A DNA stretch of 64,000 nucleotides, from contig BGKB01000033.1 of NCBI GenBank assembly GCA_003116975.1, forward strand, positions 124,001 to 188,000, written 5' to 3'. This DNA is from Aurantiochytrium sp. KH105 (taxonomy: Eukaryota > Sar > Bigyra > Thraustochytrida > Thraustochytriidae). The notes under the pieces were generated by a model. The model was not told where the DNA came from and made no database searches. It saw only the letters and a program-made list of their open reading frames with translations. The translations under genes were made by a program, and so were the position numbers. Below are positions 1 to 64,000 of the stretch, in pieces (positions within the stretch are counted from its first letter, which is position 1; each line of letters opens with the position of its first letter).

Positions 1-2
1 AC

Positions 3-815
3 AAACTCCTTATCGAGACCCTTCGCGACCTCGGCGCCACCATTTCTGACGTCATCCTGACGCACGAGCACGAGGATCACGTCGGCGGCGTCCCAAAGCT
101 TCGCCAGGCTTTTCCCGACGCATGCTTTTGGAAAAGACCCAAACGACCAAACGAAAAAGACCCTTCAGGTCGACGCTATGATCGCATCCTCGAAAACGCA
201 TCAGTCATCGCCGTTCGTGGGGCCACCCTTCGCGCGGTGCTCACTCCGGGTCACACTGCCGATCACGTTTCGCTTGTCCTCCAAGAAGAAGCTGCCATCT
301 TTTCGGGCGATTGCGTCCTCGGATCCGGCACGGCTGTCTTTGAAAACCTTCACGAGTACGTTGGCAGCTTGCGCATTCTTTTGCGCGAGCTCGAAATCGC
401 AAAAACGGAGGTCATACTTTCCAGCGACGACGCCGAGCTCGATATCGACGCGGTCAGCCCCGATGAGCGCGACACAGCGCCGAGTTCCCAGACTCTCGTC
501 CAGGACCACAGCGACGGCAAGGTCCAGCCGGGGCGTCTTTATCCGGGTCACGGTCCTGTCGTCCCAGACGGTACAAAACGGATCAAAGAATACATTGAAC
601 ACCGTCAGCGCCGCGAGGACCAAATTCTTGCTGCGCTCGGCGACGAAAAGGGACCCAAGACGATTCAAGCGCTTGTCGACCTCATCTACGCAAACCAGAA
701 TCTCTCTTGGATTCTCAAACGTGGCGCCTCGCGCTCCACAGCCCAGCATCTCGACAAACTTCAGCGCGAGACTCGTGTCAAGCGTACGAGCGACGGCTGG
801 ACACTGGTAAAATGA
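3..815 (+). CDS. LACTB2-like metallo-beta-lactamase-fold protein (5' end outside window)
   Basis: The reading frame is open from the left edge, so the start lies outside the window. The visible part carries the metallo-beta-lactamase metal ligands: THEHEDHVGG near the edge, TPGHTADHV, FSGDCVLG and LYPGHGPVV. The order and wording match the LACTB2 group, which in animals is a mitochondrial endoribonuclease acting on single-stranded RNA. After the LYPGHGPV motif comes the helical tail typical of LACTB2 (EYIEHRQRREDQIL, then a small winged-helix-like end). Odd point: about 35 hydrophilic residues (roughly DDAELDID to SDGKVQPG) sit between the last helix of the core and the LYPGHGPV strand, where human LACTB2 has only a short link. 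Family assignment is secure; RNA substrate and mitochondrial location are inferred from animals, and the targeting region cannot be seen. Confidence 0.88.
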   Translation, partial: KLLIETLRDLGATISDVILTHEHEDHVGGVPKLRQAFPDACFWKRPKRPNEKDPSGRRYDRILENASVIAVRGATLRAVLTPGHTADHVSLVLQEEAAIFSGDCVLGSGTAVFENLHEYVGSLRILLRELEIAKTEVILSSDDAELDIDAVSPDERDTAPSSQTLVQDHSDGKVQPGRLYPGHGPVVPDGTKRIKEYIEHRQRREDQILAALGDEKGPKTIQALVDLIYANQNLSWILKRGASRSTAQHLDKLQRETRVKRTSDGWTLVK

Positions 816-2433
816 AGTAGACAGCCCCGATAGGATTTTTTTATCATCGTTCCATGTGCAGTGGTTGCATGCAACGTACGTCGAGGCAATATAATGTAAG
901 AAACGACATAGCATGTCAAGAAACTACAAGACACGGCATGCCAGGACGGCAAGAAAAGCAACAAGAATAATTCAAGATGCGATACACATCATGAAACGAA
1001 AAGATATGGCATGACAGGAAACTGCGAAACATGGCACGTCAACACAGCAGAAACAGCAACAAGAACAATTTGAGGTACAACACAGAAGAACAAGTGATGG
1101 CCAGTCGAGATGCGATAAAGTTGAACGCCGATAAGACCTCTCCAAGTATGGAAGCTCAGGCATCCATTGGATCGCGTCGCAGTCTGCATTAAAGTGCTGC
1201 GCAAGAGATGACGCAGGCAAGCCCAACACATCTGAGTCCCATGCCTCTTGCATCTGGCCCGGGTGTTCTTTGTCTTTACGCAAGGTCACTAAGCATCATC
1301 ATCTCATTTTTGACAACTTTCGCCCTCCCAAAGCGAAAATGTCTAATTTTTGAAGTTCAAGCCCAGCATTTGCTGTGAAAGTGCTTCGATATTTGTCCAA
1401 AAAGAAAACACAGTCAATCTTTTACCCTATTTGAAGACCAATTGCCTTTCTGTCTGCCTGTTGGCCTGCCCCTGCCTGCCTGCGTATACCAATCTATAGC
1501 TTCGCGTTACGTTGTTTCACCATTCTTTCGGGAAAATGAGGATTGAATGCAATGAGAGCAACCCACCTGTCACCGAGGAAGTCCTGCTGGTGCTGACGAG
1601 GATAACGTATCAATCAGACGCCGCCGCCGCTCTCCGACTCTGATACTTTCTCCTCCGCCATGCACACCGTGATTGTGTGACTCTTGACGCGCTCCTATAA
1701 ACTATATTTCCCCGACATTCTTTCCTACCCCCGCTCCTCCGCGCCTCTTCCCTGCTTCTCCATTGCATCTATAGGGAGCACTCTGGACCTCTGAACCCCC
1801 CCTAAAAGCCGCGGCACGTGCAGCCGCAGTCCATGCTCCTTTTCTTCCTCTGAGTGCACTGCTAGGATTGAGGTATAGTGGCGCGCCATACTATTCCTAC
1901 ATCGCACAAGGCGTACTTTCCCGAGTTCCTCTCGCAGCGCTTTCAGTGACGGCAGAATCCCGCGCCGGCTTTCCCCGAGGCCTCCGGAGCCCAGACGACC
2001 AACACCCGCGACCCGCCGCGCGCGCGCGAGTCTGCGAGCGAGCGAGCACGCGCGAACCTCCGGCCGGCCGGCCAGCCTCGCGACGCGCGGCCGTCCGCCC
2101 AACCGCCCGCCGTCTTAGCCTGGTCCTGCGCGGAGGCGCGGCCCGTCCAGCGAGCGGGGTCTAAATCTGAAAAATCGGCGCACGCGCTGCGCTCGCCGAG
2201 CGAGGGAGCCCTCGCGGCGGACCCGGAACGAACGCGCCGGCCTCACTCCGTGCGCGTGCGGCGAGCGTCACTCGCCCCGTGCATCGAGGCCTTGCTCGAG
2301 CTCACCGCGTCGAGGCGGGGCTCTCGGCGCAAGCATATTAGCAAGCAAGGCGTGCGAGCGTGCGAGCGAGCGAGCTGACACCGCCGCCTACGTGGACGTT
2401 CAAGGCCGCTTCTTCGGCTAGAGACGAGACACG
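816..2433. other. Intergenic region upstream of WASP gene
   Basis: No convincing gene was found here. The first half is AT-richer and holds an imperfect direct duplication (listed separately). The second half, from about 1960, becomes strongly GC-rich with CpG-dense stretches leading to the WASP start and probably holds its promoter and 5' leader. Open frames in this stretch are short and compositionally biased. Confidence 0.6.
911..1084. repeat. Imperfect tandem duplication, unit about 98 bp
   Basis: Two adjacent stretches starting at 911 and 1009 share the order GCATGtCAaGAAACT, CATGcCA, and AGCAACAAGAATAATT (second copy GCATGACAGGAAACTG, then AGCAACAAGAACAATT). The copies differ by scattered substitutions, so the duplication is old. 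No coding potential was seen. Confidence 0.55.
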
Positions 2434-4440
2434 ATGGCTGCCTTGTCGCCCAGCAAACCGCTCATCACGCAGGAGGAACGCGCCAAACTCCAGTCCGTGG
2501 TGGGTGCGCGGCAGACCGTCGTGGCCGCAGCGATTGCCAGACTTCACTTGGCGTCCCCGGACCCCAAGGCCCTTCGCAAGCCTGGCAAGGACTCTATTCT
2601 GCGCTCGTTCTCTCACCTTTCCAACGAAGAATGGACCACCACCAATGTTGTCGGCGCTCTCGTTTTCATCATCGATCGCTCCGTCGATGCCTTTGTGTTT
2701 CAAATCTATGACCTGAAGTCGTTCAGTCTTCGATTTAGCTACGAGCTTTACCTCGACATGACCTACGAGGTGCTCTCTGCGCAGTTTCACTCGATCGAAA
2801 TCGAGGACGCCGTTGCCGGCTTTTGCTTTGCCGATGCTGGCGAGGCACGAACCTTTCTCAGCAAGGTCATGGCCCTGCGACCGACCAGCAAGTCCAACGC
2901 TGGCGCAAACCTTTTGAGAAAGGAAAAGAAGGGTCTCTTTGGAGGTCTCTTTGGCGGTGGCAAGCCCAAGGCCCGCGAGTCCCTTAAGATTGGCGAGGTA
3001 CGCATGCTGCAGCATGACCAGCATGTTGGTGTCAACACCGATGGTACCTTCGACGTGAATCATCTTGCGCCCCAGTGGAAACAGCTCTTTAAGCAAGCGG
3101 GCATTAAGAAGCGCGATCTTCAGGATCCAGAGACCGCAGCCGCCATTATGGAAACCATCAAGCAGACGGAACGCCAAAAGCAGGTCACTGAACTCTACCA
3201 GCAGGATCCCGAATACGAAGATCTTACCGAGGACCAAATCGAAGATGCAGTCGAGGGCCTCACGGAAGATGAACTGGCCGCGTATGCCAAGTACGAAGAG
3301 GAAATGCGCCAATATTACGAGGACCTTGCTGCTTACGAGGCAGAGCAGGCTGCACTCGCTGCCTGGGAAGAGGACAACAAGTCCTACATTGCCGAACAGG
3401 AAGCAGAGAATGAACGTCTGGAAACTCTCGAAGAGGAAGACGAAGAAGAAGACGAAGAAGACGAAGAACCTGAAGATTACGGTGATATCGACAACGATAA
3501 CCCTGATGACGACTATGAGGACGAAGAGCCTTCTGCGCCCTTCCGTGAGACAAAGGCGCCCCCGCCTTTGCCCCCGCGAAGGGCTCTCAAGGAGTCAACC
3601 AGGGAGCTTCGCGCCATGGAAAAGGAGGCCAAACAGCACGAAAAGGTCGCCGCCAAGGCTGACAAACAGCTGCACCTCGCAGTCAACAATTACCGTCAAA
3701 GTGTGGCGCGAGTCCATCAAACGCCGCAAAAGTCAGACGAAGAGAGGGAGGCCGAAGAGGCCGCAGAGCTTGCACGCGAGCAGGCTGAGCAAGCCCGTCG
3801 CGAAGCCGAAGATGCGGCCGCCGAACGCGACCGCATCATGGCCGAGATCGCGGAACTACGTGCCAAAAACGAGCAGGCGCGCGCTCGTGTCGAGGCCTCA
3901 AAGCCCCCGCGCACCTCGCGTAGACTCTCGCTCAAGGCACTCACGACCAAAGCCAAGGCCCCGCCTGTGCCAAAGTCCAAACCACCCACGCTCACGAACG
4001 TGCCCCCGCCGCCTCCGCCTCCGCTCCCCGTTGTCCCGCCCGCACCTCCTCCGGTTCCGGAGCTTCCGCCTTTGCCTTCCTTGCCGGCCTTGCCATCTGC
4101 GCCGCCCAGCGCTCCGGCGATGCCGGCAATGCCTGCGATGCCTGCGATGCCCCCCGCCCCGAAACCGAGGTCTCGTGCAGGATCTTCCAAGCAGCAGCTC
4201 ACCAGGCCGCGCAAGCCCGTCTCTGGCCTTTTGCAGGGCATCCAGCGCGGCGTCGATTTGCGCCGCGTACCGACGCCTTCCGCCCAGGCACCTCGCAAGC
4301 GACCCAGCCAGCTGCCCGATCTCGATGGCATGAAGCCCAAGGCGCAGAATCAGCTCATGGCCAAGCTCATCGAGACCATGAACGATCGTCGCGCCATGAT
4401 GGGCGATTCCGACTCCGACTCGGACGAGTGGAGTGATTAG
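2434..4440 (+). CDS. WASP/N-WASP homologue, Arp2/3 activator
   Basis: Nucleation-promoting factor that relays Rho-GTPase signals to the Arp2/3 complex to branch actin. Domains of the 668-residue protein in order: WH1/EVH1 at about 20-148; a CRIB/GTPase-binding region at about 185-245 (IGEVRML, HDQHVGV, then WKQLFKQAGI); a highly acidic charged region about 250-380; a second charged, probably coiled-coil segment; a proline-rich tract about 520-570 for SH3/profilin binding; a WH2 motif (LLQGIQRGVDLRRV); a C helix (LMAKLIETMNDRRAMM); and an acidic tail ending DSDSDSDEWSD with the conserved tryptophan. All parts of a WASP are present, so it should be functional. The ATG at 2434 lies in a good context (ACGATGG). 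The charged region between CRIB and polyproline is longer than in animal WASP. The gene converges on the kinesin gene with 119 bp between stop codons. Confidence 0.93.
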   Translation: MAALSPSKPLITQEERAKLQSVVGARQTVVAAAIARLHLASPDPKALRKPGKDSILRSFSHLSNEEWTTTNVVGALVFIIDRSVDAFVFQIYDLKSFSLRFSYELYLDMTYEVLSAQFHSIEIEDAVAGFCFADAGEARTFLSKVMALRPTSKSNAGANLLRKEKKGLFGGLFGGGKPKARESLKIGEVRMLQHDQHVGVNTDGTFDVNHLAPQWKQLFKQAGIKKRDLQDPETAAAIMETIKQTERQKQVTELYQQDPEYEDLTEDQIEDAVEGLTEDELAAYAKYEEEMRQYYEDLAAYEAEQAALAAWEEDNKSYIAEQEAENERLETLEEEDEEEDEEDEEPEDYGDIDNDNPDDDYEDEEPSAPFRETKAPPPLPPRRALKESTRELRAMEKEAKQHEKVAAKADKQLHLAVNNYRQSVARVHQTPQKSDEEREAEEAAELAREQAEQARREAEDAAAERDRIMAEIAELRAKNEQARARVEASKPPRTSRRLSLKALTTKAKAPPVPKSKPPTLTNVPPPPPPPLPVVPPAPPPVPELPPLPSLPALPSAPPSAPAMPAMPAMPAMPPAPKPRSRAGSSKQQLTRPRKPVSGLLQGIQRGVDLRRVPTPSAQAPRKRPSQLPDLDGMKPKAQNQLMAKLIETMNDRRAMMGDSDSDSDEWSD

Positions 4441-4559
4441 ATTTTCATCTTCTTTTTTTGTGGCTTTTATCCACTACAAAATTGTGTTTACGTTGTTTAC
4501 GTCGTTGCTGTGATTCTTGTGATTGTTTTGGTTGTACTTGAACATGCTTGCTCCCGCCT

Positions 4560-6920
4560 TTACTTCTTGTTCTTCTTCTTGGTGGAACTCGTCGAGCTCG
4601 AGGAGACGAGGGGAATTTTCTTCCACAACTTCTTGAGCCTTCCTCGCCACGACTTTTTCGTCTTCTTCGTGTTGTTGCTGTCAATGTCGTCTTCTGAGGC
4701 CATCGGCTCTGCATCGCCATCTTCATGTGCTGTTGACGAGGCGAGGGCGGTGTCATCCTCAATCTGATTTTCCTCTTCGTCCTCCAAGCTCTCAAGCAAA
4801 TCGTCCGCTTCTGTGGTTTGCCTCGTATTTTCTGCATCCTGTTTCAACAGCTTTTGACGCTGACGCTTTCGCAGCGAGGACGTCAGTGATGCAAAGCTCG
4901 CGAATTTTGAGACAAACGCCTTGCGCGCCTTGCGGGTCACCTGCATCACACTCAAGTCCTCGAGTTTTTTCTTCAGCTGAACAATCTCCGTTTGTGCAGC
5001 CTCACGATTTGCTTCAGACTCTGCCAAACGGTTAAGCGTGTCCTCCAGCGCGGCCTTGGCTTTGTCGAGCTCGCCCTCGAGACCATTGCGGACCGCTTCC
5101 GACTGTTCGAGCTGACCCTCAATCATTCGAATGGTCTCAACGTGGCGCCGCTTGGCGCCCACTTGCTCAAGAATCTGGGCCTCCATCTGCTTGTTGGCCT
5201 CCTCAAGCGATGCCACCTGCTCGCTCGTCTGCGTGTGGTAGGCAAGCCTCTCGCGCAACAAATCGATCTCTGTGCGCAGTTCGTTGATGATTTCCACGTT
5301 TTTGTCACGATTCACAATCGCCTTGTTCACCACGCGCGAGCATTCCTGCGCATATCGCAGCGTCGTCAAACTCTCCTCAAAGTTCACCATGGCTGGGCTC
5401 ACGGTCGCAAACATGGTTGTTCGTGAGTTGCCGCCCAAGCTCGGTTTCAGGAGCCAGGTCAACGTCGAGTCGCGGTATGGAATGAGCGGCGGCGCCCCAC
5501 CGCTCGTGGTCGGAGTGCCAAACAAGTTATCCTTGCTCGGGGTGTTGTACCCACGCTTCCTGCCGCTCGAGCGCGACAAGGCATTAATGACGCGGCCAAG
5601 CGTGTGCAGGGAACGATTAATGTTCGCCGTTTCGGTCAGCTGACGACCCTTGACTCCACTTGCCGACACGCGCTCGGATCCTGCGAGATCCACCAAATTG
5701 ATCTTGGACACGGTGTCTGTAGCACTCGAGAGATCGCCTGAAATCGTTGTCTGCTTGAACACGAGCGTAAAGATCGCGTGACTGCGGCTCGACTTGTTGT
5801 TCATGTTTGTCGCAGCCACCGTGCGTGCGCGAGCACCCACAGCCATCATGCGGCGAATCTCGTGCATGCTCCGCACAGGTACGGTGGTGAGGTCCTCCAC
5901 GTACGGACCGCTCTTTGGATCTTCGCGCACGCGAAGCTTGATGCTCGGCTCGCTATTGTTAGGCGGCGGGGCCAAAAGGTCGATGCATCGCTCATTGTAA
6001 ATTTCCAGGTACGAGGCCTCAAGCGAGTACGTCGTCGACTCAGCCCCCGTGCCCAAGCACGATGTCTCTGGATCGCCACGCTGTTCCGTCTCGTGGAGCT
6101 TCTCAACAAGGCACCAGCAAATGCGCGGAATGAGCCCAGCGTCGACGCCCGAACCAAGCATCGTGTGCGTCTTGCCGGACCCGGTCTGCCCGTACGCGAA
6201 CACACTCGCGTTGTATCCCGCAAAGGCGTTCTCCAGCACCCCCGTGCCAATGTCCTCAAAGACTTGAGCTTGTTCGGACTCGGGCCCATAGCAGTAGTCA
6301 AAAGTAAAGGCACGTGTTGGGTTCTTCGATCGAGCGGAGCGTCCCCCAATGCAGTTCACCTGACCCGTTCCATCTGGATCTGCCGAAATGGTAAGTGTGT
6401 CGTCTTCGATCTCGACACAGGCCATGTCGCCCATATCCAGCTCGCGGTCATTCATAGGTCGGCACCGCACGGCCACTTTGATGGAGTTTTCCTTGGCCCG
6501 CTTCTTCTTCTTGGCCGTGCTGGTCGCGGTCCCGACACTGCATTCGTCCGTGGGTCGAGATGGCTTCATGGGCGTGGTCAGCGGGCTGTCAATGCTATTT
6601 CCGAAGCTTCTCTTTCCCGAAGAATGCTGGCTCAGACGGCTCGCCGACTGCTGGCTCTGACGGTTCATCTGGTTCATGCTGTTTTCCGGGTCATTCTCAC
6701 CATCGTTAAAGTTTTCCGAGTCGTCTTCCTCCGGAAAGGTGACCTCTTTGGTGCCCTCGTTGCGCTGCGCAAACTCGTGTTCCTCATCGTCCTCCTTGCG
6801 CTCCATCAGGCAAGTGTCGCGCGGCGGCAACGGAGGAATTTGTCCCGGCGAATGGAGCAATGCCTCCTCCTTCGCGACGTGTGTCATTGCAGGTTCGGCC
6901 ATCATCTCAACCGCGTCCAT
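4560..6920 (-). CDS. Kinesin-3 family motor protein
   Basis: ATP-driven microtubule motor of 786 residues. An N-terminal extension of about 145 residues, rich in Ser, Glu and Asp, precedes the motor (about 146-530). The motor shows IKVAVRCRP, the P-loop AYGQTGSGKTHTM, switch I NNKSSRSHAIF and switch II LVDLAGSE. PYVEDL and ARTVAATNMN are close to Unc104/KIF1 wording, which points to kinesin-3. A serine/glycine insertion lies before PLIPYRDSTLTWLLKPSLGG. After the neck come coiled coils (about 540-680) and a basic then acidic tail ending in a lysine run. No FHA or PH cargo domain, usual in transport kinesin-3s, can be seen, and the family's usual long tail is missing. I chose the ATG at 6918-6920: the longer open frame begins only at TTG. 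Cargo is unknown. Confidence 0.9.
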   Translation of the reverse strand: MDAVEMMAEPAMTHVAKEEALLHSPGQIPPLPPRDTCLMERKEDDEEHEFAQRNEGTKEVTFPEEDDSENFNDGENDPENSMNQMNRQSQQSASRLSQHSSGKRSFGNSIDSPLTTPMKPSRPTDECSVGTATSTAKKKKRAKENSIKVAVRCRPMNDRELDMGDMACVEIEDDTLTISADPDGTGQVNCIGGRSARSKNPTRAFTFDYCYGPESEQAQVFEDIGTGVLENAFAGYNASVFAYGQTGSGKTHTMLGSGVDAGLIPRICWCLVEKLHETEQRGDPETSCLGTGAESTTYSLEASYLEIYNERCIDLLAPPPNNSEPSIKLRVREDPKSGPYVEDLTTVPVRSMHEIRRMMAVGARARTVAATNMNNKSSRSHAIFTLVFKQTTISGDLSSATDTVSKINLVDLAGSERVSASGVKGRQLTETANINRSLHTLGRVINALSRSSGRKRGYNTPSKDNLFGTPTTSGGAPPLIPYRDSTLTWLLKPSLGGNSRTTMFATVSPAMVNFEESLTTLRYAQECSRVVNKAIVNRDKNVEIINELRTEIDLLRERLAYHTQTSEQVASLEEANKQMEAQILEQVGAKRRHVETIRMIEGQLEQSEAVRNGLEGELDKAKAALEDTLNRLAESEANREAAQTEIVQLKKKLEDLSVMQVTRKARKAFVSKFASFASLTSSLRKRQRQKLLKQDAENTRQTTEADDLLESLEDEEENQIEDDTALASSTAHEDGDAEPMASEDDIDSNNTKKTKKSWRGRLKKLWKKIPLVSSSSTSSTKKKNKK

Positions 6921-8274
6921 CCTGCTTGCGAAGTCTCTGCTTTGAGCGCGCGGAGCGCTTTGCGTCTCTGCAAGTTTGCTTGTCCGCGTGCGATCGATCG
7001 AGGCAGGTGGGCGAGAGTAGACGACCAAGTCAGCTAGCCAGCTAGCCGGATGGACTCTCTCAACTCGACCACTCTGAGGCCTTCTTTTTCTCGCCGCGTT
7101 CCAGGTTTGCCTTCTCGGCTGCCGCTGGAGTTACTTATTGCCTGCCGACTTTATTCCCTCCTCCAACTCCCCCCCCCCCCCCCCCTTTTTCCTTTTGACC
7201 TCATTTACATGTTACTGGTTGTAGTTTTCGGACATTGTAGCAAGCAAGTAACGTGGCGAACTGCGTGCGTGGGACCCCGTCGCGCGTGTCGCCAAAGTCG
7301 CCTGCTCGGCCGGCCACCTGGCTGGCTGGACGTCCGTAGCCCAGCCCAGGCCAAGACCCACCTCCCTCTATTCTCTCCCCCTCTCGGGAGCGCCGAGCCC
7401 GCGCCCGCGCGCGCGCCTCGCAGCGGCAGGCGTCTGAGAAAGAATGAAAGAAAGACCTCCGGGCTCCCGCCGTTTCATGGAGTTTCTTCTGGCTCGCAAA
7501 GGCGAATACATGGTACACACCCGATGACAGGACCGAAACGGTCCCCGTGCGCACCCCCGGGGCCCCTGGGCGACTCGCTCCGGTCGCGTGCGTGCGCGCT
7601 TGCGCAGCGGAGTGCATCGTAGTGCAGCGCATCGAGCTCGGATCATAAAGACTGGGTCTTCTTATAGCACGCCTGCTGCCAGGACAACTGCACGGTCCCT
7701 CCGCAAACCCCGCGAGAAGGTCGGCCGGTCCTCCCTCCTTTTCTGAAAATGTCCAAAACTTGCAAAAGAGCATTGACAATTACTCCAAAAAAGCCAGCGA
7801 CCAGCGAAACCACTCTTCCAATCTGCCCGTCGATGCAACCAGCCCTTTGCATGCACGCACTGGCGATGCTCTTCGCACGTACGCGACTTCTCCTCTCCAG
7901 CCCGAGCGAGGCTCCCCTTTGCCAAAAGAGACGTATCGCAGTCGAGATAGGCCTCTTCGGCGCGATCCTATCCTCGCTGGTGGCAGCGAGAAAGCGGCGA
8001 TCGCAGACTCCCAAACACCCGAAGCCCGCGCTGCCGCTGCGCCGCGCTGCGCCGCGCCGCGCGTCGCTCAGTCGGGCCGCGACCGCGCCTCTCCCGCGCC
8101 GGCGCCCCGTCGTGGCGGCCTCGGCCGGCGCCCGCGAGCTACGGTCGCACGCGAAGCTTGCGCCGGACGACCGAGCGACCGAGCGAACGAACGACCCGCG
8201 GTTAGCGCGCGAGCGAGCCCGCGCGAGCGGCGTGCGCGCGAGCGGCGTGCGCTCTGCGCGGCGCCAGCGCGACC
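6921..8274. promoter_or_regulatory. Divergent intergenic region, kinesin-3 / Nup54
   Basis: The two flanking genes are transcribed away from each other, so this 1.35-kb stretch should hold both promoters and 5' leaders. It includes a 17-base poly-C run at 7169-7185 and a CpG-rich segment from about 8020 to the Nup54 start. I see no TATA box placed convincingly and no credible gene; open frames here are GC-driven. Confidence 0.5.
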
Positions 8275-9939
8275 ATGTTCGGCGGCGGCACCCAGTCGTC
8301 CGGAGGAGGCGGGCTCTTTGGCGGCGCCAGCGCCTCCAACAACAACGGCGGCGGCGGTGGGCTCTTTGGCAATAGTAGCAGCAACAACAACAATAACAGC
8401 AGCGGAGGGCTCTTCGGGAACAGCGGCAACAACAACAGCAACAACAACAGCAACAACAACAACAGCGGCGGAGGTATTTTTGGCAGCAGCAACACCAGCA
8501 ACACCAATACCGGCGGTGGCCTTTTTGGCGGCAGCAATACTAGCAACGCCAATACTGGCGGCGGTGGCGGCCTCTTTGGCAACAGTAACAACAACAACAA
8601 CAACAACAATGGCGGAGGTGGCCTCTTTGGCGGGGGCAACACCACAAACAACACCGGCGGAGGAGGAGGTCTCTTTGGCAGTACCAATAACAATGCCACC
8701 AGCGGCGGTGGTCTCTTTGGCGGCGGCGGCGGCAATACTGCGAATAATTCGGGTGGCGGAGGCCTCTTCGGTAACTCGAATAACAACACGGGCAGCTCCG
8801 GCGGCCTCTTTGGCAGCTCAAACACATCGAATACGGGCGGGGGCGGTCTCTTTGGCAACACCAACACCAACTCGGGCGGGGGCCTCTTTGGAAACACGGG
8901 TACGGCTGGCGCCTTTGGAAACCAACAAGCGTTCCAACAGCAGCAGCAGCAGCAGCAACCGCAACAACAGCAAATGGATAACATGAACCAATTGCAAAAC
9001 CAACTCGGGGCCGCACCATGGTGGTACCGCGAGCTCTCGAGCGTGTACAACGCCTACCACGTTGGCCAAGGTAGCCGTTTTCAGACAATGTTGTACGAGG
9101 TTATTGGCATGGCACCCGAGCTCATGGTGCATGCAGGTGCGATCTCTCTCAGCCAAGTCGACTACATCAAGGCGCAACGCAAACGGATGATCTTGCAAAA
9201 CAACCCGTGGCTTGACCAGCGAGACTATCAGCGCGCTGAGGATAACAACCCAGATCCCATGAATTGGGTTCCCACTCCAATCGTGGGTGTCGAGGCACTT
9301 CACAAGCGCGTGGAAGCGCAAGCTGCCTATGTTCGGTCGCAGCTCGAGATGCTTGGCCCTTCCCCTTCTGCTGCAAGCGGAGGCAGTGCGTCGTCCGCCA
9401 ATGGGTCGAACGCTCTGGCCCTTATCCCAGCAAACGAGACAAAAGCAGACGAAGCAAAGACCAGCGAGCAGCACGCTGCGCTCTGGCTGCGAATGGACGC
9501 GGGCCAAGGCTTTGAGGAACAGATCGAGCAGTGTCGCCACGAACACGTGCGGCTCAAGCACCGCCTCATTCGCGCCCTCGGACGCCTCGAACGGTTGCAG
9601 GCCATTCCCCAACGCGGTGGGCGTTCCCAGGCCGAGTTGCAATACGCAGAGCGACTTGATCGCCTCGATCGGGCCATGGGGGACCCACGGGGCTGCCGCG
9701 CACAGCTCACGCAGATTGTTACGCAGCTCGAGCTTGAGGACTATCAGGATGCCAAGGGTTTCGGCTCGGGCGACCTGCGTCAGGCCAACAACGTGATGCA
9801 AGAGCAGGACCAAGAGGCGCTCTTCAACTTTCTCGAATTGCAACGAGAGGGCATTGCCAAGCTGATGGATATTGTTAAGCGCGACATGCGCGACTTGGAA
9901 ATTATCAAACGCAAGGTCCACGCGCCAGGCGCCCGATAG
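8275..9939 (+). CDS. Nup54-like FG nucleoporin
   Basis: Structural and barrier subunit of the nuclear pore central channel. The 554-residue protein starts with MFGGG and has about 220 residues of GLFG-type repeats separated by Gly/Ser/Asn/Thr spacers, followed by a short Gln-rich linker and an ordered, mostly helical domain. That domain begins PWWYRELSSVYNAYHVG and contains NPDPMNWVPTPIVGVEAL, the signature around which Nup54/Nup57 proteins are recognised; long helices to the end suit the coiled-coil trimer with Nup62 and Nup58. The repeat DNA is asparagine-codon rich (AAC/AAT runs), making a low-complexity region prone to length change. The ATG at 8275 (ACCATGT) begins directly with the FG region, as in known family members. 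It converges on the minus-strand gene ending at 10428. Confidence 0.92.
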   Translation: MFGGGTQSSGGGGLFGGASASNNNGGGGGLFGNSSSNNNNNSSGGLFGNSGNNNSNNNSNNNNSGGGIFGSSNTSNTNTGGGLFGGSNTSNANTGGGGGLFGNSNNNNNNNNGGGGLFGGGNTTNNTGGGGGLFGSTNNNATSGGGLFGGGGGNTANNSGGGGLFGNSNNNTGSSGGLFGSSNTSNTGGGGLFGNTNTNSGGGLFGNTGTAGAFGNQQAFQQQQQQQQPQQQQMDNMNQLQNQLGAAPWWYRELSSVYNAYHVGQGSRFQTMLYEVIGMAPELMVHAGAISLSQVDYIKAQRKRMILQNNPWLDQRDYQRAEDNNPDPMNWVPTPIVGVEALHKRVEAQAAYVRSQLEMLGPSPSAASGGSASSANGSNALALIPANETKADEAKTSEQHAALWLRMDAGQGFEEQIEQCRHEHVRLKHRLIRALGRLERLQAIPQRGGRSQAELQYAERLDRLDRAMGDPRGCRAQLTQIVTQLELEDYQDAKGFGSGDLRQANNVMQEQDQEALFNFLELQREGIAKLMDIVKRDMRDLEIIKRKVHAPGAR

Positions 9940-10427
9940 TATAGCATTTGACGACGATGATGATTTTGTTGAACACAGAAAATGAATGGTAGGACTTGAA
10001 GTCAGTAGCCTCTCTCTCTCTTTCTCTCTCTCTCTCGCGCGCGCGCGCTCGCGGCGGGTGGAGCCTCAGGGTGACGCAGGTTCCTCTGCTTTCTTTTTGA
10101 CCTTGTTGTCACAAACCTACTGACGGGCTCGTTGGAGAGCACGCGATCGGCCAAGAGACGGCGTTTCTTGCAATCCATCGCGGAACGAGCAATACTGACG
10201 CAACAAAAGCGGAAACGAAGACACCGATTCCGCCATTGCGAGCAGACCTTCACGATGGTACTGTCATCGGCATGAGTTCCATCGCAAGTAGCCTAATTGC
10301 ACAATCACATTTAAAGTTTGAAAAAGAAGGCATGAACACGAGACAAATACACTGATTGGCATTCAGAACACTCGATGACATCCATGGCATCGGGTAGCGT
10401 CGAAAGCATGAGTCGACGTCAAGAACT
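9940..10427. other. Convergent 3' region with CT and CG dinucleotide runs
   Basis: This is the space between two converging genes, holding their 3' ends. A (CT)n run followed by (CG)n at about 10011-10049 is the only notable structure. No gene was seen. Confidence 0.5.
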
Positions 10428-11573
10428 TTAAATGACATCCAGAGCAAGCACGCGCCCATCTGAAGGACGGCGATGCTTCTCTGGAATGGCAGCCCCGGTG
10501 ACGATGTCAAAGTCGCGCATGAGCGCCTTATTACGCCGCACGCCCCTGGGCCGGATAAATTCCCGTGCAAAGAGTCGCTGATGTGTGTTATGATTGCGCC
10601 CGGGCGCGGACTCGACACGATGTCTACTCTGAAACATGGGTAACACGCCGCGAGCTTGCTCAGAGCCATTATCCTCGCCACCGTCCCCGGGGACGGTCTC
10701 GAGTGTGAGAAGATCAAAGCCACGACTCACACGACTATCGCTCAGATACGCGATTTTGTCGGCGCGTCGCTTACGCACTTCAGCTGTTTGTGCGCGAACA
10801 CGCTCAAGCTGCTCGGCACGATGCCCGTAAATCGAAGACTCGAGATTGTTCGGTGAGTCGACACCAAGGACGCCGTTTGGATATCGCGTGCGCAGAACCT
10901 CGAGAGCACGCGCGCGATCGCTCTGGGCCTTGCGAAAGAGCTGTTCGGCCATTTTGGTCTTCTTTTCAAATTCAAGCACAAGGCGTCGTTCCTGGGGGGT
11001 TATGAGCTTGTCGCCGAGATTAGCGCCCATGGAAACGGGCCGTGCCAAATGTGTGGGCTGCGGTTGACTCACACCCCTGTATGGATGAAAATCCCCGTCG
11101 GTCTCAACCACGAGCTCGTGATCAGCGCCTTGAGGACCCTCTTGCAGGAGACGGTCAACCTCGGCAAAGAGTTCTGCATGTCGCGTGGCAATAAGCGTAT
11201 CGGCGCCGTCCTTCGCCCGACATCCGGGCGACCCAGAGCCGATAATGCCGCCCTGGCCAGGGGGCTCAAGAAATGTGACAGCGCCCGGGTCGGGGTGGTA
11301 GTTTCTATTCTTGGCGAGCGTGCCAACATCAAAGGTGGTCTCGGCCTGAAGCGAGGCGCTCGCATCTGGCCTGGCGTCGAGGAATTTGTCGAGCGCTCTC
11401 GCGTGGACAATCTTGTCTATCCTCGGCCGCTGTTTGCGTGCTGCTCGCAGCACGGACTTGCGCGTCGGCCGTCCTAGCGCTGACGACGAATCCATTGCTG
11501 TCACGGCTCTGGACGCAGTCGTTGTGGTTGTTGTCGCCCCTCCTGCAGGACCGAGCGAAGGCGCGGTGTCCAT
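10428..11573 (-). CDS. Uncharacterised conserved-looking protein, 381 aa
   Basis: I do not recognise this protein. It begins with a Thr/Ala-rich low-complexity stretch (about 1-35), then a basic segment. Ordered-looking blocks follow: RNYHPDPGAVTFLEPP (about 90-105), a charged helix (about 205-235, ERRLVLEFEKKTKMAEQLF) and a C-terminal block with FAREFIRPRGVRRNKALMRD followed by FDIVTGA. The last block looks like a conserved motif rather than random sequence. Such short repeated-motif proteins occur among axoneme/cilium-associated proteins, but that is only a guess. The ATG at 11571-11573 is used; a second ATG 26 codons further in is possible. It lies in tandem behind the HMG-box gene on the same strand, about 515 bp away. 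Confidence 0.7.
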   Translation of the reverse strand: MDTAPSLGPAGGATTTTTTASRAVTAMDSSSALGRPTRKSVLRAARKQRPRIDKIVHARALDKFLDARPDASASLQAETTFDVGTLAKNRNYHPDPGAVTFLEPPGQGGIIGSGSPGCRAKDGADTLIATRHAELFAEVDRLLQEGPQGADHELVVETDGDFHPYRGVSQPQPTHLARPVSMGANLGDKLITPQERRLVLEFEKKTKMAEQLFRKAQSDRARALEVLRTRYPNGVLGVDSPNNLESSIYGHRAEQLERVRAQTAEVRKRRADKIAYLSDSRVSRGFDLLTLETVPGDGGEDNGSEQARGVLPMFQSRHRVESAPGRNHNTHQRLFAREFIRPRGVRRNKALMRDFDIVTGAAIPEKHRRPSDGRVLALDVI

Positions 11574-12088
11574 CGCGCTGCGGTCTTTGCACGTTTGTCA
11601 CGTTGCTGCGAAGCCTTTTGGCCAGCGCGACACCCCGCGCTGCGCCTTGCGCCTGCGCTCCGTCGCGCCGAGGCAAGGATTCCTGCTGTCCGTGATACCT
11701 ACGCGCACGCGCGCTATGCGCGCTCCCGAACTTGGCTTGGTTCCAATGGCCGAGGTCACACAGCATCCTTCTTCTTGGTCAGAATGTGAGCGACGGATCA
11801 GATACGCAGGAACTCTGTCAACCGGATCTCTGCGCAACCCAAATTCATCAACACATAAAAATAAAAAGGTAGAACAACTCGAAAAGCAAGTGTGGAAAGG
11901 TATACACCAAAGAAGGGAAACCAACATGTTTGGTTTGTAAACTGCAAATGGCTCTTGCTCTTGGTGTGTATACATACATACACGCACCATAGTGCGCGGG
12001 CGCCCGGCCCGTTTGCCGCACAAAATCGCTGTAAGTGGGCGTGCACTCTCTTTTCTCTCCCTCTTTCTCTCTCTTTCTCGTGACGGGG
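11574..12088. other. Intergenic region between two minus-strand genes
   Basis: Space between the stop of the HMG-box gene and the start of the 381-residue gene. It is AT-richer than its neighbours around 11840-11960 and holds a CT-rich stretch at about 12050-12080. No gene was seen. Confidence 0.45.
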
Positions 12089-13399
12089 TCAGGTCGATTT
12101 GGCCTGAAAGAACTGGCCAATTCGTGCTTGCCTGTGATCAAGCTCGGGGGCCGGGGCCTGGACGCGGGAGGCCCCAGGTCTGGAGGATGCCGCAGCCTCG
12201 GCAACCGGCTTGGGAAAATCTGGAGCGAGAAATTCGAGTGACTCGGCACCAGTGACGATGGCTTTGCGTAAATGACGGTATGCAATGGTCTTTCGCTTGT
12301 GCTCGACAAACCGCATCGTCTGCTCTGCTGCAAACTCGAGAAAAAGCTCGGTAGCCTTTGCGATCGCCAACGAGGCATCCTTTGAGGCTCGTCCCACATC
12401 CTTATCACGCTTGACAATGCGCGACACGACAGACAACGGGATCTGAAGAGTGCGATCATTTGCAGCGTCTCGTTCATCTTTCTTTTTGGCCTTCTTTTGA
12501 ACACCACCTGCGTCAAGAAAGGCCTTGAGTTCGCGCGCGTACGTTTCCTTTTCCTCTGTAGCCCGCTCATTAAAAGGCTTTCGTTCCTCATCGCTCATGG
12601 CACGCCACTGCATGGCCCAAAGCTTGGTTGCGTCGCTGACCGACTTGCACCCTTCTGGCAAGGCGCTCCCCGGCGCCATATCACGTCTCTTTTCCTCCAA
12701 GTACAGGAAATAGCTTGAGCGTGGCCGCTTGGGTTCCTGCAGACCTGAGGGTTCAGATGCCTTGTTTGTCTCCTCCTGTTCATTCTCGTCAATCCCGGAG
12801 TCGCCATCGACAGCAGAGTCATGGTCCTCTTCGATTTCGGCGTTGATGTCGTCATCATGGTCGTCGCCATTATCATTAATCTGCATGTCCTCAGCTTCAT
12901 GATCAACAAGGCATTCCTTTTCGCCCGTGACATTGGTTTTGTTGATGCAGGTTTCTTTGGCGCCAGCGAAATCGTCGTTACTATTTTCCATGTTTTGCTC
13001 ATGATCTTGGGAGATTTCGTTTGGATTTTGGTCGTCCTCGCCATCAGATCCATCGTCATCGATTGCCTTGCGTCGCTTCGGGCTCACCGCGTCCTCGTCT
13101 CCGCCGCTGCGCTCGGTGCGCTTTCGATCGCCCAGGTCCTTTTCTAGCGCGACAGTCTTCGCATGAACGTTGTCGTCGACGTCTTTATTATCAGCTTGTG
13201 CGTCGTCACCGTTTTCTGCGGCCTTCTCCTTTTCTGTGGCATTTTTATCTTCCACATTATCAGGAGCAGCAGCAGCAGCAGCAGCAGCAGGATCACCATC
13301 AGGAGTCGCTCCTGCCTTGACCTCCGCGTCCATCGCCACTTGGTCTTCCTCTTCTCCTGCTTGAAACTCGTGATTCGCGTCGACGTCGGCGTCCACCAT
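12089..13399 (-). CDS. HMG-box + NF-YC-type histone fold + PIP-box protein
   Basis: Predicted nuclear DNA-binding protein of 436 residues. An acidic, Ala-tract-bearing N-terminal half (1-215) is followed by an HMG box at about 222-296 (EPKRPRSSYFLYLEEKRRD, then WRAMSDEERKPFNERA). A histone fold of the NF-YC/POLE4/CHRAC type sits at about 318-390 (IPLSVVSRIVKRD, then ASLAIAKATELFLEFAAE). The last 15 residues hold a canonical PCNA-binding box, QARIGQFF, with Q424, I427, F430 and F431 in the QxxIxxFF spacing. POLE4-type folds pair with an NF-YB-type partner (POLE3/Dpb4) in DNA polymerase epsilon or remodellers, so a replication-linked chromatin role is inferred. The open frame extends upstream only to a GTG; the ATG at 13397-13399 starts the acidic region and is chosen. 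The three-part combination is unusual. Confidence 0.88.
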   Translation of the reverse strand: MVDADVDANHEFQAGEEEDQVAMDAEVKAGATPDGDPAAAAAAAAPDNVEDKNATEKEKAAENGDDAQADNKDVDDNVHAKTVALEKDLGDRKRTERSGGDEDAVSPKRRKAIDDDGSDGEDDQNPNEISQDHEQNMENSNDDFAGAKETCINKTNVTGEKECLVDHEAEDMQINDNGDDHDDDINAEIEEDHDSAVDGDSGIDENEQEETNKASEPSGLQEPKRPRSSYFLYLEEKRRDMAPGSALPEGCKSVSDATKLWAMQWRAMSDEERKPFNERATEEKETYARELKAFLDAGGVQKKAKKKDERDAANDRTLQIPLSVVSRIVKRDKDVGRASKDASLAIAKATELFLEFAAEQTMRFVEHKRKTIAYRHLRKAIVTGAESLEFLAPDFPKPVAEAAASSRPGASRVQAPAPELDHRQARIGQFFQAKST

Positions 13400-14416
13400 G
13401 GTGCTCGCGTCTCTCTCCTCTCCGCCCCGGGCGTGCTGCTCCGCGCTCTGCCTGCACGTCCAAGAACTTCGCCGCGCTCGGGCTCTGTCTCCGTTGCTTT
13501 CTTCTTTCGCCCATCTTGGCGCCAACCTAACGACCTCTCCACTCTCCCTCCCTGCCCCCTGCCCCCTTCCCACCTCCCCTCATTCCCTTCCTCCCCCCGC
13601 CGCTTTCTGCCCCCCTCTATGGGTCTACCCTGCGTCTCCTGGCTCCTCCTCTAACTCCTACTCTACCTCCCCTCCCCCTCCTTTCTCCCCGTCGATCGCC
13701 GCCGCAGCCGCCCCCGCTCCCTCACTCTCCGTCTGCGCAACGCACAAAGAGTCCCCGCGTACCGCTGCGCCTCGTGGCGGCCGCAAGTGGGCCAAAGCCG
13801 CGGCGGCAAGTCGGCCAAACGCGGTGTGCAAGTGCAGAATGCGCCTCGGCCCAGTGTCCATTCCCTCTCTCTCCCTCTCCATCCGGCCGCCGGAGCGAGT
13901 GCACAATCGAACAACAATCAATCAATCAATCAATCCTCTCCGGCCCGGCCTCGGCAGCGAGCCCGCGCACGCACGCTCGCACGCACGCACGCACGCGCGC
14001 GCGCGCACGCAGAGCGGAGCACAGCAGCGCCAGGAGCGCAGACGGCGCGCGCGGGAGCGGCCGGGCGCTGGGCGGGCGGGGCTGGATCGGAATCGACATA
14101 TCGGATCGCCACCGAGCGGCATCTTCATTTCATCTTCGTCTTCGTCTTCATCTTCATCATCTTCGTCTCTGCCTCGGCGACGCTCGCGCGCAAGGCTCGC
14201 GCGCAAGGCTCGGAGCGCGGCCGCGGGAGGCGCGCCCTGCCGCAGCGGCGCTGGCGGCCGCGAGGCGAGAGAAGAGGCGGGGCTGGACTCGGGCCATCTA
14301 GCTGCGAACGTCGTTGGCCGAAAGCCGCCGGCCGTCCCCGAGCAAGCGAGCGAGTGCGCGAACGTCGCGGCGAGGAGCGGCTCGCGCGTGCAGCGAGGGC
14401 GTAGACGCCAGGCAGG
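13400..14416. promoter_or_regulatory. Divergent intergenic region, HMG-box gene / 282-aa gene
   Basis: The flanking genes point away from each other, so both promoters should lie here. The sequence is C/T-rich near the HMG-box gene (about 13540-13700), has an (AATC)n run at about 13914-13935, and alternating CG/CA runs at about 13960-14010. Long open frames on the plus strand are compositional. No gene was seen. Confidence 0.45.
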
Positions 14417-15265
14417 ATGCAGGAGCAGCAGCGCGTGGTGCGCGCGTACTCCGAGGATACCGAGCGGCCATACTTTCAGATTCGGTACCGCCTGTCGCTG
14501 ACGGGCAAGGAGCTCCTGGCAGATGCCTTGAGCGGAAACCCCATGTACGGAATGAACGGCATGCCCTCGCGCGGGGACCGCAGCGAGAGCGTGTCCACGA
14601 CGGTGTCGATGGCGCCAGGCGCGGCCGGCAGCGACGTCGGCATCTTCGGCGGCTTTCAGGGTTTCGGGGCCGAAAACGGCGACCCCACGAACCGTGCGTC
14701 CCGCTCGCGCTCGCTCGAGTTCACCAATTACATGGCCGCAGACGGGCCGCAAACGAACTTTCGTCCAGGGCAAAATGGGATCTTTCCAGAGTCGGATCAT
14801 CAGTCATCGTACATGGATGTGGACCAAATGGCGGAGTTGCGTCGATCCAGGAGCGCTGGCACGGCGTCCGAGTTCCAGCTTAATCGCGGGGCACCCGCCA
14901 TTCCCGTCGAGGATCTTCATAATCCGAACAGTCATTTCCAGGACATTGCACAGAGTTATCCTGAGCTTGCGACCGAGTTTAGCGGCTTGGTCACTTGCCT
15001 CAACAGCAAAAACGTGCGCAAGTACCGTGTTGGCCAGCCGTACCGCAAAGGCGTGATTATTGGCATTGACGACGAGCAAGGCAAGATTATTGTCTACCAA
15101 CGGAATCTGCCCATGGGAACGCTCGTGGTCATGCATTCCAAGCCACACGCGCGCTACGAAAAGGGTTACACCGTTCAAAACATCCAAGGCCGGGTCCTCG
15201 GCACTGTGCACGCCATGGATCGTGTCCAAAATCTTCTTGTCGTCAACACGAGCGCCGCGTTATAG
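14417..15265 (+). CDS. Uncharacterised protein with C-terminal beta-rich domain, 282 aa
   Basis: I do not recognise the family. The first 25 residues and the last 105 look ordered; between them is a Gly/Ser/Met-rich low-complexity region (about 40-150) likely to be disordered. The C-terminal part (about 180-282) alternates short hydrophobic strands: KYRVGQPYRKGVIIGID, GKIIVYQRNLPMGTLVVMH and GRVLGTVHAMDRVQNLLVV, which suggests a small beta-barrel or sandwich. No signal peptide or membrane segment is present. The ATG at 14417 follows a GC-rich leader. It is read in the same direction as the large TPR gene, 516 bp upstream of that gene's start. Confidence 0.72.
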   Translation: MQEQQRVVRAYSEDTERPYFQIRYRLSLTGKELLADALSGNPMYGMNGMPSRGDRSESVSTTVSMAPGAAGSDVGIFGGFQGFGAENGDPTNRASRSRSLEFTNYMAADGPQTNFRPGQNGIFPESDHQSSYMDVDQMAELRRSRSAGTASEFQLNRGAPAIPVEDLHNPNSHFQDIAQSYPELATEFSGLVTCLNSKNVRKYRVGQPYRKGVIIGIDDEQGKIIVYQRNLPMGTLVVMHSKPHARYEKGYTVQNIQGRVLGTVHAMDRVQNLLVVNTSAAL

Positions 15266-15781
15266 ATACAAAGCAGACACCCATGTACCACACATTTTTT
15301 TTTCGCCGACGGATCGACCGGCTATGACGGACCAAGCAGAAACCGAAGGTTGTGGCGCGAGCTCGCGCTTGGCGCCAACCTTTTCGTGTACAGTACGCGC
15401 TCGCGTTCTTTCGCTGGCGCCTATTTCACAAGCTCAATTTCCCTCTTTTTCTTCTACCTTTTTTCTATTGATTATCTCTTTGACTTGTCAATCGATAGTC
15501 TCCCTCCCTCCCTCCCTCCCTCCCTCCCTCCCTCTCCCTCTCTCTCTCATTCTGCAGAGACCATCGAGACCCATGGCGATATTGTGAAACGAGCCGTTGA
15601 CCCGGGAGATGATATGATCTGTCAAGAAAGGGTATCAGGTCTATACTTTACGAAAGGACGAGCAAGACAAAGCCTTTCGAAGCGTGGCTGTTGTGCGCAT
15701 GTAAATCGCTCGTCTCCGGTACTAGGCGCTTGCAAGCGCTCGCTGGCGTTCGCAAGCCGCGATCGCCTCGTGCAATTCACC
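15266..15781. repeat. Intergenic region with (CTCC)n / (CT)n microsatellite
   Basis: Leader region of the TPR gene. A CTCC repeat followed by CT repeats occupies about 15500-15550. The frame of the downstream gene stays open across this stretch, but only a TTG could start it there, and the CTCC run would encode a Ser/Leu/Pro low-complexity stretch. I treat it as untranslated. Confidence 0.5.
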
Positions 15782-18700
15782 ATGGCCGCTGCCGGCGCAG
15801 GCGACGAGCGCGATCTCAAGGTGCTAAGAACGGTATACCGTGCCCTGGACACGCTGCAGGATGACCGTGTGAAGCGACAGGACCTGCTCAGCATCGCCAC
15901 AAAGATTCATGACAGGGAACTTCTTGACAAAATACGCAAGCGCCCCTGGCTTCAGGACTTGTTGCAGCCAGAGCGATGGGGTAAGCACATTCTCCGCACC
16001 TCGTTCTCGAGGACCGGGTCCATCACATGTGACGCCTTTATCACGTTCTGGAGCGACTACAAAGCACAACAACTCGAGAGACAGGAAGGGAAAGATGCGC
16101 TCGAAAGAAGCTACACCATTGGCTACAACAAGAACAACAACAACAACAACAACAACAACAATAGCAACAACAACAGCAATCACAACAGCGATTTCGAGGA
16201 TGGGATGCGCATTGAAGAAGATAGCAACAACAGCGAGCTTGGAACATTCACGCGACGCGACACTTACGGCTCCATCGGGAGCTTTGGGTCTGCTGGAACT
16301 GATTTCTATGCCAAGCATCAACAGCAACAACAGCAGCAGTTAAAGCAGCAACAAGATCAGCATCGCCAAGAGGAGCGGCGCGTAGAGACCGATTCAGACG
16401 AGTCAGCCCCAAAACTTCGACAGCCACCACAAGGCCCTCGCAAGATTCTGCGCGCTCTCAGCGTCACAAGTCGAGGATCGTCAGACGTTTTCGCTACTGG
16501 CGATGTTCGTGGCTCCGATGTGCACAAGACATCATCTGCGGCTCCTGCACCCTCCCCAGCGGTCCGCGTCACTATTCGGGCGAATCTCAAGGGCGCAGCG
16601 GGACAGCCAGGAGCCGCGGCAGCAGCGAGTACATCTCCACCACAAGTCATGGCTGTCAATGGTACATTTGAAGACTTTCGCGCCAGTCTTGCGCAGCGAC
16701 TGGGTATTGCATGGCAAGATGATTACATTATCATTCATAGTTTGCTTCGCGCCCAGGTTTCGCGGCTGGAGGATATCCGCGAAGGTGATCAACTTGAAGT
16801 CGCCCGGCGGGAGAACTTCCGGTCTGCACCAGGATTCGAACCTCGTGGTGTTCTAAATGGTTCAAGTACGCTGGAAACCAGCGTCGCAGAAATCAGAGAT
16901 CCTTGGCCGCAACCGCGAAAGTCGATCGACTCGGGAGTTGGAGGTATCGAAGCCTCGCACTCAGACACTTCTGCGCACGAGCATGTCCGTGTCAAGGAGA
17001 TTTCTCCATATGCCACCTTTGCCCGCCGACCAAGCTGGAAAGACCAGTATGACGCACAGCCGCTTCCTTCGGCAGTCCGCCATAGTATTCGATCGATTCT
17101 CAAAAGAGTATCGACATCGTCGAGCCGCTGGCAGCATGTCGGGCCCGAGGGTTGCTGTCCACAAGAAGATGAAGTCCGCGATAAGCTCTCCGAGCTGGCC
17201 GCCTCAGACAAGCGTGGCAAGCTGTTGTCGGTCGAAAAAGTGCTGGGCTATATTGATAAATTCGGACTCCAGTACGGACTTGGCAAGAATCACGCTCGCC
17301 TCCTTTTTGTTGCTGTCGATCAAGAAAACACTGGCACCATTTCTATGCGACACTTTCAAGACATGATCATGCTCTGGCGCGAAGTTTGGGCCGAGCATCA
17401 GGCTGTGTTGCGCATGCGAGCTGCAGAGGCCGAGGCGGAAGAGCAGCTTCGACGCGAAGAAGCAGCGGCAAGCGCTGCGCAGCTTGCCAGTCGCAGGGAG
17501 CGCGATAATCATGGTCGGCAAGACACTGGATCGGCCGCATCAATTGCTTCTGATGCAAGTTCTGAGGATGGCATGCGAGCAAACTCATTTACTTCCTCAC
17601 TTTTGAGTTCCCGCCAAGAGCAAGACGCGTCTCGCCGTCCCAAGACCGCGGACTCGCGTTCAGGATCCGCGTCAAAGTCCTCGCGGACGAAGGCGACGCC
17701 GGGGGTCTCTGCAGTCACCAAGAAGCGACCATTTTACTCGAAGATCTCGCAAGCGACAACGCACAATAAGCACATGTCACAGGAAGCCTCCGACAAGCAA
17801 AAGCGAATTTTGCAGGCTCGCGCTGCAGCAAACAAGCTGTCGCTCTCTGCGTTACGGCCCGTGTCGGCCATGCCAAATGTGGGGGTCTCGGGTGGAACGT
17901 CTGCGGGTCGACAGCGCCCCCCGCGCACGCCTTCGTTGCAGCAACGACGGGGTTCGCTCGCATCGACAGCAGACGAAACGCATCAAAGACCAAGCACAGC
18001 ACCTTCGGTCCCCGGCGTTCGCCGACCGGCCAATGTGCTTGCCTCTTACTCGACCGAGGAAGACTTTTTGCGAGCCATGCATGAGAGCAAAGGCGAGAAC
18101 CCAGATCTCCTCGTTGGATACGCAAGCCTATTGTTGAGCCAGGTGCAGCGTCGCTCTGGATGCCTTCACGTGCCGCAAGGCTCCAGTCACTCGGGCGTGC
18201 ATAGTGCAGTGCGCGGTGGAGCTCAAGCCACAACATTGGCAGGCTGCGAGCGCATGGAAAATCCTCTTGATGCGGTGCACCGGCGCAAAATGGAAAAGGC
18301 GCGCCAAATGCTCACACGTGCATTGAGCGCGAGCAAACTGAGCGAGGACAAACACACAGAAGCGTGGGCAGAAACGAGGGCTGAAATTCTTTGCAAGCTT
18401 GGCGAGGTATGCGAGCTGGAAGGCGACGCGAGCCAGGCGCGCACGCTCTTTCACAAAGCGGTTCGGGAAAATCCGCGAAGCTCGCACATTTTGTGCAAGT
18501 ACGGGGCGTTCTTGCATAAGCTTGGGGACACAGCTGGCGCCAAGGAGTACTTGCTTGAGGCATTGGTGCATGACCGAAATTGTGTGGATGCCCTGCTTGG
18601 GTATGCGATTCTCATGTCGCGGTCCGCAGACCCTTGCGACCATAAGCTCGCGGCGCAGTACTTTGAGCGGGCGCGCAAGAATGCGCGGCAGAATCGCGCC

Positions 18701-20455
18701 CCCAAGGACGTGCGTGCCAAGGTCTTAAGCCAGGTGGCCATTTACGAAAACACGGTGCTGGGCCAGCACGAGAATGCCGCGCGCAACTTTGAGCGCGCGA
18801 CGCAGCTCGACGATAGCTTTGTGGATGCTTGGTATGAGCTCGGTCGACTACGGTTCGCGGCGCTTGAGGACTCGGGTGGTGCCGTGGAAGCATTCGAGTC
18901 TGCCTTGCGGCACGCGCCAACGCACTTGCCTTGTTTGGTGGCCTTGGCGCAAATCCTGGCCAACAGCGCGGCTCGCGCCGATGTGCAGCGCGCAGAAACG
19001 CTCTTTGCGCAGGCCCTCGAGCTCGAGCCGACAAATACGCGCGTCCTTCTTTCGTATGCAGAATTTCTCGCCAATGTGAGCAAGGCTGACATTCGCGCCG
19101 AGTCGCTCTACGAGCAGGCCATCGAGAGCGCTCCTGAGGAGTTGCGTGGGGTGTGCCGCATGCGGATGGGTTCATTTTACGAAGTTCGCGGAGGCGCGAG
19201 TGCCGACGTCAGCTACAAGGATAAGGCCATCGCATGCTACGAAGCTGCCTTGCGGGCCCCGTTGCCGGACACCTCCACACAGGCAGCGTGCCTGATCTCG
19301 CTCGGACGCTGCAAGGCCGATACGGGCGAGCTTGAGCAGGCGCGCGATATCCTGCAAAAGGCTCTTGCCACGGATGCGTCCAGCTTGGAGGCGAAATGGC
19401 AGCTCGCGAGCGTGGAGCAGCGCTGCGGAAGACGCGGAGCCGCAGGGAAGCTGTTTCGCGCGGCTTTTGAGGAGGCCCCACAGGATGGACATGTGCTGAC
19501 GCACTTTGCGCATTTTCTCCTCGAGTACCGCGGCCCGACGGACGAGCGGCAGCTCACGGTGGCGGAGAGCATGTTGCGCAAAGCCCTCGAGTCCGCCGCA
19601 GAGGTTTCTGGGGAGGCTGGGTACGAGCCGATTGCTCTGACGTATCTTGGCAAATTGTTGGCACGCGATCCGGCCCGACGGCGCCAGGGCGTTGAGCTAT
19701 TGGAGCGTGCGCAGCGCGTTCGGCCACGCGACTATGACTCGTGCTACGCGCTCGCGCTCGTTCTAAGCGAGACGGTGATTCTGACGCGTGCTGCAATTTA
19801 CAGGGGTCGTGAGCAGCGCGAGATGCAGAGCACCTTGGAGAGGTGTGTCGATCTCTTTGTTCGAGCTTCAGAAGTGCGGGAGAGCTCCGTGGACGCGCCG
19901 CTGCGCGCGAGCGCATTACTCATTTGCCTTGCAGAAGCCCACGATGACCCACTCGAGCGCCAGGGCCGTCTTGAGCGCGCGCTCAAATATGGCGAGCGAG
20001 CGGTGCGGCGCGCCGCCAAGCAGCAGCGTAAGGCGCGAAGCAAGCCGCTGACTATACGACAGGCGGAGGCAGGCTTTTTGTGTGGAGTCTCGCTTGAACG
20101 ACAGCGACGATTTGGCGAAGCATTGACCAATTTTCTCGACGCGGTGGCGCTTAATCCCTCGCATGTCTTGGCCATGTATCACATTTCGCGACGCAAGGAG
20201 ATTGACCTCGACGACCTTGAGGCAGCGCAGCGAACGTGTCTTGAAGCGCTGCAGACCACTCCAGCGACGCGTGCCGGCAAGGTGGACCAGGCTGAGCTTT
20301 GCCGGCGCATCTTGCACGACTACGAGCTAGCAGAGGCGCGATTCATGATTGTTGATGGTGAGCGCGATGACCCTGCTGCTGCACGTGCGCTCGTCATGCA
20401 CCAGGAGCTGGCGCAAAAGGCACAGCAGCTTCTCGACGCGAATTCTGCCTCCTGA
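15782..20455 (+). CDS. Large EF-hand and TPR-repeat protein, 1557 aa
   Basis: Domain reading from the ATG at 15782, which has a full ACCATGG context: a helical EF-hand-like region (about 1-100); Asn- and Gln-rich runs (about 118-195); a small beta-grasp-like segment at about 260-350 (VMAVNGTFEDFRASLAQRL, later VSRLEDIREGDQLEVARRE) that resembles doublecortin/ubiquitin-like folds; an EF-hand pair at about 475-530, whose second loop (DQENTGTIS) is close to the consensus while the first is degenerate; a long disordered basic stretch (about 560-760); and from about 840 to the end a helical array of TPR repeats (for example GDASQARTLFHKAVRENP, SGGAVEAFESALRHAPTH). No catalytic motif was seen. It is probably a scaffold protein; calcium binding is uncertain because the last loop position is not Glu. 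The gene is one uninterrupted exon. Confidence 0.8.
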   Translation: MAAAGAGDERDLKVLRTVYRALDTLQDDRVKRQDLLSIATKIHDRELLDKIRKRPWLQDLLQPERWGKHILRTSFSRTGSITCDAFITFWSDYKAQQLERQEGKDALERSYTIGYNKNNNNNNNNNNSNNNSNHNSDFEDGMRIEEDSNNSELGTFTRRDTYGSIGSFGSAGTDFYAKHQQQQQQQLKQQQDQHRQEERRVETDSDESAPKLRQPPQGPRKILRALSVTSRGSSDVFATGDVRGSDVHKTSSAAPAPSPAVRVTIRANLKGAAGQPGAAAAASTSPPQVMAVNGTFEDFRASLAQRLGIAWQDDYIIIHSLLRAQVSRLEDIREGDQLEVARRENFRSAPGFEPRGVLNGSSTLETSVAEIRDPWPQPRKSIDSGVGGIEASHSDTSAHEHVRVKEISPYATFARRPSWKDQYDAQPLPSAVRHSIRSILKRVSTSSSRWQHVGPEGCCPQEDEVRDKLSELAASDKRGKLLSVEKVLGYIDKFGLQYGLGKNHARLLFVAVDQENTGTISMRHFQDMIMLWREVWAEHQAVLRMRAAEAEAEEQLRREEAAASAAQLASRRERDNHGRQDTGSAASIASDASSEDGMRANSFTSSLLSSRQEQDASRRPKTADSRSGSASKSSRTKATPGVSAVTKKRPFYSKISQATTHNKHMSQEASDKQKRILQARAAANKLSLSALRPVSAMPNVGVSGGTSAGRQRPPRTPSLQQRRGSLASTADETHQRPSTAPSVPGVRRPANVLASYSTEEDFLRAMHESKGENPDLLVGYASLLLSQVQRRSGCLHVPQGSSHSGVHSAVRGGAQATTLAGCERMENPLDAVHRRKMEKARQMLTRALSASKLSEDKHTEAWAETRAEILCKLGEVCELEGDASQARTLFHKAVRENPRSSHILCKYGAFLHKLGDTAGAKEYLLEALVHDRNCVDALLGYAILMSRSADPCDHKLAAQYFERARKNARQNRAPKDVRAKVLSQVAIYENTVLGQHENAARNFERATQLDDSFVDAWYELGRLRFAALEDSGGAVEAFESALRHAPTHLPCLVALAQILANSAARADVQRAETLFAQALELEPTNTRVLLSYAEFLANVSKADIRAESLYEQAIESAPEELRGVCRMRMGSFYEVRGGASADVSYKDKAIACYEAALRAPLPDTSTQAACLISLGRCKADTGELEQARDILQKALATDASSLEAKWQLASVEQRCGRRGAAGKLFRAAFEEAPQDGHVLTHFAHFLLEYRGPTDERQLTVAESMLRKALESAAEVSGEAGYEPIALTYLGKLLARDPARRRQGVELLERAQRVRPRDYDSCYALALVLSETVILTRAAIYRGREQREMQSTLERCVDLFVRASEVRESSVDAPLRASALLICLAEAHDDPLERQGRLERALKYGERAVRRAAKQQRKARSKPLTIRQAEAGFLCGVSLERQRRFGEALTNFLDAVALNPSHVLAMYHISRRKEIDLDDLEAAQRTCLEALQTTPATRAGKVDQAELCRRILHDYELAEARFMIVDGERDDPAAARALVMHQELAQKAQQLLDANSAS

Positions 20456-20994
20456 TAAAGCGAATGCAACGTGGCATTGGGGAGCTATACACTGCACGTG
20501 TAAAGCAGCCGCATATGACTTTTACCTAGATGAATAGAATTCTTCTTCAAGACGCGTTGTGAGAGAATTGAGTTTAGCTTTTTGTGTTATTGTAATTTCT
20601 GGGGTAAAAAGCCTGGCTGCTTGCAAGATGCGGGATGTGGCTTGCATCATTTGACTGGAACTGAAATCCAATGAATGGCGATTCTGGCTAAATGTTGCTC
20701 ACGCATTCATTGTCTCTGCAGCACGCTTTGCCGGACTCTCGGAATGAAATGAAAACCGGAAGCTGTGGTCTTGGGCCGCGATCGAAAGCTTGGCCACGGC
20801 TCTTTACCATAATTTTTCCAGACAAGACCCTTGCTGCAATGCCAATCGCCTCGACTCTTGTGACAAAAGTCGCGCTTATTGTGCCGTTCATCTTCGGCTC
20901 TCGTGGCGCTAGAGCTATCGCGACCATTCCTGCTATACGCAACAATCTCAAAGCTTCCGCGCCCGCGAGACGCGCAAGAGCGCGCAGGCCCAGG
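20456..20994. other. Intergenic region before small basic-protein gene
   Basis: AT-richer spacer. The frame of the next gene is open back to an ATG at 20692, but that segment lacks the character of the downstream protein, so it is left as leader. Nothing else was seen. Confidence 0.45.
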
Positions 20995-21182
20995 ATGGAG
21001 AGCGGAGGTCGAGCAGCGCTGCAGCGCGCGCTGGCGAAGAAGCGCAACCTCCTCAAGAAGAAGCGCAAGCGCGATGTCGAGGGGGCCGCACCGAAGGCAG
21101 CACGAGGGAAACTAGTGGCTGGGCCAAAGACTTCATCCCGAACCCCTGCGCGGGCCAGGGCTAGTAGCAGCGGCGGCGACGC

Positions 21183-21219
<37 letters not shown>

Positions 21220-21681
21220 AAGGCTGCTGGTGTTAGCGTCGAGGGCGGCAGACCTGAGCCCGAGGCCAAGAGGTCAGCAGACTTGCAGGCGACATCTTCT
21301 CGACAGAAAAAGGTTCGCCGTATCAAGGAGCGCGTGCCGCGACCTGCGGCGGCGTCGCGCGACATCAACTACATCCAGGTGCAAACCTTGACGCGACGCG
21401 GTCGCAACAACATGGCAAGACCGAGCGTTCTTTTGCGCCTCGAAAAGCGCGACTTTGCTGAGCAATTCCGCGAGCTCTTCGAGGAGCATGTTGAGGGCTT
21501 TACGGGCTTGCGCGGAGCCAAGCGCGAACGTACCGCCAAGGAGAAGAACATGGAATGGCGTACTCGCGTTAAAGCAAAGAAGACACAGGCACCCGCCAGT
21601 AACGCCGCAAAAGCTCAGCAAGAGCGCGCACGTCTTGCCGCCATCGAGCGGTATCGCGCTATGAAAAAGCGCCAGCGTTAA
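20995..21681 (+). CDS. Small basic, Lys/Arg-rich protein, probably nuclear/nucleolar
   Basis: Not recognised at family level. From the ATG at 20995 the protein has 228 residues: an N-terminal cluster of Lys/Arg (LAKKRNLLKKKRKR, a likely nuclear localisation signal), an 11-residue aspartate run (about 63-73), a second basic patch, a conserved-looking core (about 120-180, containing YIQVQTLTRRGRNN and FAEQFRELFEEHVEGFTGL), and a basic helical tail ending AMKKRQR. This layout is common among ribosome-biogenesis factors, but no specific one can be named. An in-frame ATG at 20692 would add 101 residues; I prefer the inner start because the added part is unlike the rest and lies in AT-rich DNA. Confidence 0.65.
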
Positions 21682-21753
21682 GAAGGCATCTCGTGTTACG
21701 TTTCAACAGAAGGAGGCGCCCGCGACTGTGCAGTGATGAGAAAATGATCTAGT

Positions 21754-22104
21754 TTATGGGTGGAAGGAAAAACGGGAGGAGAAGGGGAGATCATCTGACA
21801 AAGAAGCATCAACATTGGACCTTTGGGGATCTTCTCTTCTCCCCAAAACAGGTTCGCGCGGTGGCGGATCCTTCACGGCTCCCAAATTTTGGCAAACTTC
21901 TCTGCGATACTTTGGCGGTAGTAGCTTCACGATTTTTTTTCGTGAGTCGAAGTCCATACGACGGCAAAGTTGCTGGTCCTTGATGATGGCGTCCTCGTCC
22001 ACTCCGAAGTACCCCTGATTGCGCGCGCATGCGTACGTACGGAGGGTCAACATGAGACGATGAAAGTTTTGAACTGCTCTCCGCGAATTTTTGTATCTCT
22101 CCAT
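21754..22104 (-). CDS. Possible small protein, 116 aa
   Basis: ATG-initiated frame with a fairly natural amino-acid mix: QGYFGVDEDAIIKDQQLC, then KIVKLLPPKYRREVCQNLG. It is neither GC-driven nor repetitive, unlike most frames nearby. No family recognised, no domain. It could be one exon of a spliced gene or chance. It would converge on the basic-protein gene. Confidence 0.3.
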   Translation of the reverse strand: MERYKNSRRAVQNFHRLMLTLRTYACARNQGYFGVDEDAIIKDQQLCRRMDFDSRKKIVKLLPPKYRREVCQNLGAVKDPPPREPVLGRREDPQRSNVDASLSDDLPFSSRFSFHP

Positions 22105-25100
22105 AGTTCAAGCCAAGAGGGGGGGGGGGTAGGGGGAGGTGGGTTATTATCTTACGCGGCTACCAGGTTTCTGCAAACCTTTCAACAACGCTGGCTCTTC
22201 TGGCTTCTTTCGCCGCCGCGCCCGCGCTGCTTCGATGCCACAAATTTCGGCTGGGCGATGTCCACGATGTATTGCGCACCGAAGCCGACGCTGAGGCCAA
22301 AAGGAAGGAGCACATGGTTCGCTCGAGCCGTCTCCGTTCTCCAACCTTCTCCCCCAAATCTCCGTTCTCCAACTTTTTGCTCCTGGTAGCTGAACGCGCG
22401 CTCGCTTGGCCTAGTGAACATCACCGTGGCCGACGGTATGCACGCATGAGAACGGACGAATGAATGGATCTCCCTTGCGACGGTCGCACGGCTACTGCCA
22501 GTTTCTGCCAAACTGCCACCTGCGTCCTCGGGCTTCCCGGCCTCGCGCGTCGTGTCCTTCTCTTTCCCTCGACCGCCTTCGTCTCGTCTGCGCGTAAAGC
22601 GATGCAATGAGAAGCGATGCGTGGAACGTATATGAATGGACGGGCGCATGGGAGGAAGGCGGGGGCGCCCTCGCTCGGCTCGGCTCGTGCGATGCGAAGG
22701 AGACCACGTCACGCCAGCCCCGGAGAGCGAGTTGCGTCGCGCGCCACGCGCTAGAGCCGGAGCGAGGCCGGAACCGGAGCTCGCGAATGGCCCCTGGAGG
22801 CGGGTGGGCAAGTTACTTACCACGACGAGGAAGGCAGCTGCAGCTTGCAAGCAAGCAAGCAAGCAGCCTGGCAGCTAGCTAGCAGCCTCGCATCTCCGAC
22901 AGCGAGAGCGTGGGCGAGAGCGTGGGCGAGAGCGACCACTGCTGACCTAAAGATTCAAAGATTCATTGACCATCATGATGTGACTGACTGACGGACAAAT
23001 TGATTGGTTTATCGATCGCTGGACGGTCGCAAGCCTTGGCAATCCGCTGGCTTCTCGATCACCTTACATCCTTTCTTCCATCCAGATCAGCCAGCTCGAC
23101 GGGGTCCATGATCTATATTTCAGGTTGCTTGCTTGCTTGCTTGCTTGCTAGGATAGTCGGCGGGTTTCTTGGTTGCAGCCAGCCAGATGGGCTGGCTGGT
23201 GCTTGGGTTGGCTGGTCGCCACGCTCAAGCTCGAGCTTGTCGCGCACGCAGGCGATGGCAAGCGAGACTTGCCGGCCACCCAGCCCTGCCTGCCCAGAAA
23301 AGAACGCCGTTAATACCCTCCGCAGCCTCCCGCAGCCCGCGCTCCGGGGTGCCGTGGTGGGCGCGGCGGGTGGGGCGAGGAGGCCTCCGTCACGCGCACG
23401 CGGACCACAGTCCTCCCGCAGAACTCCCGGGGCCGTCCATGCTGGAACGCGCCGCGCGGCCGCGCTCGCTCGCTTCGCCCCCGCGCCCCGTCCGCCTCTC
23501 CGTCTCCCGGCGGCGGGCGCCGTGACCATCCATCCGCCCGCCATGTTGCCGCCCGCCAGACCGCCATGATGGCAGTCCGCCGCCGGCGCCGCGAGCAACC
23601 AGCGTCGACCGGCGACCAGCACGGCGCGCCAGCACGGCGACAGGGGCAGGGCGGCGCGATCGCGCTGTCTTCTCACAAAAAGCGCGCGGGGGAAAGGGAC
23701 TGCGAGGCAGGCGGAAGGAAGGAAGAAGGGCGGGGCGGCCAGAGAATGAACGTCGTGTTTAGACAGCACGGAAATGCTGGAAAACTTATGGTCCGCTCGA
23801 GCAAGTTCACGCCGGCTGACCAGTCAGGGGTGGCTAGGAAGCATGAACGCTAGCTAGAATGCGCGCCGTTGCAAAGCTCGAGGCGGCCTGCCAGGTGGGC
23901 GAGTCATGCCTGCGCACCCATCTCGCTCGAACTTGATGGCGGGGGGCTGGCCGGCCGGCCGGCCGGAGCTCGGGTCGAAATCGCGACCGCCGCGCCACGT
24001 CCGGCCGGCCTCGATCCCGGCTTCCTTCTCTCCCCCCTGGGCTAGCTGGCTGGCTGCCTGCATGGTGCCCGTCCGAGGGAGGCGATGGCCAGACCAGGCA
24101 GGCGCGAGAGCCGCCCGGCCCTGCGCCGTGGCGCGATCGTTCTTCGCTTTCTTCCTCGCGCTTGCGCTGCTGCCTTGCCTGCGCCTTTTAGAGTCGCGAG
24201 CTCGCTCGCTCCCCACGCCGGGCCCCGCAGCGGGTGGGGCTCGGCTCAAAGAAGTGGAACGTGGGACGCGCTCGCAACGCCGAAAGAGGAAAGAAAAGAA
24301 AAGAAAAGGAAAAGGAATGAACAGGAGAAGAAAGAATGATGGAAAACAAGCGACGCCGTCGACCCGAGCCTCGAGCGACCGACGAAGCGAGCGACCGACC
24401 GACCGACCGACGCCGCGATCGCTCACCGGCGTTCGCCGCGCCGCGCGCCGCCGCTGCGGCTTCCCGCCCGCTCGATCGTCGCGCTGCGGCCTGCGAGCCT
24501 GTGAGCGCCCGCGCGGAAACATTGCATGCAGGCTTGCTGAGACTCGCCGTCAAGCATGCCTGCCTGCCGCTGCCCAACCCGGCCGCCCCTCCGGCGCTCG
24601 GCGCGGGGGAAGCGAAGCAAGCGGCGTCCCGCGTCCCGGCGCTCGGCGCCGAGGGACGCGCCGAGCCGCGGGAAGCGGCGAGCTCGCTCCCTCCCGCCGT
24701 GCGGTGGCGGCAGCCCGCGCCGCTGGCTCGGTCGCTTGCATTTTTTGCATGCTATCTCATGCCACCACGCCTACCGCGCCGAGCCATATTGACAGAGAGA
24801 CCGCAGGGACGGACGCCGCCGCGCGCCCGTCCCTGCGCGTCCCGGCCAGCCCTGCCGCGCCGCGCTTTCGCCGAGCGCGCTTTCAGAGCGGCGGCGGCGG
24901 CGCCATCTTGACGCCGCGGCCGCGGGCTTGGCGGCCTCGACGCGGGCAACGAAAGCAAAGAGAGGCGGAAGAGAGGAGAGCCCAAAAAGAAAAAGAAATG
25001 AATGAATGAATGAATGAAAGAAAAGGAGACGCAGCGGAGAAAGAAACCGGCCCGAAAAAAAAAAAAAAAAGAAAAAAAAAAGGAGAGGGAGAGGGAAAGA

Positions 25101-26303
25101 CGATGGACGGCCGCCTGGCAAGCAAGCAAGCAAGCGAGCAAGCAAGCGAGCAAGCAAGCGAGCAAAAGCGAGGTCAAGTGCAGTGAAGTGTCGCGCTTCA
25201 AGTTGGCAACTTGAAGCCGCGCCGGGCACCTTGACGCGGCGCGCGGCAACCGCCGTCACGGCGCGCGGGCACGGCGGATGCCGCGCTGCGCTGGCTGGCT
25301 GGCTGCTGAGGCCGCAGCGGCAGACCGGTGGCCATGGTGGAGGGATGGATGTCGCCATGCCGGGCTGAGGCGCACGAGGGCGAGCGAGCTGCAGTCGAGG
25401 CGCGGATGGGAGGCAGAAAGAGCTTGAGGGACGTGCTGGGACGCGCCGAGCTGGGCTCTCTCTCTGCGCCGCCTGCCACTGCTGGCTGCTGCCTGTCTCA
25501 AGATGAGAACCGGTGCCGGCCACGCGCGGCCGGACGTGGACGCTCGCCGAGGCGGACGGCGACGACGACGATCACGAGCGCGAGGACGAGGAGGAGGCGC
25601 TGGACGCGAACTTGATGGTCGCTGTCAGGCACGTCGCGGCGGCTGCCGCGCCCCATCAGCCTCGGGTGGCGGATCTTTCTATTCATTCATTTTTTCCTTC
25701 TTGCTTCGCGGAAGCAAGCATGCAACAGCAAGCAACGAAGCGAACTTCGTCCGGAAAAGAAAGCAGCGCCGCGGCCGCGCTCAGCTCGAGAGTTAGTTGC
25801 TTGGTTGGCGCAAGAGCCGGGCGGCCCGGGCTCCTTGACTCCATCCCTCCCTTCCTCCCTCCCCCGGTCGGCCGCGTAGGGCGCCAACCCACCCGAGACG
25901 CGGCGTCCGTCTCGGATTGGTTTAGATTCGTTCGAATAGCTTGGAGCGGAGCGAGCTCCGGACACAACGAGAGAAAGAAAGATGAAAAGAAAGGTGAAAG
26001 AAAAGAAAAGAAAAGAAAATAGACGTCGCACCGGGCGCCCACAGTGGTCCACAGCGGCGCGCCAGTGGGGACGCGCCGCGGCGGACCCGCGGAGCCAGCC
26101 AGCCGCTGTGGGGAGGGAGTCCTGACCCGCCCTGCTGCCGCGAGGAAAGCGAAGAAATGATCGAAAGCAGAGGAAGGAACGCGGGATCGAGAGGGAGAAA
26201 GCATGCGGAGCCGCGCGGGCAGCAGGAGAAAGGCAAAGCAAAACCCGAATCGAGCGAAGCGCCCTGCGCGTGAGTGCAAGCAAGAAGACGCCAAGGAGCG
26301 AAC
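22105..26303. other. 4.2-kb repeat-rich, apparently non-coding spacer
   Basis: I find no supportable gene. The stretch is rich in short simple repeats: poly-G at about 22118-22127, CAAG/GCAA runs at about 22845-22866, GCTT at about 23126-23149, GGCC runs near 23951, GACC near 24385, a (GAAT)n run near 24998-25018, A-rich runs near 25054-25080 and GCAA/GCGA runs near 25117-25162. Many long open frames on both strands are only products of GC-rich low-stop DNA, with extreme Arg/Ala/Pro composition. The end must contain the promoter of the first paralogue gene. Confidence 0.5.
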
Positions 26304-29300
26304 ATGAAGGCCGGTCTGCACGTTGCGGCCACAGCGGCGCCGCTGCTGCTGCTGCTGCTGCTGCTGGCGGCGCTCAGCCAGGAAACCCGGGCGCAGCTGG
26401 ACGCCTGCGGAGATGGCACCTCGCAGCTCCTGGCGCAGGCCAACACGAGGTGCTCGCTCATGAACGTCCCGTCGCCGCTCCTCTCCACGGACACGTGCTG
26501 CGGCACCGCGTCGTCGGGCGGCTCACAAGGGTCCTCCACCCTCGTCAACGAATGCAGAGATATCTACACCAACGCCGCGTACTGCACGTCGGACTGCGAG
26601 TCCCTGGACGAGAACGACGAGCTCGTCATCTACCTCGAAATGGAAAGCACCACCGCCGACGACACCTGCTGCCGCTCCTGCAAGTGCGTCGGCGACCCTG
26701 ACTGCATGGCCTTCGACGGCACTCGCGCCTCTTGGGTGCTCTGTGATGGCCGCGCCAAGGGCTGCAAGATGAAGGAAAAGATCTGTCTCAAACAGGTTGA
26801 CCATCTTGGCAACGCCTGCCAGTGGCTCAAGGATGACGAATCGTGGGAGAGCTTTGACCTTTCCGGAAGCCCGTGCCAGCCGGACTTTGCGCTCTCCGGA
26901 TACCCGACCATGACCATGTACTCCAAGGGCGACTTCCTCGTCAATCTGACGCTCGGCGAGCGAGGCATCATTCGCGAGCTTACCGTCGCCGACGGCAGCG
27001 GCGAGACCTACGCCCTCGGTGCCGCGTCTTGCTTCCAGTACGACCCGCGCACGGTGTCGGGCTTCAACCAAATCTCCAAGGCATGGACCGCATCGTCCGG
27101 ATCCATCCCCCGGACGTGGACCGTCAGCACGCCCAACGATGTCGAGATTCTCTGGCGAGTTGTCGACGACGACACGGGCATTGTCATCGAGGCCGCATGC
27201 ACGCAAGCGCCGGGATCCAGCACGCAGCGCATCGATGTGCAGCGCCTCTACGCCGTTTCCAGCTCGGACCTCAGCACGGACGAGGAGACTGGCTTTTGCG
27301 TGTCGGGCTCAATCGACCGTGGCCTGGCCAGCATCAAGTACTCTGGAACGGACGACTTTGCCTTTCAGCAAAAGTGCCTCGCCAAGAGCCTTCCCGAGCT
27401 CCTCAGCACCTGCAAGGCCATCATCGGTCTCGAGTGCACGCCGTACAGTCTCAACAGCTACATTCGGTACTGGTGTGAGAACGCCGACATTGCCAACACC
27501 GACCTCGATGGCGACGTCGATGCCTGCTACCAAAACTTGGTCTCTTCGGGCTCGAGCGAGGAACGCGCGTCCAAGTGGGTCATGTATCTGTGTCAACTGA
27601 ACCATGTTGACGATGTCGAGTCCTGCATGACTCTCGTCTCGCAGTTCGGCTGGACCGAGTTCCTCAGCAAGTACTCGAACGGCATTATCAGCAGCGAAGA
27701 CACTGACGGTGGCACGGACAGCTGCGCAGCGGATGCTTCTTCGTACACCACGCTCACCGGTGATGATGCACTTTGCGCGCTCGGTGTCTTTGTCGAGTAC
27801 GAGGTCGACGACGGCGATTGGGAGCAAGCCTTTTTCATCCCCTCGACGCTGCCGCCCTGCCAAAGCACCCTGGTCGTCAACGGCGCCGATTACCCGGAGC
27901 TCTTCTTGTACCCGATCCGCTTTCGCCAGTGCTCGCTCGACGCCAGCTGCCTGCGCGAGACGGGCTGCGCGCCATCGGCCGGTTTTTCCGTCCAGCTCGA
28001 GTTCTCCACGGACGAATGCGAGGCCGAGCTTGAGAGCAACGAGTGCTTTGATGCCCAGTGTGCCATGGACAGCGACCTGCTCACCAATCCGCAGGTGGTG
28101 TGCGGCGACACCCCTTCGTCACCCGCCGAAATTGGCGCGTGCGAGTCGTGCTGCGTCACGGACAGTCTCGTCAACGGGGATACCATTGACGAACTCAGCT
28201 GCCGCGAACTGATTACGCAGATCCCATTCTGCGACGCGACCTCTGACCAAGAACTTTGCGACACGCTGCTGGAGGAAAGCTCGAACGCAATGCTCACGAT
28301 GCAAATTGCCAAGAACACGACGAACATGGACTGCTGCCGCTCCTGTGCGGCCTGGGGCGACCCTCTCATCTCGTCCTTCTCCGGCGAGAAGAGCAAGTGG
28401 ATCAACTGCGACGGCCGCAACAGCAAGTGCACCATTAAGGAGAGCGTTTGCTTGAGCCAGGTCGACCACGCCGGCAACCAGTGCGTGTACTCACAAGAGG
28501 CAGCCGATCTCTTGCTCAAGCCCTCTGACATCGGCGCCTACGGCTCTCCCTGCCAATCGAACGTCACTCTTTCCGGCGAGGCTGTGCTTACCATGTACGC
28601 TATCGACGGCCTGAGCGTGAGCATCACCAACGGCGAACGTTCTGTGATTACCCGCCTTCATCTGCAAACCGAGCTCGACACCTTTCATCTCGACGCGAGC
28701 GAATGCTTTGCGGACAACCCGAACGATGCCTGGTCCTCGGAAGGCGGCGCGAAGCTTTCTGCGAGCACGTTGGACGTCGTCTTTGCCGACGGTGACAGCG
28801 AGAACGAAAAGACGTGGACCATTGTCGATGCCAACACGAATGTCTTTATCCGCGCGCGCTGCATCCGCAAGGTGGCCACCGACGGCTTCACGGGCGGCTA
28901 CCGCATGAACATTGAGACACTTATCGACACCGAACCCGAGCGCACTGGCGGCAGTGGCTTTTGCGTCTCTGGCGCCATGGACACGGGTCTCTCGACGATT
29001 AATAGCGCGGGCGAGATCTGCCAGGAGAACATTGAAAGTCTCGTTGACTTTTGCCAGGCCGTGGGCTCGAACACGTGCCAGAGCAAGGACGTGTCCAAGG
29101 TCGTCAAGGCCTGGTGCGACTCGGCAGCGAACATCTTCCCACTGGACCCCAAGTCTTCGGACGCCTGCTTTGCGTACATCAAGCCGAGCCGCAGTAACTC
29201 GAACAAGGTCCTGCACGCCTGGCAAGAACTGTACTGCGAGGCCGTCTCTTCGTACAGGTCCACTGGCCAGTCGGTTGCAGCCTGGGTGGAGCAATGCGTT

Positions 29301-29717
29301 TCTCGATTGCAAAATGACGGATTTGACGCGGTTGTCGCCGAGTATGGAAAGGGCAGCATGACTTCGTCCGCTTCGGTCTACTGCGCCCAGTCTGCGAGTG
29401 ATTACCGCATGAAGGCTGACTCCGACCCGTGCATGCCGGGTGTCACGGTGGAGTACCGCAACGATGATGGCGACTGGGCTGAACTCTTTTTCATCCCGGA
29501 GGATCTTCCGCCATGCAACGGCGAGCTGCAAATCTCAGCCATGGAGTTTCCGGAGCTCTTTGTGCACCCCTTCCGCGTCTACCAGTGCGAGTTGGACACC
29601 TCGACTTGCCCCGTGGACATGCACGAGGACATTTACTGCGCTGCCCGCCAGGGCTTTTCTGTCTCGTACCTTTACTCGTACGAGTCCTCCATTTGCACGA
29701 CTGGATCTTCGCGCTAA
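26304..29717 (+). CDS. Secreted Cys-rich two-module protein, array copy 1
   Basis: First of four paralogues, 1137 residues. A signal peptide with an eight-leucine core (MKAGLHVAATAAPLLLLLLL) ends around residue 30; no transmembrane segment or GPI-type tail follows, so secretion is expected. Module A has its CCRSCKCVGDPDC core at about residue 121 followed by SWVLCDGR; module B repeats the plan at about residue 675 with CCRSCAAWGDPLISSF and WINCDGR. Each module then has paired cysteine segments, a GFC(V)SG strand, a cysteine-bearing helical region and an FFIP...LPPC...FPELF closing block. The GDP...SF core recalls the start of von Willebrand D domains, without the usual His after GDP. Unlike copies 2-4, its module A has KMKEKICLKQVDHLGNAC, close to its own module B. 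The ATG at 26304 is used; the frame upstream begins only at GTG. Function unknown; extracellular matrix, scale or adhesion role is inferred. Confidence 0.87.
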   Translation: MKAGLHVAATAAPLLLLLLLLAALSQETRAQLDACGDGTSQLLAQANTRCSLMNVPSPLLSTDTCCGTASSGGSQGSSTLVNECRDIYTNAAYCTSDCESLDENDELVIYLEMESTTADDTCCRSCKCVGDPDCMAFDGTRASWVLCDGRAKGCKMKEKICLKQVDHLGNACQWLKDDESWESFDLSGSPCQPDFALSGYPTMTMYSKGDFLVNLTLGERGIIRELTVADGSGETYALGAASCFQYDPRTVSGFNQISKAWTASSGSIPRTWTVSTPNDVEILWRVVDDDTGIVIEAACTQAPGSSTQRIDVQRLYAVSSSDLSTDEETGFCVSGSIDRGLASIKYSGTDDFAFQQKCLAKSLPELLSTCKAIIGLECTPYSLNSYIRYWCENADIANTDLDGDVDACYQNLVSSGSSEERASKWVMYLCQLNHVDDVESCMTLVSQFGWTEFLSKYSNGIISSEDTDGGTDSCAADASSYTTLTGDDALCALGVFVEYEVDDGDWEQAFFIPSTLPPCQSTLVVNGADYPELFLYPIRFRQCSLDASCLRETGCAPSAGFSVQLEFSTDECEAELESNECFDAQCAMDSDLLTNPQVVCGDTPSSPAEIGACESCCVTDSLVNGDTIDELSCRELITQIPFCDATSDQELCDTLLEESSNAMLTMQIAKNTTNMDCCRSCAAWGDPLISSFSGEKSKWINCDGRNSKCTIKESVCLSQVDHAGNQCVYSQEAADLLLKPSDIGAYGSPCQSNVTLSGEAVLTMYAIDGLSVSITNGERSVITRLHLQTELDTFHLDASECFADNPNDAWSSEGGAKLSASTLDVVFADGDSENEKTWTIVDANTNVFIRARCIRKVATDGFTGGYRMNIETLIDTEPERTGGSGFCVSGAMDTGLSTINSAGEICQENIESLVDFCQAVGSNTCQSKDVSKVVKAWCDSAANIFPLDPKSSDACFAYIKPSRSNSNKVLHAWQELYCEAVSSYRSTGQSVAAWVEQCVSRLQNDGFDAVVAEYGKGSMTSSASVYCAQSASDYRMKADSDPCMPGVTVEYRNDDGDWAELFFIPEDLPPCNGELQISAMEFPELFVHPFRVYQCELDTSTCPVDMHEDIYCAARQGFSVSYLYSYESSICTTGSSR

Positions 29718-29874
29718 AAGGGAAAAGACAGCAACGCGACTGTCTGTCTGACGCAATTGCTGCGTCTGTCTGGCTGACCCCAAACATCTAGGTATAATAC
29801 AAAATCATTATTCATCATCATCTTCAACATTCTTGGTGGCGTGGACATTTGGTTTGTGCGATCAATACAATCGC

Positions 29875-30050
29875 AAGAATAAATCGGACTTTTCAGGTCT
29901 GCAATCAATGCAATCGTCTGGACTTTGGGATTTTGCGATCCGTGTGATCACTCGGACTTTTCGAGTCTAAATAATCATTGCAGTCGCTCGGACTTTGGCG
30001 ATTTTCCGACCGTCGTAGTCGCCTGGTCATACTCGGACTTTTTAATGATT
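29875..30050. repeat. Degenerate tandem repeat, unit about 35 bp
   Basis: The word TCGGACTTT (or TCTGGACTTT) recurs at about 29884, 29916, 29952, 29987 and 30033, each followed by T-rich sequence and preceded by GCAATC/GTGATCA-like words. The spacing is about 33-46 bp, so this is an eroded minisatellite of about five units. It lies directly downstream of array copy 1 in AT-richer DNA. Confidence 0.55.
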
Positions 30051-32085
30051 CTGCGATGGAAACCATCATGCCCACACTTGAGCAATTCGATTCTGCGATT
30101 TTTCGAGATGAGAAAAGTCCTTTGGGAGCGAGCATTCAATTTGTGCGATCTGCATTGCGAACTCAAAGACTTTGCACAATCTGAGTGACTTTGAATTTGT
30201 ATAATTGAAGCAGAAATAAAACAAGGTGTCCGAGCTCGTTGGGTCCGAGCGCCCGTCTGCCCTCAACGGTGTGCCAATCGTCATTAGGCTCGATCAATAC
30301 CCTCCGCGGTTGTGTGCGTGCGTGCGTGCGAGCTTGCGTGCTCAGGTCAAGCTGCTGCTGAGGCCAGCTGCCAAAGATCCAGATCAAGACGAGCGCGCAG
30401 CTTGCGCTGAGATTGTTGAATTGGAGCTGAGGATCATTGCACCTTGGCCGCTCCTTGTGCTGCAGCCACGAGACTAAGAAGCGCTCGAGCTCACCCCAAA
30501 ATATCGCAAGAATGAGCAAGAGTTCTCGCGAAGCGTGTGGACAGGATTAAGATGAGAGCCGCACAAGCTGTCGATGTGCTCAACAATCTTTCAAGTTTAT
30601 TAGCGAACTCGAATCGTCGCTGCGTCTTCAGGCTGGAAAGGATGGAGAAGTCGAAGGCGCCTTTTATGGAAAAAAAAACCTACAGCCTTGGTTATCATCG
30701 CACAATATCAGTCAAAGACCACGTTCGATCGACCTTGCTTGGGCCACTGCGTGCTTGTGCCTATGATACTTTACCACCTTTCTTCAAAGTATCCTATACC
30801 AAGCTTTCTTCTGCCTGTCTACTATCTGCCTGTCTGCCTTCCTGCTACTCTCGTACCAGAGATTTGCCAGCTCGTATCCTACGAAGCGAAGGTGGTATCT
30901 TCAAGCGGAACAAGGCGCAGCGAGCCACCCACCAATCATCCGCTCAATCCAGTGCAGATGGCACGGTCGAGGGAAGCTCCGACGCCCGTCTTCGTTCGCC
31001 CGTCCGTTGCGCTGCGTTGGGTCCCCCGACCTGACGCCGACGCAACGAGCACAGATAGAAAAGGCGATCGTACAGAAGCCTCGGCTCGATCTCACCCGCC
31101 AACCAAGTCTTTGGCGCACACGGGAAGCCAAGTCGCCACTGGCGGAGGGGCCAGGGGACTCGCTTCCGCGGCCGCCAGCCCACCAAGTTGTCCGAAGCAA
31201 GCAAAACAACTGCAAACGTATCCAGAAGTTCAACTGTCGCACGCGCCCTCCATGACGGCGCGAGGCCGTGAGCTTCGCGGCTTGGGCGGCTTCGTCCAAG
31301 TCCGTTCCGTCGCGCCGTGCTGTGTTTTGCGCAATAAATAACGCCTCGGTCAGGGTCGCACTGTGGCTCGGGGCGTCATGAGCGCGCAAAAAAGTCCCCG
31401 ATCGCGGCAGCGTGCACGGCGAGGCCGCCATCGACCCATCCAAACGGTCGCTGTTGGTGGATCGCAGCCCCGTCATCGTCGTCTACATCTCCAGGTCGAC
31501 GGTCGAGTCGCAGTCGGTGCCGGTCGCCGCGGCGTTCCGGACCGCGCCTGGCGCGGCTTGGACGCGGCTTGGCTTGGACGCGGCGTGCAGCGGCGCCGCG
31601 TCGCTGAAGCTGACACGCACGCAAGAAACTGCACGCGTGGAATGCAATGATACGGAATGGAAAAACCCGCCACCGCTGAGGCGCTCGCTTGCTGCAGCTG
31701 GGTTCGTTGCAGTTGCTGGTGGCTGTGGTCGTGGCCGGCGGAGAATCTTTTTCGATCGCCCATGGGCGAGCTGCAGGAGCTCGCTCGGGAGAGGACGGCG
31801 GCGAACTTCGGGGCGCGGAGGATAGAAATAAAGGGGTGGACTTCGATTTCTTCTTCGACTCCACTCCGCGTCTTCGTAGCTCAGCCGAGTTCATGGAATT
31901 CAGGCTCCAGGTCCTTCGTCTGGATCGGAGAGCTCGGCTCGAGGAGGACGACGAGGACGTCGAGGAGCGCGGCTTCCCGACGCAGGACGACCTGCGACCG
32001 TCGGTGATGGCTGCTTCGCGAGCGGGGAGCGAACGGTGCAGGCCTGGCGCGCTATGTGGCCATCGTTGATCACGCCGCGTCGAAC

Positions 32086-32134
32086 TCAAGGCAAGGCAAG
32101 ACAAGGCAAGGCAAGGCAAGACAAGACAAGGCAA
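32086..32134. repeat. CAAGG/CAAGA pentanucleotide repeat
   Basis: About nine near-identical five-base units with G/A variation at the last base. Non-coding context. Confidence 0.7.
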
Positions 32135-34107
32135 CGGCTGCGTGGCGCGGCGCGGCGGGGCGGGGCGACGCACGCGGCGCGATCTAGATCCCGCCGCTCT
32201 CTCTCGCGCGCGCGAGAGAGAGAGACATCGAACGCGCGATGCCATGCCCGCTTTTCTCTCTCTCAGTTTTTGTCCATCCCAGGCGCAACCGCTGGGGCAT
32301 CGCATCACGCCTGAGGCGCAGCGCGACGCGGCAGGCGGAAGGGAGCGGGGAGGGGGGAGACCAGGGCGAGCGGAGAGAATGCGCAACGGCGCGGCCCCGC
32401 GGTCCGGACCAGGACTCTCGCCGCTCGCGTCAGCTCCAGCCGCGGTAGCTTGCTTGCCTGGGTCCGCGCCGGCAAAGATGGCGCCCGCCGGCTCTCGTCT
32501 CTTTTGCTCACTCGCGCCGCTTTTCCCGTGGACGCGCGCCCCACGCGGGCGGCGGCGAAGAAAATGAAATGATCTAGCCTAGGCCTAGATGAAGAAGTAG
32601 GCATAGGCTATGGAGAAAAAGCGGGCTCCCCCCCCCCCCCACAGTGCTTGACGCCGCGATGGAGTCAGCCCCGCGCCCACAGCTGTACACCGGGCGTCCA
32701 CTGCGCCGTGCGCCCCTTCGACGCGGCCCCGCAGCCACAGTGGACGCCGCGCTGTCAAGGGCGCGCGAGCTCCCGTCCCTGCAAGCGAGTACGTGTGTGC
32801 GCAAAACTTTCTTTTTTTTCTTTTTTTTCTTTTGCTAACATTTTTTACATTCTGCGATTACACACGCGTGCGCACACACGCACGCACGCACGCACGCACA
32901 CGCAGGTGCACGGGACCCTCCCTCTCTCGCTCCTTGCGTGGCAGCCTGCGCGGCAGGCGCAGCTGCTCTGCAGCCTGGCTGCGCGCCTGCCCTGGCCGGG
33001 ATGCCGGGGCTGCTTCGCTTTTTCTTCCTCGCCCCTGGCCGCGCCGCGTCCGGCCCGCCTTCCCTCGCCACTGCACGGGGGCCGGACTCTTCTTCTTCTT
33101 TCCTTTCCTTTTCTCAAGTGCAGCTTGAAGCAAGGGAGCGCGAGGAAGGGCCAGAAATGGCGGGCGGCCGCGCGACCGACCCGTTAGGATCCACGAACGT
33201 CCAAGCAACCTCGCAGCTGCAGTGCAGCAGCCATGGCAGCTCGCGAGCGACCGAGCGGAAACCTCGCCCTCGCGCATTTCTCGCGCCGCTCCCGGCCGCG
33301 AGCTCGGCCTCTCCGGCGCGTCGTGTGCGTGCACGCTCGTGGCGCACGCATCTCGTCCCGGCCGGCTAGCCAGCGCGGCTTGTGCGTGGCTTTCACCTTT
33401 TCTAGCCAGACCAACCGGCAATCGGTCGCAGTTCAAAAGAAAAGAAGAGCTCACAGGAAGGAACAAATTATCCAAACTTCATAAATTCAAAAAAAACTCT
33501 ATTCAAAAAATTCAATGTGTAGTGGTATGATGATACTAACCAATCAAGATACAGAAAGCGAGAGAAGCTGACGTTCGATTCAAACCAAGTTTCCAGACGC
33601 CGCGCGAGTCTCTGCGCAGGGCGGATGGAGGGCGGCGCGGCTCGGCGCTGCGCTGCCCTTTCCGGAGCCGAGCCGAGCCGGGCAGCGCGCCTGGATGGAT
33701 GGATGATCGATCGATCGATCGAGCTCCGCCGGCCCAGCCACCATGGCCAGCCAGCCGCGAGGGCGCGGAGGTTGGATTTGAAATCGCGACATCGGCACGG
33801 GCGGGGATGGTTCGCGATACGACACGGCACGGACCCGCTCTCTCCATCATCCGTTCCATGCAGGCTTGCTTGCTTGCTTGCTCGCGTGCGTGCGTGCAAG
33901 CCCAGCCTTGTCCAGGCTCGCTGGCTTGGCTGGCGCCACCGTCCGCAAGCTCGCACGCAAAACAAAACAACGCGCGGTGCAGGTATGGATAGGTAGGCAG
34001 GCAGGCAGGCTTGTCGGAAATTTCGAAAATTTGAAATCGGCCGGCCATCATGGATGCTTGCTTTCTCGTTCCTTCTTCTTCAAGTTCTTCTTCAAGTTCC
34101 TCTTCGA

Positions 34108-34109
34108 GC

Positions 34110-34145
<36 letters not shown>

Positions 34146-34154
34146 CATGCAGGC
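34108..34154. repeat. (CAGG)n tetranucleotide repeat
   Basis: About eleven CAGG units with one interruption (CATG), about 1 kb upstream of array copy 2. Confidence 0.75.
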
Positions 34155-34479
34155 ACCCACCAACCCACCCACCCGCCACCCGCCGCGACCAGTAGCCAGC
34201 GTTCTCGCGCCTCGCTTCTCGCGGCCCGTGACTCTTCCGAGTTTCGTCTCGTCGAGGCGCACGAAGAAGAAAAAGGCGACGGACGGCCGACTCGCCTCGC
34301 CTCGCCCCCCTCCCGCCGGTGCACAAGGACGCGGCGGACACAAGTAGGAAGCGCGGTGCGCCGTCACGGCGCCCTTCCCCAGCGAGCCGGCCAGCCAGTC
34401 ATGGCATGGCAGTCCTTCGGCCGGCCAGCCTCGGCGTGGAGACCTTTCTTTCCCGCTTTCTCTCCTGCTTTCCCGCTTT

Positions 34480-34516
34480 CCTTCTTTCTTTCTCTCTCTC
34501 TCTCTCCCGCTTTCCT

Positions 34517-34549
<33 letters not shown>

Positions 34550-34550
34550 G
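34480..34550. repeat. (TTTC)n / (CT)n microsatellite
   Basis: Pyrimidine-only run with TTTC and CT units, upstream of array copy 2. Non-coding. Confidence 0.7.
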
Positions 34551-35190
34551 AGACCATTCCATCCCATTCCTTCCCGTCCCCTCCATCCTTCGCGCTGTCT
34601 ATTGACGTCCTCGCTCGCTGGCTCCGCTTCCCTTTTTTTCCCCCGTTCGTTCGCCTTGGGCGCCGAGCCCGCGTGCCCTGCGCTGCGCTCCCCAGTGCGG
34701 ACACATGGCATGCGTCAGAGGGCGCGCCGCGGTCGCGTGCCAGAGGCGGCGAAGCCAAGATGGAGATCTCTCGACCCCCAACCCGACACGACCCGACCCG
34801 ACACGACACGACACGAATCGCCTTGGTTCGTTCGCTCTACGACAGATTCCTGGATGGACGGGCGCCCGACTCGACCGCCTGCCAGACTGCTGAGCGAGGC
34901 AGGCGCGCGAACCTGGAGAACGAGAAGGAGTCCGCGAGCCTGGAAGCAGAGCCCCTTCCGTACTTGCCTCCGCCGGCCTTCCATCCTTGCTTGCATTCTT
35001 CCCGAGCCGCCTCGCGCGCGCCTGCCAAGGGAGAGTGAACAAGTGAGTATAAAAAAAAGCGAGTGAGTGCCACGCGTGGGCTGGCTGGCTGACGTGCAGA
35101 AGCGCAGCACAGAGCCAAAACCGGAAAAGAAGATCATTCGGACATTCGCTCGGTCGATCGTCCCTTCGGTCGTTCGCCCCCAGCGAGCCA

Positions 35191-38100
35191 ATGGAGCCCA
35201 AAAGCGCGCGAGCGAGACGCGCGCCGGCTACGCTTGCGGCAGCGGCGGCGGCGGCAGGAGTCGCCGTGTTGCTGCTCGCAAACTCCGCCCAAGCTGTCGC
35301 GCCTGCGTGCGGGGCCGGGAGCTCCTCGTACATTTACCAATCCAACACGCGATGCATTGACAATGGATTGAACGGCGTAGAGTCCGCCACCGTCAGCCTC
35401 GATACCTGCTGTGGTACCGCCACCGACACCGGCATCGTCGCAGAAGGAGACACCCAGACCTGCCGAGATGTCACATCCTTGTACCCATACTGCGAAACTC
35501 CCGATGACTGCGACGTCAGTGATACCGACATTCTCACTATCAGCCTCGACATTGCCACCGCAGAAGCCACCGACACATGCTGCCGCTCCTGCAAGTGCGT
35601 CGGCGATCCCGACTGCGTCTCCTTTGACAACACGCCCGCGTCCTGGGTCCTCTGCGACGGCCGTCGCAAGAGCAATTGCAAGCAGGGCCGCTCTCCGTGC
35701 CGTCGTCAGCGCGATCACATGGGCAATCGCTGCAAGTGGATCAAGAAGGACCCCGATTACCTTGGCTGGGATGTTGATGGCAGCCCTTGCCAGGTAAACT
35801 GGGAAAAGTCCGGCCACCCCACAATGCTCATGTATCAAACGAGCCTCTTCTCCGTCAACCTCACGCTCGGCGAGCGTGGTGTCATTGACAGTGTCCTCAT
35901 CACGACCGGTGAATCCGGTGCAGACTACGTTCTCGACGCTGATGCATGCTTCGAGCATGACCCGCGTCTCAACCCCAACGACTACGCCGCCGCCGAAGAA
36001 GCGTGGACCTCGGGCTCGGGTGACGCCATCCCCGATACCTGGAGCGTCAGCCTCCCAAACAGCGTCGAAATCATGTGGAATGTCGTCGACGATGCCACGC
36101 AGTCCATCGTCGAGATCTACTGCACGCAGCCGCCGGGCACCAACCGCACGCGCCTCGACGTCAAGCGCCTCTACAGTCTTGTCAACGAGACTGATGCTGG
36201 CGATGAGGACGGCTTTTGCATCACCAACACCATTGATCGCGGCCTCGCCACCACAAAGTACGCCAACGCCGACGACGACTACGAGTTCCAGCAAAAGTGT
36301 CTCGTGCAGACCCTTCCGGGGCTCCTTGCCACCTGCAAGATCATCATGGGCGCCGAGTGCACGCCGTACAGCCTCGATGACTACATCACCGAGTGGTGCC
36401 AAAACGCCGACATCACCAACACTGACCTTGATGGCGACGTCGACGAGTGCATCCGCATGCTTGTGCAAAAGGGATCTGAAACTGTCCGCGGTGAGCGCTG
36501 GACGCGTTACATTTGCCAACTCAACCGTGTCGACGACGTCGACGAGTGCATGGCTCTCGTTTCTCAGTTCGGCTGGGCCCAGTTCCTCATGGACAACTCC
36601 GATGGTCTCGTCGACTCTGGCAACGAGCTTTCTAGCTGCGCCTCCAGCGTCACTGCCTACTCTACGCTTGAGGGTGAGAACGCGACATGTGCCTTTGGCA
36701 TCTTCGTCGAGTACCTTCCCAGCGGAGAGGCCACTGATGCTGACGCGGACTGGGTACAGGCCTTCTTCATTCCCGCCGACCTTGTCCCGTGCAACAACGA
36801 GCTCGTCATTGACGGTACGCAGTACCCTGAGCTCTTTGCCTACCCTTTTCGCTTTCGCCAATGCACTCTCGACTCGAGCTGCCTTGCCGACTCGGCTTGT
36901 GCTCCCACTCTCGGCTTCGATGCCTCCGTCACCTTTGAATCGACCTGCGAAGATCTCCTGCGCAGTGACGACGAATGCTTCAGCACACAATGCCCCATGA
37001 ACGCGGACGTCGTTTCGAGCCCACAAGCCGTGTGCGAGGATGCTCCTTCGGCCCCGCTCGAGATTGGATCTTGCGACTCGTGCTGCGTCACCGGCGCGAT
37101 CCTTGAATCTGACAGCGGTGACGACGACCTCGATGGCGGTACCACAAGTGAGGTCGTTGACTCAGAGACGTGCCGTCAGCTGATCATTCAGTCTCCCTAC
37201 TGCGACACGACCACGCAGTCGGACATTTGCGATAGTCTCACCGCTGAAGATGGCGAAGCTGTCCTCACTCTCGAGTTTACCATGAACACCACGGAAATGA
37301 GCTGCTGCCGTTCTTGCGCCGCTTGGGGCGATCCGCTCATCTCCAGCTTTTATGGCGAGACCAGCAAGTGGATCAACTGCGATGGCCGCAACAGCCGCTG
37401 CAGCGTCAAAGAGGACGTCTGCGAGAGCCAACTCGACCATGCTGGCAATGCTTGCGTCTACAACGCCACGATTGCCGACCTGATCGAGATTGGTTCCGAC
37501 ATCGGCGCCTACGGCTCACCTTGCCAATCGAACGTGTCCCTCTCCGGTGAAGCCGTTCTCACCATGTACGAGACCGAAGGTTTTCGTGTCACAATTACCA
37601 ACGGCGAGCGTAGTGTCATTACTCATGCCACCATTGAACTTACCAATGACGTCTACGAGCTCGATCCATCGCAGTGCTTCAACGATGATCCGTACGATGC
37701 GTGGACTCTGTCAGACGTCTCGGACCCCACTCAAGGCACTCTTGACCTGACCTTTAGCGACACCGACCGCGACAACGAAAAGCAGTGGACCATTCGTGAC
37801 TCCGACACCGGCATTTTCATGAAGATTGTCTGCCTGCGCCGCGTCTCCCAGGCCGGCTACGTCGGAGGCTACCGTATGAACATTGAGTCCCTCATCGATA
37901 CAGTCGCCAACCGTACCTCGTCCAGTGGATTTTGCGAGACTGGTGCCATCGACTACGGACTCGCCACCATCAACAGCAACGGTGAGATCTGCCAGGAGAA
38001 CATCGAGGACCTTGTCGAATTCTGCCGCGCCGTGGCCGAGCCTTCGTGCATGAAGGAGCAGGTTGCCGACCTTGTGAAGGATTGGTGCGACACTGCCAAT

Positions 38101-38673
38101 GTCTATGTCAGCTATGACAACCACGCCAAAAAGTGCGTCAACGCCATCAAACCCAGCCGTTCAAACTCGAACAAGGTCCTCGCAGACTGGCAGGCCGTCT
38201 ACTGCGATGCCGTGAGCTCGCTCCGTGATGCCTCGCAGTCCGAGGAGACTTGGCAGGCGTTCTGTGTCTCGCGTCTGCAGAACGAGGGCTTCGCCGCCGT
38301 GGTGGCCGAGCTTGGAGATGGTCGTCTCACGTCTTCATCACAGAGCGAGTACTGCGCTAGCTCCGCCACTGAGTACGGACTCAAGTCTGATAGCGATGGT
38401 TGCATGCCTGGCGTCACCGTAGAGTACCAGACCACCGAGGGCAACTGGACCGAGCTTTTCTTCGTGCCGCAAAACCTCCCTCCTTGCGGCGATACCCTCG
38501 AGATCTCCGCCACAGACTTCCCCGAACTCTTTGTGCATCCCATTCGCTTTGTTCAATGCGAGCTGGACACCACGGCCTGCCCCGTGGCCTCTCACACAGA
38601 CTCCTATTGCGCAGCTGCGCAAGGGTACACGATCTCGTACATGTTTACCCAAGCTGACAGCGTTTGCAGTTAA
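35191..38673 (+). CDS. Secreted Cys-rich two-module protein, array copy 2
   Basis: Second paralogue, 1160 residues. The signal peptide has an alanine-rich core (ATLAAAAAAAGVAVLLLANS) with cleavage likely after AQA. Module A core CCRSCKCVGDPDCVSFD is at about residue 129; module B core CCRSCAAWGDPLISSF is at about 703. Module A carries a basic cysteine segment, CKQGRSPCRRQRDHMGNRC, shared with copies 3 and 4 but absent from copy 1 and from every module B. Several N-glycosylation sequons occur at matching places (NLTLGERG, NATIAD, NVSLSG). An Asp/Glu/Ser linker (SDSGDDDLDGG) just inside module B is variable among copies. The protein ends soon after the last cysteine pair with no membrane anchor. 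Most of its length is near-identical to copy 3, pointing to a recent duplication or gene conversion. Role unknown. Confidence 0.87.
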   Translation: MEPKSARARRAPATLAAAAAAAGVAVLLLANSAQAVAPACGAGSSSYIYQSNTRCIDNGLNGVESATVSLDTCCGTATDTGIVAEGDTQTCRDVTSLYPYCETPDDCDVSDTDILTISLDIATAEATDTCCRSCKCVGDPDCVSFDNTPASWVLCDGRRKSNCKQGRSPCRRQRDHMGNRCKWIKKDPDYLGWDVDGSPCQVNWEKSGHPTMLMYQTSLFSVNLTLGERGVIDSVLITTGESGADYVLDADACFEHDPRLNPNDYAAAEEAWTSGSGDAIPDTWSVSLPNSVEIMWNVVDDATQSIVEIYCTQPPGTNRTRLDVKRLYSLVNETDAGDEDGFCITNTIDRGLATTKYANADDDYEFQQKCLVQTLPGLLATCKIIMGAECTPYSLDDYITEWCQNADITNTDLDGDVDECIRMLVQKGSETVRGERWTRYICQLNRVDDVDECMALVSQFGWAQFLMDNSDGLVDSGNELSSCASSVTAYSTLEGENATCAFGIFVEYLPSGEATDADADWVQAFFIPADLVPCNNELVIDGTQYPELFAYPFRFRQCTLDSSCLADSACAPTLGFDASVTFESTCEDLLRSDDECFSTQCPMNADVVSSPQAVCEDAPSAPLEIGSCDSCCVTGAILESDSGDDDLDGGTTSEVVDSETCRQLIIQSPYCDTTTQSDICDSLTAEDGEAVLTLEFTMNTTEMSCCRSCAAWGDPLISSFYGETSKWINCDGRNSRCSVKEDVCESQLDHAGNACVYNATIADLIEIGSDIGAYGSPCQSNVSLSGEAVLTMYETEGFRVTITNGERSVITHATIELTNDVYELDPSQCFNDDPYDAWTLSDVSDPTQGTLDLTFSDTDRDNEKQWTIRDSDTGIFMKIVCLRRVSQAGYVGGYRMNIESLIDTVANRTSSSGFCETGAIDYGLATINSNGEICQENIEDLVEFCRAVAEPSCMKEQVADLVKDWCDTANVYVSYDNHAKKCVNAIKPSRSNSNKVLADWQAVYCDAVSSLRDASQSEETWQAFCVSRLQNEGFAAVVAELGDGRLTSSSQSEYCASSATEYGLKSDSDGCMPGVTVEYQTTEGNWTELFFVPQNLPPCGDTLEISATDFPELFVHPIRFVQCELDTTACPVASHTDSYCAAAQGYTISYMFTQADSVCS

Positions 38674-38830
38674 GGTGGTAGGAGGCCTTTCCGTACATTG
38701 AACAGCTTTTCACATGTGAACGTCAATCGCTGACTCCTTGGGGCTCCAGCAAGTGGTCGGCTCGGTGATTCTCCTTGGTAGCATTTAGCGCCGCGTTGAC
38801 GTGCGACTCACTCAGATAACATATATATGT

Positions 38831-39153
38831 CTTGACATCACTCCTTTATCCATCCATCATCAGCATGATTGATCATCATCCTGTCCCATCTTCATGGCGA
38901 GAAACGCAAGCCCAGAATGGCCCTTTGGGTGCCCCATGCGTTCGTGGTCGTCTCATGCGCTCGAGTTATGTGCCGCAAATTGGACGAAAATCATCTTGAC
39001 ATCACTCCTTATCCATCCATCATCAGCATGATTATCACCCTGTCCCATCTTCATGGCGAGAAACGCAAGCCCAGGGTGGTCCTTTGTGTTACCCAGGCGT
39101 TCGTGGTCGTCTCATGCGCTCGAGTTGTGTGGTGAGAATTGGACGAAATTTAT
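38831..39153. repeat. Direct tandem duplication, unit about 160 bp
   Basis: Copy one runs about 38831-38994 and copy two about 38995-39153. Both start CTTGACATCACTCCTT, share CCCATCTTCATGGCGAGAAA, and end near TTGGACGAAA. They differ by small indels and about a dozen substitutions. Located about 160 bp downstream of array copy 2. Confidence 0.85.
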
Positions 39154-39382
39154 GTTTGCCGACACCTCTCGCTACGAATTGCTTCCAGACTTGCTCGACT
39201 TCAGCACCCTGCAACAGAGAAGATGCACACGCAGAACCGAGAGCATCTCGTTATGATCAACGCCGCTATGCTCGTGACCGACTCCGTGTGAAAAGCCAGC
39301 CACCACGGCTATATTCGGTCCGTTGCCAAGAAAATGCTCAGGAACCCAGCACGGGGCTTCCGGGCTCCACATTCGTCCAATC

Positions 39383-39901
39383 ATGGCGACTCAGCTCCGG
39401 CCCACTCCGCTCAACTGTCTCATCATTACAAGTCAGGCCAAAGTCCCTGGTTTCATTGACGTTCACGGGACGATCTTGAATCAGCGTTTCGGGCTCGATC
39501 GGCCGCGTTTCCTATTCCGGTCCGTGTCTCTGATTTCCGTCCCCGATGCCCAAGCCTGCGCGCGTGATGCCCTGCACTCCCTTATTCCCTGGGCATGTGC
39601 CCTCAACGGGACTTACGAGTGGACGGTCCGCGGCTCTCTCCTCCTTGGAATTGCGTCGCTGCGCCCACAAAGGTCCCCTGGGACCTCGTCCATTACGTTT
39701 GAGGCTCACTCGCTCCAGGCTCGGTCTCGCCCTTCGCGCCGCCTCGGGAAACTTCTGGGTATGCCTCTTCTTCGCCCCCGCCCCCACGGTCTTACGACTT
39801 GTGCTCCCTCGCGACGCGAAGAACTGGACGCTAACCTGTCGCTGTCAAGTTGGCGCAGCCATCAGCAAGGACGCATCTTCATCTTCTTCTTACTGTTATA
39901 A
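39383..39901 (+). CDS. Possible small protein or gene remnant, 172 aa
   Basis: ATG-initiated frame between array copies 2 and 3 with less biased composition than nearby frames (for example NCLIITSQAKVPGFIDVHG, later ALNGTYEWTVRGSLLLGIAS). No family recognised. Towards the end it turns Arg/Ser-rich and finishes in a hydrophobic IFIFFLLL, which is not typical of a real protein end. It may be a remnant, an exon or chance. Confidence 0.25.
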   Translation: MATQLRPTPLNCLIITSQAKVPGFIDVHGTILNQRFGLDRPRFLFRSVSLISVPDAQACARDALHSLIPWACALNGTYEWTVRGSLLLGIASLRPQRSPGTSSITFEAHSLQARSRPSRRLGKLLGMPLLRPRPHGLTTCAPSRREELDANLSLSSWRSHQQGRIFIFFLLL

Positions 39902-40702
39902 CAACATGTAAGTAGAAGCAGAAGGAAAAAGGAGTCCAAGAATCCAATATGGCAGACCCCACAGTGGGCGCTCTCGCACATTTCCGCGCTCCCCAAGCCA
40001 GTCCCTGGGACCGCGCGACGGGACGCCCTGCGTCCCCGAGCGTCGCGTGGCCAACGCCTTGCGCCTCGCGCCGCGCCGCGCTGCGCCGCGCCGCGCCGCG
40101 CTCCGTCTCGTCTCTGGCCGGCCTGCTTGTCTGCGCGGACGGGGCGGGCAGGTTGCCCACCAACTCGCTCCTCGCTCGCTGGCTTCTCGTACTTTTCCAT
40201 AGAAAGAAATAAAGAAAGAAGAAAAGGTAAAAGAATGGAAAACTCCGAGCGACGCGAACTGGCTGTGAGAATGGTGGGGCCGGCGACAGGCTGCGCGCAT
40301 ACGCTCTTGGCCAGCCAGCCGGTCCGGAGTGAGAGCCCACGCGCACGATGAGGGAACACCAACGGGACACGGCCGGCTCCTGCTCCCGTGTAGCTCACAG
40401 TGGGGGAGAGAGGGCGCGGGAGGGAGAGTGAAAGTGCACCTGAAACAAGGGGCAATAAGGGGTAACAAGGGGAAATCAGCAGGAAAAGAATCCAGTCATC
40501 GCGCCAAGACGACACCGTCCGGGCTGCTGCCCGCCATCGCCATCGCCATCGCAAGCAAACCTGCAACAGCAAACCCCAAACACCAAGACCACCGCGACAC
40601 AACCGAAACGAGCGAACGAAGTTAATAAGGAAAGGACAAGACAACAGGAAAGAAAAGGAAAAGAAAAGGAAAGGACGAACTGGGACACTTGTACATCAGA
40701 GA
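39902..40702. other. Leader region of array copy 3
   Basis: GC-rich stretch with GCCGCGCC-type runs at about 40065-40102 and purine-rich AAAGG runs at about 40630-40676 just before the copy 3 start. No gene seen; the promoter of copy 3 should be here. Confidence 0.45.
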
Positions 40703-43700
40703 ATGAGCACGACGCAAAGCACGCGCCGCACGGCAGCGGCCGCCGTCATGGTCGCAGTAGTGGCCGTACTGGCCAGCACCACAGAGTCAATGGCGCCCTC
40801 GTGCGGGGCCGGAGGCAACTCGTACATCTACCAGTCGAACACGCGCTGCGTGTCGAATGACGGCGTCACCAGTTTGGAGTCGCCGAGTGCGTCTTACTCG
40901 ACCTGCTGTGGCGTCGACACCGATAGCGGCATCGTTTCGGCCGACGACGCCCAGACCTGCCGCGGCGTCACCTCCGTGTACCCATACTGCGAAAGCCCGG
41001 ATGACTGCGATGTCGATGAGGATGATACCCTCATCATCAGTCTTGCCGTCGATACCGCAGATGCCAGCGACACATGCTGCCGTTCCTGCAAGTGCGTCGG
41101 TGATCCCGATTGCGTCTCCTTTGACAGCACACCCGCGTCCTGGGTTCTCTGCGATGGCCGCCGCCAAAACAACTGCAAGCAGGGTCGCTCTCCATGCCGT
41201 CGCCAGCGCGACCACATGGGCAACCGCTGCCAGTGGGTCAAGAAGGACCCTGAATACCTTGGCTGGGATATCGATGGCAGCCCCTGCCAGGTTGACTGGG
41301 AAAAGTCTGGCCATCCCACCATGCTCATGTACCAAACGGGCCTCTTTGCCGTCAACCTCACGCTAGGTGAGCGCGGCGTCATCGACAGTGTCCTCATCAC
41401 GACTGGCGACGCGGGCGACAACTATATTCTCGATTCCGATGCCTGCTTCGAGCACGATCCGCGCCTCAGCCCCAACGACTTCGCCGCCGCCGAGGAAGCA
41501 TGGACTTCGGAGTCTGGCAACGCCATCCCCGATACCTGGAGCGTCAGCACCCCGAACAGCGTCGAAATTATGTGGAAGGTCGTCGACGACGCCACGCAGT
41601 CCATCGTCGAGATCTACTGCACGCAGCCGCCAGGCACCAGCCGCACGCGCCTCGACATCAAGCGCCTCTACAGCCTTGTCAACGAGACCGATGCCAGCGA
41701 CGAGGACGGCTTTTGCGTCACCAACACCATCGACCGCGGCCTCGCCACTACGAAATTCAAGAACGCTGACGATGACTACGAATTTCAGCAAAAGTGCCTT
41801 GTGCAAACCCTTCCCGGAACTCTCGCGACCTGCAAGATCATCATGGGTGCCGAATGCACGCCGTACAGTCTCGATGACTACATCACCGAGTGGTGCCAAA
41901 ATGCTGATATCACCAACACCGACCTCGCTGGCGACGTCGACGAGTGCATTCGCATGCTTGTGAAAAAGGGCACCGAAGCTGAGCGCAGCGAGCGCTGGAC
42001 GCGATACATTTGCCAGCTCAACCGCGTCGACGATGTCGATGAGTGCATGGCTCTCGTCTCTCAGTTCGGCTGGGCTCAGTTTCTCATGGACAACTCCGAT
42101 GGTCTCGTCGACTCTGGCAACGATTCCTCCAGCTGCGCTTCGAGCGTCGCTGCCTACTCCAAGCTCGAGGGCGACAACGCGACGTGTGCCTTTGGCATTT
42201 TTGTCGAGTACCTTCCCAGCGGAGACGCCACTGACGATGACGCGGTTTGGGAGCAGGCCTTCTTCATTCCCGCCGACCTTGTGCCGTGCAACAACGAGCT
42301 CGCCGTGAGCGGTTCAGAATACGCGGAGCTCTTTGCCTACCCGATTCGCTTTCGCCAGTGCTCCCTCGACGCGAGCTGCCTTGCCGACTCGGCGTGCGCC
42401 CCCACCCTTGGCTTTGACGTGTCCATCAACTTTTCCACTGACGACTGCCCGCCCACCACTTCCGATGATGGCAACCTTTGCTTTGACGCGGAGTGCCCCA
42501 TGAACTCGGACGTCGTCTCGAACCCGCAGTCGGTGTGCGAGACCGTCCCGAACGCCCCCCTCGAACTTGGCTCCTGCGAGTCTTGCTGCGTCGCCGATTC
42601 TATTCTTAGCTCCGACGACAGCTCTGATGACAGTGAGGACGAGCAAACGTGCCGTCAGCTCACGGTCCAGGCGCCGTACTGTGACACCAACCAAGAATCG
42701 ATGCAAGACATCTGCGACAAGCTCGTTTCCGAGGAAGGCCAGGGTGTGCTCACTGTCGACTTCACCATGGATACCACCGAGATGAACTGCTGCCGCTCCT
42801 GCGCTGCCTGGGGTGACCCGCTCATCTCGAACTTTTACGGCGAGACCAGCAAGTGGATCAACTGCGACGGCCGCAACAGCCGCTGCAGTGTCAAGGAGAA
42901 CGTCTGCACCGAGCAGCTTGACCATGCCGGTAACGCTTGCGTCTACAACCCTGACATTGCTGCCTTGATCAAGACAGGATCCGACATTGGTGCCTACGGC
43001 TCGCCTTGCCAGTCGAACGTGTCACTCTCGGGCGAGGCCATTCTCACCATGTACGAGACCGACGGCTTCCGTGTCAACATTACCAACGGCGAGCGCAGCG
43101 TCATTACCCATGCGACCATCGAGACTGTCGCGGGCGAGATTTACGCGTTGGACGCCTCGCAGTGCTTTAACGAGGACCCGTACGATGCATGGACCCTGGC
43201 GAGCGGTGAAGACGCGCAATCGGGCTCTCTGGCTCTTGCATTCACCGACACCGACCGCGAGCACGAGAAGAAATGGACTGTGCGGGACACCGCGAGCGGC
43301 ATTTTCATGAAGATCGTCTGCCTGCGCCGCGTCTCCAAGTCTGGCTACATCGGCGGCTACCGCATGAACATCGAGACTCTCATTGACACAGTCACGGATC
43401 GTGTCTCGTCGAGCGGCTTTTGCGAGTCGGGCACGATCGACTATGGTCTTGCCACCATCAACAGCAACGGCGAGGTCTGCCAGGAGAACATCGAGGACAT
43501 TGTTGCATTTTGCCGTGCCGTCGCATCGCCTTCGTGCATGAAGGAGCAAATCGTCGAGCTCGTCAACGACTGGTGCGACACCGCTAATGTCTTCTCCAGC
43601 TACACGAACCATGCTACAAAGTGCGTCAAGGCGATTAAACCAGGCCGCTCCAATAAGAACAAGGTCCTCGCCGACTGGCAGGCCGTTTACTGCGATGCCG

Positions 43701-44170
43701 TCAACTCGCTCCGCGACCCGTCGCAGTCCGAGGAGACCTGGCAAGCACTGTGCGTCTCGCGTCTGCAGAACGAGGGCTTTGCCTCGGTCGTCGCTGATCT
43801 CGGAGACGGTCGCCTCACCTCTTCCTCGCAGAGCTCGTACTGTGCCAACTCCGCGACAGAATACTCGCTCAAGACGGAGAGCGATGGCTGCATGCCGGGT
43901 GTCAGTGTCGAGTACCGGAACTCGGACGGCGACTGGGTGGAGGCCTTCTTCGTCCCCCAGAACCTCCCTCCTTGCGGCGACAGCCTCGATATCCTCGCCA
44001 CGGACTACCCCGAGCTCTTCCTGCACCCCATTCGTTTCCTCCAGTGCGAGCTCGACACCACGGCCTGCCCCGTGGCCTCGCACGAGGATTCTTATTGTGC
44101 AGCTGCCCAGGGCTACACGATCTCGTACATGTTTTCCCAGGCGGGCAGCGTCTGCAACGACGACGTCTAA
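40703..44170 (+). CDS. Secreted Cys-rich two-module protein, array copy 3
   Basis: Third paralogue, 1155 residues, and the closest relative of copy 2. The N-terminus (AAAAVMVAVVAVLASTTES) is a signal peptide with a different sequence from copy 2, while the mature start (CGAGGNSYIYQSNTRC) is almost the same, so signal peptides diverge faster than the body. Cores lie at about residues 122 (CKCVGDPDCVSFD) and 695 (CAAWGDPLISNF). The acidic linker in module B (SSDDSSDDSEDEQTC) differs from copy 2 in length and sequence. The central block from LATTKF to about DNSDGLVDSGN is nearly unchanged relative to copy 2. The protein ends VCNDDV, without anchor or retention signal. As for the family, an extracellular structural role is inferred only. 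Confidence 0.87.
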   Translation: MSTTQSTRRTAAAAVMVAVVAVLASTTESMAPSCGAGGNSYIYQSNTRCVSNDGVTSLESPSASYSTCCGVDTDSGIVSADDAQTCRGVTSVYPYCESPDDCDVDEDDTLIISLAVDTADASDTCCRSCKCVGDPDCVSFDSTPASWVLCDGRRQNNCKQGRSPCRRQRDHMGNRCQWVKKDPEYLGWDIDGSPCQVDWEKSGHPTMLMYQTGLFAVNLTLGERGVIDSVLITTGDAGDNYILDSDACFEHDPRLSPNDFAAAEEAWTSESGNAIPDTWSVSTPNSVEIMWKVVDDATQSIVEIYCTQPPGTSRTRLDIKRLYSLVNETDASDEDGFCVTNTIDRGLATTKFKNADDDYEFQQKCLVQTLPGTLATCKIIMGAECTPYSLDDYITEWCQNADITNTDLAGDVDECIRMLVKKGTEAERSERWTRYICQLNRVDDVDECMALVSQFGWAQFLMDNSDGLVDSGNDSSSCASSVAAYSKLEGDNATCAFGIFVEYLPSGDATDDDAVWEQAFFIPADLVPCNNELAVSGSEYAELFAYPIRFRQCSLDASCLADSACAPTLGFDVSINFSTDDCPPTTSDDGNLCFDAECPMNSDVVSNPQSVCETVPNAPLELGSCESCCVADSILSSDDSSDDSEDEQTCRQLTVQAPYCDTNQESMQDICDKLVSEEGQGVLTVDFTMDTTEMNCCRSCAAWGDPLISNFYGETSKWINCDGRNSRCSVKENVCTEQLDHAGNACVYNPDIAALIKTGSDIGAYGSPCQSNVSLSGEAILTMYETDGFRVNITNGERSVITHATIETVAGEIYALDASQCFNEDPYDAWTLASGEDAQSGSLALAFTDTDREHEKKWTVRDTASGIFMKIVCLRRVSKSGYIGGYRMNIETLIDTVTDRVSSSGFCESGTIDYGLATINSNGEVCQENIEDIVAFCRAVASPSCMKEQIVELVNDWCDTANVFSSYTNHATKCVKAIKPGRSNKNKVLADWQAVYCDAVNSLRDPSQSEETWQALCVSRLQNEGFASVVADLGDGRLTSSSQSSYCANSATEYSLKTESDGCMPGVSVEYRNSDGDWVEAFFVPQNLPPCGDSLDILATDYPELFLHPIRFLQCELDTTACPVASHEDSYCAAAQGYTISYMFSQAGSVCNDDV

Positions 44171-44413
44171 AGCCCAAGCCGTTCCCTGAATCTCTGTCTG
44201 ACTGACTTTTGAATGTCTGAATTGGCTGCGAAGCCACCACCTACATTTTCACTTTATTTTCTGACGCATGAATCATTTTCATTTCTCCACAACTCATTAT
44301 ACTACTACTACTATACACGTTACTGAGAGCAATCGCAATAAGCCGCTTTTTGGCGCCAAAAGCCAAAAATTTGGCTTCTTGGAAGATGACTCTAAAAAAA
44401 AGTTTTACCGACG

Positions 44414-44437
44414 GAGCCATGCTGGCCAGCATGGCTC
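44414..44437. repeat. 24-bp perfect palindrome
   Basis: GAGCCATGCTGG followed directly by its reverse complement, inside the candidate transposable element close to its left arm. It could form a small cruciform or hairpin. Confidence 0.8.
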
Positions 44438-44447
44438 AGGTTTTAAG

Positions 44448-44702
44448 AATTTCTTTCAATTTTCTTTAAGGTAACTCCATATGATATGCGAGGATAACCT
44501 GTGGTGTGTACCCACGTTCTCATGAGAACTCTAGCATTTCCTAGCCTAACGACAAGAGAAACATGATCCTTCTGNAATTTCTTTCAATTTTCTTTAAGGT
44601 AACTCCATATGATATGCGAGGATAACCTGTGGTGTGTACCCACGTTCTCATGAGAACTCTAGCATTTCCTAGCCTAACGACAAGAGAAACATGATCCTTC
44701 TG
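44448..44702. repeat. Exact 127-bp direct duplication around an N (probable assembly join)
   Basis: 44448-44574 and 44576-44702 are identical base for base and are separated only by the single N at 44575. Two contig ends joined without merging their overlap would give exactly this pattern. Confidence 0.85.
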
Positions 44703-45073
44703 TAGTGCATTGGATTGCAGAGCTGCGCTCCAAATCGATCGACAAAGCAGATATTGCAGGCAGTGCACGCGGCCGGTGGCGTCATCGTTCGAGGTTTTTT
44801 GTGCGATTGCAGAGTCATTGCTTGTACTGCTCAATTCTCCTGCACTGGCACTGGCAGCCCGAGTGGTCATTAGACTAGGATAAACTTAGCCATCGCTACC
44901 GTACGTCTTATCGTACGCAAGGAGGGACCGTGACGTTGAGTCCCAAAAAGAATGTCCGATTTTGCCGCTCGGAAATATTAACTTTTTGTAAACAATTGTC
45001 TACGTTATTGCCTGCTTGTGCTCTAATTAATTTTTGGCTTTTGGCGCCAAAAAGCGGCTTATTGCGATTGCTC

Positions 45074-46475
45074 TGACTGTTGCCTTCACTGCTTCATGGC
45101 TCGTTCTTTTACCTCTTGGCGTGCGTCAAGCTGCGAGCCGGTTTCCAGCCTTGGTCCTGTCGTGGGACCGATATCGCCCTTCAATTTTCGCCACCCATTT
45201 CTACCTCCGCTGCCTTGCTCTGCTCTCCAGCAACACTCACTGCCCGCCCCCGCCACGAAGGCCTCGTCGCTGACGACGCCGCTGCCGTCCGCCGCCCAAC
45301 AAACGTGGCTCCCCTCTCCCTTTTCCTTCCTCTCTTTCCACGATCTTTCCCGGCCTTATACACCCCCTAGTAGACCCCTACCGCAAAGTGTGCACTCTCC
45401 CTTTTTCTCCCTTTTCTTCCTTCTCCCTCCCGGTTCACGCGCTCGCGAGTCTCCTCTCTCGCCTTCGCCGCGGCTCATCGGCGGCCGCGCGCTGGTCCCT
45501 CGCCGGCCCCTCCCTCCCTCCATCTCTCCCTCCCTCCCTCCCTCCCTCCCTCCCTCCCTGCGCCCCTGCCGAGCGTTGCTCCGAGTCCCGCGCGGACGCC
45601 GTCACGGGGCCGCCTTCGACTGCGGACGCGCGGAAGACAGAAGAGGAAGCCCTCGCGCTTTGATTTTGTCCCGCTGTGGGGGCTCCGACTCGGCCGCTGC
45701 CCCCCCTCCCTCTCTCATCTCCGCTCTGCTCGGCGCCGCTCGCTGCTCTGCTCTGCTCTGCTCTGCTCTGCTCTGCTCTGCTCTGCTCTGCTCTGCTCTG
45801 CTCTGCAGCTGCTCTGCGCAAGCGTGACCGACTGCAAGCGCGCGCGCGCAGCCTGGCTGCTTCTCTGCACGCCTGCAGTGCTTCCCTGCACGCCCGGCCG
45901 CCCGCCTGCCAGCCTTCGGGACGCTCGCCGGGCCCCTCGGGCACCCACGCGGCGGCATCGCCATGCCGAGCCGCGTCTTGCGAAGCCTCTCCTCTCCTCT
46001 CCAATCCGAACACGCGGACAGAGGCATGCGAGCTGTGCTCGCGCACGCGCTGCGCGTCCGTCCGGCCGGCCGCAGCTGCAGCTGGCTGGCTGGCCACTGC
46101 AATCCATCAATCGATCGATCGATTGGTCAATCAAGTGGAGCGAAGCCGTGGCTGGTGACACTCCACGACCACTCCTTGTGCACCTTTTGCCATTAATCAA
46201 GTATACATTCGTTCCTCGTCTGTATGTATGTAATACAAAAGCAGAGTCGCCTGCCTGCCCCTGCATTTCGCAGACAGCAAACCCGAGCAAACCCGAAAGA
46301 AAAGCGCGTGCGCGCCCGCTCGCCCTAGACAGCTTCGGCGTCCGCCCGTCCGTCCGTCCGTACGTACGTACGCCGGTCTGCTCCGCGCGGGAGCTCTCGC
46401 CGCCGCATCCAAGGGACCGCCCCGCGCGCGGGGAGCTCGTAGCTGGCACGTGCACGGCGAGGAGGTCGCGACGCG
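45074..46475. other. Leader region of array copy 4, pyrimidine-rich
   Basis: C/T-rich stretch with (CTCC)n at about 45520-45560 and a pentanucleotide array listed separately. A GATC run (about 46107-46122) and GTCC/GTAC runs (about 46345-46371) follow. No gene was seen; antisense and sense frames here are repeat-driven. Promoter of copy 4 expected. Confidence 0.45.
45746..45806. repeat. (CTCTG)n pentanucleotide microsatellite
   Basis: About twelve uninterrupted CTCTG units, roughly 670 bp upstream of the start of array copy 4. Confidence 0.85.
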
Positions 46476-49400
46476 ATGCACGCCATGGTGGCCGGCCCCG
46501 TGCTGCTCGCGACGCTCCTCGTGGCAGGGCAAATCGGTGCGGGAGATGCCCAAGCTTCGCAATGCTCTTTAGGCTACACCACCATCTATGCCGTGCAACA
46601 ACGCTGCTCTACAGAATCCGGCTTTTCCGGCAGCGTCTCGTACAATACTTGCTGTGGCGTCCGGGATAGCGATTTTGTGTTCTTTGAAGATGACAGAGGC
46701 GTCTGCACGTACTACCAGAATGCAGATGGTTACTGCACCAGCGTTGAGGACTGCGATGTTGACGAGGGCGACGTTCTCACCATTAGCCTCACGTTCTCGA
46801 CCACTTCGGAGAGCGACACGTGCTGCCGTACCTGCAAATGCGTCGGTGACCCCGACTGTGTCTCCTTCAATAACACTCCAGCGTCATGGGTTCTCTGCGA
46901 CGGCCGCCGCAAGGGCGATTGCAAGCAGGGACGCTCTCCGTGCCGCCGGCAACGCGACCATATGGGCAACCGCTGTCAATGGCTCAAGAACGACCCAGAC
47001 TACCTTGGCTGGGAGGCCAGCGGCAGTCCGTGCCAGGTTAACTGGGAGAAGTCGGGCCACCCGACCATGCTCATGTACGAATCGGGCCTCTTCTCCGTCA
47101 CCCTCACGCTCGGCGAGCGCGGCGTTATCGACAGCCTTTCGGTGACCACTGGCGACACCGGCGACAGCTTCGAGCTCGACGCTGATGCTTGCTTTGAGCA
47201 TGACCCCCGGCTCACCCCCGATGATACGTCCGCTGCCAGCGAGGCTTGGACTTCCGCATCGGGCAGCGCAATCCCTGACGCGTGGACCGTTAGCACCCCA
47301 AACAGCGTCGAAATCATGTGGAAGGTCGTGGATGATACCACAGGCACGAACATGCACATCTACTGCACGCAGCCCCCCGACTCTGAACGGACGCGTCTTG
47401 ATGTCAAGCACCTTTTCACGCTCACTGACGAGTCTGAAGCAGAAGACGAAGACGGCTTTTGCGTGACTAGTACCATCGACCGCGGTCTTGCCACGACAAA
47501 GTACGAGGATGCCACGGACGACTATGAGTTCCAGCAAAAGTGTCTTGTTCAGACCCTCCCTGACCTCCTCGCCACCTGCAAGATCATCATGGGGGCCGAC
47601 TGCACCCCTTATAATCTCGACACCTACGTTACCGAGTGGTGCCTTGCCGCCGATATTACCTATACCGATCTTGCTGGTGACAGAGACGAGTGCATTAGCA
47701 TGCTCGTCACCACCGGCTCCGAGAGCGACCGCGGCGAACGTTGGACTCGATACTTGTGCCAGCTCAACCTCGTCGATGACGTTAACGAATGCATGGCGCT
47801 TGTGTCCCAGTTCGGTTGGGCGCAGTTCCTCGTGAGCAACTCCAACGGCCTTGATCAATCGGAGGACAGCCTTACCGCAAGCTGCGCATCGAGCGTAGCT
47901 GCATACTCGAAGCGCGAGGGTGATAGTGCGGTTTGCGCCTACGGCGTCTTTATCGATTACCTCGTGAGCGGGACCGTTGGTGAGGACGATGCCGTGTGGG
48001 AGCAGGCTTTCTTCATTCCGTACAGTCTGCCGCCCTGCAATGGCCAGCTCCTCATTGATGGCACCCAATACCCTGAGCTCTTTGCTTACCCTATTCGCAT
48101 GTCCCGGTGCTCTCAAAGCATTGATTGCGTTGCAGATCTGGAATGCGCTCCGATTCCTGGTTTCTCGGTGTCCTTCGGCTTTAGCACAGAGAATTGCACG
48201 GTGAATCCGGACGGTGAAGTATATTCTTCAGATTTGTACGTAGAGGAAGATTGTTTCGCCTCGGAATGCGAAGCGAATGAGGACGTCATCTCGAATCCGC
48301 AAACCGTTTGCGAAGCCGTCCCCGACAGCCCGCTCGAGCTCGGCACTTGCGAGTCGTGCTGTGTCGCCGAGACACTCCTTGGAGTTGACGACTCCGATAG
48401 CTCGGACACACCACGATGCCGCGAGGTGTATACCCAAGAAGCGTACTGCAATACTCTCGACGAATCCTTGACCGAAACCTGTGCAAGGCTCATTTCCGAG
48501 GAAGGTGAAGGTGTTCTCACTGTCGAGCTCAGCATGGACTCCTCCGAGTTGGATTGCTGCCGCACATGCGCCGCCTGGGGTGACCCGCTCATTTCCAGCT
48601 TTTCTGGCGAAACTTCCAAGTGGATTAACTGCGATGGCCGGAACAGTAACTGCAAAGTGAAAAAGAACGTCTGCAAGAAGCAGCGTGACCAAGCTGGCAA
48701 CAAATGCGTCTACAATGCCACGATTGCCGAACTGATCGAGATTGGCTCCGACATTGGCGCCTATGGCTCGCCTTGTCAATCCGATGTGTCTCTGTCGGGC
48801 GAGGCCATTCTCACCATGTACGAGATCGAAGGTTTCCGTATCAACATCACCAACGGCGAGCGCAGTGTCATCACCCACGCGACCATCGAGACTTTGACTG
48901 ACGTGTTCACCTTTGACTCGTCGCTGTGCTTCAATGAGGATCCCTATGAAGCGTGGAGTTCGGCGAGCGGCGACGACGTTGCGGACGGCCCCCTCGCTCT
49001 TATGTTCGCCGATACGGATCGGGAGCACGAGAAAAAATGGACGGTGCGCGACTCCGAGAGCGGCATCTTCATGAAGATCGTCTGTCTGCGCCGCGTGTCC
49101 CAAGCTGGCTTCGTCGGAGGCTACCGCATGAACATTGAATCTCTCATCGACACAGTCACCAACCGCACCACATCCAGCGGATTCTGCGAGACCGGTACGA
49201 TCGACTACGGCCTTGCCACCATCAACAAGAATGGCGATGTGTGCCAGCAAAACATCGAGGGCATTGTTCAGTTCTGCAGCGCCGTCGCATCGCCCTCGTG
49301 CCAGCAAAGTCAAGTCACTGAGAACATCAAGAACTGGTGCGACACTGCCAATGTCTTTGTTCAGGACGTCAACCATGCCCAGAAATGCGTTAAAGCCATT

Positions 49401-49940
49401 GACCCCTCGCGATCGAATGACAACAAGGTTTTGGCCGACTGGCAGGCTGTCTATTGCGACGCGGTGAACTCGCTTCGTGACCCGTCGCAGACTGAGGATA
49501 CCTGGCGCGCGCTTTGCGTATCTCGCCTGCAGAATGAGGGTTTTGCCTCGGTTGTCGCTGATCTCGGCGATGGTCGTCTCACATCTTCTTCACAGAGTGC
49601 GTACTGCGCTGCCAATGCCACTGTGTACACGCCCAAGTCAGACATTGATGGCTGCATGCCAGGCGTTAGCGTGGAATACCGGAATGTGACGGAAAGTGAC
49701 GCGTGGACAGAAGTCTTTTTCATCCCGCAGAGTCTCCCGCCCTGCGGCGACAGGCTCGAGATTCTTGCCACAGACTTTCCTGAGCTCTTTCTCAACCAGA
49801 TTCGATTCCGCCAATGCGAGCTCAACACGACCGCTTGCCCTGTAGAGACGCACACGGATTCGTACTGTGCAGCCGCCCAAGGGTACACCGTCTCGTACAT
49901 GTATTCGCAATCCACCAGCGTCTGCAACAATGATGCCTGA
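46476..49940 (+). CDS. Secreted Cys-rich two-module protein, array copy 4
   Basis: Fourth paralogue, 1154 residues. Signal peptide MVAGPVLLATLLVAGQIGAG, cleavage probably near GDAQA. Cores: module A at about residue 114 and module B at about 694. Both cores read CCRTC, whereas copies 1-3 read CCRSC in both modules, so the same change occurs twice in this gene. Module A keeps the basic CKQGRSPCRRQRDHMGNRC segment; module B has an unusually basic counterpart, CKVKKNVCKKQRDQAGNKC. The linker into module B is longer than in the other copies (about VNPDGEVYSSDLYVEEDC). Codon use is more mixed than in copies 2 and 3, suggesting longer independent evolution. No membrane anchor. A second ATG at codon 4 could also serve as start. 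Confidence 0.87.
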   Translation: MHAMVAGPVLLATLLVAGQIGAGDAQASQCSLGYTTIYAVQQRCSTESGFSGSVSYNTCCGVRDSDFVFFEDDRGVCTYYQNADGYCTSVEDCDVDEGDVLTISLTFSTTSESDTCCRTCKCVGDPDCVSFNNTPASWVLCDGRRKGDCKQGRSPCRRQRDHMGNRCQWLKNDPDYLGWEASGSPCQVNWEKSGHPTMLMYESGLFSVTLTLGERGVIDSLSVTTGDTGDSFELDADACFEHDPRLTPDDTSAASEAWTSASGSAIPDAWTVSTPNSVEIMWKVVDDTTGTNMHIYCTQPPDSERTRLDVKHLFTLTDESEAEDEDGFCVTSTIDRGLATTKYEDATDDYEFQQKCLVQTLPDLLATCKIIMGADCTPYNLDTYVTEWCLAADITYTDLAGDRDECISMLVTTGSESDRGERWTRYLCQLNLVDDVNECMALVSQFGWAQFLVSNSNGLDQSEDSLTASCASSVAAYSKREGDSAVCAYGVFIDYLVSGTVGEDDAVWEQAFFIPYSLPPCNGQLLIDGTQYPELFAYPIRMSRCSQSIDCVADLECAPIPGFSVSFGFSTENCTVNPDGEVYSSDLYVEEDCFASECEANEDVISNPQTVCEAVPDSPLELGTCESCCVAETLLGVDDSDSSDTPRCREVYTQEAYCNTLDESLTETCARLISEEGEGVLTVELSMDSSELDCCRTCAAWGDPLISSFSGETSKWINCDGRNSNCKVKKNVCKKQRDQAGNKCVYNATIAELIEIGSDIGAYGSPCQSDVSLSGEAILTMYEIEGFRINITNGERSVITHATIETLTDVFTFDSSLCFNEDPYEAWSSASGDDVADGPLALMFADTDREHEKKWTVRDSESGIFMKIVCLRRVSQAGFVGGYRMNIESLIDTVTNRTTSSGFCETGTIDYGLATINKNGDVCQQNIEGIVQFCSAVASPSCQQSQVTENIKNWCDTANVFVQDVNHAQKCVKAIDPSRSNDNKVLADWQAVYCDAVNSLRDPSQTEDTWRALCVSRLQNEGFASVVADLGDGRLTSSSQSAYCAANATVYTPKSDIDGCMPGVSVEYRNVTESDAWTEVFFIPQSLPPCGDRLEILATDFPELFLNQIRFRQCELNTTACPVETHTDSYCAAAQGYTVSYMYSQSTSVCNNDA

Positions 49941-50207
49941 ACTGTCGGTGCCCCGGATGCCTAAATTAGACTCTTCATATTGCGATTGATTCACATTGAA
50001 TTTCTGTTCTCACTCATGCTCTTTCCTTGGTGCAAACATTGACACGGCGCGCTGCCGCACTGCCTGCCCCCCTGCCCCTTTTTGAAGTGGTTGCGTTACC
50101 TTTTTGCGCTGAAGAAAAGACGAGGGTCACATGATACGAGATTATAAATCAAAGTCCACTATTAACATGAGTTTCAAGCTGCCTGCTATAATGACTGACA
50201 ACCTCCT

Positions 50208-51023
<816 letters not shown>

Positions 51024-51555
51024 CGCAGCTTTCTGCTTGGGCGATCAGATACGCTGGTTGCTAGTCTCCTTCGCTCCAAAACCCGCAAGCTAGCCAGCTA
51101 GCCAGCTACTCAGCCAGCTGGTCGGTCAGCTGCCGGGGCAAATGGACGTCTTCTGCCTCGCGGCGCGTGTCGGGGCTCTCAGATTAGTCAACTGTGCAGT
51201 GCCAGTGCGCAAGTCCAGCAACCGTCACCTTCATTGTAATACTTCTGCTGGCTGGGAGACCTGAGACCGCCTTTCTTGTCGTCAATCACCGTCGATGTCT
51301 TCGCTCGCCATGATGCGGTGTTATTGAATGCATCAGATATCTGAACAAACAGCATCCAGACGTCTCCGTAGTGTGGCAAAGCGATGCTGCTGATGGTTGT
51401 TCTTGCAGATCGCAGGCGCCTGTTGCCGTGCCAGCCATCCAACAGCAGTCTGCCAGGCGAAAGAAAACGAAACGAAACACAATTGGATCTTGTCTTTTGA
51501 GATCAAATCGCAAACACGCCGACGCATTGAAGAAGTAGGCCTACTTTGCGACAAG
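51024..51555. promoter_or_regulatory. Divergent intergenic region, coiled-coil gene / RidA
   Basis: The flanking genes point away from each other, so both promoters should lie here. Short GCTAGCCA-type repeats occur at about 51089-51119. No gene was seen. Confidence 0.4.
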
Positions 51556-52086
51556 ATGAGCGCCAATTCGTCCTCGACTCCTTCGTCATCCTCGTCGTCC
51601 TCGGCGATGGAATGGGCCACGCACCCGTTCACGCTCGGGCTCGCGACAGCGGCAGCCTTTGGCGCCATTGGCTTTGCGCTCGGCCGTGGTAGCGGAGCGC
51701 GGAAAGCCCAGGGCGCGGTGAACCAGAGCATTCGGCGCTGGCGCGACTCCCCGCGGGCCTGCGCCTCGCTCGAGCACAACGGCGTTGTCTACCTCTCGGG
51801 CCAGGTCGGCGACATTGACAAGCTCGAGACGAGCGACGCCGCCGAGCAGACGCGCCAGACGCTCAAGAAGATCGACGACTTGCTCGCCGAGGCTGGTACA
51901 AACAAGAAGAACATTCTCAGCGCCCAGATCTGGGTCAAGGACATTACCCAACACTTCGAACCCATGAACCAGGTCTGGAACGAATGGGTCGACACCCCGA
52001 ACAAGGGTGTACGCGCCTGCGTGGAGGCTCACATGGCTCGTCCTGGACTCCTCGTCGAAATCAAGATCATCGCAGCAATGCCTTGA
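51556..52086 (+). CDS. RidA/YjgF/UK114 family protein with N-terminal membrane segment
   Basis: RidA proteins hydrolyse reactive enamine/imine intermediates released by PLP enzymes. The 176-residue protein has a Ser-rich start, a hydrophobic stretch at about 24-42 (FTLGLATAAAFGAIGFALG) and then a full RidA domain at about 57-176. Recognisable pieces are SLEHNGVVYLSGQVGD, the QTRQTLKKIDDLLAEAGT helix, ILSAQIWVKDI and VRACVEAHMARPGLLVEIKI. Standard RidA proteins are about 125-135 residues and soluble, so the extra N-terminal part is notable: it could anchor the protein in a membrane or be a mitochondrial or plastid targeting sequence. The ATG at 51556 is chosen because the upstream frame starts only at TTG and would add unrelated residues. 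Confidence 0.88.
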   Translation: MSANSSSTPSSSSSSSAMEWATHPFTLGLATAAAFGAIGFALGRGSGARKAQGAVNQSIRRWRDSPRACASLEHNGVVYLSGQVGDIDKLETSDAAEQTRQTLKKIDDLLAEAGTNKKNILSAQIWVKDITQHFEPMNQVWNEWVDTPNKGVRACVEAHMARPGLLVEIKIIAAMP

Positions 52087-52244
52087 TGGTATTGATTGTG
52101 ACCAAAGACAAGGAAAGGGTAAAGGTATCAAGGTAAAGTAGGACAAACACAGGCACTTACTTTTCTAGCATATAACATTATGAATCACTTTTTCTCTCCA
52201 GACCTCGTCACCGCGGTTTTCCTTGTGGTTTCGAGCACCAGGTC

Positions 52245-54119
52245 TCAACGCTTCTTGGCCTTCTTGGCGCCAGCAGGCGACTTCTTCCCGCTCTTTTTTG
52301 CAGGGGACTTGGGGGAAGCCTTGCCGTCCTTTTTGCCCGCTGTAGGAGAAGACTTGCCGCCCTTTTTGCCTGCTGGAGAAGCCTTACCACCCTTGCCGCT
52401 CTTGCCCTTGCCAGGACCTTTCCCCTTGCCCTTGGACTTGCCCTTGCCCTTTTCAGCAGACACCTTTGCAAGCTCCTCTGCCGCCAAGGCTTTTTCTTCT
52501 TCTTCGAGCTGAAGCGCTAGACGCAAGGCTTCGTCCGCGCGAACCTCGAGGGCCTCCCTGTCGGCAGCCTCCATCTCGACACACTCTCGCTGCTGATTCG
52601 CTTCGGCAACCTTTCGCAGGGCATCCTCGAGCTCCCCCTCGAGTTTCTTGGCGCGCGATTGCTCGCGCTTCGCGAATTCTGATGCTTGTAGGGCGTCTGC
52701 CTCCGCTTGTGAGCTTCGTGCTAGCGATCCTGCGACGAGCGCTTCCGCACCAACTCTGAACGCGTCAAAGTCTGCCCGCAATGCCGCAAGCTCCTCGTCA
52801 CGCTCCAAAAGCTTCCTCTCTGTATCAGCAAGACATTCAGACCGCAATCGCAACGTCTCGCTGGTATCCGCAAGATCCGTCTCCAATTCTTCAATGCGAA
52901 GACGCAGCTCCCCCTCCTGGAGCACATGCGCACGGATCATCCGTGCGATTTTATCGTGAAGGACCTCGATGTCGCGCTCACGCTGGGTTATTTCTACTTG
53001 GATGCGTATGCTCTCAAGAATTCGTTGCTGGTGCATGACATCTGCGAGCCCAACGAAGAAGGACCGGGACACATCATGTTTCTCGATATCTCGAGCGCGC
53101 GCACGCGCTTCGTTGGCTTCTGCGGCCGCGCGTTTTGCACTTTCGAGCATAACGTCGCGCTCGCCCAAAAGGTCTTGGAGCATATTTAGCAATTCGCCTC
53201 GAAAGTCTTCCTCGAGATCCCTCACAACGTGTATTTGTGCCAAGAATTTGGTCACCATCTCAAAATCGGGCCGGGCGCGCACTCCCTTCTCCAAGGTCTT
53301 AAGGTCGCCTTCCGTCGCCTCAAGTCTGCGTAAGAATCGACGAACCTGAACGTCCGTATCCGAGGTTGCATTTGTGCGTCGCCAAACAGAGCCCTTCATG
53401 AACACAGGCGCGGCCAAACCTTGCGACCCGGCAGCACGAGCCCCAATTACGGCGGCCGTGTTTCGCTTCCAATGCTGCAGCGCCGCGCCGCGAATATCGT
53501 CCTTGCACTTCATCAGATTCTTGCCAAGGCTGCGCAAATACTCAATAATGATGCCGTCCCAGACACCGTCAAGCACCCTTCTGCAACCGGCTTCCTCTGC
53601 GCCATCGGCCAAGAGAGCGAGAACGGCAGCGAAATTGCTTTTCTTGCTGCCCAGACGCCCAATCTCGAGCGTCTTGCAGAGCGTGCGTAGTTCCTCTGTA
53701 TTATGAAGCTCCAGTAGCTCTGCAAGCCCTGCTCTTAGGTCTGCACCTAATCGTTCGCGATTCTTTTGGGCCTCACGCGCCAACTCACGCTGTTCCGGGG
53801 TTAATTCCTGGCTCGCACTCGTCTTTTGTGACGAAGCTGATGCGTGAGACGCGTGAGAAGCGTGAGATACTTGGGTTTCGTAAGAGTTTCGCACTTCAAG
53901 ACCTTGATCTTGTGGCCTTCGTCGCTTGCCTAGCGCAACAGGTCCGGGCGAGAGTAGGGCATCCTTGGTGTTTATACGCTTCCTCCACGAGTTTGTACTG
54001 CTCATTCCAAGACTAAGACCGCTCGCCCGATACACGGGTACGTCATCGCTCGTTCCGCTTGTACTCCCGTCTTCGTCATCGCTCGGAGTCTCGAGCCTTT
54101 GTGGGCGGGCGCGAAGCAT
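52245..54119 (-). CDS. SAP-like, coiled-coil protein with histone-H1-like tail, 624 aa
   Basis: Not recognised as a named family. The first 95 residues are disordered with a Ser/His/Ala repeat (SHASHASHASASS). A helical domain follows (about 100-290), including ELRTLCKTLEIGRLGSKKSN, which resembles a SAP motif used in DNA binding. A long coiled coil occupies about 300-550. The last 65 residues are almost only Lys, Gly, Pro, Ser and Ala, with repeated SPAGKK/SPKSPAKK units like linker-histone tails and a run of KGKGK. This suggests a nuclear, DNA-associated structural protein, but no enzyme motif is present and the role is unknown. It lies tail to tail with the RidA gene, 158 bp between the stop codons. 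Confidence 0.75.
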   Translation of the reverse strand: MLRARPQRLETPSDDEDGSTSGTSDDVPVYRASGLSLGMSSTNSWRKRINTKDALLSPGPVALGKRRRPQDQGLEVRNSYETQVSHASHASHASASSQKTSASQELTPEQRELAREAQKNRERLGADLRAGLAELLELHNTEELRTLCKTLEIGRLGSKKSNFAAVLALLADGAEEAGCRRVLDGVWDGIIIEYLRSLGKNLMKCKDDIRGAALQHWKRNTAAVIGARAAGSQGLAAPVFMKGSVWRRTNATSDTDVQVRRFLRRLEATEGDLKTLEKGVRARPDFEMVTKFLAQIHVVRDLEEDFRGELLNMLQDLLGERDVMLESAKRAAAEANEARARARDIEKHDVSRSFFVGLADVMHQQRILESIRIQVEITQRERDIEVLHDKIARMIRAHVLQEGELRLRIEELETDLADTSETLRLRSECLADTERKLLERDEELAALRADFDAFRVGAEALVAGSLARSSQAEADALQASEFAKREQSRAKKLEGELEDALRKVAEANQQRECVEMEAADREALEVRADEALRLALQLEEEEKALAAEELAKVSAEKGKGKSKGKGKGPGKGKSGKGGKASPAGKKGGKSSPTAGKKDGKASPKSPAKKSGKKSPAGAKKAKKR

Positions 54120-54676
54120 TTTATAGTTATTGTGCGCGTGGTAACGCGGGTCAACTAGCCAGCGAGCTCGAGTCTTTTAGGAAATAGATGACCGGAGAGG
54201 ATTGAAGATTACCTCGCGCCAGCGCGGCCTAATCCGCGTACGCCCGTCAATGTAGCTTCGTTGGTGTCCTAGCCCGGCTCTGACGCATCAGACCTCGACT
54301 TGCGACGATGCAGAGGACCAAAATTGCTTGCTGCCACCGCCGCATCAGCTCACAGTCTGAGCTTGGTTTCCGTTACGATAAAGAATATTCGAGATTTGTA
54401 AAAAAAAAAAAAATCACCCATTTCTTTCGACTTCAAGTTTTGCATTGATTTTATTTAAGGTCCCCATGCGTGCAAGCAAGTCAAGACAAGTGACCATCGG
54501 ATTGACAGTGAGTAAGAAAATGCCACAAACTGACGAACCGAGGCTTGCCAATACCGACGACGAGATGATGTGCGCGCATGATCTCGTGCCTTCACGGTCT
54601 ACTACGTTGTCAGACTCTCAACGTCAACGAGACCACTACGACTACAAAAGAAAAAAAGATCTTGGAAAAGGTAGAA
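54120..54676. other. Intergenic region between two minus-strand genes
   Basis: Holds a 13-base A run at about 54401-54413 and AT-rich sequence downstream of the dioxygenase gene. No gene was seen. Confidence 0.45.
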
Positions 54677-56344
54677 TTAGTTGCCTGTGACATCGGTGTT
54701 TGGGTCGTGGCAGTTCGAGAACGCAGCATAGTAAAAGTAGCGATTTCTTGTAGAAATGTTGCGCATGCCGAGGTGCGAGAGCAGGCCATCAAAGACGAGG
54801 GCATCTCCACGCTTGAGACGCGGCTCAACCATGTCGACAAAGTCTTTGTCCCACTCGAGCGCATCAATGCGACGATGCGACTTGGGCCACACCCGCGTGC
54901 CCCCGGTTTCCTCGTCTTGAACTGTGAGCGGAATGAGTACGGTCATGTAGTGCGTTTTGGGGTTGACCTCATCACGGCCCTTCCAGCAACTATCTGTGTG
55001 GCATCGCTGGTCTGTTGATCCCGGCGTGGACAGCATAATATCCTGCGTACGCAGCTTGCCGCCGCGGCACAGGTATTTGACAAAGGCCATCAGTCCTGTG
55101 GACTCGAGACACTGCTCCACTTTGAAGCAGGCTTCCTGCGGAAGGGGCATGTCGTACCGCCCAGGCTCACGCGTGACGAGAGGCGAAAGGACGATTTCTC
55201 CTGGATTGCCCATATTCTTGACACAGGCTTCAATTGTCCGCTTTGCGCCCATCCATTGTTGGTTACCCTTGCGCCGTCGCATGAACATGTACCGGTTCTG
55301 GGAATCAGGGCCCTCTTCAGGAGGACCTTCCAGCATGAGGTCCAGCTCGGCAGCTTGAAGGACAGACGGAAAGATGGTAAAGCCCTCCTCGAGGTACTCG
55401 CGAACCTTGTTTGGGTCCGCCCTGTCCCCGCACTTGGTAATCTTCATTTGCTGCCACTTGCCCAGTTTGGGGAGCGGCGGGGCCGCGCTCTGCTTGCCCG
55501 TGGTCGACGAGGTCTCGTCCGCATCTCCTGGCTCAGATACTGATGCCGGTTCAGGAGAAGATGATGAGTCTTCCCCGAGTCGCTTTTCCGTTTTCACCGC
55601 GCTTGTCTTCTTACGGCCCATGTTCTTGACGCGAAAACGTTTAATCTCATCGTTGTTCCCCTCTTCACTGCCGAGGTTCAAATAGCTTCGAACCTGCGGC
55701 AATGAGCGCAGCTTCTTCTTACCGTCACAGAAAATGAAGCGCTTGCGCGTCGCACACTTGGCGTCCTTGGAATTGTTTTGCACAGAGATGGCACGCACCT
55801 CCCACGAGGAAATACTTACAGGGTCGCCTCCCCAGGCTTTGATAGCTTCTTCGAGCTTTGTTCTTTGCGCATCAATTTCCTCTTGGTCAACCTCGACGAT
55901 TCGCGATTTTTGTCGAGGCGCCTTGCCCGGAGATTTTATGGAGGTTGCTTCGGCGTCAGACGCCCGCGACCTCTTCTTGCGCTTGTGAGCGCGTCTTTTC
56001 TGCTTCTTGGAGCTTTTGGACTCACTTGCTGCAGCAGCAAGGTCTCTTGCGCGCTTTTGACCCTTTGTTTTGACTTTCGTTCGACTTTTGGAGCCAGGTT
56101 CGCGACTACGGTCGAGCTGAAGGTCGAGAAAGCTTATGACCTGCGGAATGGATTGAAATCTACGTTTGCCAGAATCAAAGATCACGCGCTGCACCACCGT
56201 GTTTCTCTTGGACACGTCTGTAGTGTCTTGAAGTGAGATGTCCCATGACTCGACCTCTTTAGGGTCGCCGCCAGCGCTTTCAACCTTTTGCATGAGCTTC
56301 TTCCTCGCCTTGCGGATGCGATCCTCAGCTGAAAGAGGCTGCAT
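54677..56344 (-). CDS. PhyH-type 2OG/Fe(II) dioxygenase with two MBD-like modules
   Basis: A 555-residue protein. Two repeats of about 60-65 residues (about 10-74 and 158-223) share AGGDP/WGGDP, a Trp, then RVIFDSGKRRFQSIPQVISF and RFIFCDGKKKLRSLPQVRSY. The second halves read like the C-terminal part of a methyl-CpG-binding domain (Gly-Lys, Arg-Ser, Val, Tyr-Leu). A strongly basic linker with several nuclear localisation signals separates them. The C-terminal half (about 300-550) is a phytanoyl-CoA-hydroxylase-like fold with the iron ligands H449 and D451 in QRCHTD, a distal H524 in GLLSHLGMRN and a following Arg for 2-oxoglutarate. The PhyH class is certain from the motifs; the substrate is not. 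The fusion suggests action in chromatin, on DNA, RNA or protein. ATG at 56342-56344; it is divergent from the E2 gene. Confidence 0.85.
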   Translation of the reverse strand: MQPLSAEDRIRKARKKLMQKVESAGGDPKEVESWDISLQDTTDVSKRNTVVQRVIFDSGKRRFQSIPQVISFLDLQLDRSREPGSKSRTKVKTKGQKRARDLAAAASESKSSKKQKRRAHKRKKRSRASDAEATSIKSPGKAPRQKSRIVEVDQEEIDAQRTKLEEAIKAWGGDPVSISSWEVRAISVQNNSKDAKCATRKRFIFCDGKKKLRSLPQVRSYLNLGSEEGNNDEIKRFRVKNMGRKKTSAVKTEKRLGEDSSSSPEPASVSEPGDADETSSTTGKQSAAPPLPKLGKWQQMKITKCGDRADPNKVREYLEEGFTIFPSVLQAAELDLMLEGPPEEGPDSQNRYMFMRRRKGNQQWMGAKRTIEACVKNMGNPGEIVLSPLVTREPGRYDMPLPQEACFKVEQCLESTGLMAFVKYLCRGGKLRTQDIMLSTPGSTDQRCHTDSCWKGRDEVNPKTHYMTVLIPLTVQDEETGGTRVWPKSHRRIDALEWDKDFVDMVEPRLKRGDALVFDGLLSHLGMRNISTRNRYFYYAAFSNCHDPNTDVTGN

Positions 56345-56805
56345 CTTGAGCGTCTTCTTATTCTCTCTTGTATGTACGCTGCGCTACTTATCCTGGCTGC
56401 TTCGAGAGCAGGTCCTTGGACGATCAACTCACTGCTCAACTCGAATGCTGCAGCGTTTCAAGCAGCAGCAGGCAGATTGAAAGCGACCGCGCGCTAAAGA
56501 AAATGAGCGCTTCTCGCGTATGAGCGCTCCTCGCGTCTGCCCAGGCTTGCTTATCTTGTTGGCGTCCTCAGAGATAGGCAGCTACCGAAGCAAGCCAGCA
56601 AGCAAGAGAGCAAGCCACGAAGCAGCCTCTCGCACCGAGACTCTCTCCTATCGCGAGCCTACTGGCGAGTGAGACGTCGGTCTTTGTCTGACCTGCTCGC
56701 TACGCTTCGTTAAGTTCTCCTTCGCTTTCCTTTGGTAAATCGTCTCTGACACGACTTCCTCCAACTTTCACGTTGTCGTTGTCGGTATCGTTTTCTTCTA
56801 AGTTA

Positions 56806-56847
<42 letters not shown>

Positions 56848-57479
56848 ATGCTCCTGCTGCTGCTGCTGCTAATGAGGACAGTTAGTGCGGCGCAGTAGTT
56901 AGGCGGCCCGGCCGTCCCGCCCCGACTCCCGTCGTGAACCGCGGCGCGGCGCGTCCGCGTGCGCGCTCGACGGCCTTCCGCGCAGGGACGCGTCAGAGCG
57001 TGCGCGCGTGCGCTCGCTCGCGAGGAGAACGACCAACTGCGCCCTGCGATCGCGAGCGCCGCGAGAAAGAGAATCAGAGTCCGCGCGACGCGGCCCAAGC
57101 GCGCGGGCCTTAAACCGCAAACCGACCTATTCGCGCGTGCGCCCGAATAGGCCCCTTCCGAAGAAAAGGTGCGACGCGCGCCGGCGGAGCAGAGTCTCAT
57201 CGCCGCCCCGAATCGACCGCTCGCGCGCGCGCGCGAAGCTTGACCGGGAGCCGCGGGTCGCCGCCGGACGCGCCCGGGGCGCCGCTCTGCCCCTCCTCGC
57301 GCCGCCCGCGCCCCGCCCTCCTCCCGGCCAGCCGGGCCGGCCGGCCGGTCGCTCAAGAGAGAGAGAAAAAGTCGAGCAGGGTCGAGGCGAAGAAGAGGAA
57401 CGCGAGTGCCGCGCCGTCGTGTGCCCGAGCTGGGGAATCAAGGCAGAGCACACGCCTGCTCGCCGGCTCGCCAGCGGCC
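56345..57479. promoter_or_regulatory. Divergent intergenic region, dioxygenase / E2
   Basis: Both promoters are expected here. It includes a (GTTGTC)n repeat at about 56807-56847 and a GCT repeat at about 56852-56870. Towards the E2 start it is very GC-rich. A minus-strand frame through the hexanucleotide repeat encodes Asp-Asn repeats but has no supportable gene around it. Confidence 0.4.
56807..56847. repeat. (GTTGTC)n hexanucleotide repeat
   Basis: About seven units, preceded by two eroded units. Reads Asp-Asn on the minus strand. Confidence 0.7.
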
Positions 57480-58461
57480 ATGGCGCAGAACGTGTGCCGC
57501 AAGCGGCTGCAGCGCGAGCTCGTTGCGCTCAAGAAGAACCCCGTCGAGCACGTGCAGGCGCTGCCGAGCGACAAGAACATTCTTGAGTGGCATTATGTTA
57601 TTGAGGGACCAAAGGACAGCGTGTACGTTAGTTGAAAGGTGTCGCGCCGGAGGTTTGCAGTGCTTGCTTGTTCGTTTGCTTGCTTCCTTGCTCTAAGCAC
57701 CAAAAAGGAAAAAGGCGAGGAGGATATGGAAACGTGAGAGAGAGTGGCGTTTTGCACCTTAAAGATTGGGAAATGAAACACAAGCAAGAGATTGGACTAA
57801 CACCGCCCAAATGAATCGAATTCCGTGCTCCTACAGCTACGAGGGCGGGTACTATCACGGTGTGCTTCGATTTCCAAAGGAATATCCGTACAAGCCGCCG
57901 TCAATTCTCATGTTCACCAAGAATGGTCGCTTCAAGACAAATGTACGATTATGTTTGAGCATGTCGGACTTTCACCCTGAAACGTGGAATCCAATGTGGT
58001 CCGTGAGCTCGATTCTTTCTGGCCTCTTGTCCTTCATGCTCGACTCTGCGCCCACGTTGGGCTCGATGGAGGCCTCGGATGCTCAGCGCCGCGCCCTGGC
58101 CGCAAAGAGTCTCGAGGAGAACGTTCGTAATAAGGACTTCTGCTCCCTTTTTCCGGATTATGTCGACCTGTACAAAAAGAAAAAGGCTCAAGCTCAAAAA
58201 GCAGCCGGTGCAGCTGGTGCCCGCGCCGCTCGCGCGACAGGCAAGCAAACGGCGAGCAAATCATCTGACTCGGACAAGCTCACCTCACAAACAAATGCTG
58301 ATGGTTCTGCTAATCAAACGGGGTCGCGAACAGTAAACAGTGGTGCTGGGTCATTGTCGTGGTCGCTCACAGCGGTTGCGGTGCTCGTTCTCGCCGCGTC
58401 TCTCTACTGGGTCTTTGGGTCCGATAGCTCCGCATTCAAGTTCCCTTCCTTGAGCAACTAA
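57480..58461 (+). CDS. UBE2J2/Ubc6-type tail-anchored ubiquitin-conjugating enzyme
   Basis: E2 enzyme of ER-associated degradation. Two exons: 57480-57622 and 57837-58461, joined across a 214-bp intron with GTACGT and CTACAG borders. This donor was chosen over two neighbouring GTs because only it restores the frame and the family sequence DSVYEGGYYHG. The 255-residue product has the UBC fold at about 1-150 with EYPYKPPSI, NGRFKTN and the catalytic cysteine in RLCLSMSDFHPETWNPMW. As is usual for the UBE2J group, the HPN motif of ordinary E2s is replaced (TKNGRF). A charged/Ala-rich linker precedes a C-terminal hydrophobic anchor (WSLTAVAVLVLAASLYWVFG) followed by a short lumenal tail. It converges on the ECO1 gene with 101 bp between stops. 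Confidence 0.92.
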
Positions 58462-58562
58462 TTAGTAAGTACTCTGGCTTTGTGTCAACGTTCGAATCTA
58501 CATGCTCCCGGCATTTCATTTTTTTCCTAACTCGTTTATGCTGTCTTACGCTAGTGAAAAGG

Positions 58563-59645
58563 CTACTCTTGGTCACTTGGCATCTCTTCTCTTCCCTTTT
58601 CTTCTCGGGTTATCGCTGCTACTTTGTGGCGCTCGCTCTCTGCGGTGTGCCTATTTTCGTCACGCTCTTGCGGAGATCCAAGCAGATCGTAAACCCACAC
58701 CTCGGATCGCTTCACGCCTGCGTAGCTGCTTGCCAAGGCGCGCCCCTCCGAAGTTGGTTCCGAAAAGGCAAGGCCGTCGCGCGGGACCACAAATCCATAT
58801 ATACAATGAGCGCGACCTGCGTCGAGTAGCCTGCGGGCAATACCGCGTCGCCTAAATCGAGGCGATGACCAGATCTGCAAAACGCCGAGCACTGGCTTGC
58901 TCGTTTCGTGCGCTGGCTCGCAGCTGCGTGAACACGCATGCTGGTTGTCGCATAGACGTTCGAGCGTTACAAAACCGGCAAGTTCCGTGCCTACCACGTA
59001 AATCAAGCTGTACCGGAGCGGCGAATCGCTCCAGCCGTCCACAGCGTCAACAAAACCCATGTCAGGATCCACGACGCAACGCTTAAATTCCCGTACACTT
59101 TGAACCAGCGCCGACTTGGTGGCCATGGCGCCACGCGGCAGCACCACGACGCGCTCTTTGCCACCACAGCGCCGAGAGAGGACCCAGTCGTCGCGAATTG
59201 ACCTCGCTGGCACAGTCGATGTCGCCGCAGCCGCTGCGCCAAGGTCCCCGCTCCGCTTGCAAAAGATGCGATGCTGCGCCTCGTCGCTTTGCACGCCTGG
59301 TGCGAACATCATCCCGCACTTTTTGCACGTGATTTGCTCAAAATGACGCTGTCCAAAGTCCAAAAAGACCTGCTCGCCCGCGCCATCCGCCTTGCGCGCT
59401 TTACGCCGCGGAGGAGGTGTCTTGACATGAGTCGCTCCTCGGCTCTGGCTCGACCCTGTGCTCGACAGACTCCCAAAGCTTTTTGATAAGGCCATTGGCG
59501 GCGTGTGAATCCGAGGCTCGAAGCTCTTGCTCGTTGTCGTCATCGTCAGCTTCGCATCGCGCGAGGTCTTGCCCCTCTTCGTGGGCGTGCCACGTCCCTT
59601 GCTCGCAGGGCTTGTCCAGCAGTCCCATCGTCGCTTCGTCGCCAT
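58563..59645 (-). CDS. ECO1/ESCO cohesin acetyltransferase
   Basis: Acetylates the SMC3 subunit to establish sister-chromatid cohesion in S phase. The 360-residue protein has a disordered basic N-terminus (1-90), the ESCO zinc finger at about 95-131 (C107, C110, H125 and C129), and the acetyltransferase core to about 325. The core contains VLGVLQIWSSPRFRRRGIA, with the acetyl-CoA loop RRRGIA, then IYGFVVPRDGLAFSEPTSEG and SSYAG, all family hallmarks. In most ESCO proteins the last zinc ligand is His; here it is Cys, giving a CCHC finger. No PCNA-binding QxxIxxFF box is visible in the N-terminus. An in-frame stop lies a few codons upstream of the ATG at 59643-59645, so the start is firm unless an upstream exon exists. 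Confidence 0.9.
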   Translation of the reverse strand: MATKRRWDCWTSPASKGRGTPTKRGKTSRDAKLTMTTTSKSFEPRIHTPPMALSKSFGSLSSTGSSQSRGATHVKTPPPRRKARKADGAGEQVFLDFGQRHFEQITCKKCGMMFAPGVQSDEAQHRIFCKRSGDLGAAAAATSTVPARSIRDDWVLSRRCGGKERVVVLPRGAMATKSALVQSVREFKRCVVDPDMGFVDAVDGWSDSPLRYSLIYVVGTELAGFVTLERLCDNQHACSRSCEPAHETSKPVLGVLQIWSSPRFRRRGIARRLLDAGRAHCIYGFVVPRDGLAFSEPTSEGRALASSYAGVKRSEVWVYDLLGSPQERDENRHTAESERHKVAAITREEKGREEMPSDQE

Positions 59646-60345
59646 CTTGCACTTGCTGCGCGGGACGAAAGGCTATTCCTTTGCGTCTGTTGCTGCCAAA
59701 GCGCCTGCGCCGGCCCTTCTGGCGATTGCTTGCGCTGCCTCGCCGGGCAGCTCGCCACCTGCTCCACGTGTTCGGGGGCCCGGCCCTCGGCCGCGCCAAA
59801 CTTGTCTGGGTCGAGTGGTCCTGCCTGCCCAAAGACGCCGCTGTGACGGTTAGGCAGTGATGGGAAAAAAAATGCTTCTCCCAACGCTCCCGCACAGTTA
59901 GTCTGTGCTCGCTCGCGGGAGTGCGCACGCACACACGCACACACTGACCGACCCGCGCAAAACAGGTCCAACAAGAGGAGAAGAGTGACACCCCCCCCCC
60001 CCCAAAGAAAAGAAGCAAATAATGGCGTAGCATTTCTTTGACAGAAATCTCATACCGTGCCAATCTGACGAAAACTGAGTAACCATCATCGTCATTCTCT
60101 TTTATCTTCGGCCTGGACTGAGCCTGGACCTAGGCTCCTTCTGTCCCCTCCTGTCATCGTCTTCTCTTACAAAAGGGCCATGGTCAAGCACGTTTGCGAA
60201 ACAAAACAGCAACAAGAACACATGGGAAAGACACACTGTCACGCAACCCAAATGTGGGCTTGACGCGGAGAAGAGTGAGTAATGAGTCGAAAATAGTTCA
60301 TCCCTCCGATCAATGTTAAAGTCATGGAAACAAAACCTAGTTCTC
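59646..60345. other. Intergenic region with 12-base poly-C run
   Basis: Upstream of the ECO1 gene and downstream of the bromodomain gene. A poly-C run lies at about 59992-60003 and CACG/CA runs at about 59917-59945. Open frames next to the ECO1 start are in other frames and have no recognisable domain. No RNA gene was seen. Confidence 0.4.
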
Positions 60346-63300
60346 TTACTTCTTCTTCTTGGTGTTCTTCTTCTTGCGGTTGCGAGCAGAGCGTTTAAGC
60401 GCTGAAATACGATTGGCGCGCCTCGAAAGCTCAGAAAACATGACCGCCGAATCGAGAGCCGTGATACGCACCGCCAAACTGCTCGGAGTCTTGGTGCGCA
60501 GCGCAAACCCAGCGTCACCGTACAAATTGTGGTACCAATTCTCGAGCGGGACCGCCGTCTCCAGAATGGCGCACTCGAGAAAGCACACCGCTTGGCGCAA
60601 ATCACGCCAATTAGCCGCAGATGTCACAAGCCTAATCCAGCCTGCGCGCAGATTGTACATCCACACACTGTTGTCCTCAAACTTGTGCAAGTGAATCGCG
60701 AGCTCAATATTCAGCAGGACGACCTTGAGGTCAAGCAAGCACTTGTCCTCGAATGAGGATTTGACCGTGAGCGAAGAAGGGGACGCGTCCATGACAGCGC
60801 GAAGATGTCGCTCGCGGGCCTCTTCGCCAACAACGGCAGCCGAGAGACCCGTTGCGCAAAACCGCTGCGGCGCGGCCTCCTCGCTGCCGTCCTTGGAAAT
60901 CTCGCGAAGGTGCGCGCCAACAAGCGAGTCCGGAATCTTACGGCTCTCGGTAAGCTTGCGCTTACGCGCGGCTTCACTCTTGGCGTTGCAGACATCCTCG
61001 AGGACGTCAAACTTGCGGTCCCAGACCTCGCCTCGCGTCAAAAGCTTGCACCGCGACTGGATTGCAGCGAGAAGGGCGGCCTCACGCTTGGCCTTGCCGT
61101 TCAAACTGTCCAGGAACTCGTTCATGCGTCTGCGCCCGGCAATGACACGCCAGCCGATCTCTCCCGGGGAAGCAATTTTGTGCGTGACAGCCTCTTGGCC
61201 GAGGAGCACAAAGAGCTTCGAGTAGTCGCCCGAAAAGTACATGTATCGGTTGAAATAGCGATCCAGCCCCAGAAACTTGGGCCGCACCGAGACGGTCTGG
61301 AGCTTCCACTCCAACTCGGCCTTCCAGCGCTTCGCGTCATCCTTGGCTTTCTTTTTCGCCTTTTGTCGCTCGATATCGCGCTCCACGCGCTCAATCGCGC
61401 GCAAAAGGCTCTTGCTTAGGGAACCCTCGTGTTTCTTTTTGAATTCGTCCAGCTTGCGCGCCATGCGCTTCTGCTCCGCCACGCCTTCTCCCGAAAGCCG
61501 GTCGAGAACCCCATCGTCCTCTTCTTCTTCTTCGGCATCCGTTTTGGAAGACGCCTCAATGCGCGGCGGATTGAGACGCCACCGTTGCCGTGTTCGCACG
61601 CTGATCCACATACGGCGGTCCACTTCTTCGCGAAGCAGGGCGGAGTCACTTGCAAGTTCGCACAAAAGTCGCAACATTTGCGTCCGCAGCTCGAAATCAA
61701 TATCCTCGTATCGCTGCGTGCCAAGAGCGACGACAAATTTGCGCAAGAGAGCGACTTCGGACCCATTCGTCCATCGTTCAGGTGCACATGGATCCGTAGC
61801 GGCCGGCACGGGGTTTCCTTCGTCATCAGAGATCGCCGCTTTGCGGTACCGACGCTGCTCCTCCAGCGTCTGGGCCTCCAGACGCTCGAGCTCGCGACGC
61901 TCGTCGTCGATGCCGTTCCTGTCACTATCCACCACAAGAAGGGCCGAGTCTCGCTCCATCTCTAACAGCTCTTCCAAACTCACGTGCTCCACGCGTTCCT
62001 CCAAGTGCAGATACAGGAGTTCGAATTTTTTGGTGGCTTCGTCGTAAGCAACAACACTCGCCTCCTTGCATCCTTCCTCCTCGAAAAATTTCAAGACGAT
62101 CGAGCCAAGGTACGACTCGATCACGTCCCGTTTCGTCGCTCCAATACGTAACAGTTTGGATGAATCACTGGGCTTGCGTTTCGAAGGCAAACGAGCAGGC
62201 TTGGCTTTCTTGGCAGTGCTGCCATTCGCCTTGTGTGCGAGGGACCCACTGCCACCGTTTCTACCCTTGGTGTCGAGCTTTGCATCAGCACGTTCTTCTT
62301 CTTCTTCTTGTTCATCCTCTTCCTCCTCTTCTTCCTCTTCTTGATCTTCTTCTTCCTCCTCTTCCTCGTCGACAGCGTTCTCGGCTTCGGCCTCTTTTAT
62401 CTTTTCTGCCGCGGCGATAGCGCTTCTTCTCGTAGTGCTCCCGTTGGCACGTCTTCCGGACGGCTTTGCGGGAGGAGGAGGAGCAACAACTTCCTCCTCC
62501 TCCTCATCCTCGTCGTCTTCGTCGTCTTCCTCGCCCGCGGTACTCTGCTTGTTCTTCTTTTTCCTCTCCTTGCGCTTGGCCTTCTTTTCGCGTTTTTTGG
62601 CTGCGTATTGATCGTAAAGGGCCTGGGCAGCCTCGACCTCGCCGCGATCCATGACGACCGATTCACCATCATCGTCAAACTTGATACGCCAGGCCTTGCG
62701 ACTCGTACTGAATGCAACAACCGTGCCTCGGATCAGGGCGTCAGGGTCCGCAGCATTTCCGGCACGCCTTGCCACGCGCGTATCGACGTGTTGACCCGTC
62801 TGAGAGAAACCTTGTTTTTTCAAAGGTGCACTCAGCGTGTATTCATCGACTGTAGCTCGGACGTGTTTCCTCTTCCGCTTCTTTTTCTTCTTGCCGCCGT
62901 CGTCGTCCGCGTCCGCATCCGCGATGGCGACACCATCACCGCTGACCCCTCCCGTATCGGCTTTGCTTGTTGCGGCAGCTTCACCGGCACTCGTTGTCGT
63001 GCCTGCATTCGAATCAGCGCCTTCTTCAGTTCCCTCCGGAGCCCACTCCCATTCTTGAAGCCACGGCTCCTCGGGAATACCCTTTTCGTAAGGGTATGGA
63101 TTCATGGCAACCATGCTGTCTTCCTTGAGAACCCACGAGCGAAAAAGCTGGCGCGTCTTTGACGTCAGTGTGTGCGCAACCTTGTAGATGAACGAGCCGC
63201 GCACATTGTACGTTTTACAATTTGCCCAAATTTGCTCAATGTCGTCGAGCACCTCGCCACAGTCCTTGTAGTGCTTCGGCTTGTTGAGAAACTCATCGAC

Positions 63301-64000
63301 CGTGCGCAGGGCCATGGGCTTGTTGACAATCTTGAGATAGTCCGGGTACATTTTGGTGTCTACCTCCTCCCAAAACACGCTTGCTTGCTCCTCGTTGGCA
63401 ATGTGGCGCACAACGGCCTGACACCGTCGGCGCGAGTCGGCAGTAATGGGAACGTTTGCGGCAGCGTCAGACACAGGATTCGGGCCGAGCTTGGGCACCT
63501 TCTTTTGCGGCCCAGGACCCCCGGCACCTGCACCGCCGCCGCCCGTGCTTCCACGACCCTTGCGCTTGCGCGAACTGGTGGGCGCCGTTGAAGGAGCCGG
63601 CGCGGGCGCCTCGGGCTCAGCAATGCTTTCCTCCTGGGCCGCGGCAGCAGACCGATTCTCTTGCTCAGCAATCTCGCCGTCTTCAGCGGCAGCTGCGGCG
63701 GAAGCCCCAAAGCTAAAGCCGTCAAGCTTGCGCAAAGTTACGAGAAGGGTGTCAAGAATGAGCCGCTTGCACGGACCTGCTGCATTCGACTTGAAGACAC
63801 CTGGAGAAATGCTCTTTTGCAACATGGCCCGAAGTTTTGTCTCAGACTCGGGGACCTGCGGCAGGATTTCGTGCACATGCGACCGAATCCGCGCACCACG
63901 GTTCGTAGGCATGTCACGAACGGCGACGAGAGCACGCGCCCAGGAAGGAAGAGAGGCGAGCTTTTCCCCACTCAAATTGCTAATGAGTGGTGGAACGAGC
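60346..64000 (-). CDS. Bromodomain + WHIM chromatin protein (5' end outside window)
   Basis: The frame is open to the right edge, so the N-terminus is missing; the first in-frame codon of the open segment that could start is not ATG. Visible parts in order: a helical N-terminal region; an Ala/Glu/Pro-rich linker; a bromodomain (FWEEVDTKMYPDYLKIVNKP, then WANCKTYN with the acetyl-lysine-binding Asn); a small Tudor/chromo-like beta module (GTVVAFSTSRKAWRIKFDDD); long Lys- and Glu-runs; a second beta module (GSIVLKFFEEEGCKEASVVA); a WHIM1-like helix pair (YEDIDFELRTQMLRLLCELA); and a WHIM2/WSD-like block (LGLDRYFNRYMYFSGDYSKL, EFLDSLNGKAKREAAL). WHIM motifs mark regulatory subunits of ISWI-type remodellers, which they bind. 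A basic KKKKNTKKKK tail closes the protein. Subunit of a nucleosome remodeller is the likely role. Confidence 0.85.
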   Translation of the reverse strand, partial: LVPPLISNLSGEKLASLPSWARALVAVRDMPTNRGARIRSHVHEILPQVPESETKLRAMLQKSISPGVFKSNAAGPCKRLILDTLLVTLRKLDGFSFGASAAAAAEDGEIAEQENRSAAAAQEESIAEPEAPAPAPSTAPTSSRKRKGRGSTGGGGAGAGGPGPQKKVPKLGPNPVSDAAANVPITADSRRRCQAVVRHIANEEQASVFWEEVDTKMYPDYLKIVNKPMALRTVDEFLNKPKHYKDCGEVLDDIEQIWANCKTYNVRGSFIYKVAHTLTSKTRQLFRSWVLKEDSMVAMNPYPYEKGIPEEPWLQEWEWAPEGTEEGADSNAGTTTSAGEAAATSKADTGGVSGDGVAIADADADDDGGKKKKKRKRKHVRATVDEYTLSAPLKKQGFSQTGQHVDTRVARRAGNAADPDALIRGTVVAFSTSRKAWRIKFDDDGESVVMDRGEVEAAQALYDQYAAKKREKKAKRKERKKKNKQSTAGEEDDEDDEDEEEEEVVAPPPPAKPSGRRANGSTTRRSAIAAAEKIKEAEAENAVDEEEEEEEDQEEEEEEEEDEQEEEEERADAKLDTKGRNGGSGSLAHKANGSTAKKAKPARLPSKRKPSDSSKLLRIGATKRDVIESYLGSIVLKFFEEEGCKEASVVAYDEATKKFELLYLHLEERVEHVSLEELLEMERDSALLVVDSDRNGIDDERRELERLEAQTLEEQRRYRKAAISDDEGNPVPAATDPCAPERWTNGSEVALLRKFVVALGTQRYEDIDFELRTQMLRLLCELASDSALLREEVDRRMWISVRTRQRWRLNPPRIEASSKTDAEEEEEDDGVLDRLSGEGVAEQKRMARKLDEFKKKHEGSLSKSLLRAIERVERDIERQKAKKKAKDDAKRWKAELEWKLQTVSVRPKFLGLDRYFNRYMYFSGDYSKLFVLLGQEAVTHKIASPGEIGWRVIAGRRRMNEFLDSLNGKAKREAALLAAIQSRCKLLTRGEVWDRKFDVLEDVCNAKSEAARKRKLTESRKIPDSLVGAHLREISKDGSEEAAPQRFCATGLSAAVVGEEARERHLRAVMDASPSSLTVKSSFEDKCLLDLKVVLLNIELAIHLHKFEDNSVWMYNLRAGWIRLVTSAANWRDLRQAVCFLECAILETAVPLENWYHNLYGDAGFALRTKTPSSLAVRITALDSAVMFSELSRRANRISALKRSARNRKKKNTKKKK

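Follow-up and report, generated by a model that had tools for sequence, protein, structure and literature searches.

VWD modules occur in secreted multimers and adhesives, and the adhesive trail proteins of Amphora are reportedly diatom VWD/GDPH-domain proteins. In the diatom Seminavis robusta, a stramenopile, a tandem-enriched vWD family is held to act in adhesion, and 61 vWD proteins also hold a GDPH domain (PMC7335047, in the part of that study available to us), a domain named for Gly-Asp-Pro-His (PMC8027222, likewise in its available part). In the stickleback, a MUC19-derived tandem VWD array makes nest glue, with C1 and C2 forms that carry two VWD domains each, according to the accessible sections of PMC4989455. 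The accessible portions of two further reports describe thraustochytrids as attaching via an ectoplasmic net (PMC12221091) and as bearing polysaccharide scales (PMC11642839, PMC12221091). The ectoplasmic-network candidates given for Aurantiochytrium limacinum in the accessible part of the former are adhesin-like proteins with a predicted signal peptide, and the term "von Willebrand" is absent from the main text of that report (PMC12221091).

The DNA analyzed here (the window) is a stretch of 64,000 nucleotides from Aurantiochytrium sp. KH105, positions 124001-188000 of contig C33 in an assembly of 76 Mb and 367 contigs, and its flanks, with kinesin, Nup54, and ESCO genes, mark it as eukaryotic. 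It holds four genes for large Cys-rich proteins in tandem. An own-genome search with gene 3 found a second contig, C47, that carries all four in unchanged order, with proteins 97-99% identical to those of C33, and it is taken as the other haplotype of the array. Gene lengths are counted from the first plausible ATG, the mechanical open reading frame (ORF) of gene 1 beginning at a GTG at 26274. The signal-peptide-like segments were placed by hydropathy, and the VWD-like segments are bounded by the CC before the GDP motif and a point about 20 residues past GFC. In window coordinates, the features are as follows.

26304..29717, plus strand: gene 1, an ORF of 1137 residues from ATG, two modules; C47 allele 98.5% identical
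35191..38673, plus strand: gene 2, an ORF of 1160 residues, two modules; C47 allele 98.1% identical
40703..44170, plus strand: gene 3, an ORF of 1155 residues, two modules; C47 allele 98.7% identical
46476..49940, plus strand: gene 4, an ORF of 1154 residues, two modules; C47 allele 96.8% identical
26304..26393, plus strand: signal-peptide-like segment of gene 1, end estimated
about 35191-35298, plus strand: signal-peptide-like segment of gene 2
about 40703-40792, plus strand: signal-peptide-like segment of gene 3
about 46476-46553, plus strand: signal-peptide-like segment of gene 4
26667..27377, plus strand: VWD-like segment of gene 1 module a
28332..29018, plus strand: VWD-like segment of gene 1 module b
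35578..36300, plus strand: VWD-like segment of gene 2 module a
37303..37989, plus strand: VWD-like segment of gene 2 module b
41075..41797, plus strand: VWD-like segment of gene 3 module a
42788..43477, plus strand: VWD-like segment of gene 3 module b, inside the modeled region
46821..47543, plus strand: VWD-like segment of gene 4 module a
48555..49241, plus strand: VWD-like segment of gene 4 module b
43388..44167, plus strand: part of gene 3 module b that follows its VWD-like segment, with a Cys-rich helical stretch and strands at the C-terminus, from a low-confidence model

The four proteins are 51-79% identical in pairwise comparison, with dN/dS values of 0.15-0.32 (Nei-Gojobori, own script) that indicate purifying selection. 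Each contains 68 Cys, and 67 of the 69 Cys-holding alignment columns have Cys in all four. That the genes are real follows from the comparison of C33 with C47: inside the four ORFs every indel spans 3 or 6 bases, and third codon positions take most of the substitutions (64/78, 74/95, 65/78, and 78/116 for genes 1, 2, 3, and 4, respectively). Pseudogenes were rejected on this comparison together with dN/dS and Cys conservation, and an assembly artefact was rejected because the second contig bears the same array with diverged sequence. Twenty-five ORFs that are 150 residues or longer overlap the three gaps between the genes; as compared to C47, 23 contain at least one indel that is not a multiple of 3, and the other two reach only 57 and 19 bases into a gap. 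The gap ORFs also lack a steady third-position excess, the highest share being 10/20 among those with at least 20 substitutions. By this comparison, uninterrupted missed genes of at least 150 residues are ruled out in the three gaps, which leaves room for a short or intron-rich gene. When the four proteins were searched against the window by tblastn (E<=1e-3), only genes 1-4 matched, with no fifth paralogue fragment.

All four proteins begin with a hydrophobic segment of the signal-peptide type by a hydropathy heuristic, and past residue 60 no 19-residue window exceeds a mean hydropathy of 1.46, so that no membrane anchor is seen; the products are predicted to be secreted. An earlier note on this DNA had described four plus-strand genes of near-equal size with no firm gene between them, signal peptides without membrane anchors, and a shared Cys pattern, all of which the ORF coordinates, the gap comparison, the hydropathy profiles, and the Cys columns bear out.

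Several other elements were seen in the window. Two-copy tandem duplications lie in the 3' flanks of gene 2 (38830-39148, 159 bp, 89% matches) and gene 3 (44447-44702, 128 bp, 99% matches), and 48 copies of GCAA follow soon after gene 4 (50469-50660). A WASP-like ORF with WH1 and P21-Rho-binding domains is found at 2434-4440 on the plus strand, and an ORF with a PhyH-like dioxygenase domain and a long basic N-terminal extension at 54677-56344 on the minus strand.

Every window protein is an internal duplicate composed of two modules of ~540 residues that are about 30% identical to one another. Each module is predicted to be laid out as an N-terminal Cys cluster, a VWD-like domain, and a helical Cys-rich part followed by C-terminal strands. 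In an alignment of 25 family modules, 30 columns have Cys in at least half of the rows and 22 have it in all. A quick tree of 35 modules, built by maximum likelihood without bootstrap, separates all a-modules from all b-modules by a single branch (SH-aLRT 98), and contig clusters group together within both sides. The pattern fits a two-module gene that predated the clusters, which would then have grown by local tandem duplication.

The family extends well beyond the window. The search with gene 3 gave at least 48 matches on 11 contigs, which were grouped by us into at least 21 loci per haplotype, a lower bound because 40 of 66 candidates were scored. The loci fall into clusters, each running in one direction, of four (C33/C47), eight (C110 and C53/C224), three (C11/C18), and five (C146/C42), plus one on C30/C87, with haplotypes paired by identity for 13 gene pairs (94-99%) and by order for the rest. 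Alleles counted apart, 29 of 30 family ORFs have signal-like N-termini, judged by hydropathy only. Two paralogues on other contigs carry features that are absent from the window genes.

L034 817-4932 (C11:221500-227500), minus strand: paralogue of mucin-like layout, 1371 residues, two modules
L033 1369-4257 (C30:57000-62500), plus strand: paralogue with a VWA domain, 962 residues, one VWD-like module

Between the modules of L034 lies a repeat of 204 residues that is 49% Pro and 27% Thr. Besides its one module, L033 has a Pro/Thr/Glu repeat of 98 residues and, at the C-terminus, a VWA domain (PF00092, 36.1 bits, cut-off 23.8); the module falls with the a-modules of the tree on a long branch. 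The earlier note was right that a large Cys-rich protein of secreted appearance has expanded in a cluster here, but it had missed both the build from two modules and the existence of further clusters.

The same genome contains PUFA-synthase genes at loci L035-L039 (C72, C155, C290). In both haplotypes the PfaA-type matches are split between two contigs, with one piece of 930 bits (profile positions 6-1035, C72/C155) and one of 456 bits (positions 1759-2567, C290/C61), perhaps reflecting an assembly break at carrier-protein repeats. All are below the whole-family cut-off, and 11 of 14 control genomes also match, none over it. PfaD-type reductases exceed the cut-off at four places, two loci in two haplotypes (710.6 and 682.3 bits), with three of 14 controls matching and one over the cut-off. 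On C72, PfaA and PfaD stand in an opposed arrangement, as in Schizochytrium. Both kinds of match point to a thraustochytrid as the source.

A VWD-like fold is predicted for the modules from a structure model of the gene 3 module b region (42518-44167; mean pLDDT 54, pTM 0.35, GDP motif region below 50). In the VIA structural comparison, all nine top entries belong to the VWD superfamily, including Cypridina luciferase and katydid green pigment protein, and the entry after them trails by 2.5 Z; the core of this low-confidence model is similar to the VWD fold seen in mucins and VWF. Foldseek gave no match for the model at E<=1e-3 and no VWD title among the best 50 listed. Pfam VWD (PF00094) was not matched above cut-off by any of the four window proteins, the five paralogues run (of eight first named), or the 36 VWD-like segments, nor were C8 and TIL domains matched in the window proteins and the five paralogues. 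A C8 identity for the helical Cys-rich part is without support, although the VIA list alone cannot exclude it. Weak Pfam matches to Collar (E 0.0027, one protein) and ToxB_N (E 0.0073, one of 36 segments) were below cut-off, scattered, and taken as chance. Nothing credible was found for the proteins by sequence in the PDB, where the family profile also matched no entry, for profile A2 in IMG/VR and GTDB contigs, in a viral structure library, or for the window in Rfam. A PF00094 search of the KH105 genome was empty as well, which carries little weight because none of 14 control genomes matched either; five bacterial genomes likewise gave nothing.

Both C-x3-GDP-x4-F and G[FY]C occur in all 36 segments and F-x-G in 29, so placed that a motif of the GDPHxxTFDG type stands at the N-terminus with the usual spacing and with its His replaced in 36 of 36. 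Neither GDPH nor a CGLC-like motif occurs in any segment. For comparison, a bacterial PF00094 search of the phylum around a Myxococcales MAG matched 23 of 282 genomes, and 28 of 30 loci yielded an in-frame domain, which in 25 cases has GDPH close to its start, a yardstick biased toward the motif because frames lacking all four of a set of short VWD-type strings were discarded (L068 and L072 were dropped). With hhalign, wGDP....FDG of the 36-segment family profile pairs with GDPHxxTFDG of these domains at a score of 27.4 (E 0.0017, probability just 15.6%, 16 columns), as compared to 18.8 for the best of 100 column shuffles, 17.8 for the reversed profile, 9.4 for the N-part of the module, and 10.3 for the post-VWD part. 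When loosened, the alignment extends to the domain end without confidence, and a global alignment fails.

The VWD likeness might instead have arisen by chance from a poor model, the module having a fold of its own, which would be compatible with every functional reading and would accord with the low pLDDT, the negative Foldseek and Pfam searches, and the hhalign probability. We consider this unlikely given that a single superfamily supplies nine of the nine top entries and is set off from the next one, a GDP motif retained in every segment, and a score above 100 of 100 shuffles. The earlier note could not match the proteins to a described system; sequence searches fail, but the predicted core resembles the VWD fold and diatoms have a tandem VWD family.

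VWD modules in secreted multimers and adhesives, the diatom and stickleback arrays, and the net and scales of thraustochytrids together lead us to propose that the proteins are secreted and make up an adhesive or coat matrix held by disulfides. With a probability of roughly 55%, the four genes encode secreted two-module VWD-like Cys-rich proteins whose insoluble product serves as adhesive or matrix, either on the cell or around it. The proteins would pass through the ER and then the Golgi, fold into disulfide-held rods, and associate with other family members, including the Pro/Thr-linker and VWA paralogues, into settlement glue, ectoplasmic net, or a material that binds the scale layer together. 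Duplication in tandem would provide both dose and variety, as with stickleback spiggin. The lack of CGLC leaves mucin-type multimerisation by that motif unsupported, and assembly may depend on other cysteines or on polysaccharide. We only infer the disulfides, assembly, adhesion, and cell location of these proteins, and the surface, matrix, or adhesion role suggested in the earlier note is still the best guess.

There are rival functional readings. The proteins may instead be structural or binding components of Golgi-made scales, with the VWD-like core scaffolding sulfated polysaccharide rather than acting as an outside glue. The source organism is a thraustochytrid, a group for which the accessible parts of PMC11642839 and PMC12221091 describe scales and sulfated-polysaccharide walls, and the four proteins show no anchor in hydropathy profiles; this is still rather unlikely, since the literature found, as far as its accessible parts go, names no scale protein and no carbohydrate-binding family exceeded the Pfam cut-off in the window proteins and five paralogues. 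Arrays may also exist for variety, as would be expected of diversified proteins for recognition of mates, self, or prey. While the number of loci, the divergent members within clusters, and a mating role also suggested for diatom GDPH proteins (PMC8027222, available part) are in keeping with this, purifying selection between the window paralogues, the third-position excess between haplotypes, and the nearly invariant Cys frame make it quite improbable. Least probable is a storage or ligand-binding role outside any matrix, as in the vitellogenin and luciferase branch of the VWD superfamily: the luciferase and pigment protein make up two of the nine best structural entries, but no lipoprotein or enzyme domain exceeded the Pfam cut-off in the window proteins, five paralogues, and 36 segments, and L034 and L033 have mucin- and VWF-like layouts.

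The adhesive or matrix reading can be taken further, to a labyrinthulomycete that evolved its own mucin/VWF-like extracellular network. Its at least 21 loci, mostly two-module and VWD-like, with Pro/Thr-linker and VWA members, would assemble to give the ectoplasmic net or scale layer its adhesive matrix. Such a network would have evolved separately from the mucins of animals, with the diatom GDPH adhesives as either its source or its neighbor. This extension is tentative, and we lean against it more than for it.

Thraustochytrids are marine decomposers used for DHA production. As far as the literature found goes, few of their ectoplasmic-net, attachment-glue, or scale proteins are known, and a conserved tandem family of secreted appearance with a predicted mucin-like core can be targeted directly by proteomics and by gene removal. 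As far as titles and opening abstracts show, nothing on this family was listed in the open-licence literature; a paper that came up for thraustochytrids and von Willebrand concerns clam genes, and VWD in stramenopiles led only to the Seminavis study (PMC7335047). Tandem VWD-based secreted families are already known, and the divergent, two-module, CGLC-less thraustochytrid form was not found described in that literature. If the proposal is true, VWD-based secreted adhesives would occur in heterotrophic stramenopiles too, beside those of diatoms and animals.

As compared to MUC2, MUC5AC, and VWF, the modeled module resembles their VWD fold in its core, L034 has a Pro/Thr linker between modules, and L033 joins a VWD-like module to a VWA domain. 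Unlike in those proteins, the linkers are short and nearly Ser-free, CGLC is missing, no C8, TIL, or cystine knot is matched by Pfam, and a Cys-rich insert separates the GDP motif from the beta core. The spiggin/MUC19 array, in what could be seen of its description, is likewise tandem and secreted (here predicted) with repeated VWD domains (here VWD-like), but it belongs to an unrelated lineage, and the KH105 family has neither matched C8/TIL nor a CGLC-like motif. The net candidates of A. limacinum, also from a thraustochytrid, share an adhesin-like character and a predicted signal peptide, and in the accessible text are described by other likenesses, the comparison being one of descriptions rather than sequences. 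While the diatom VWD/GDPH proteins are annotated as vWD and have the His that is replaced throughout the KH105 segments, and the KH105 family is two-module and without a Pfam VWD match, the two, compared by description rather than sequence and from the parts of the diatom studies available, have in common a stramenopile origin, an extracellular place (here predicted), the GDP motif, tandem expansion, and a role in adhesion (here proposed).
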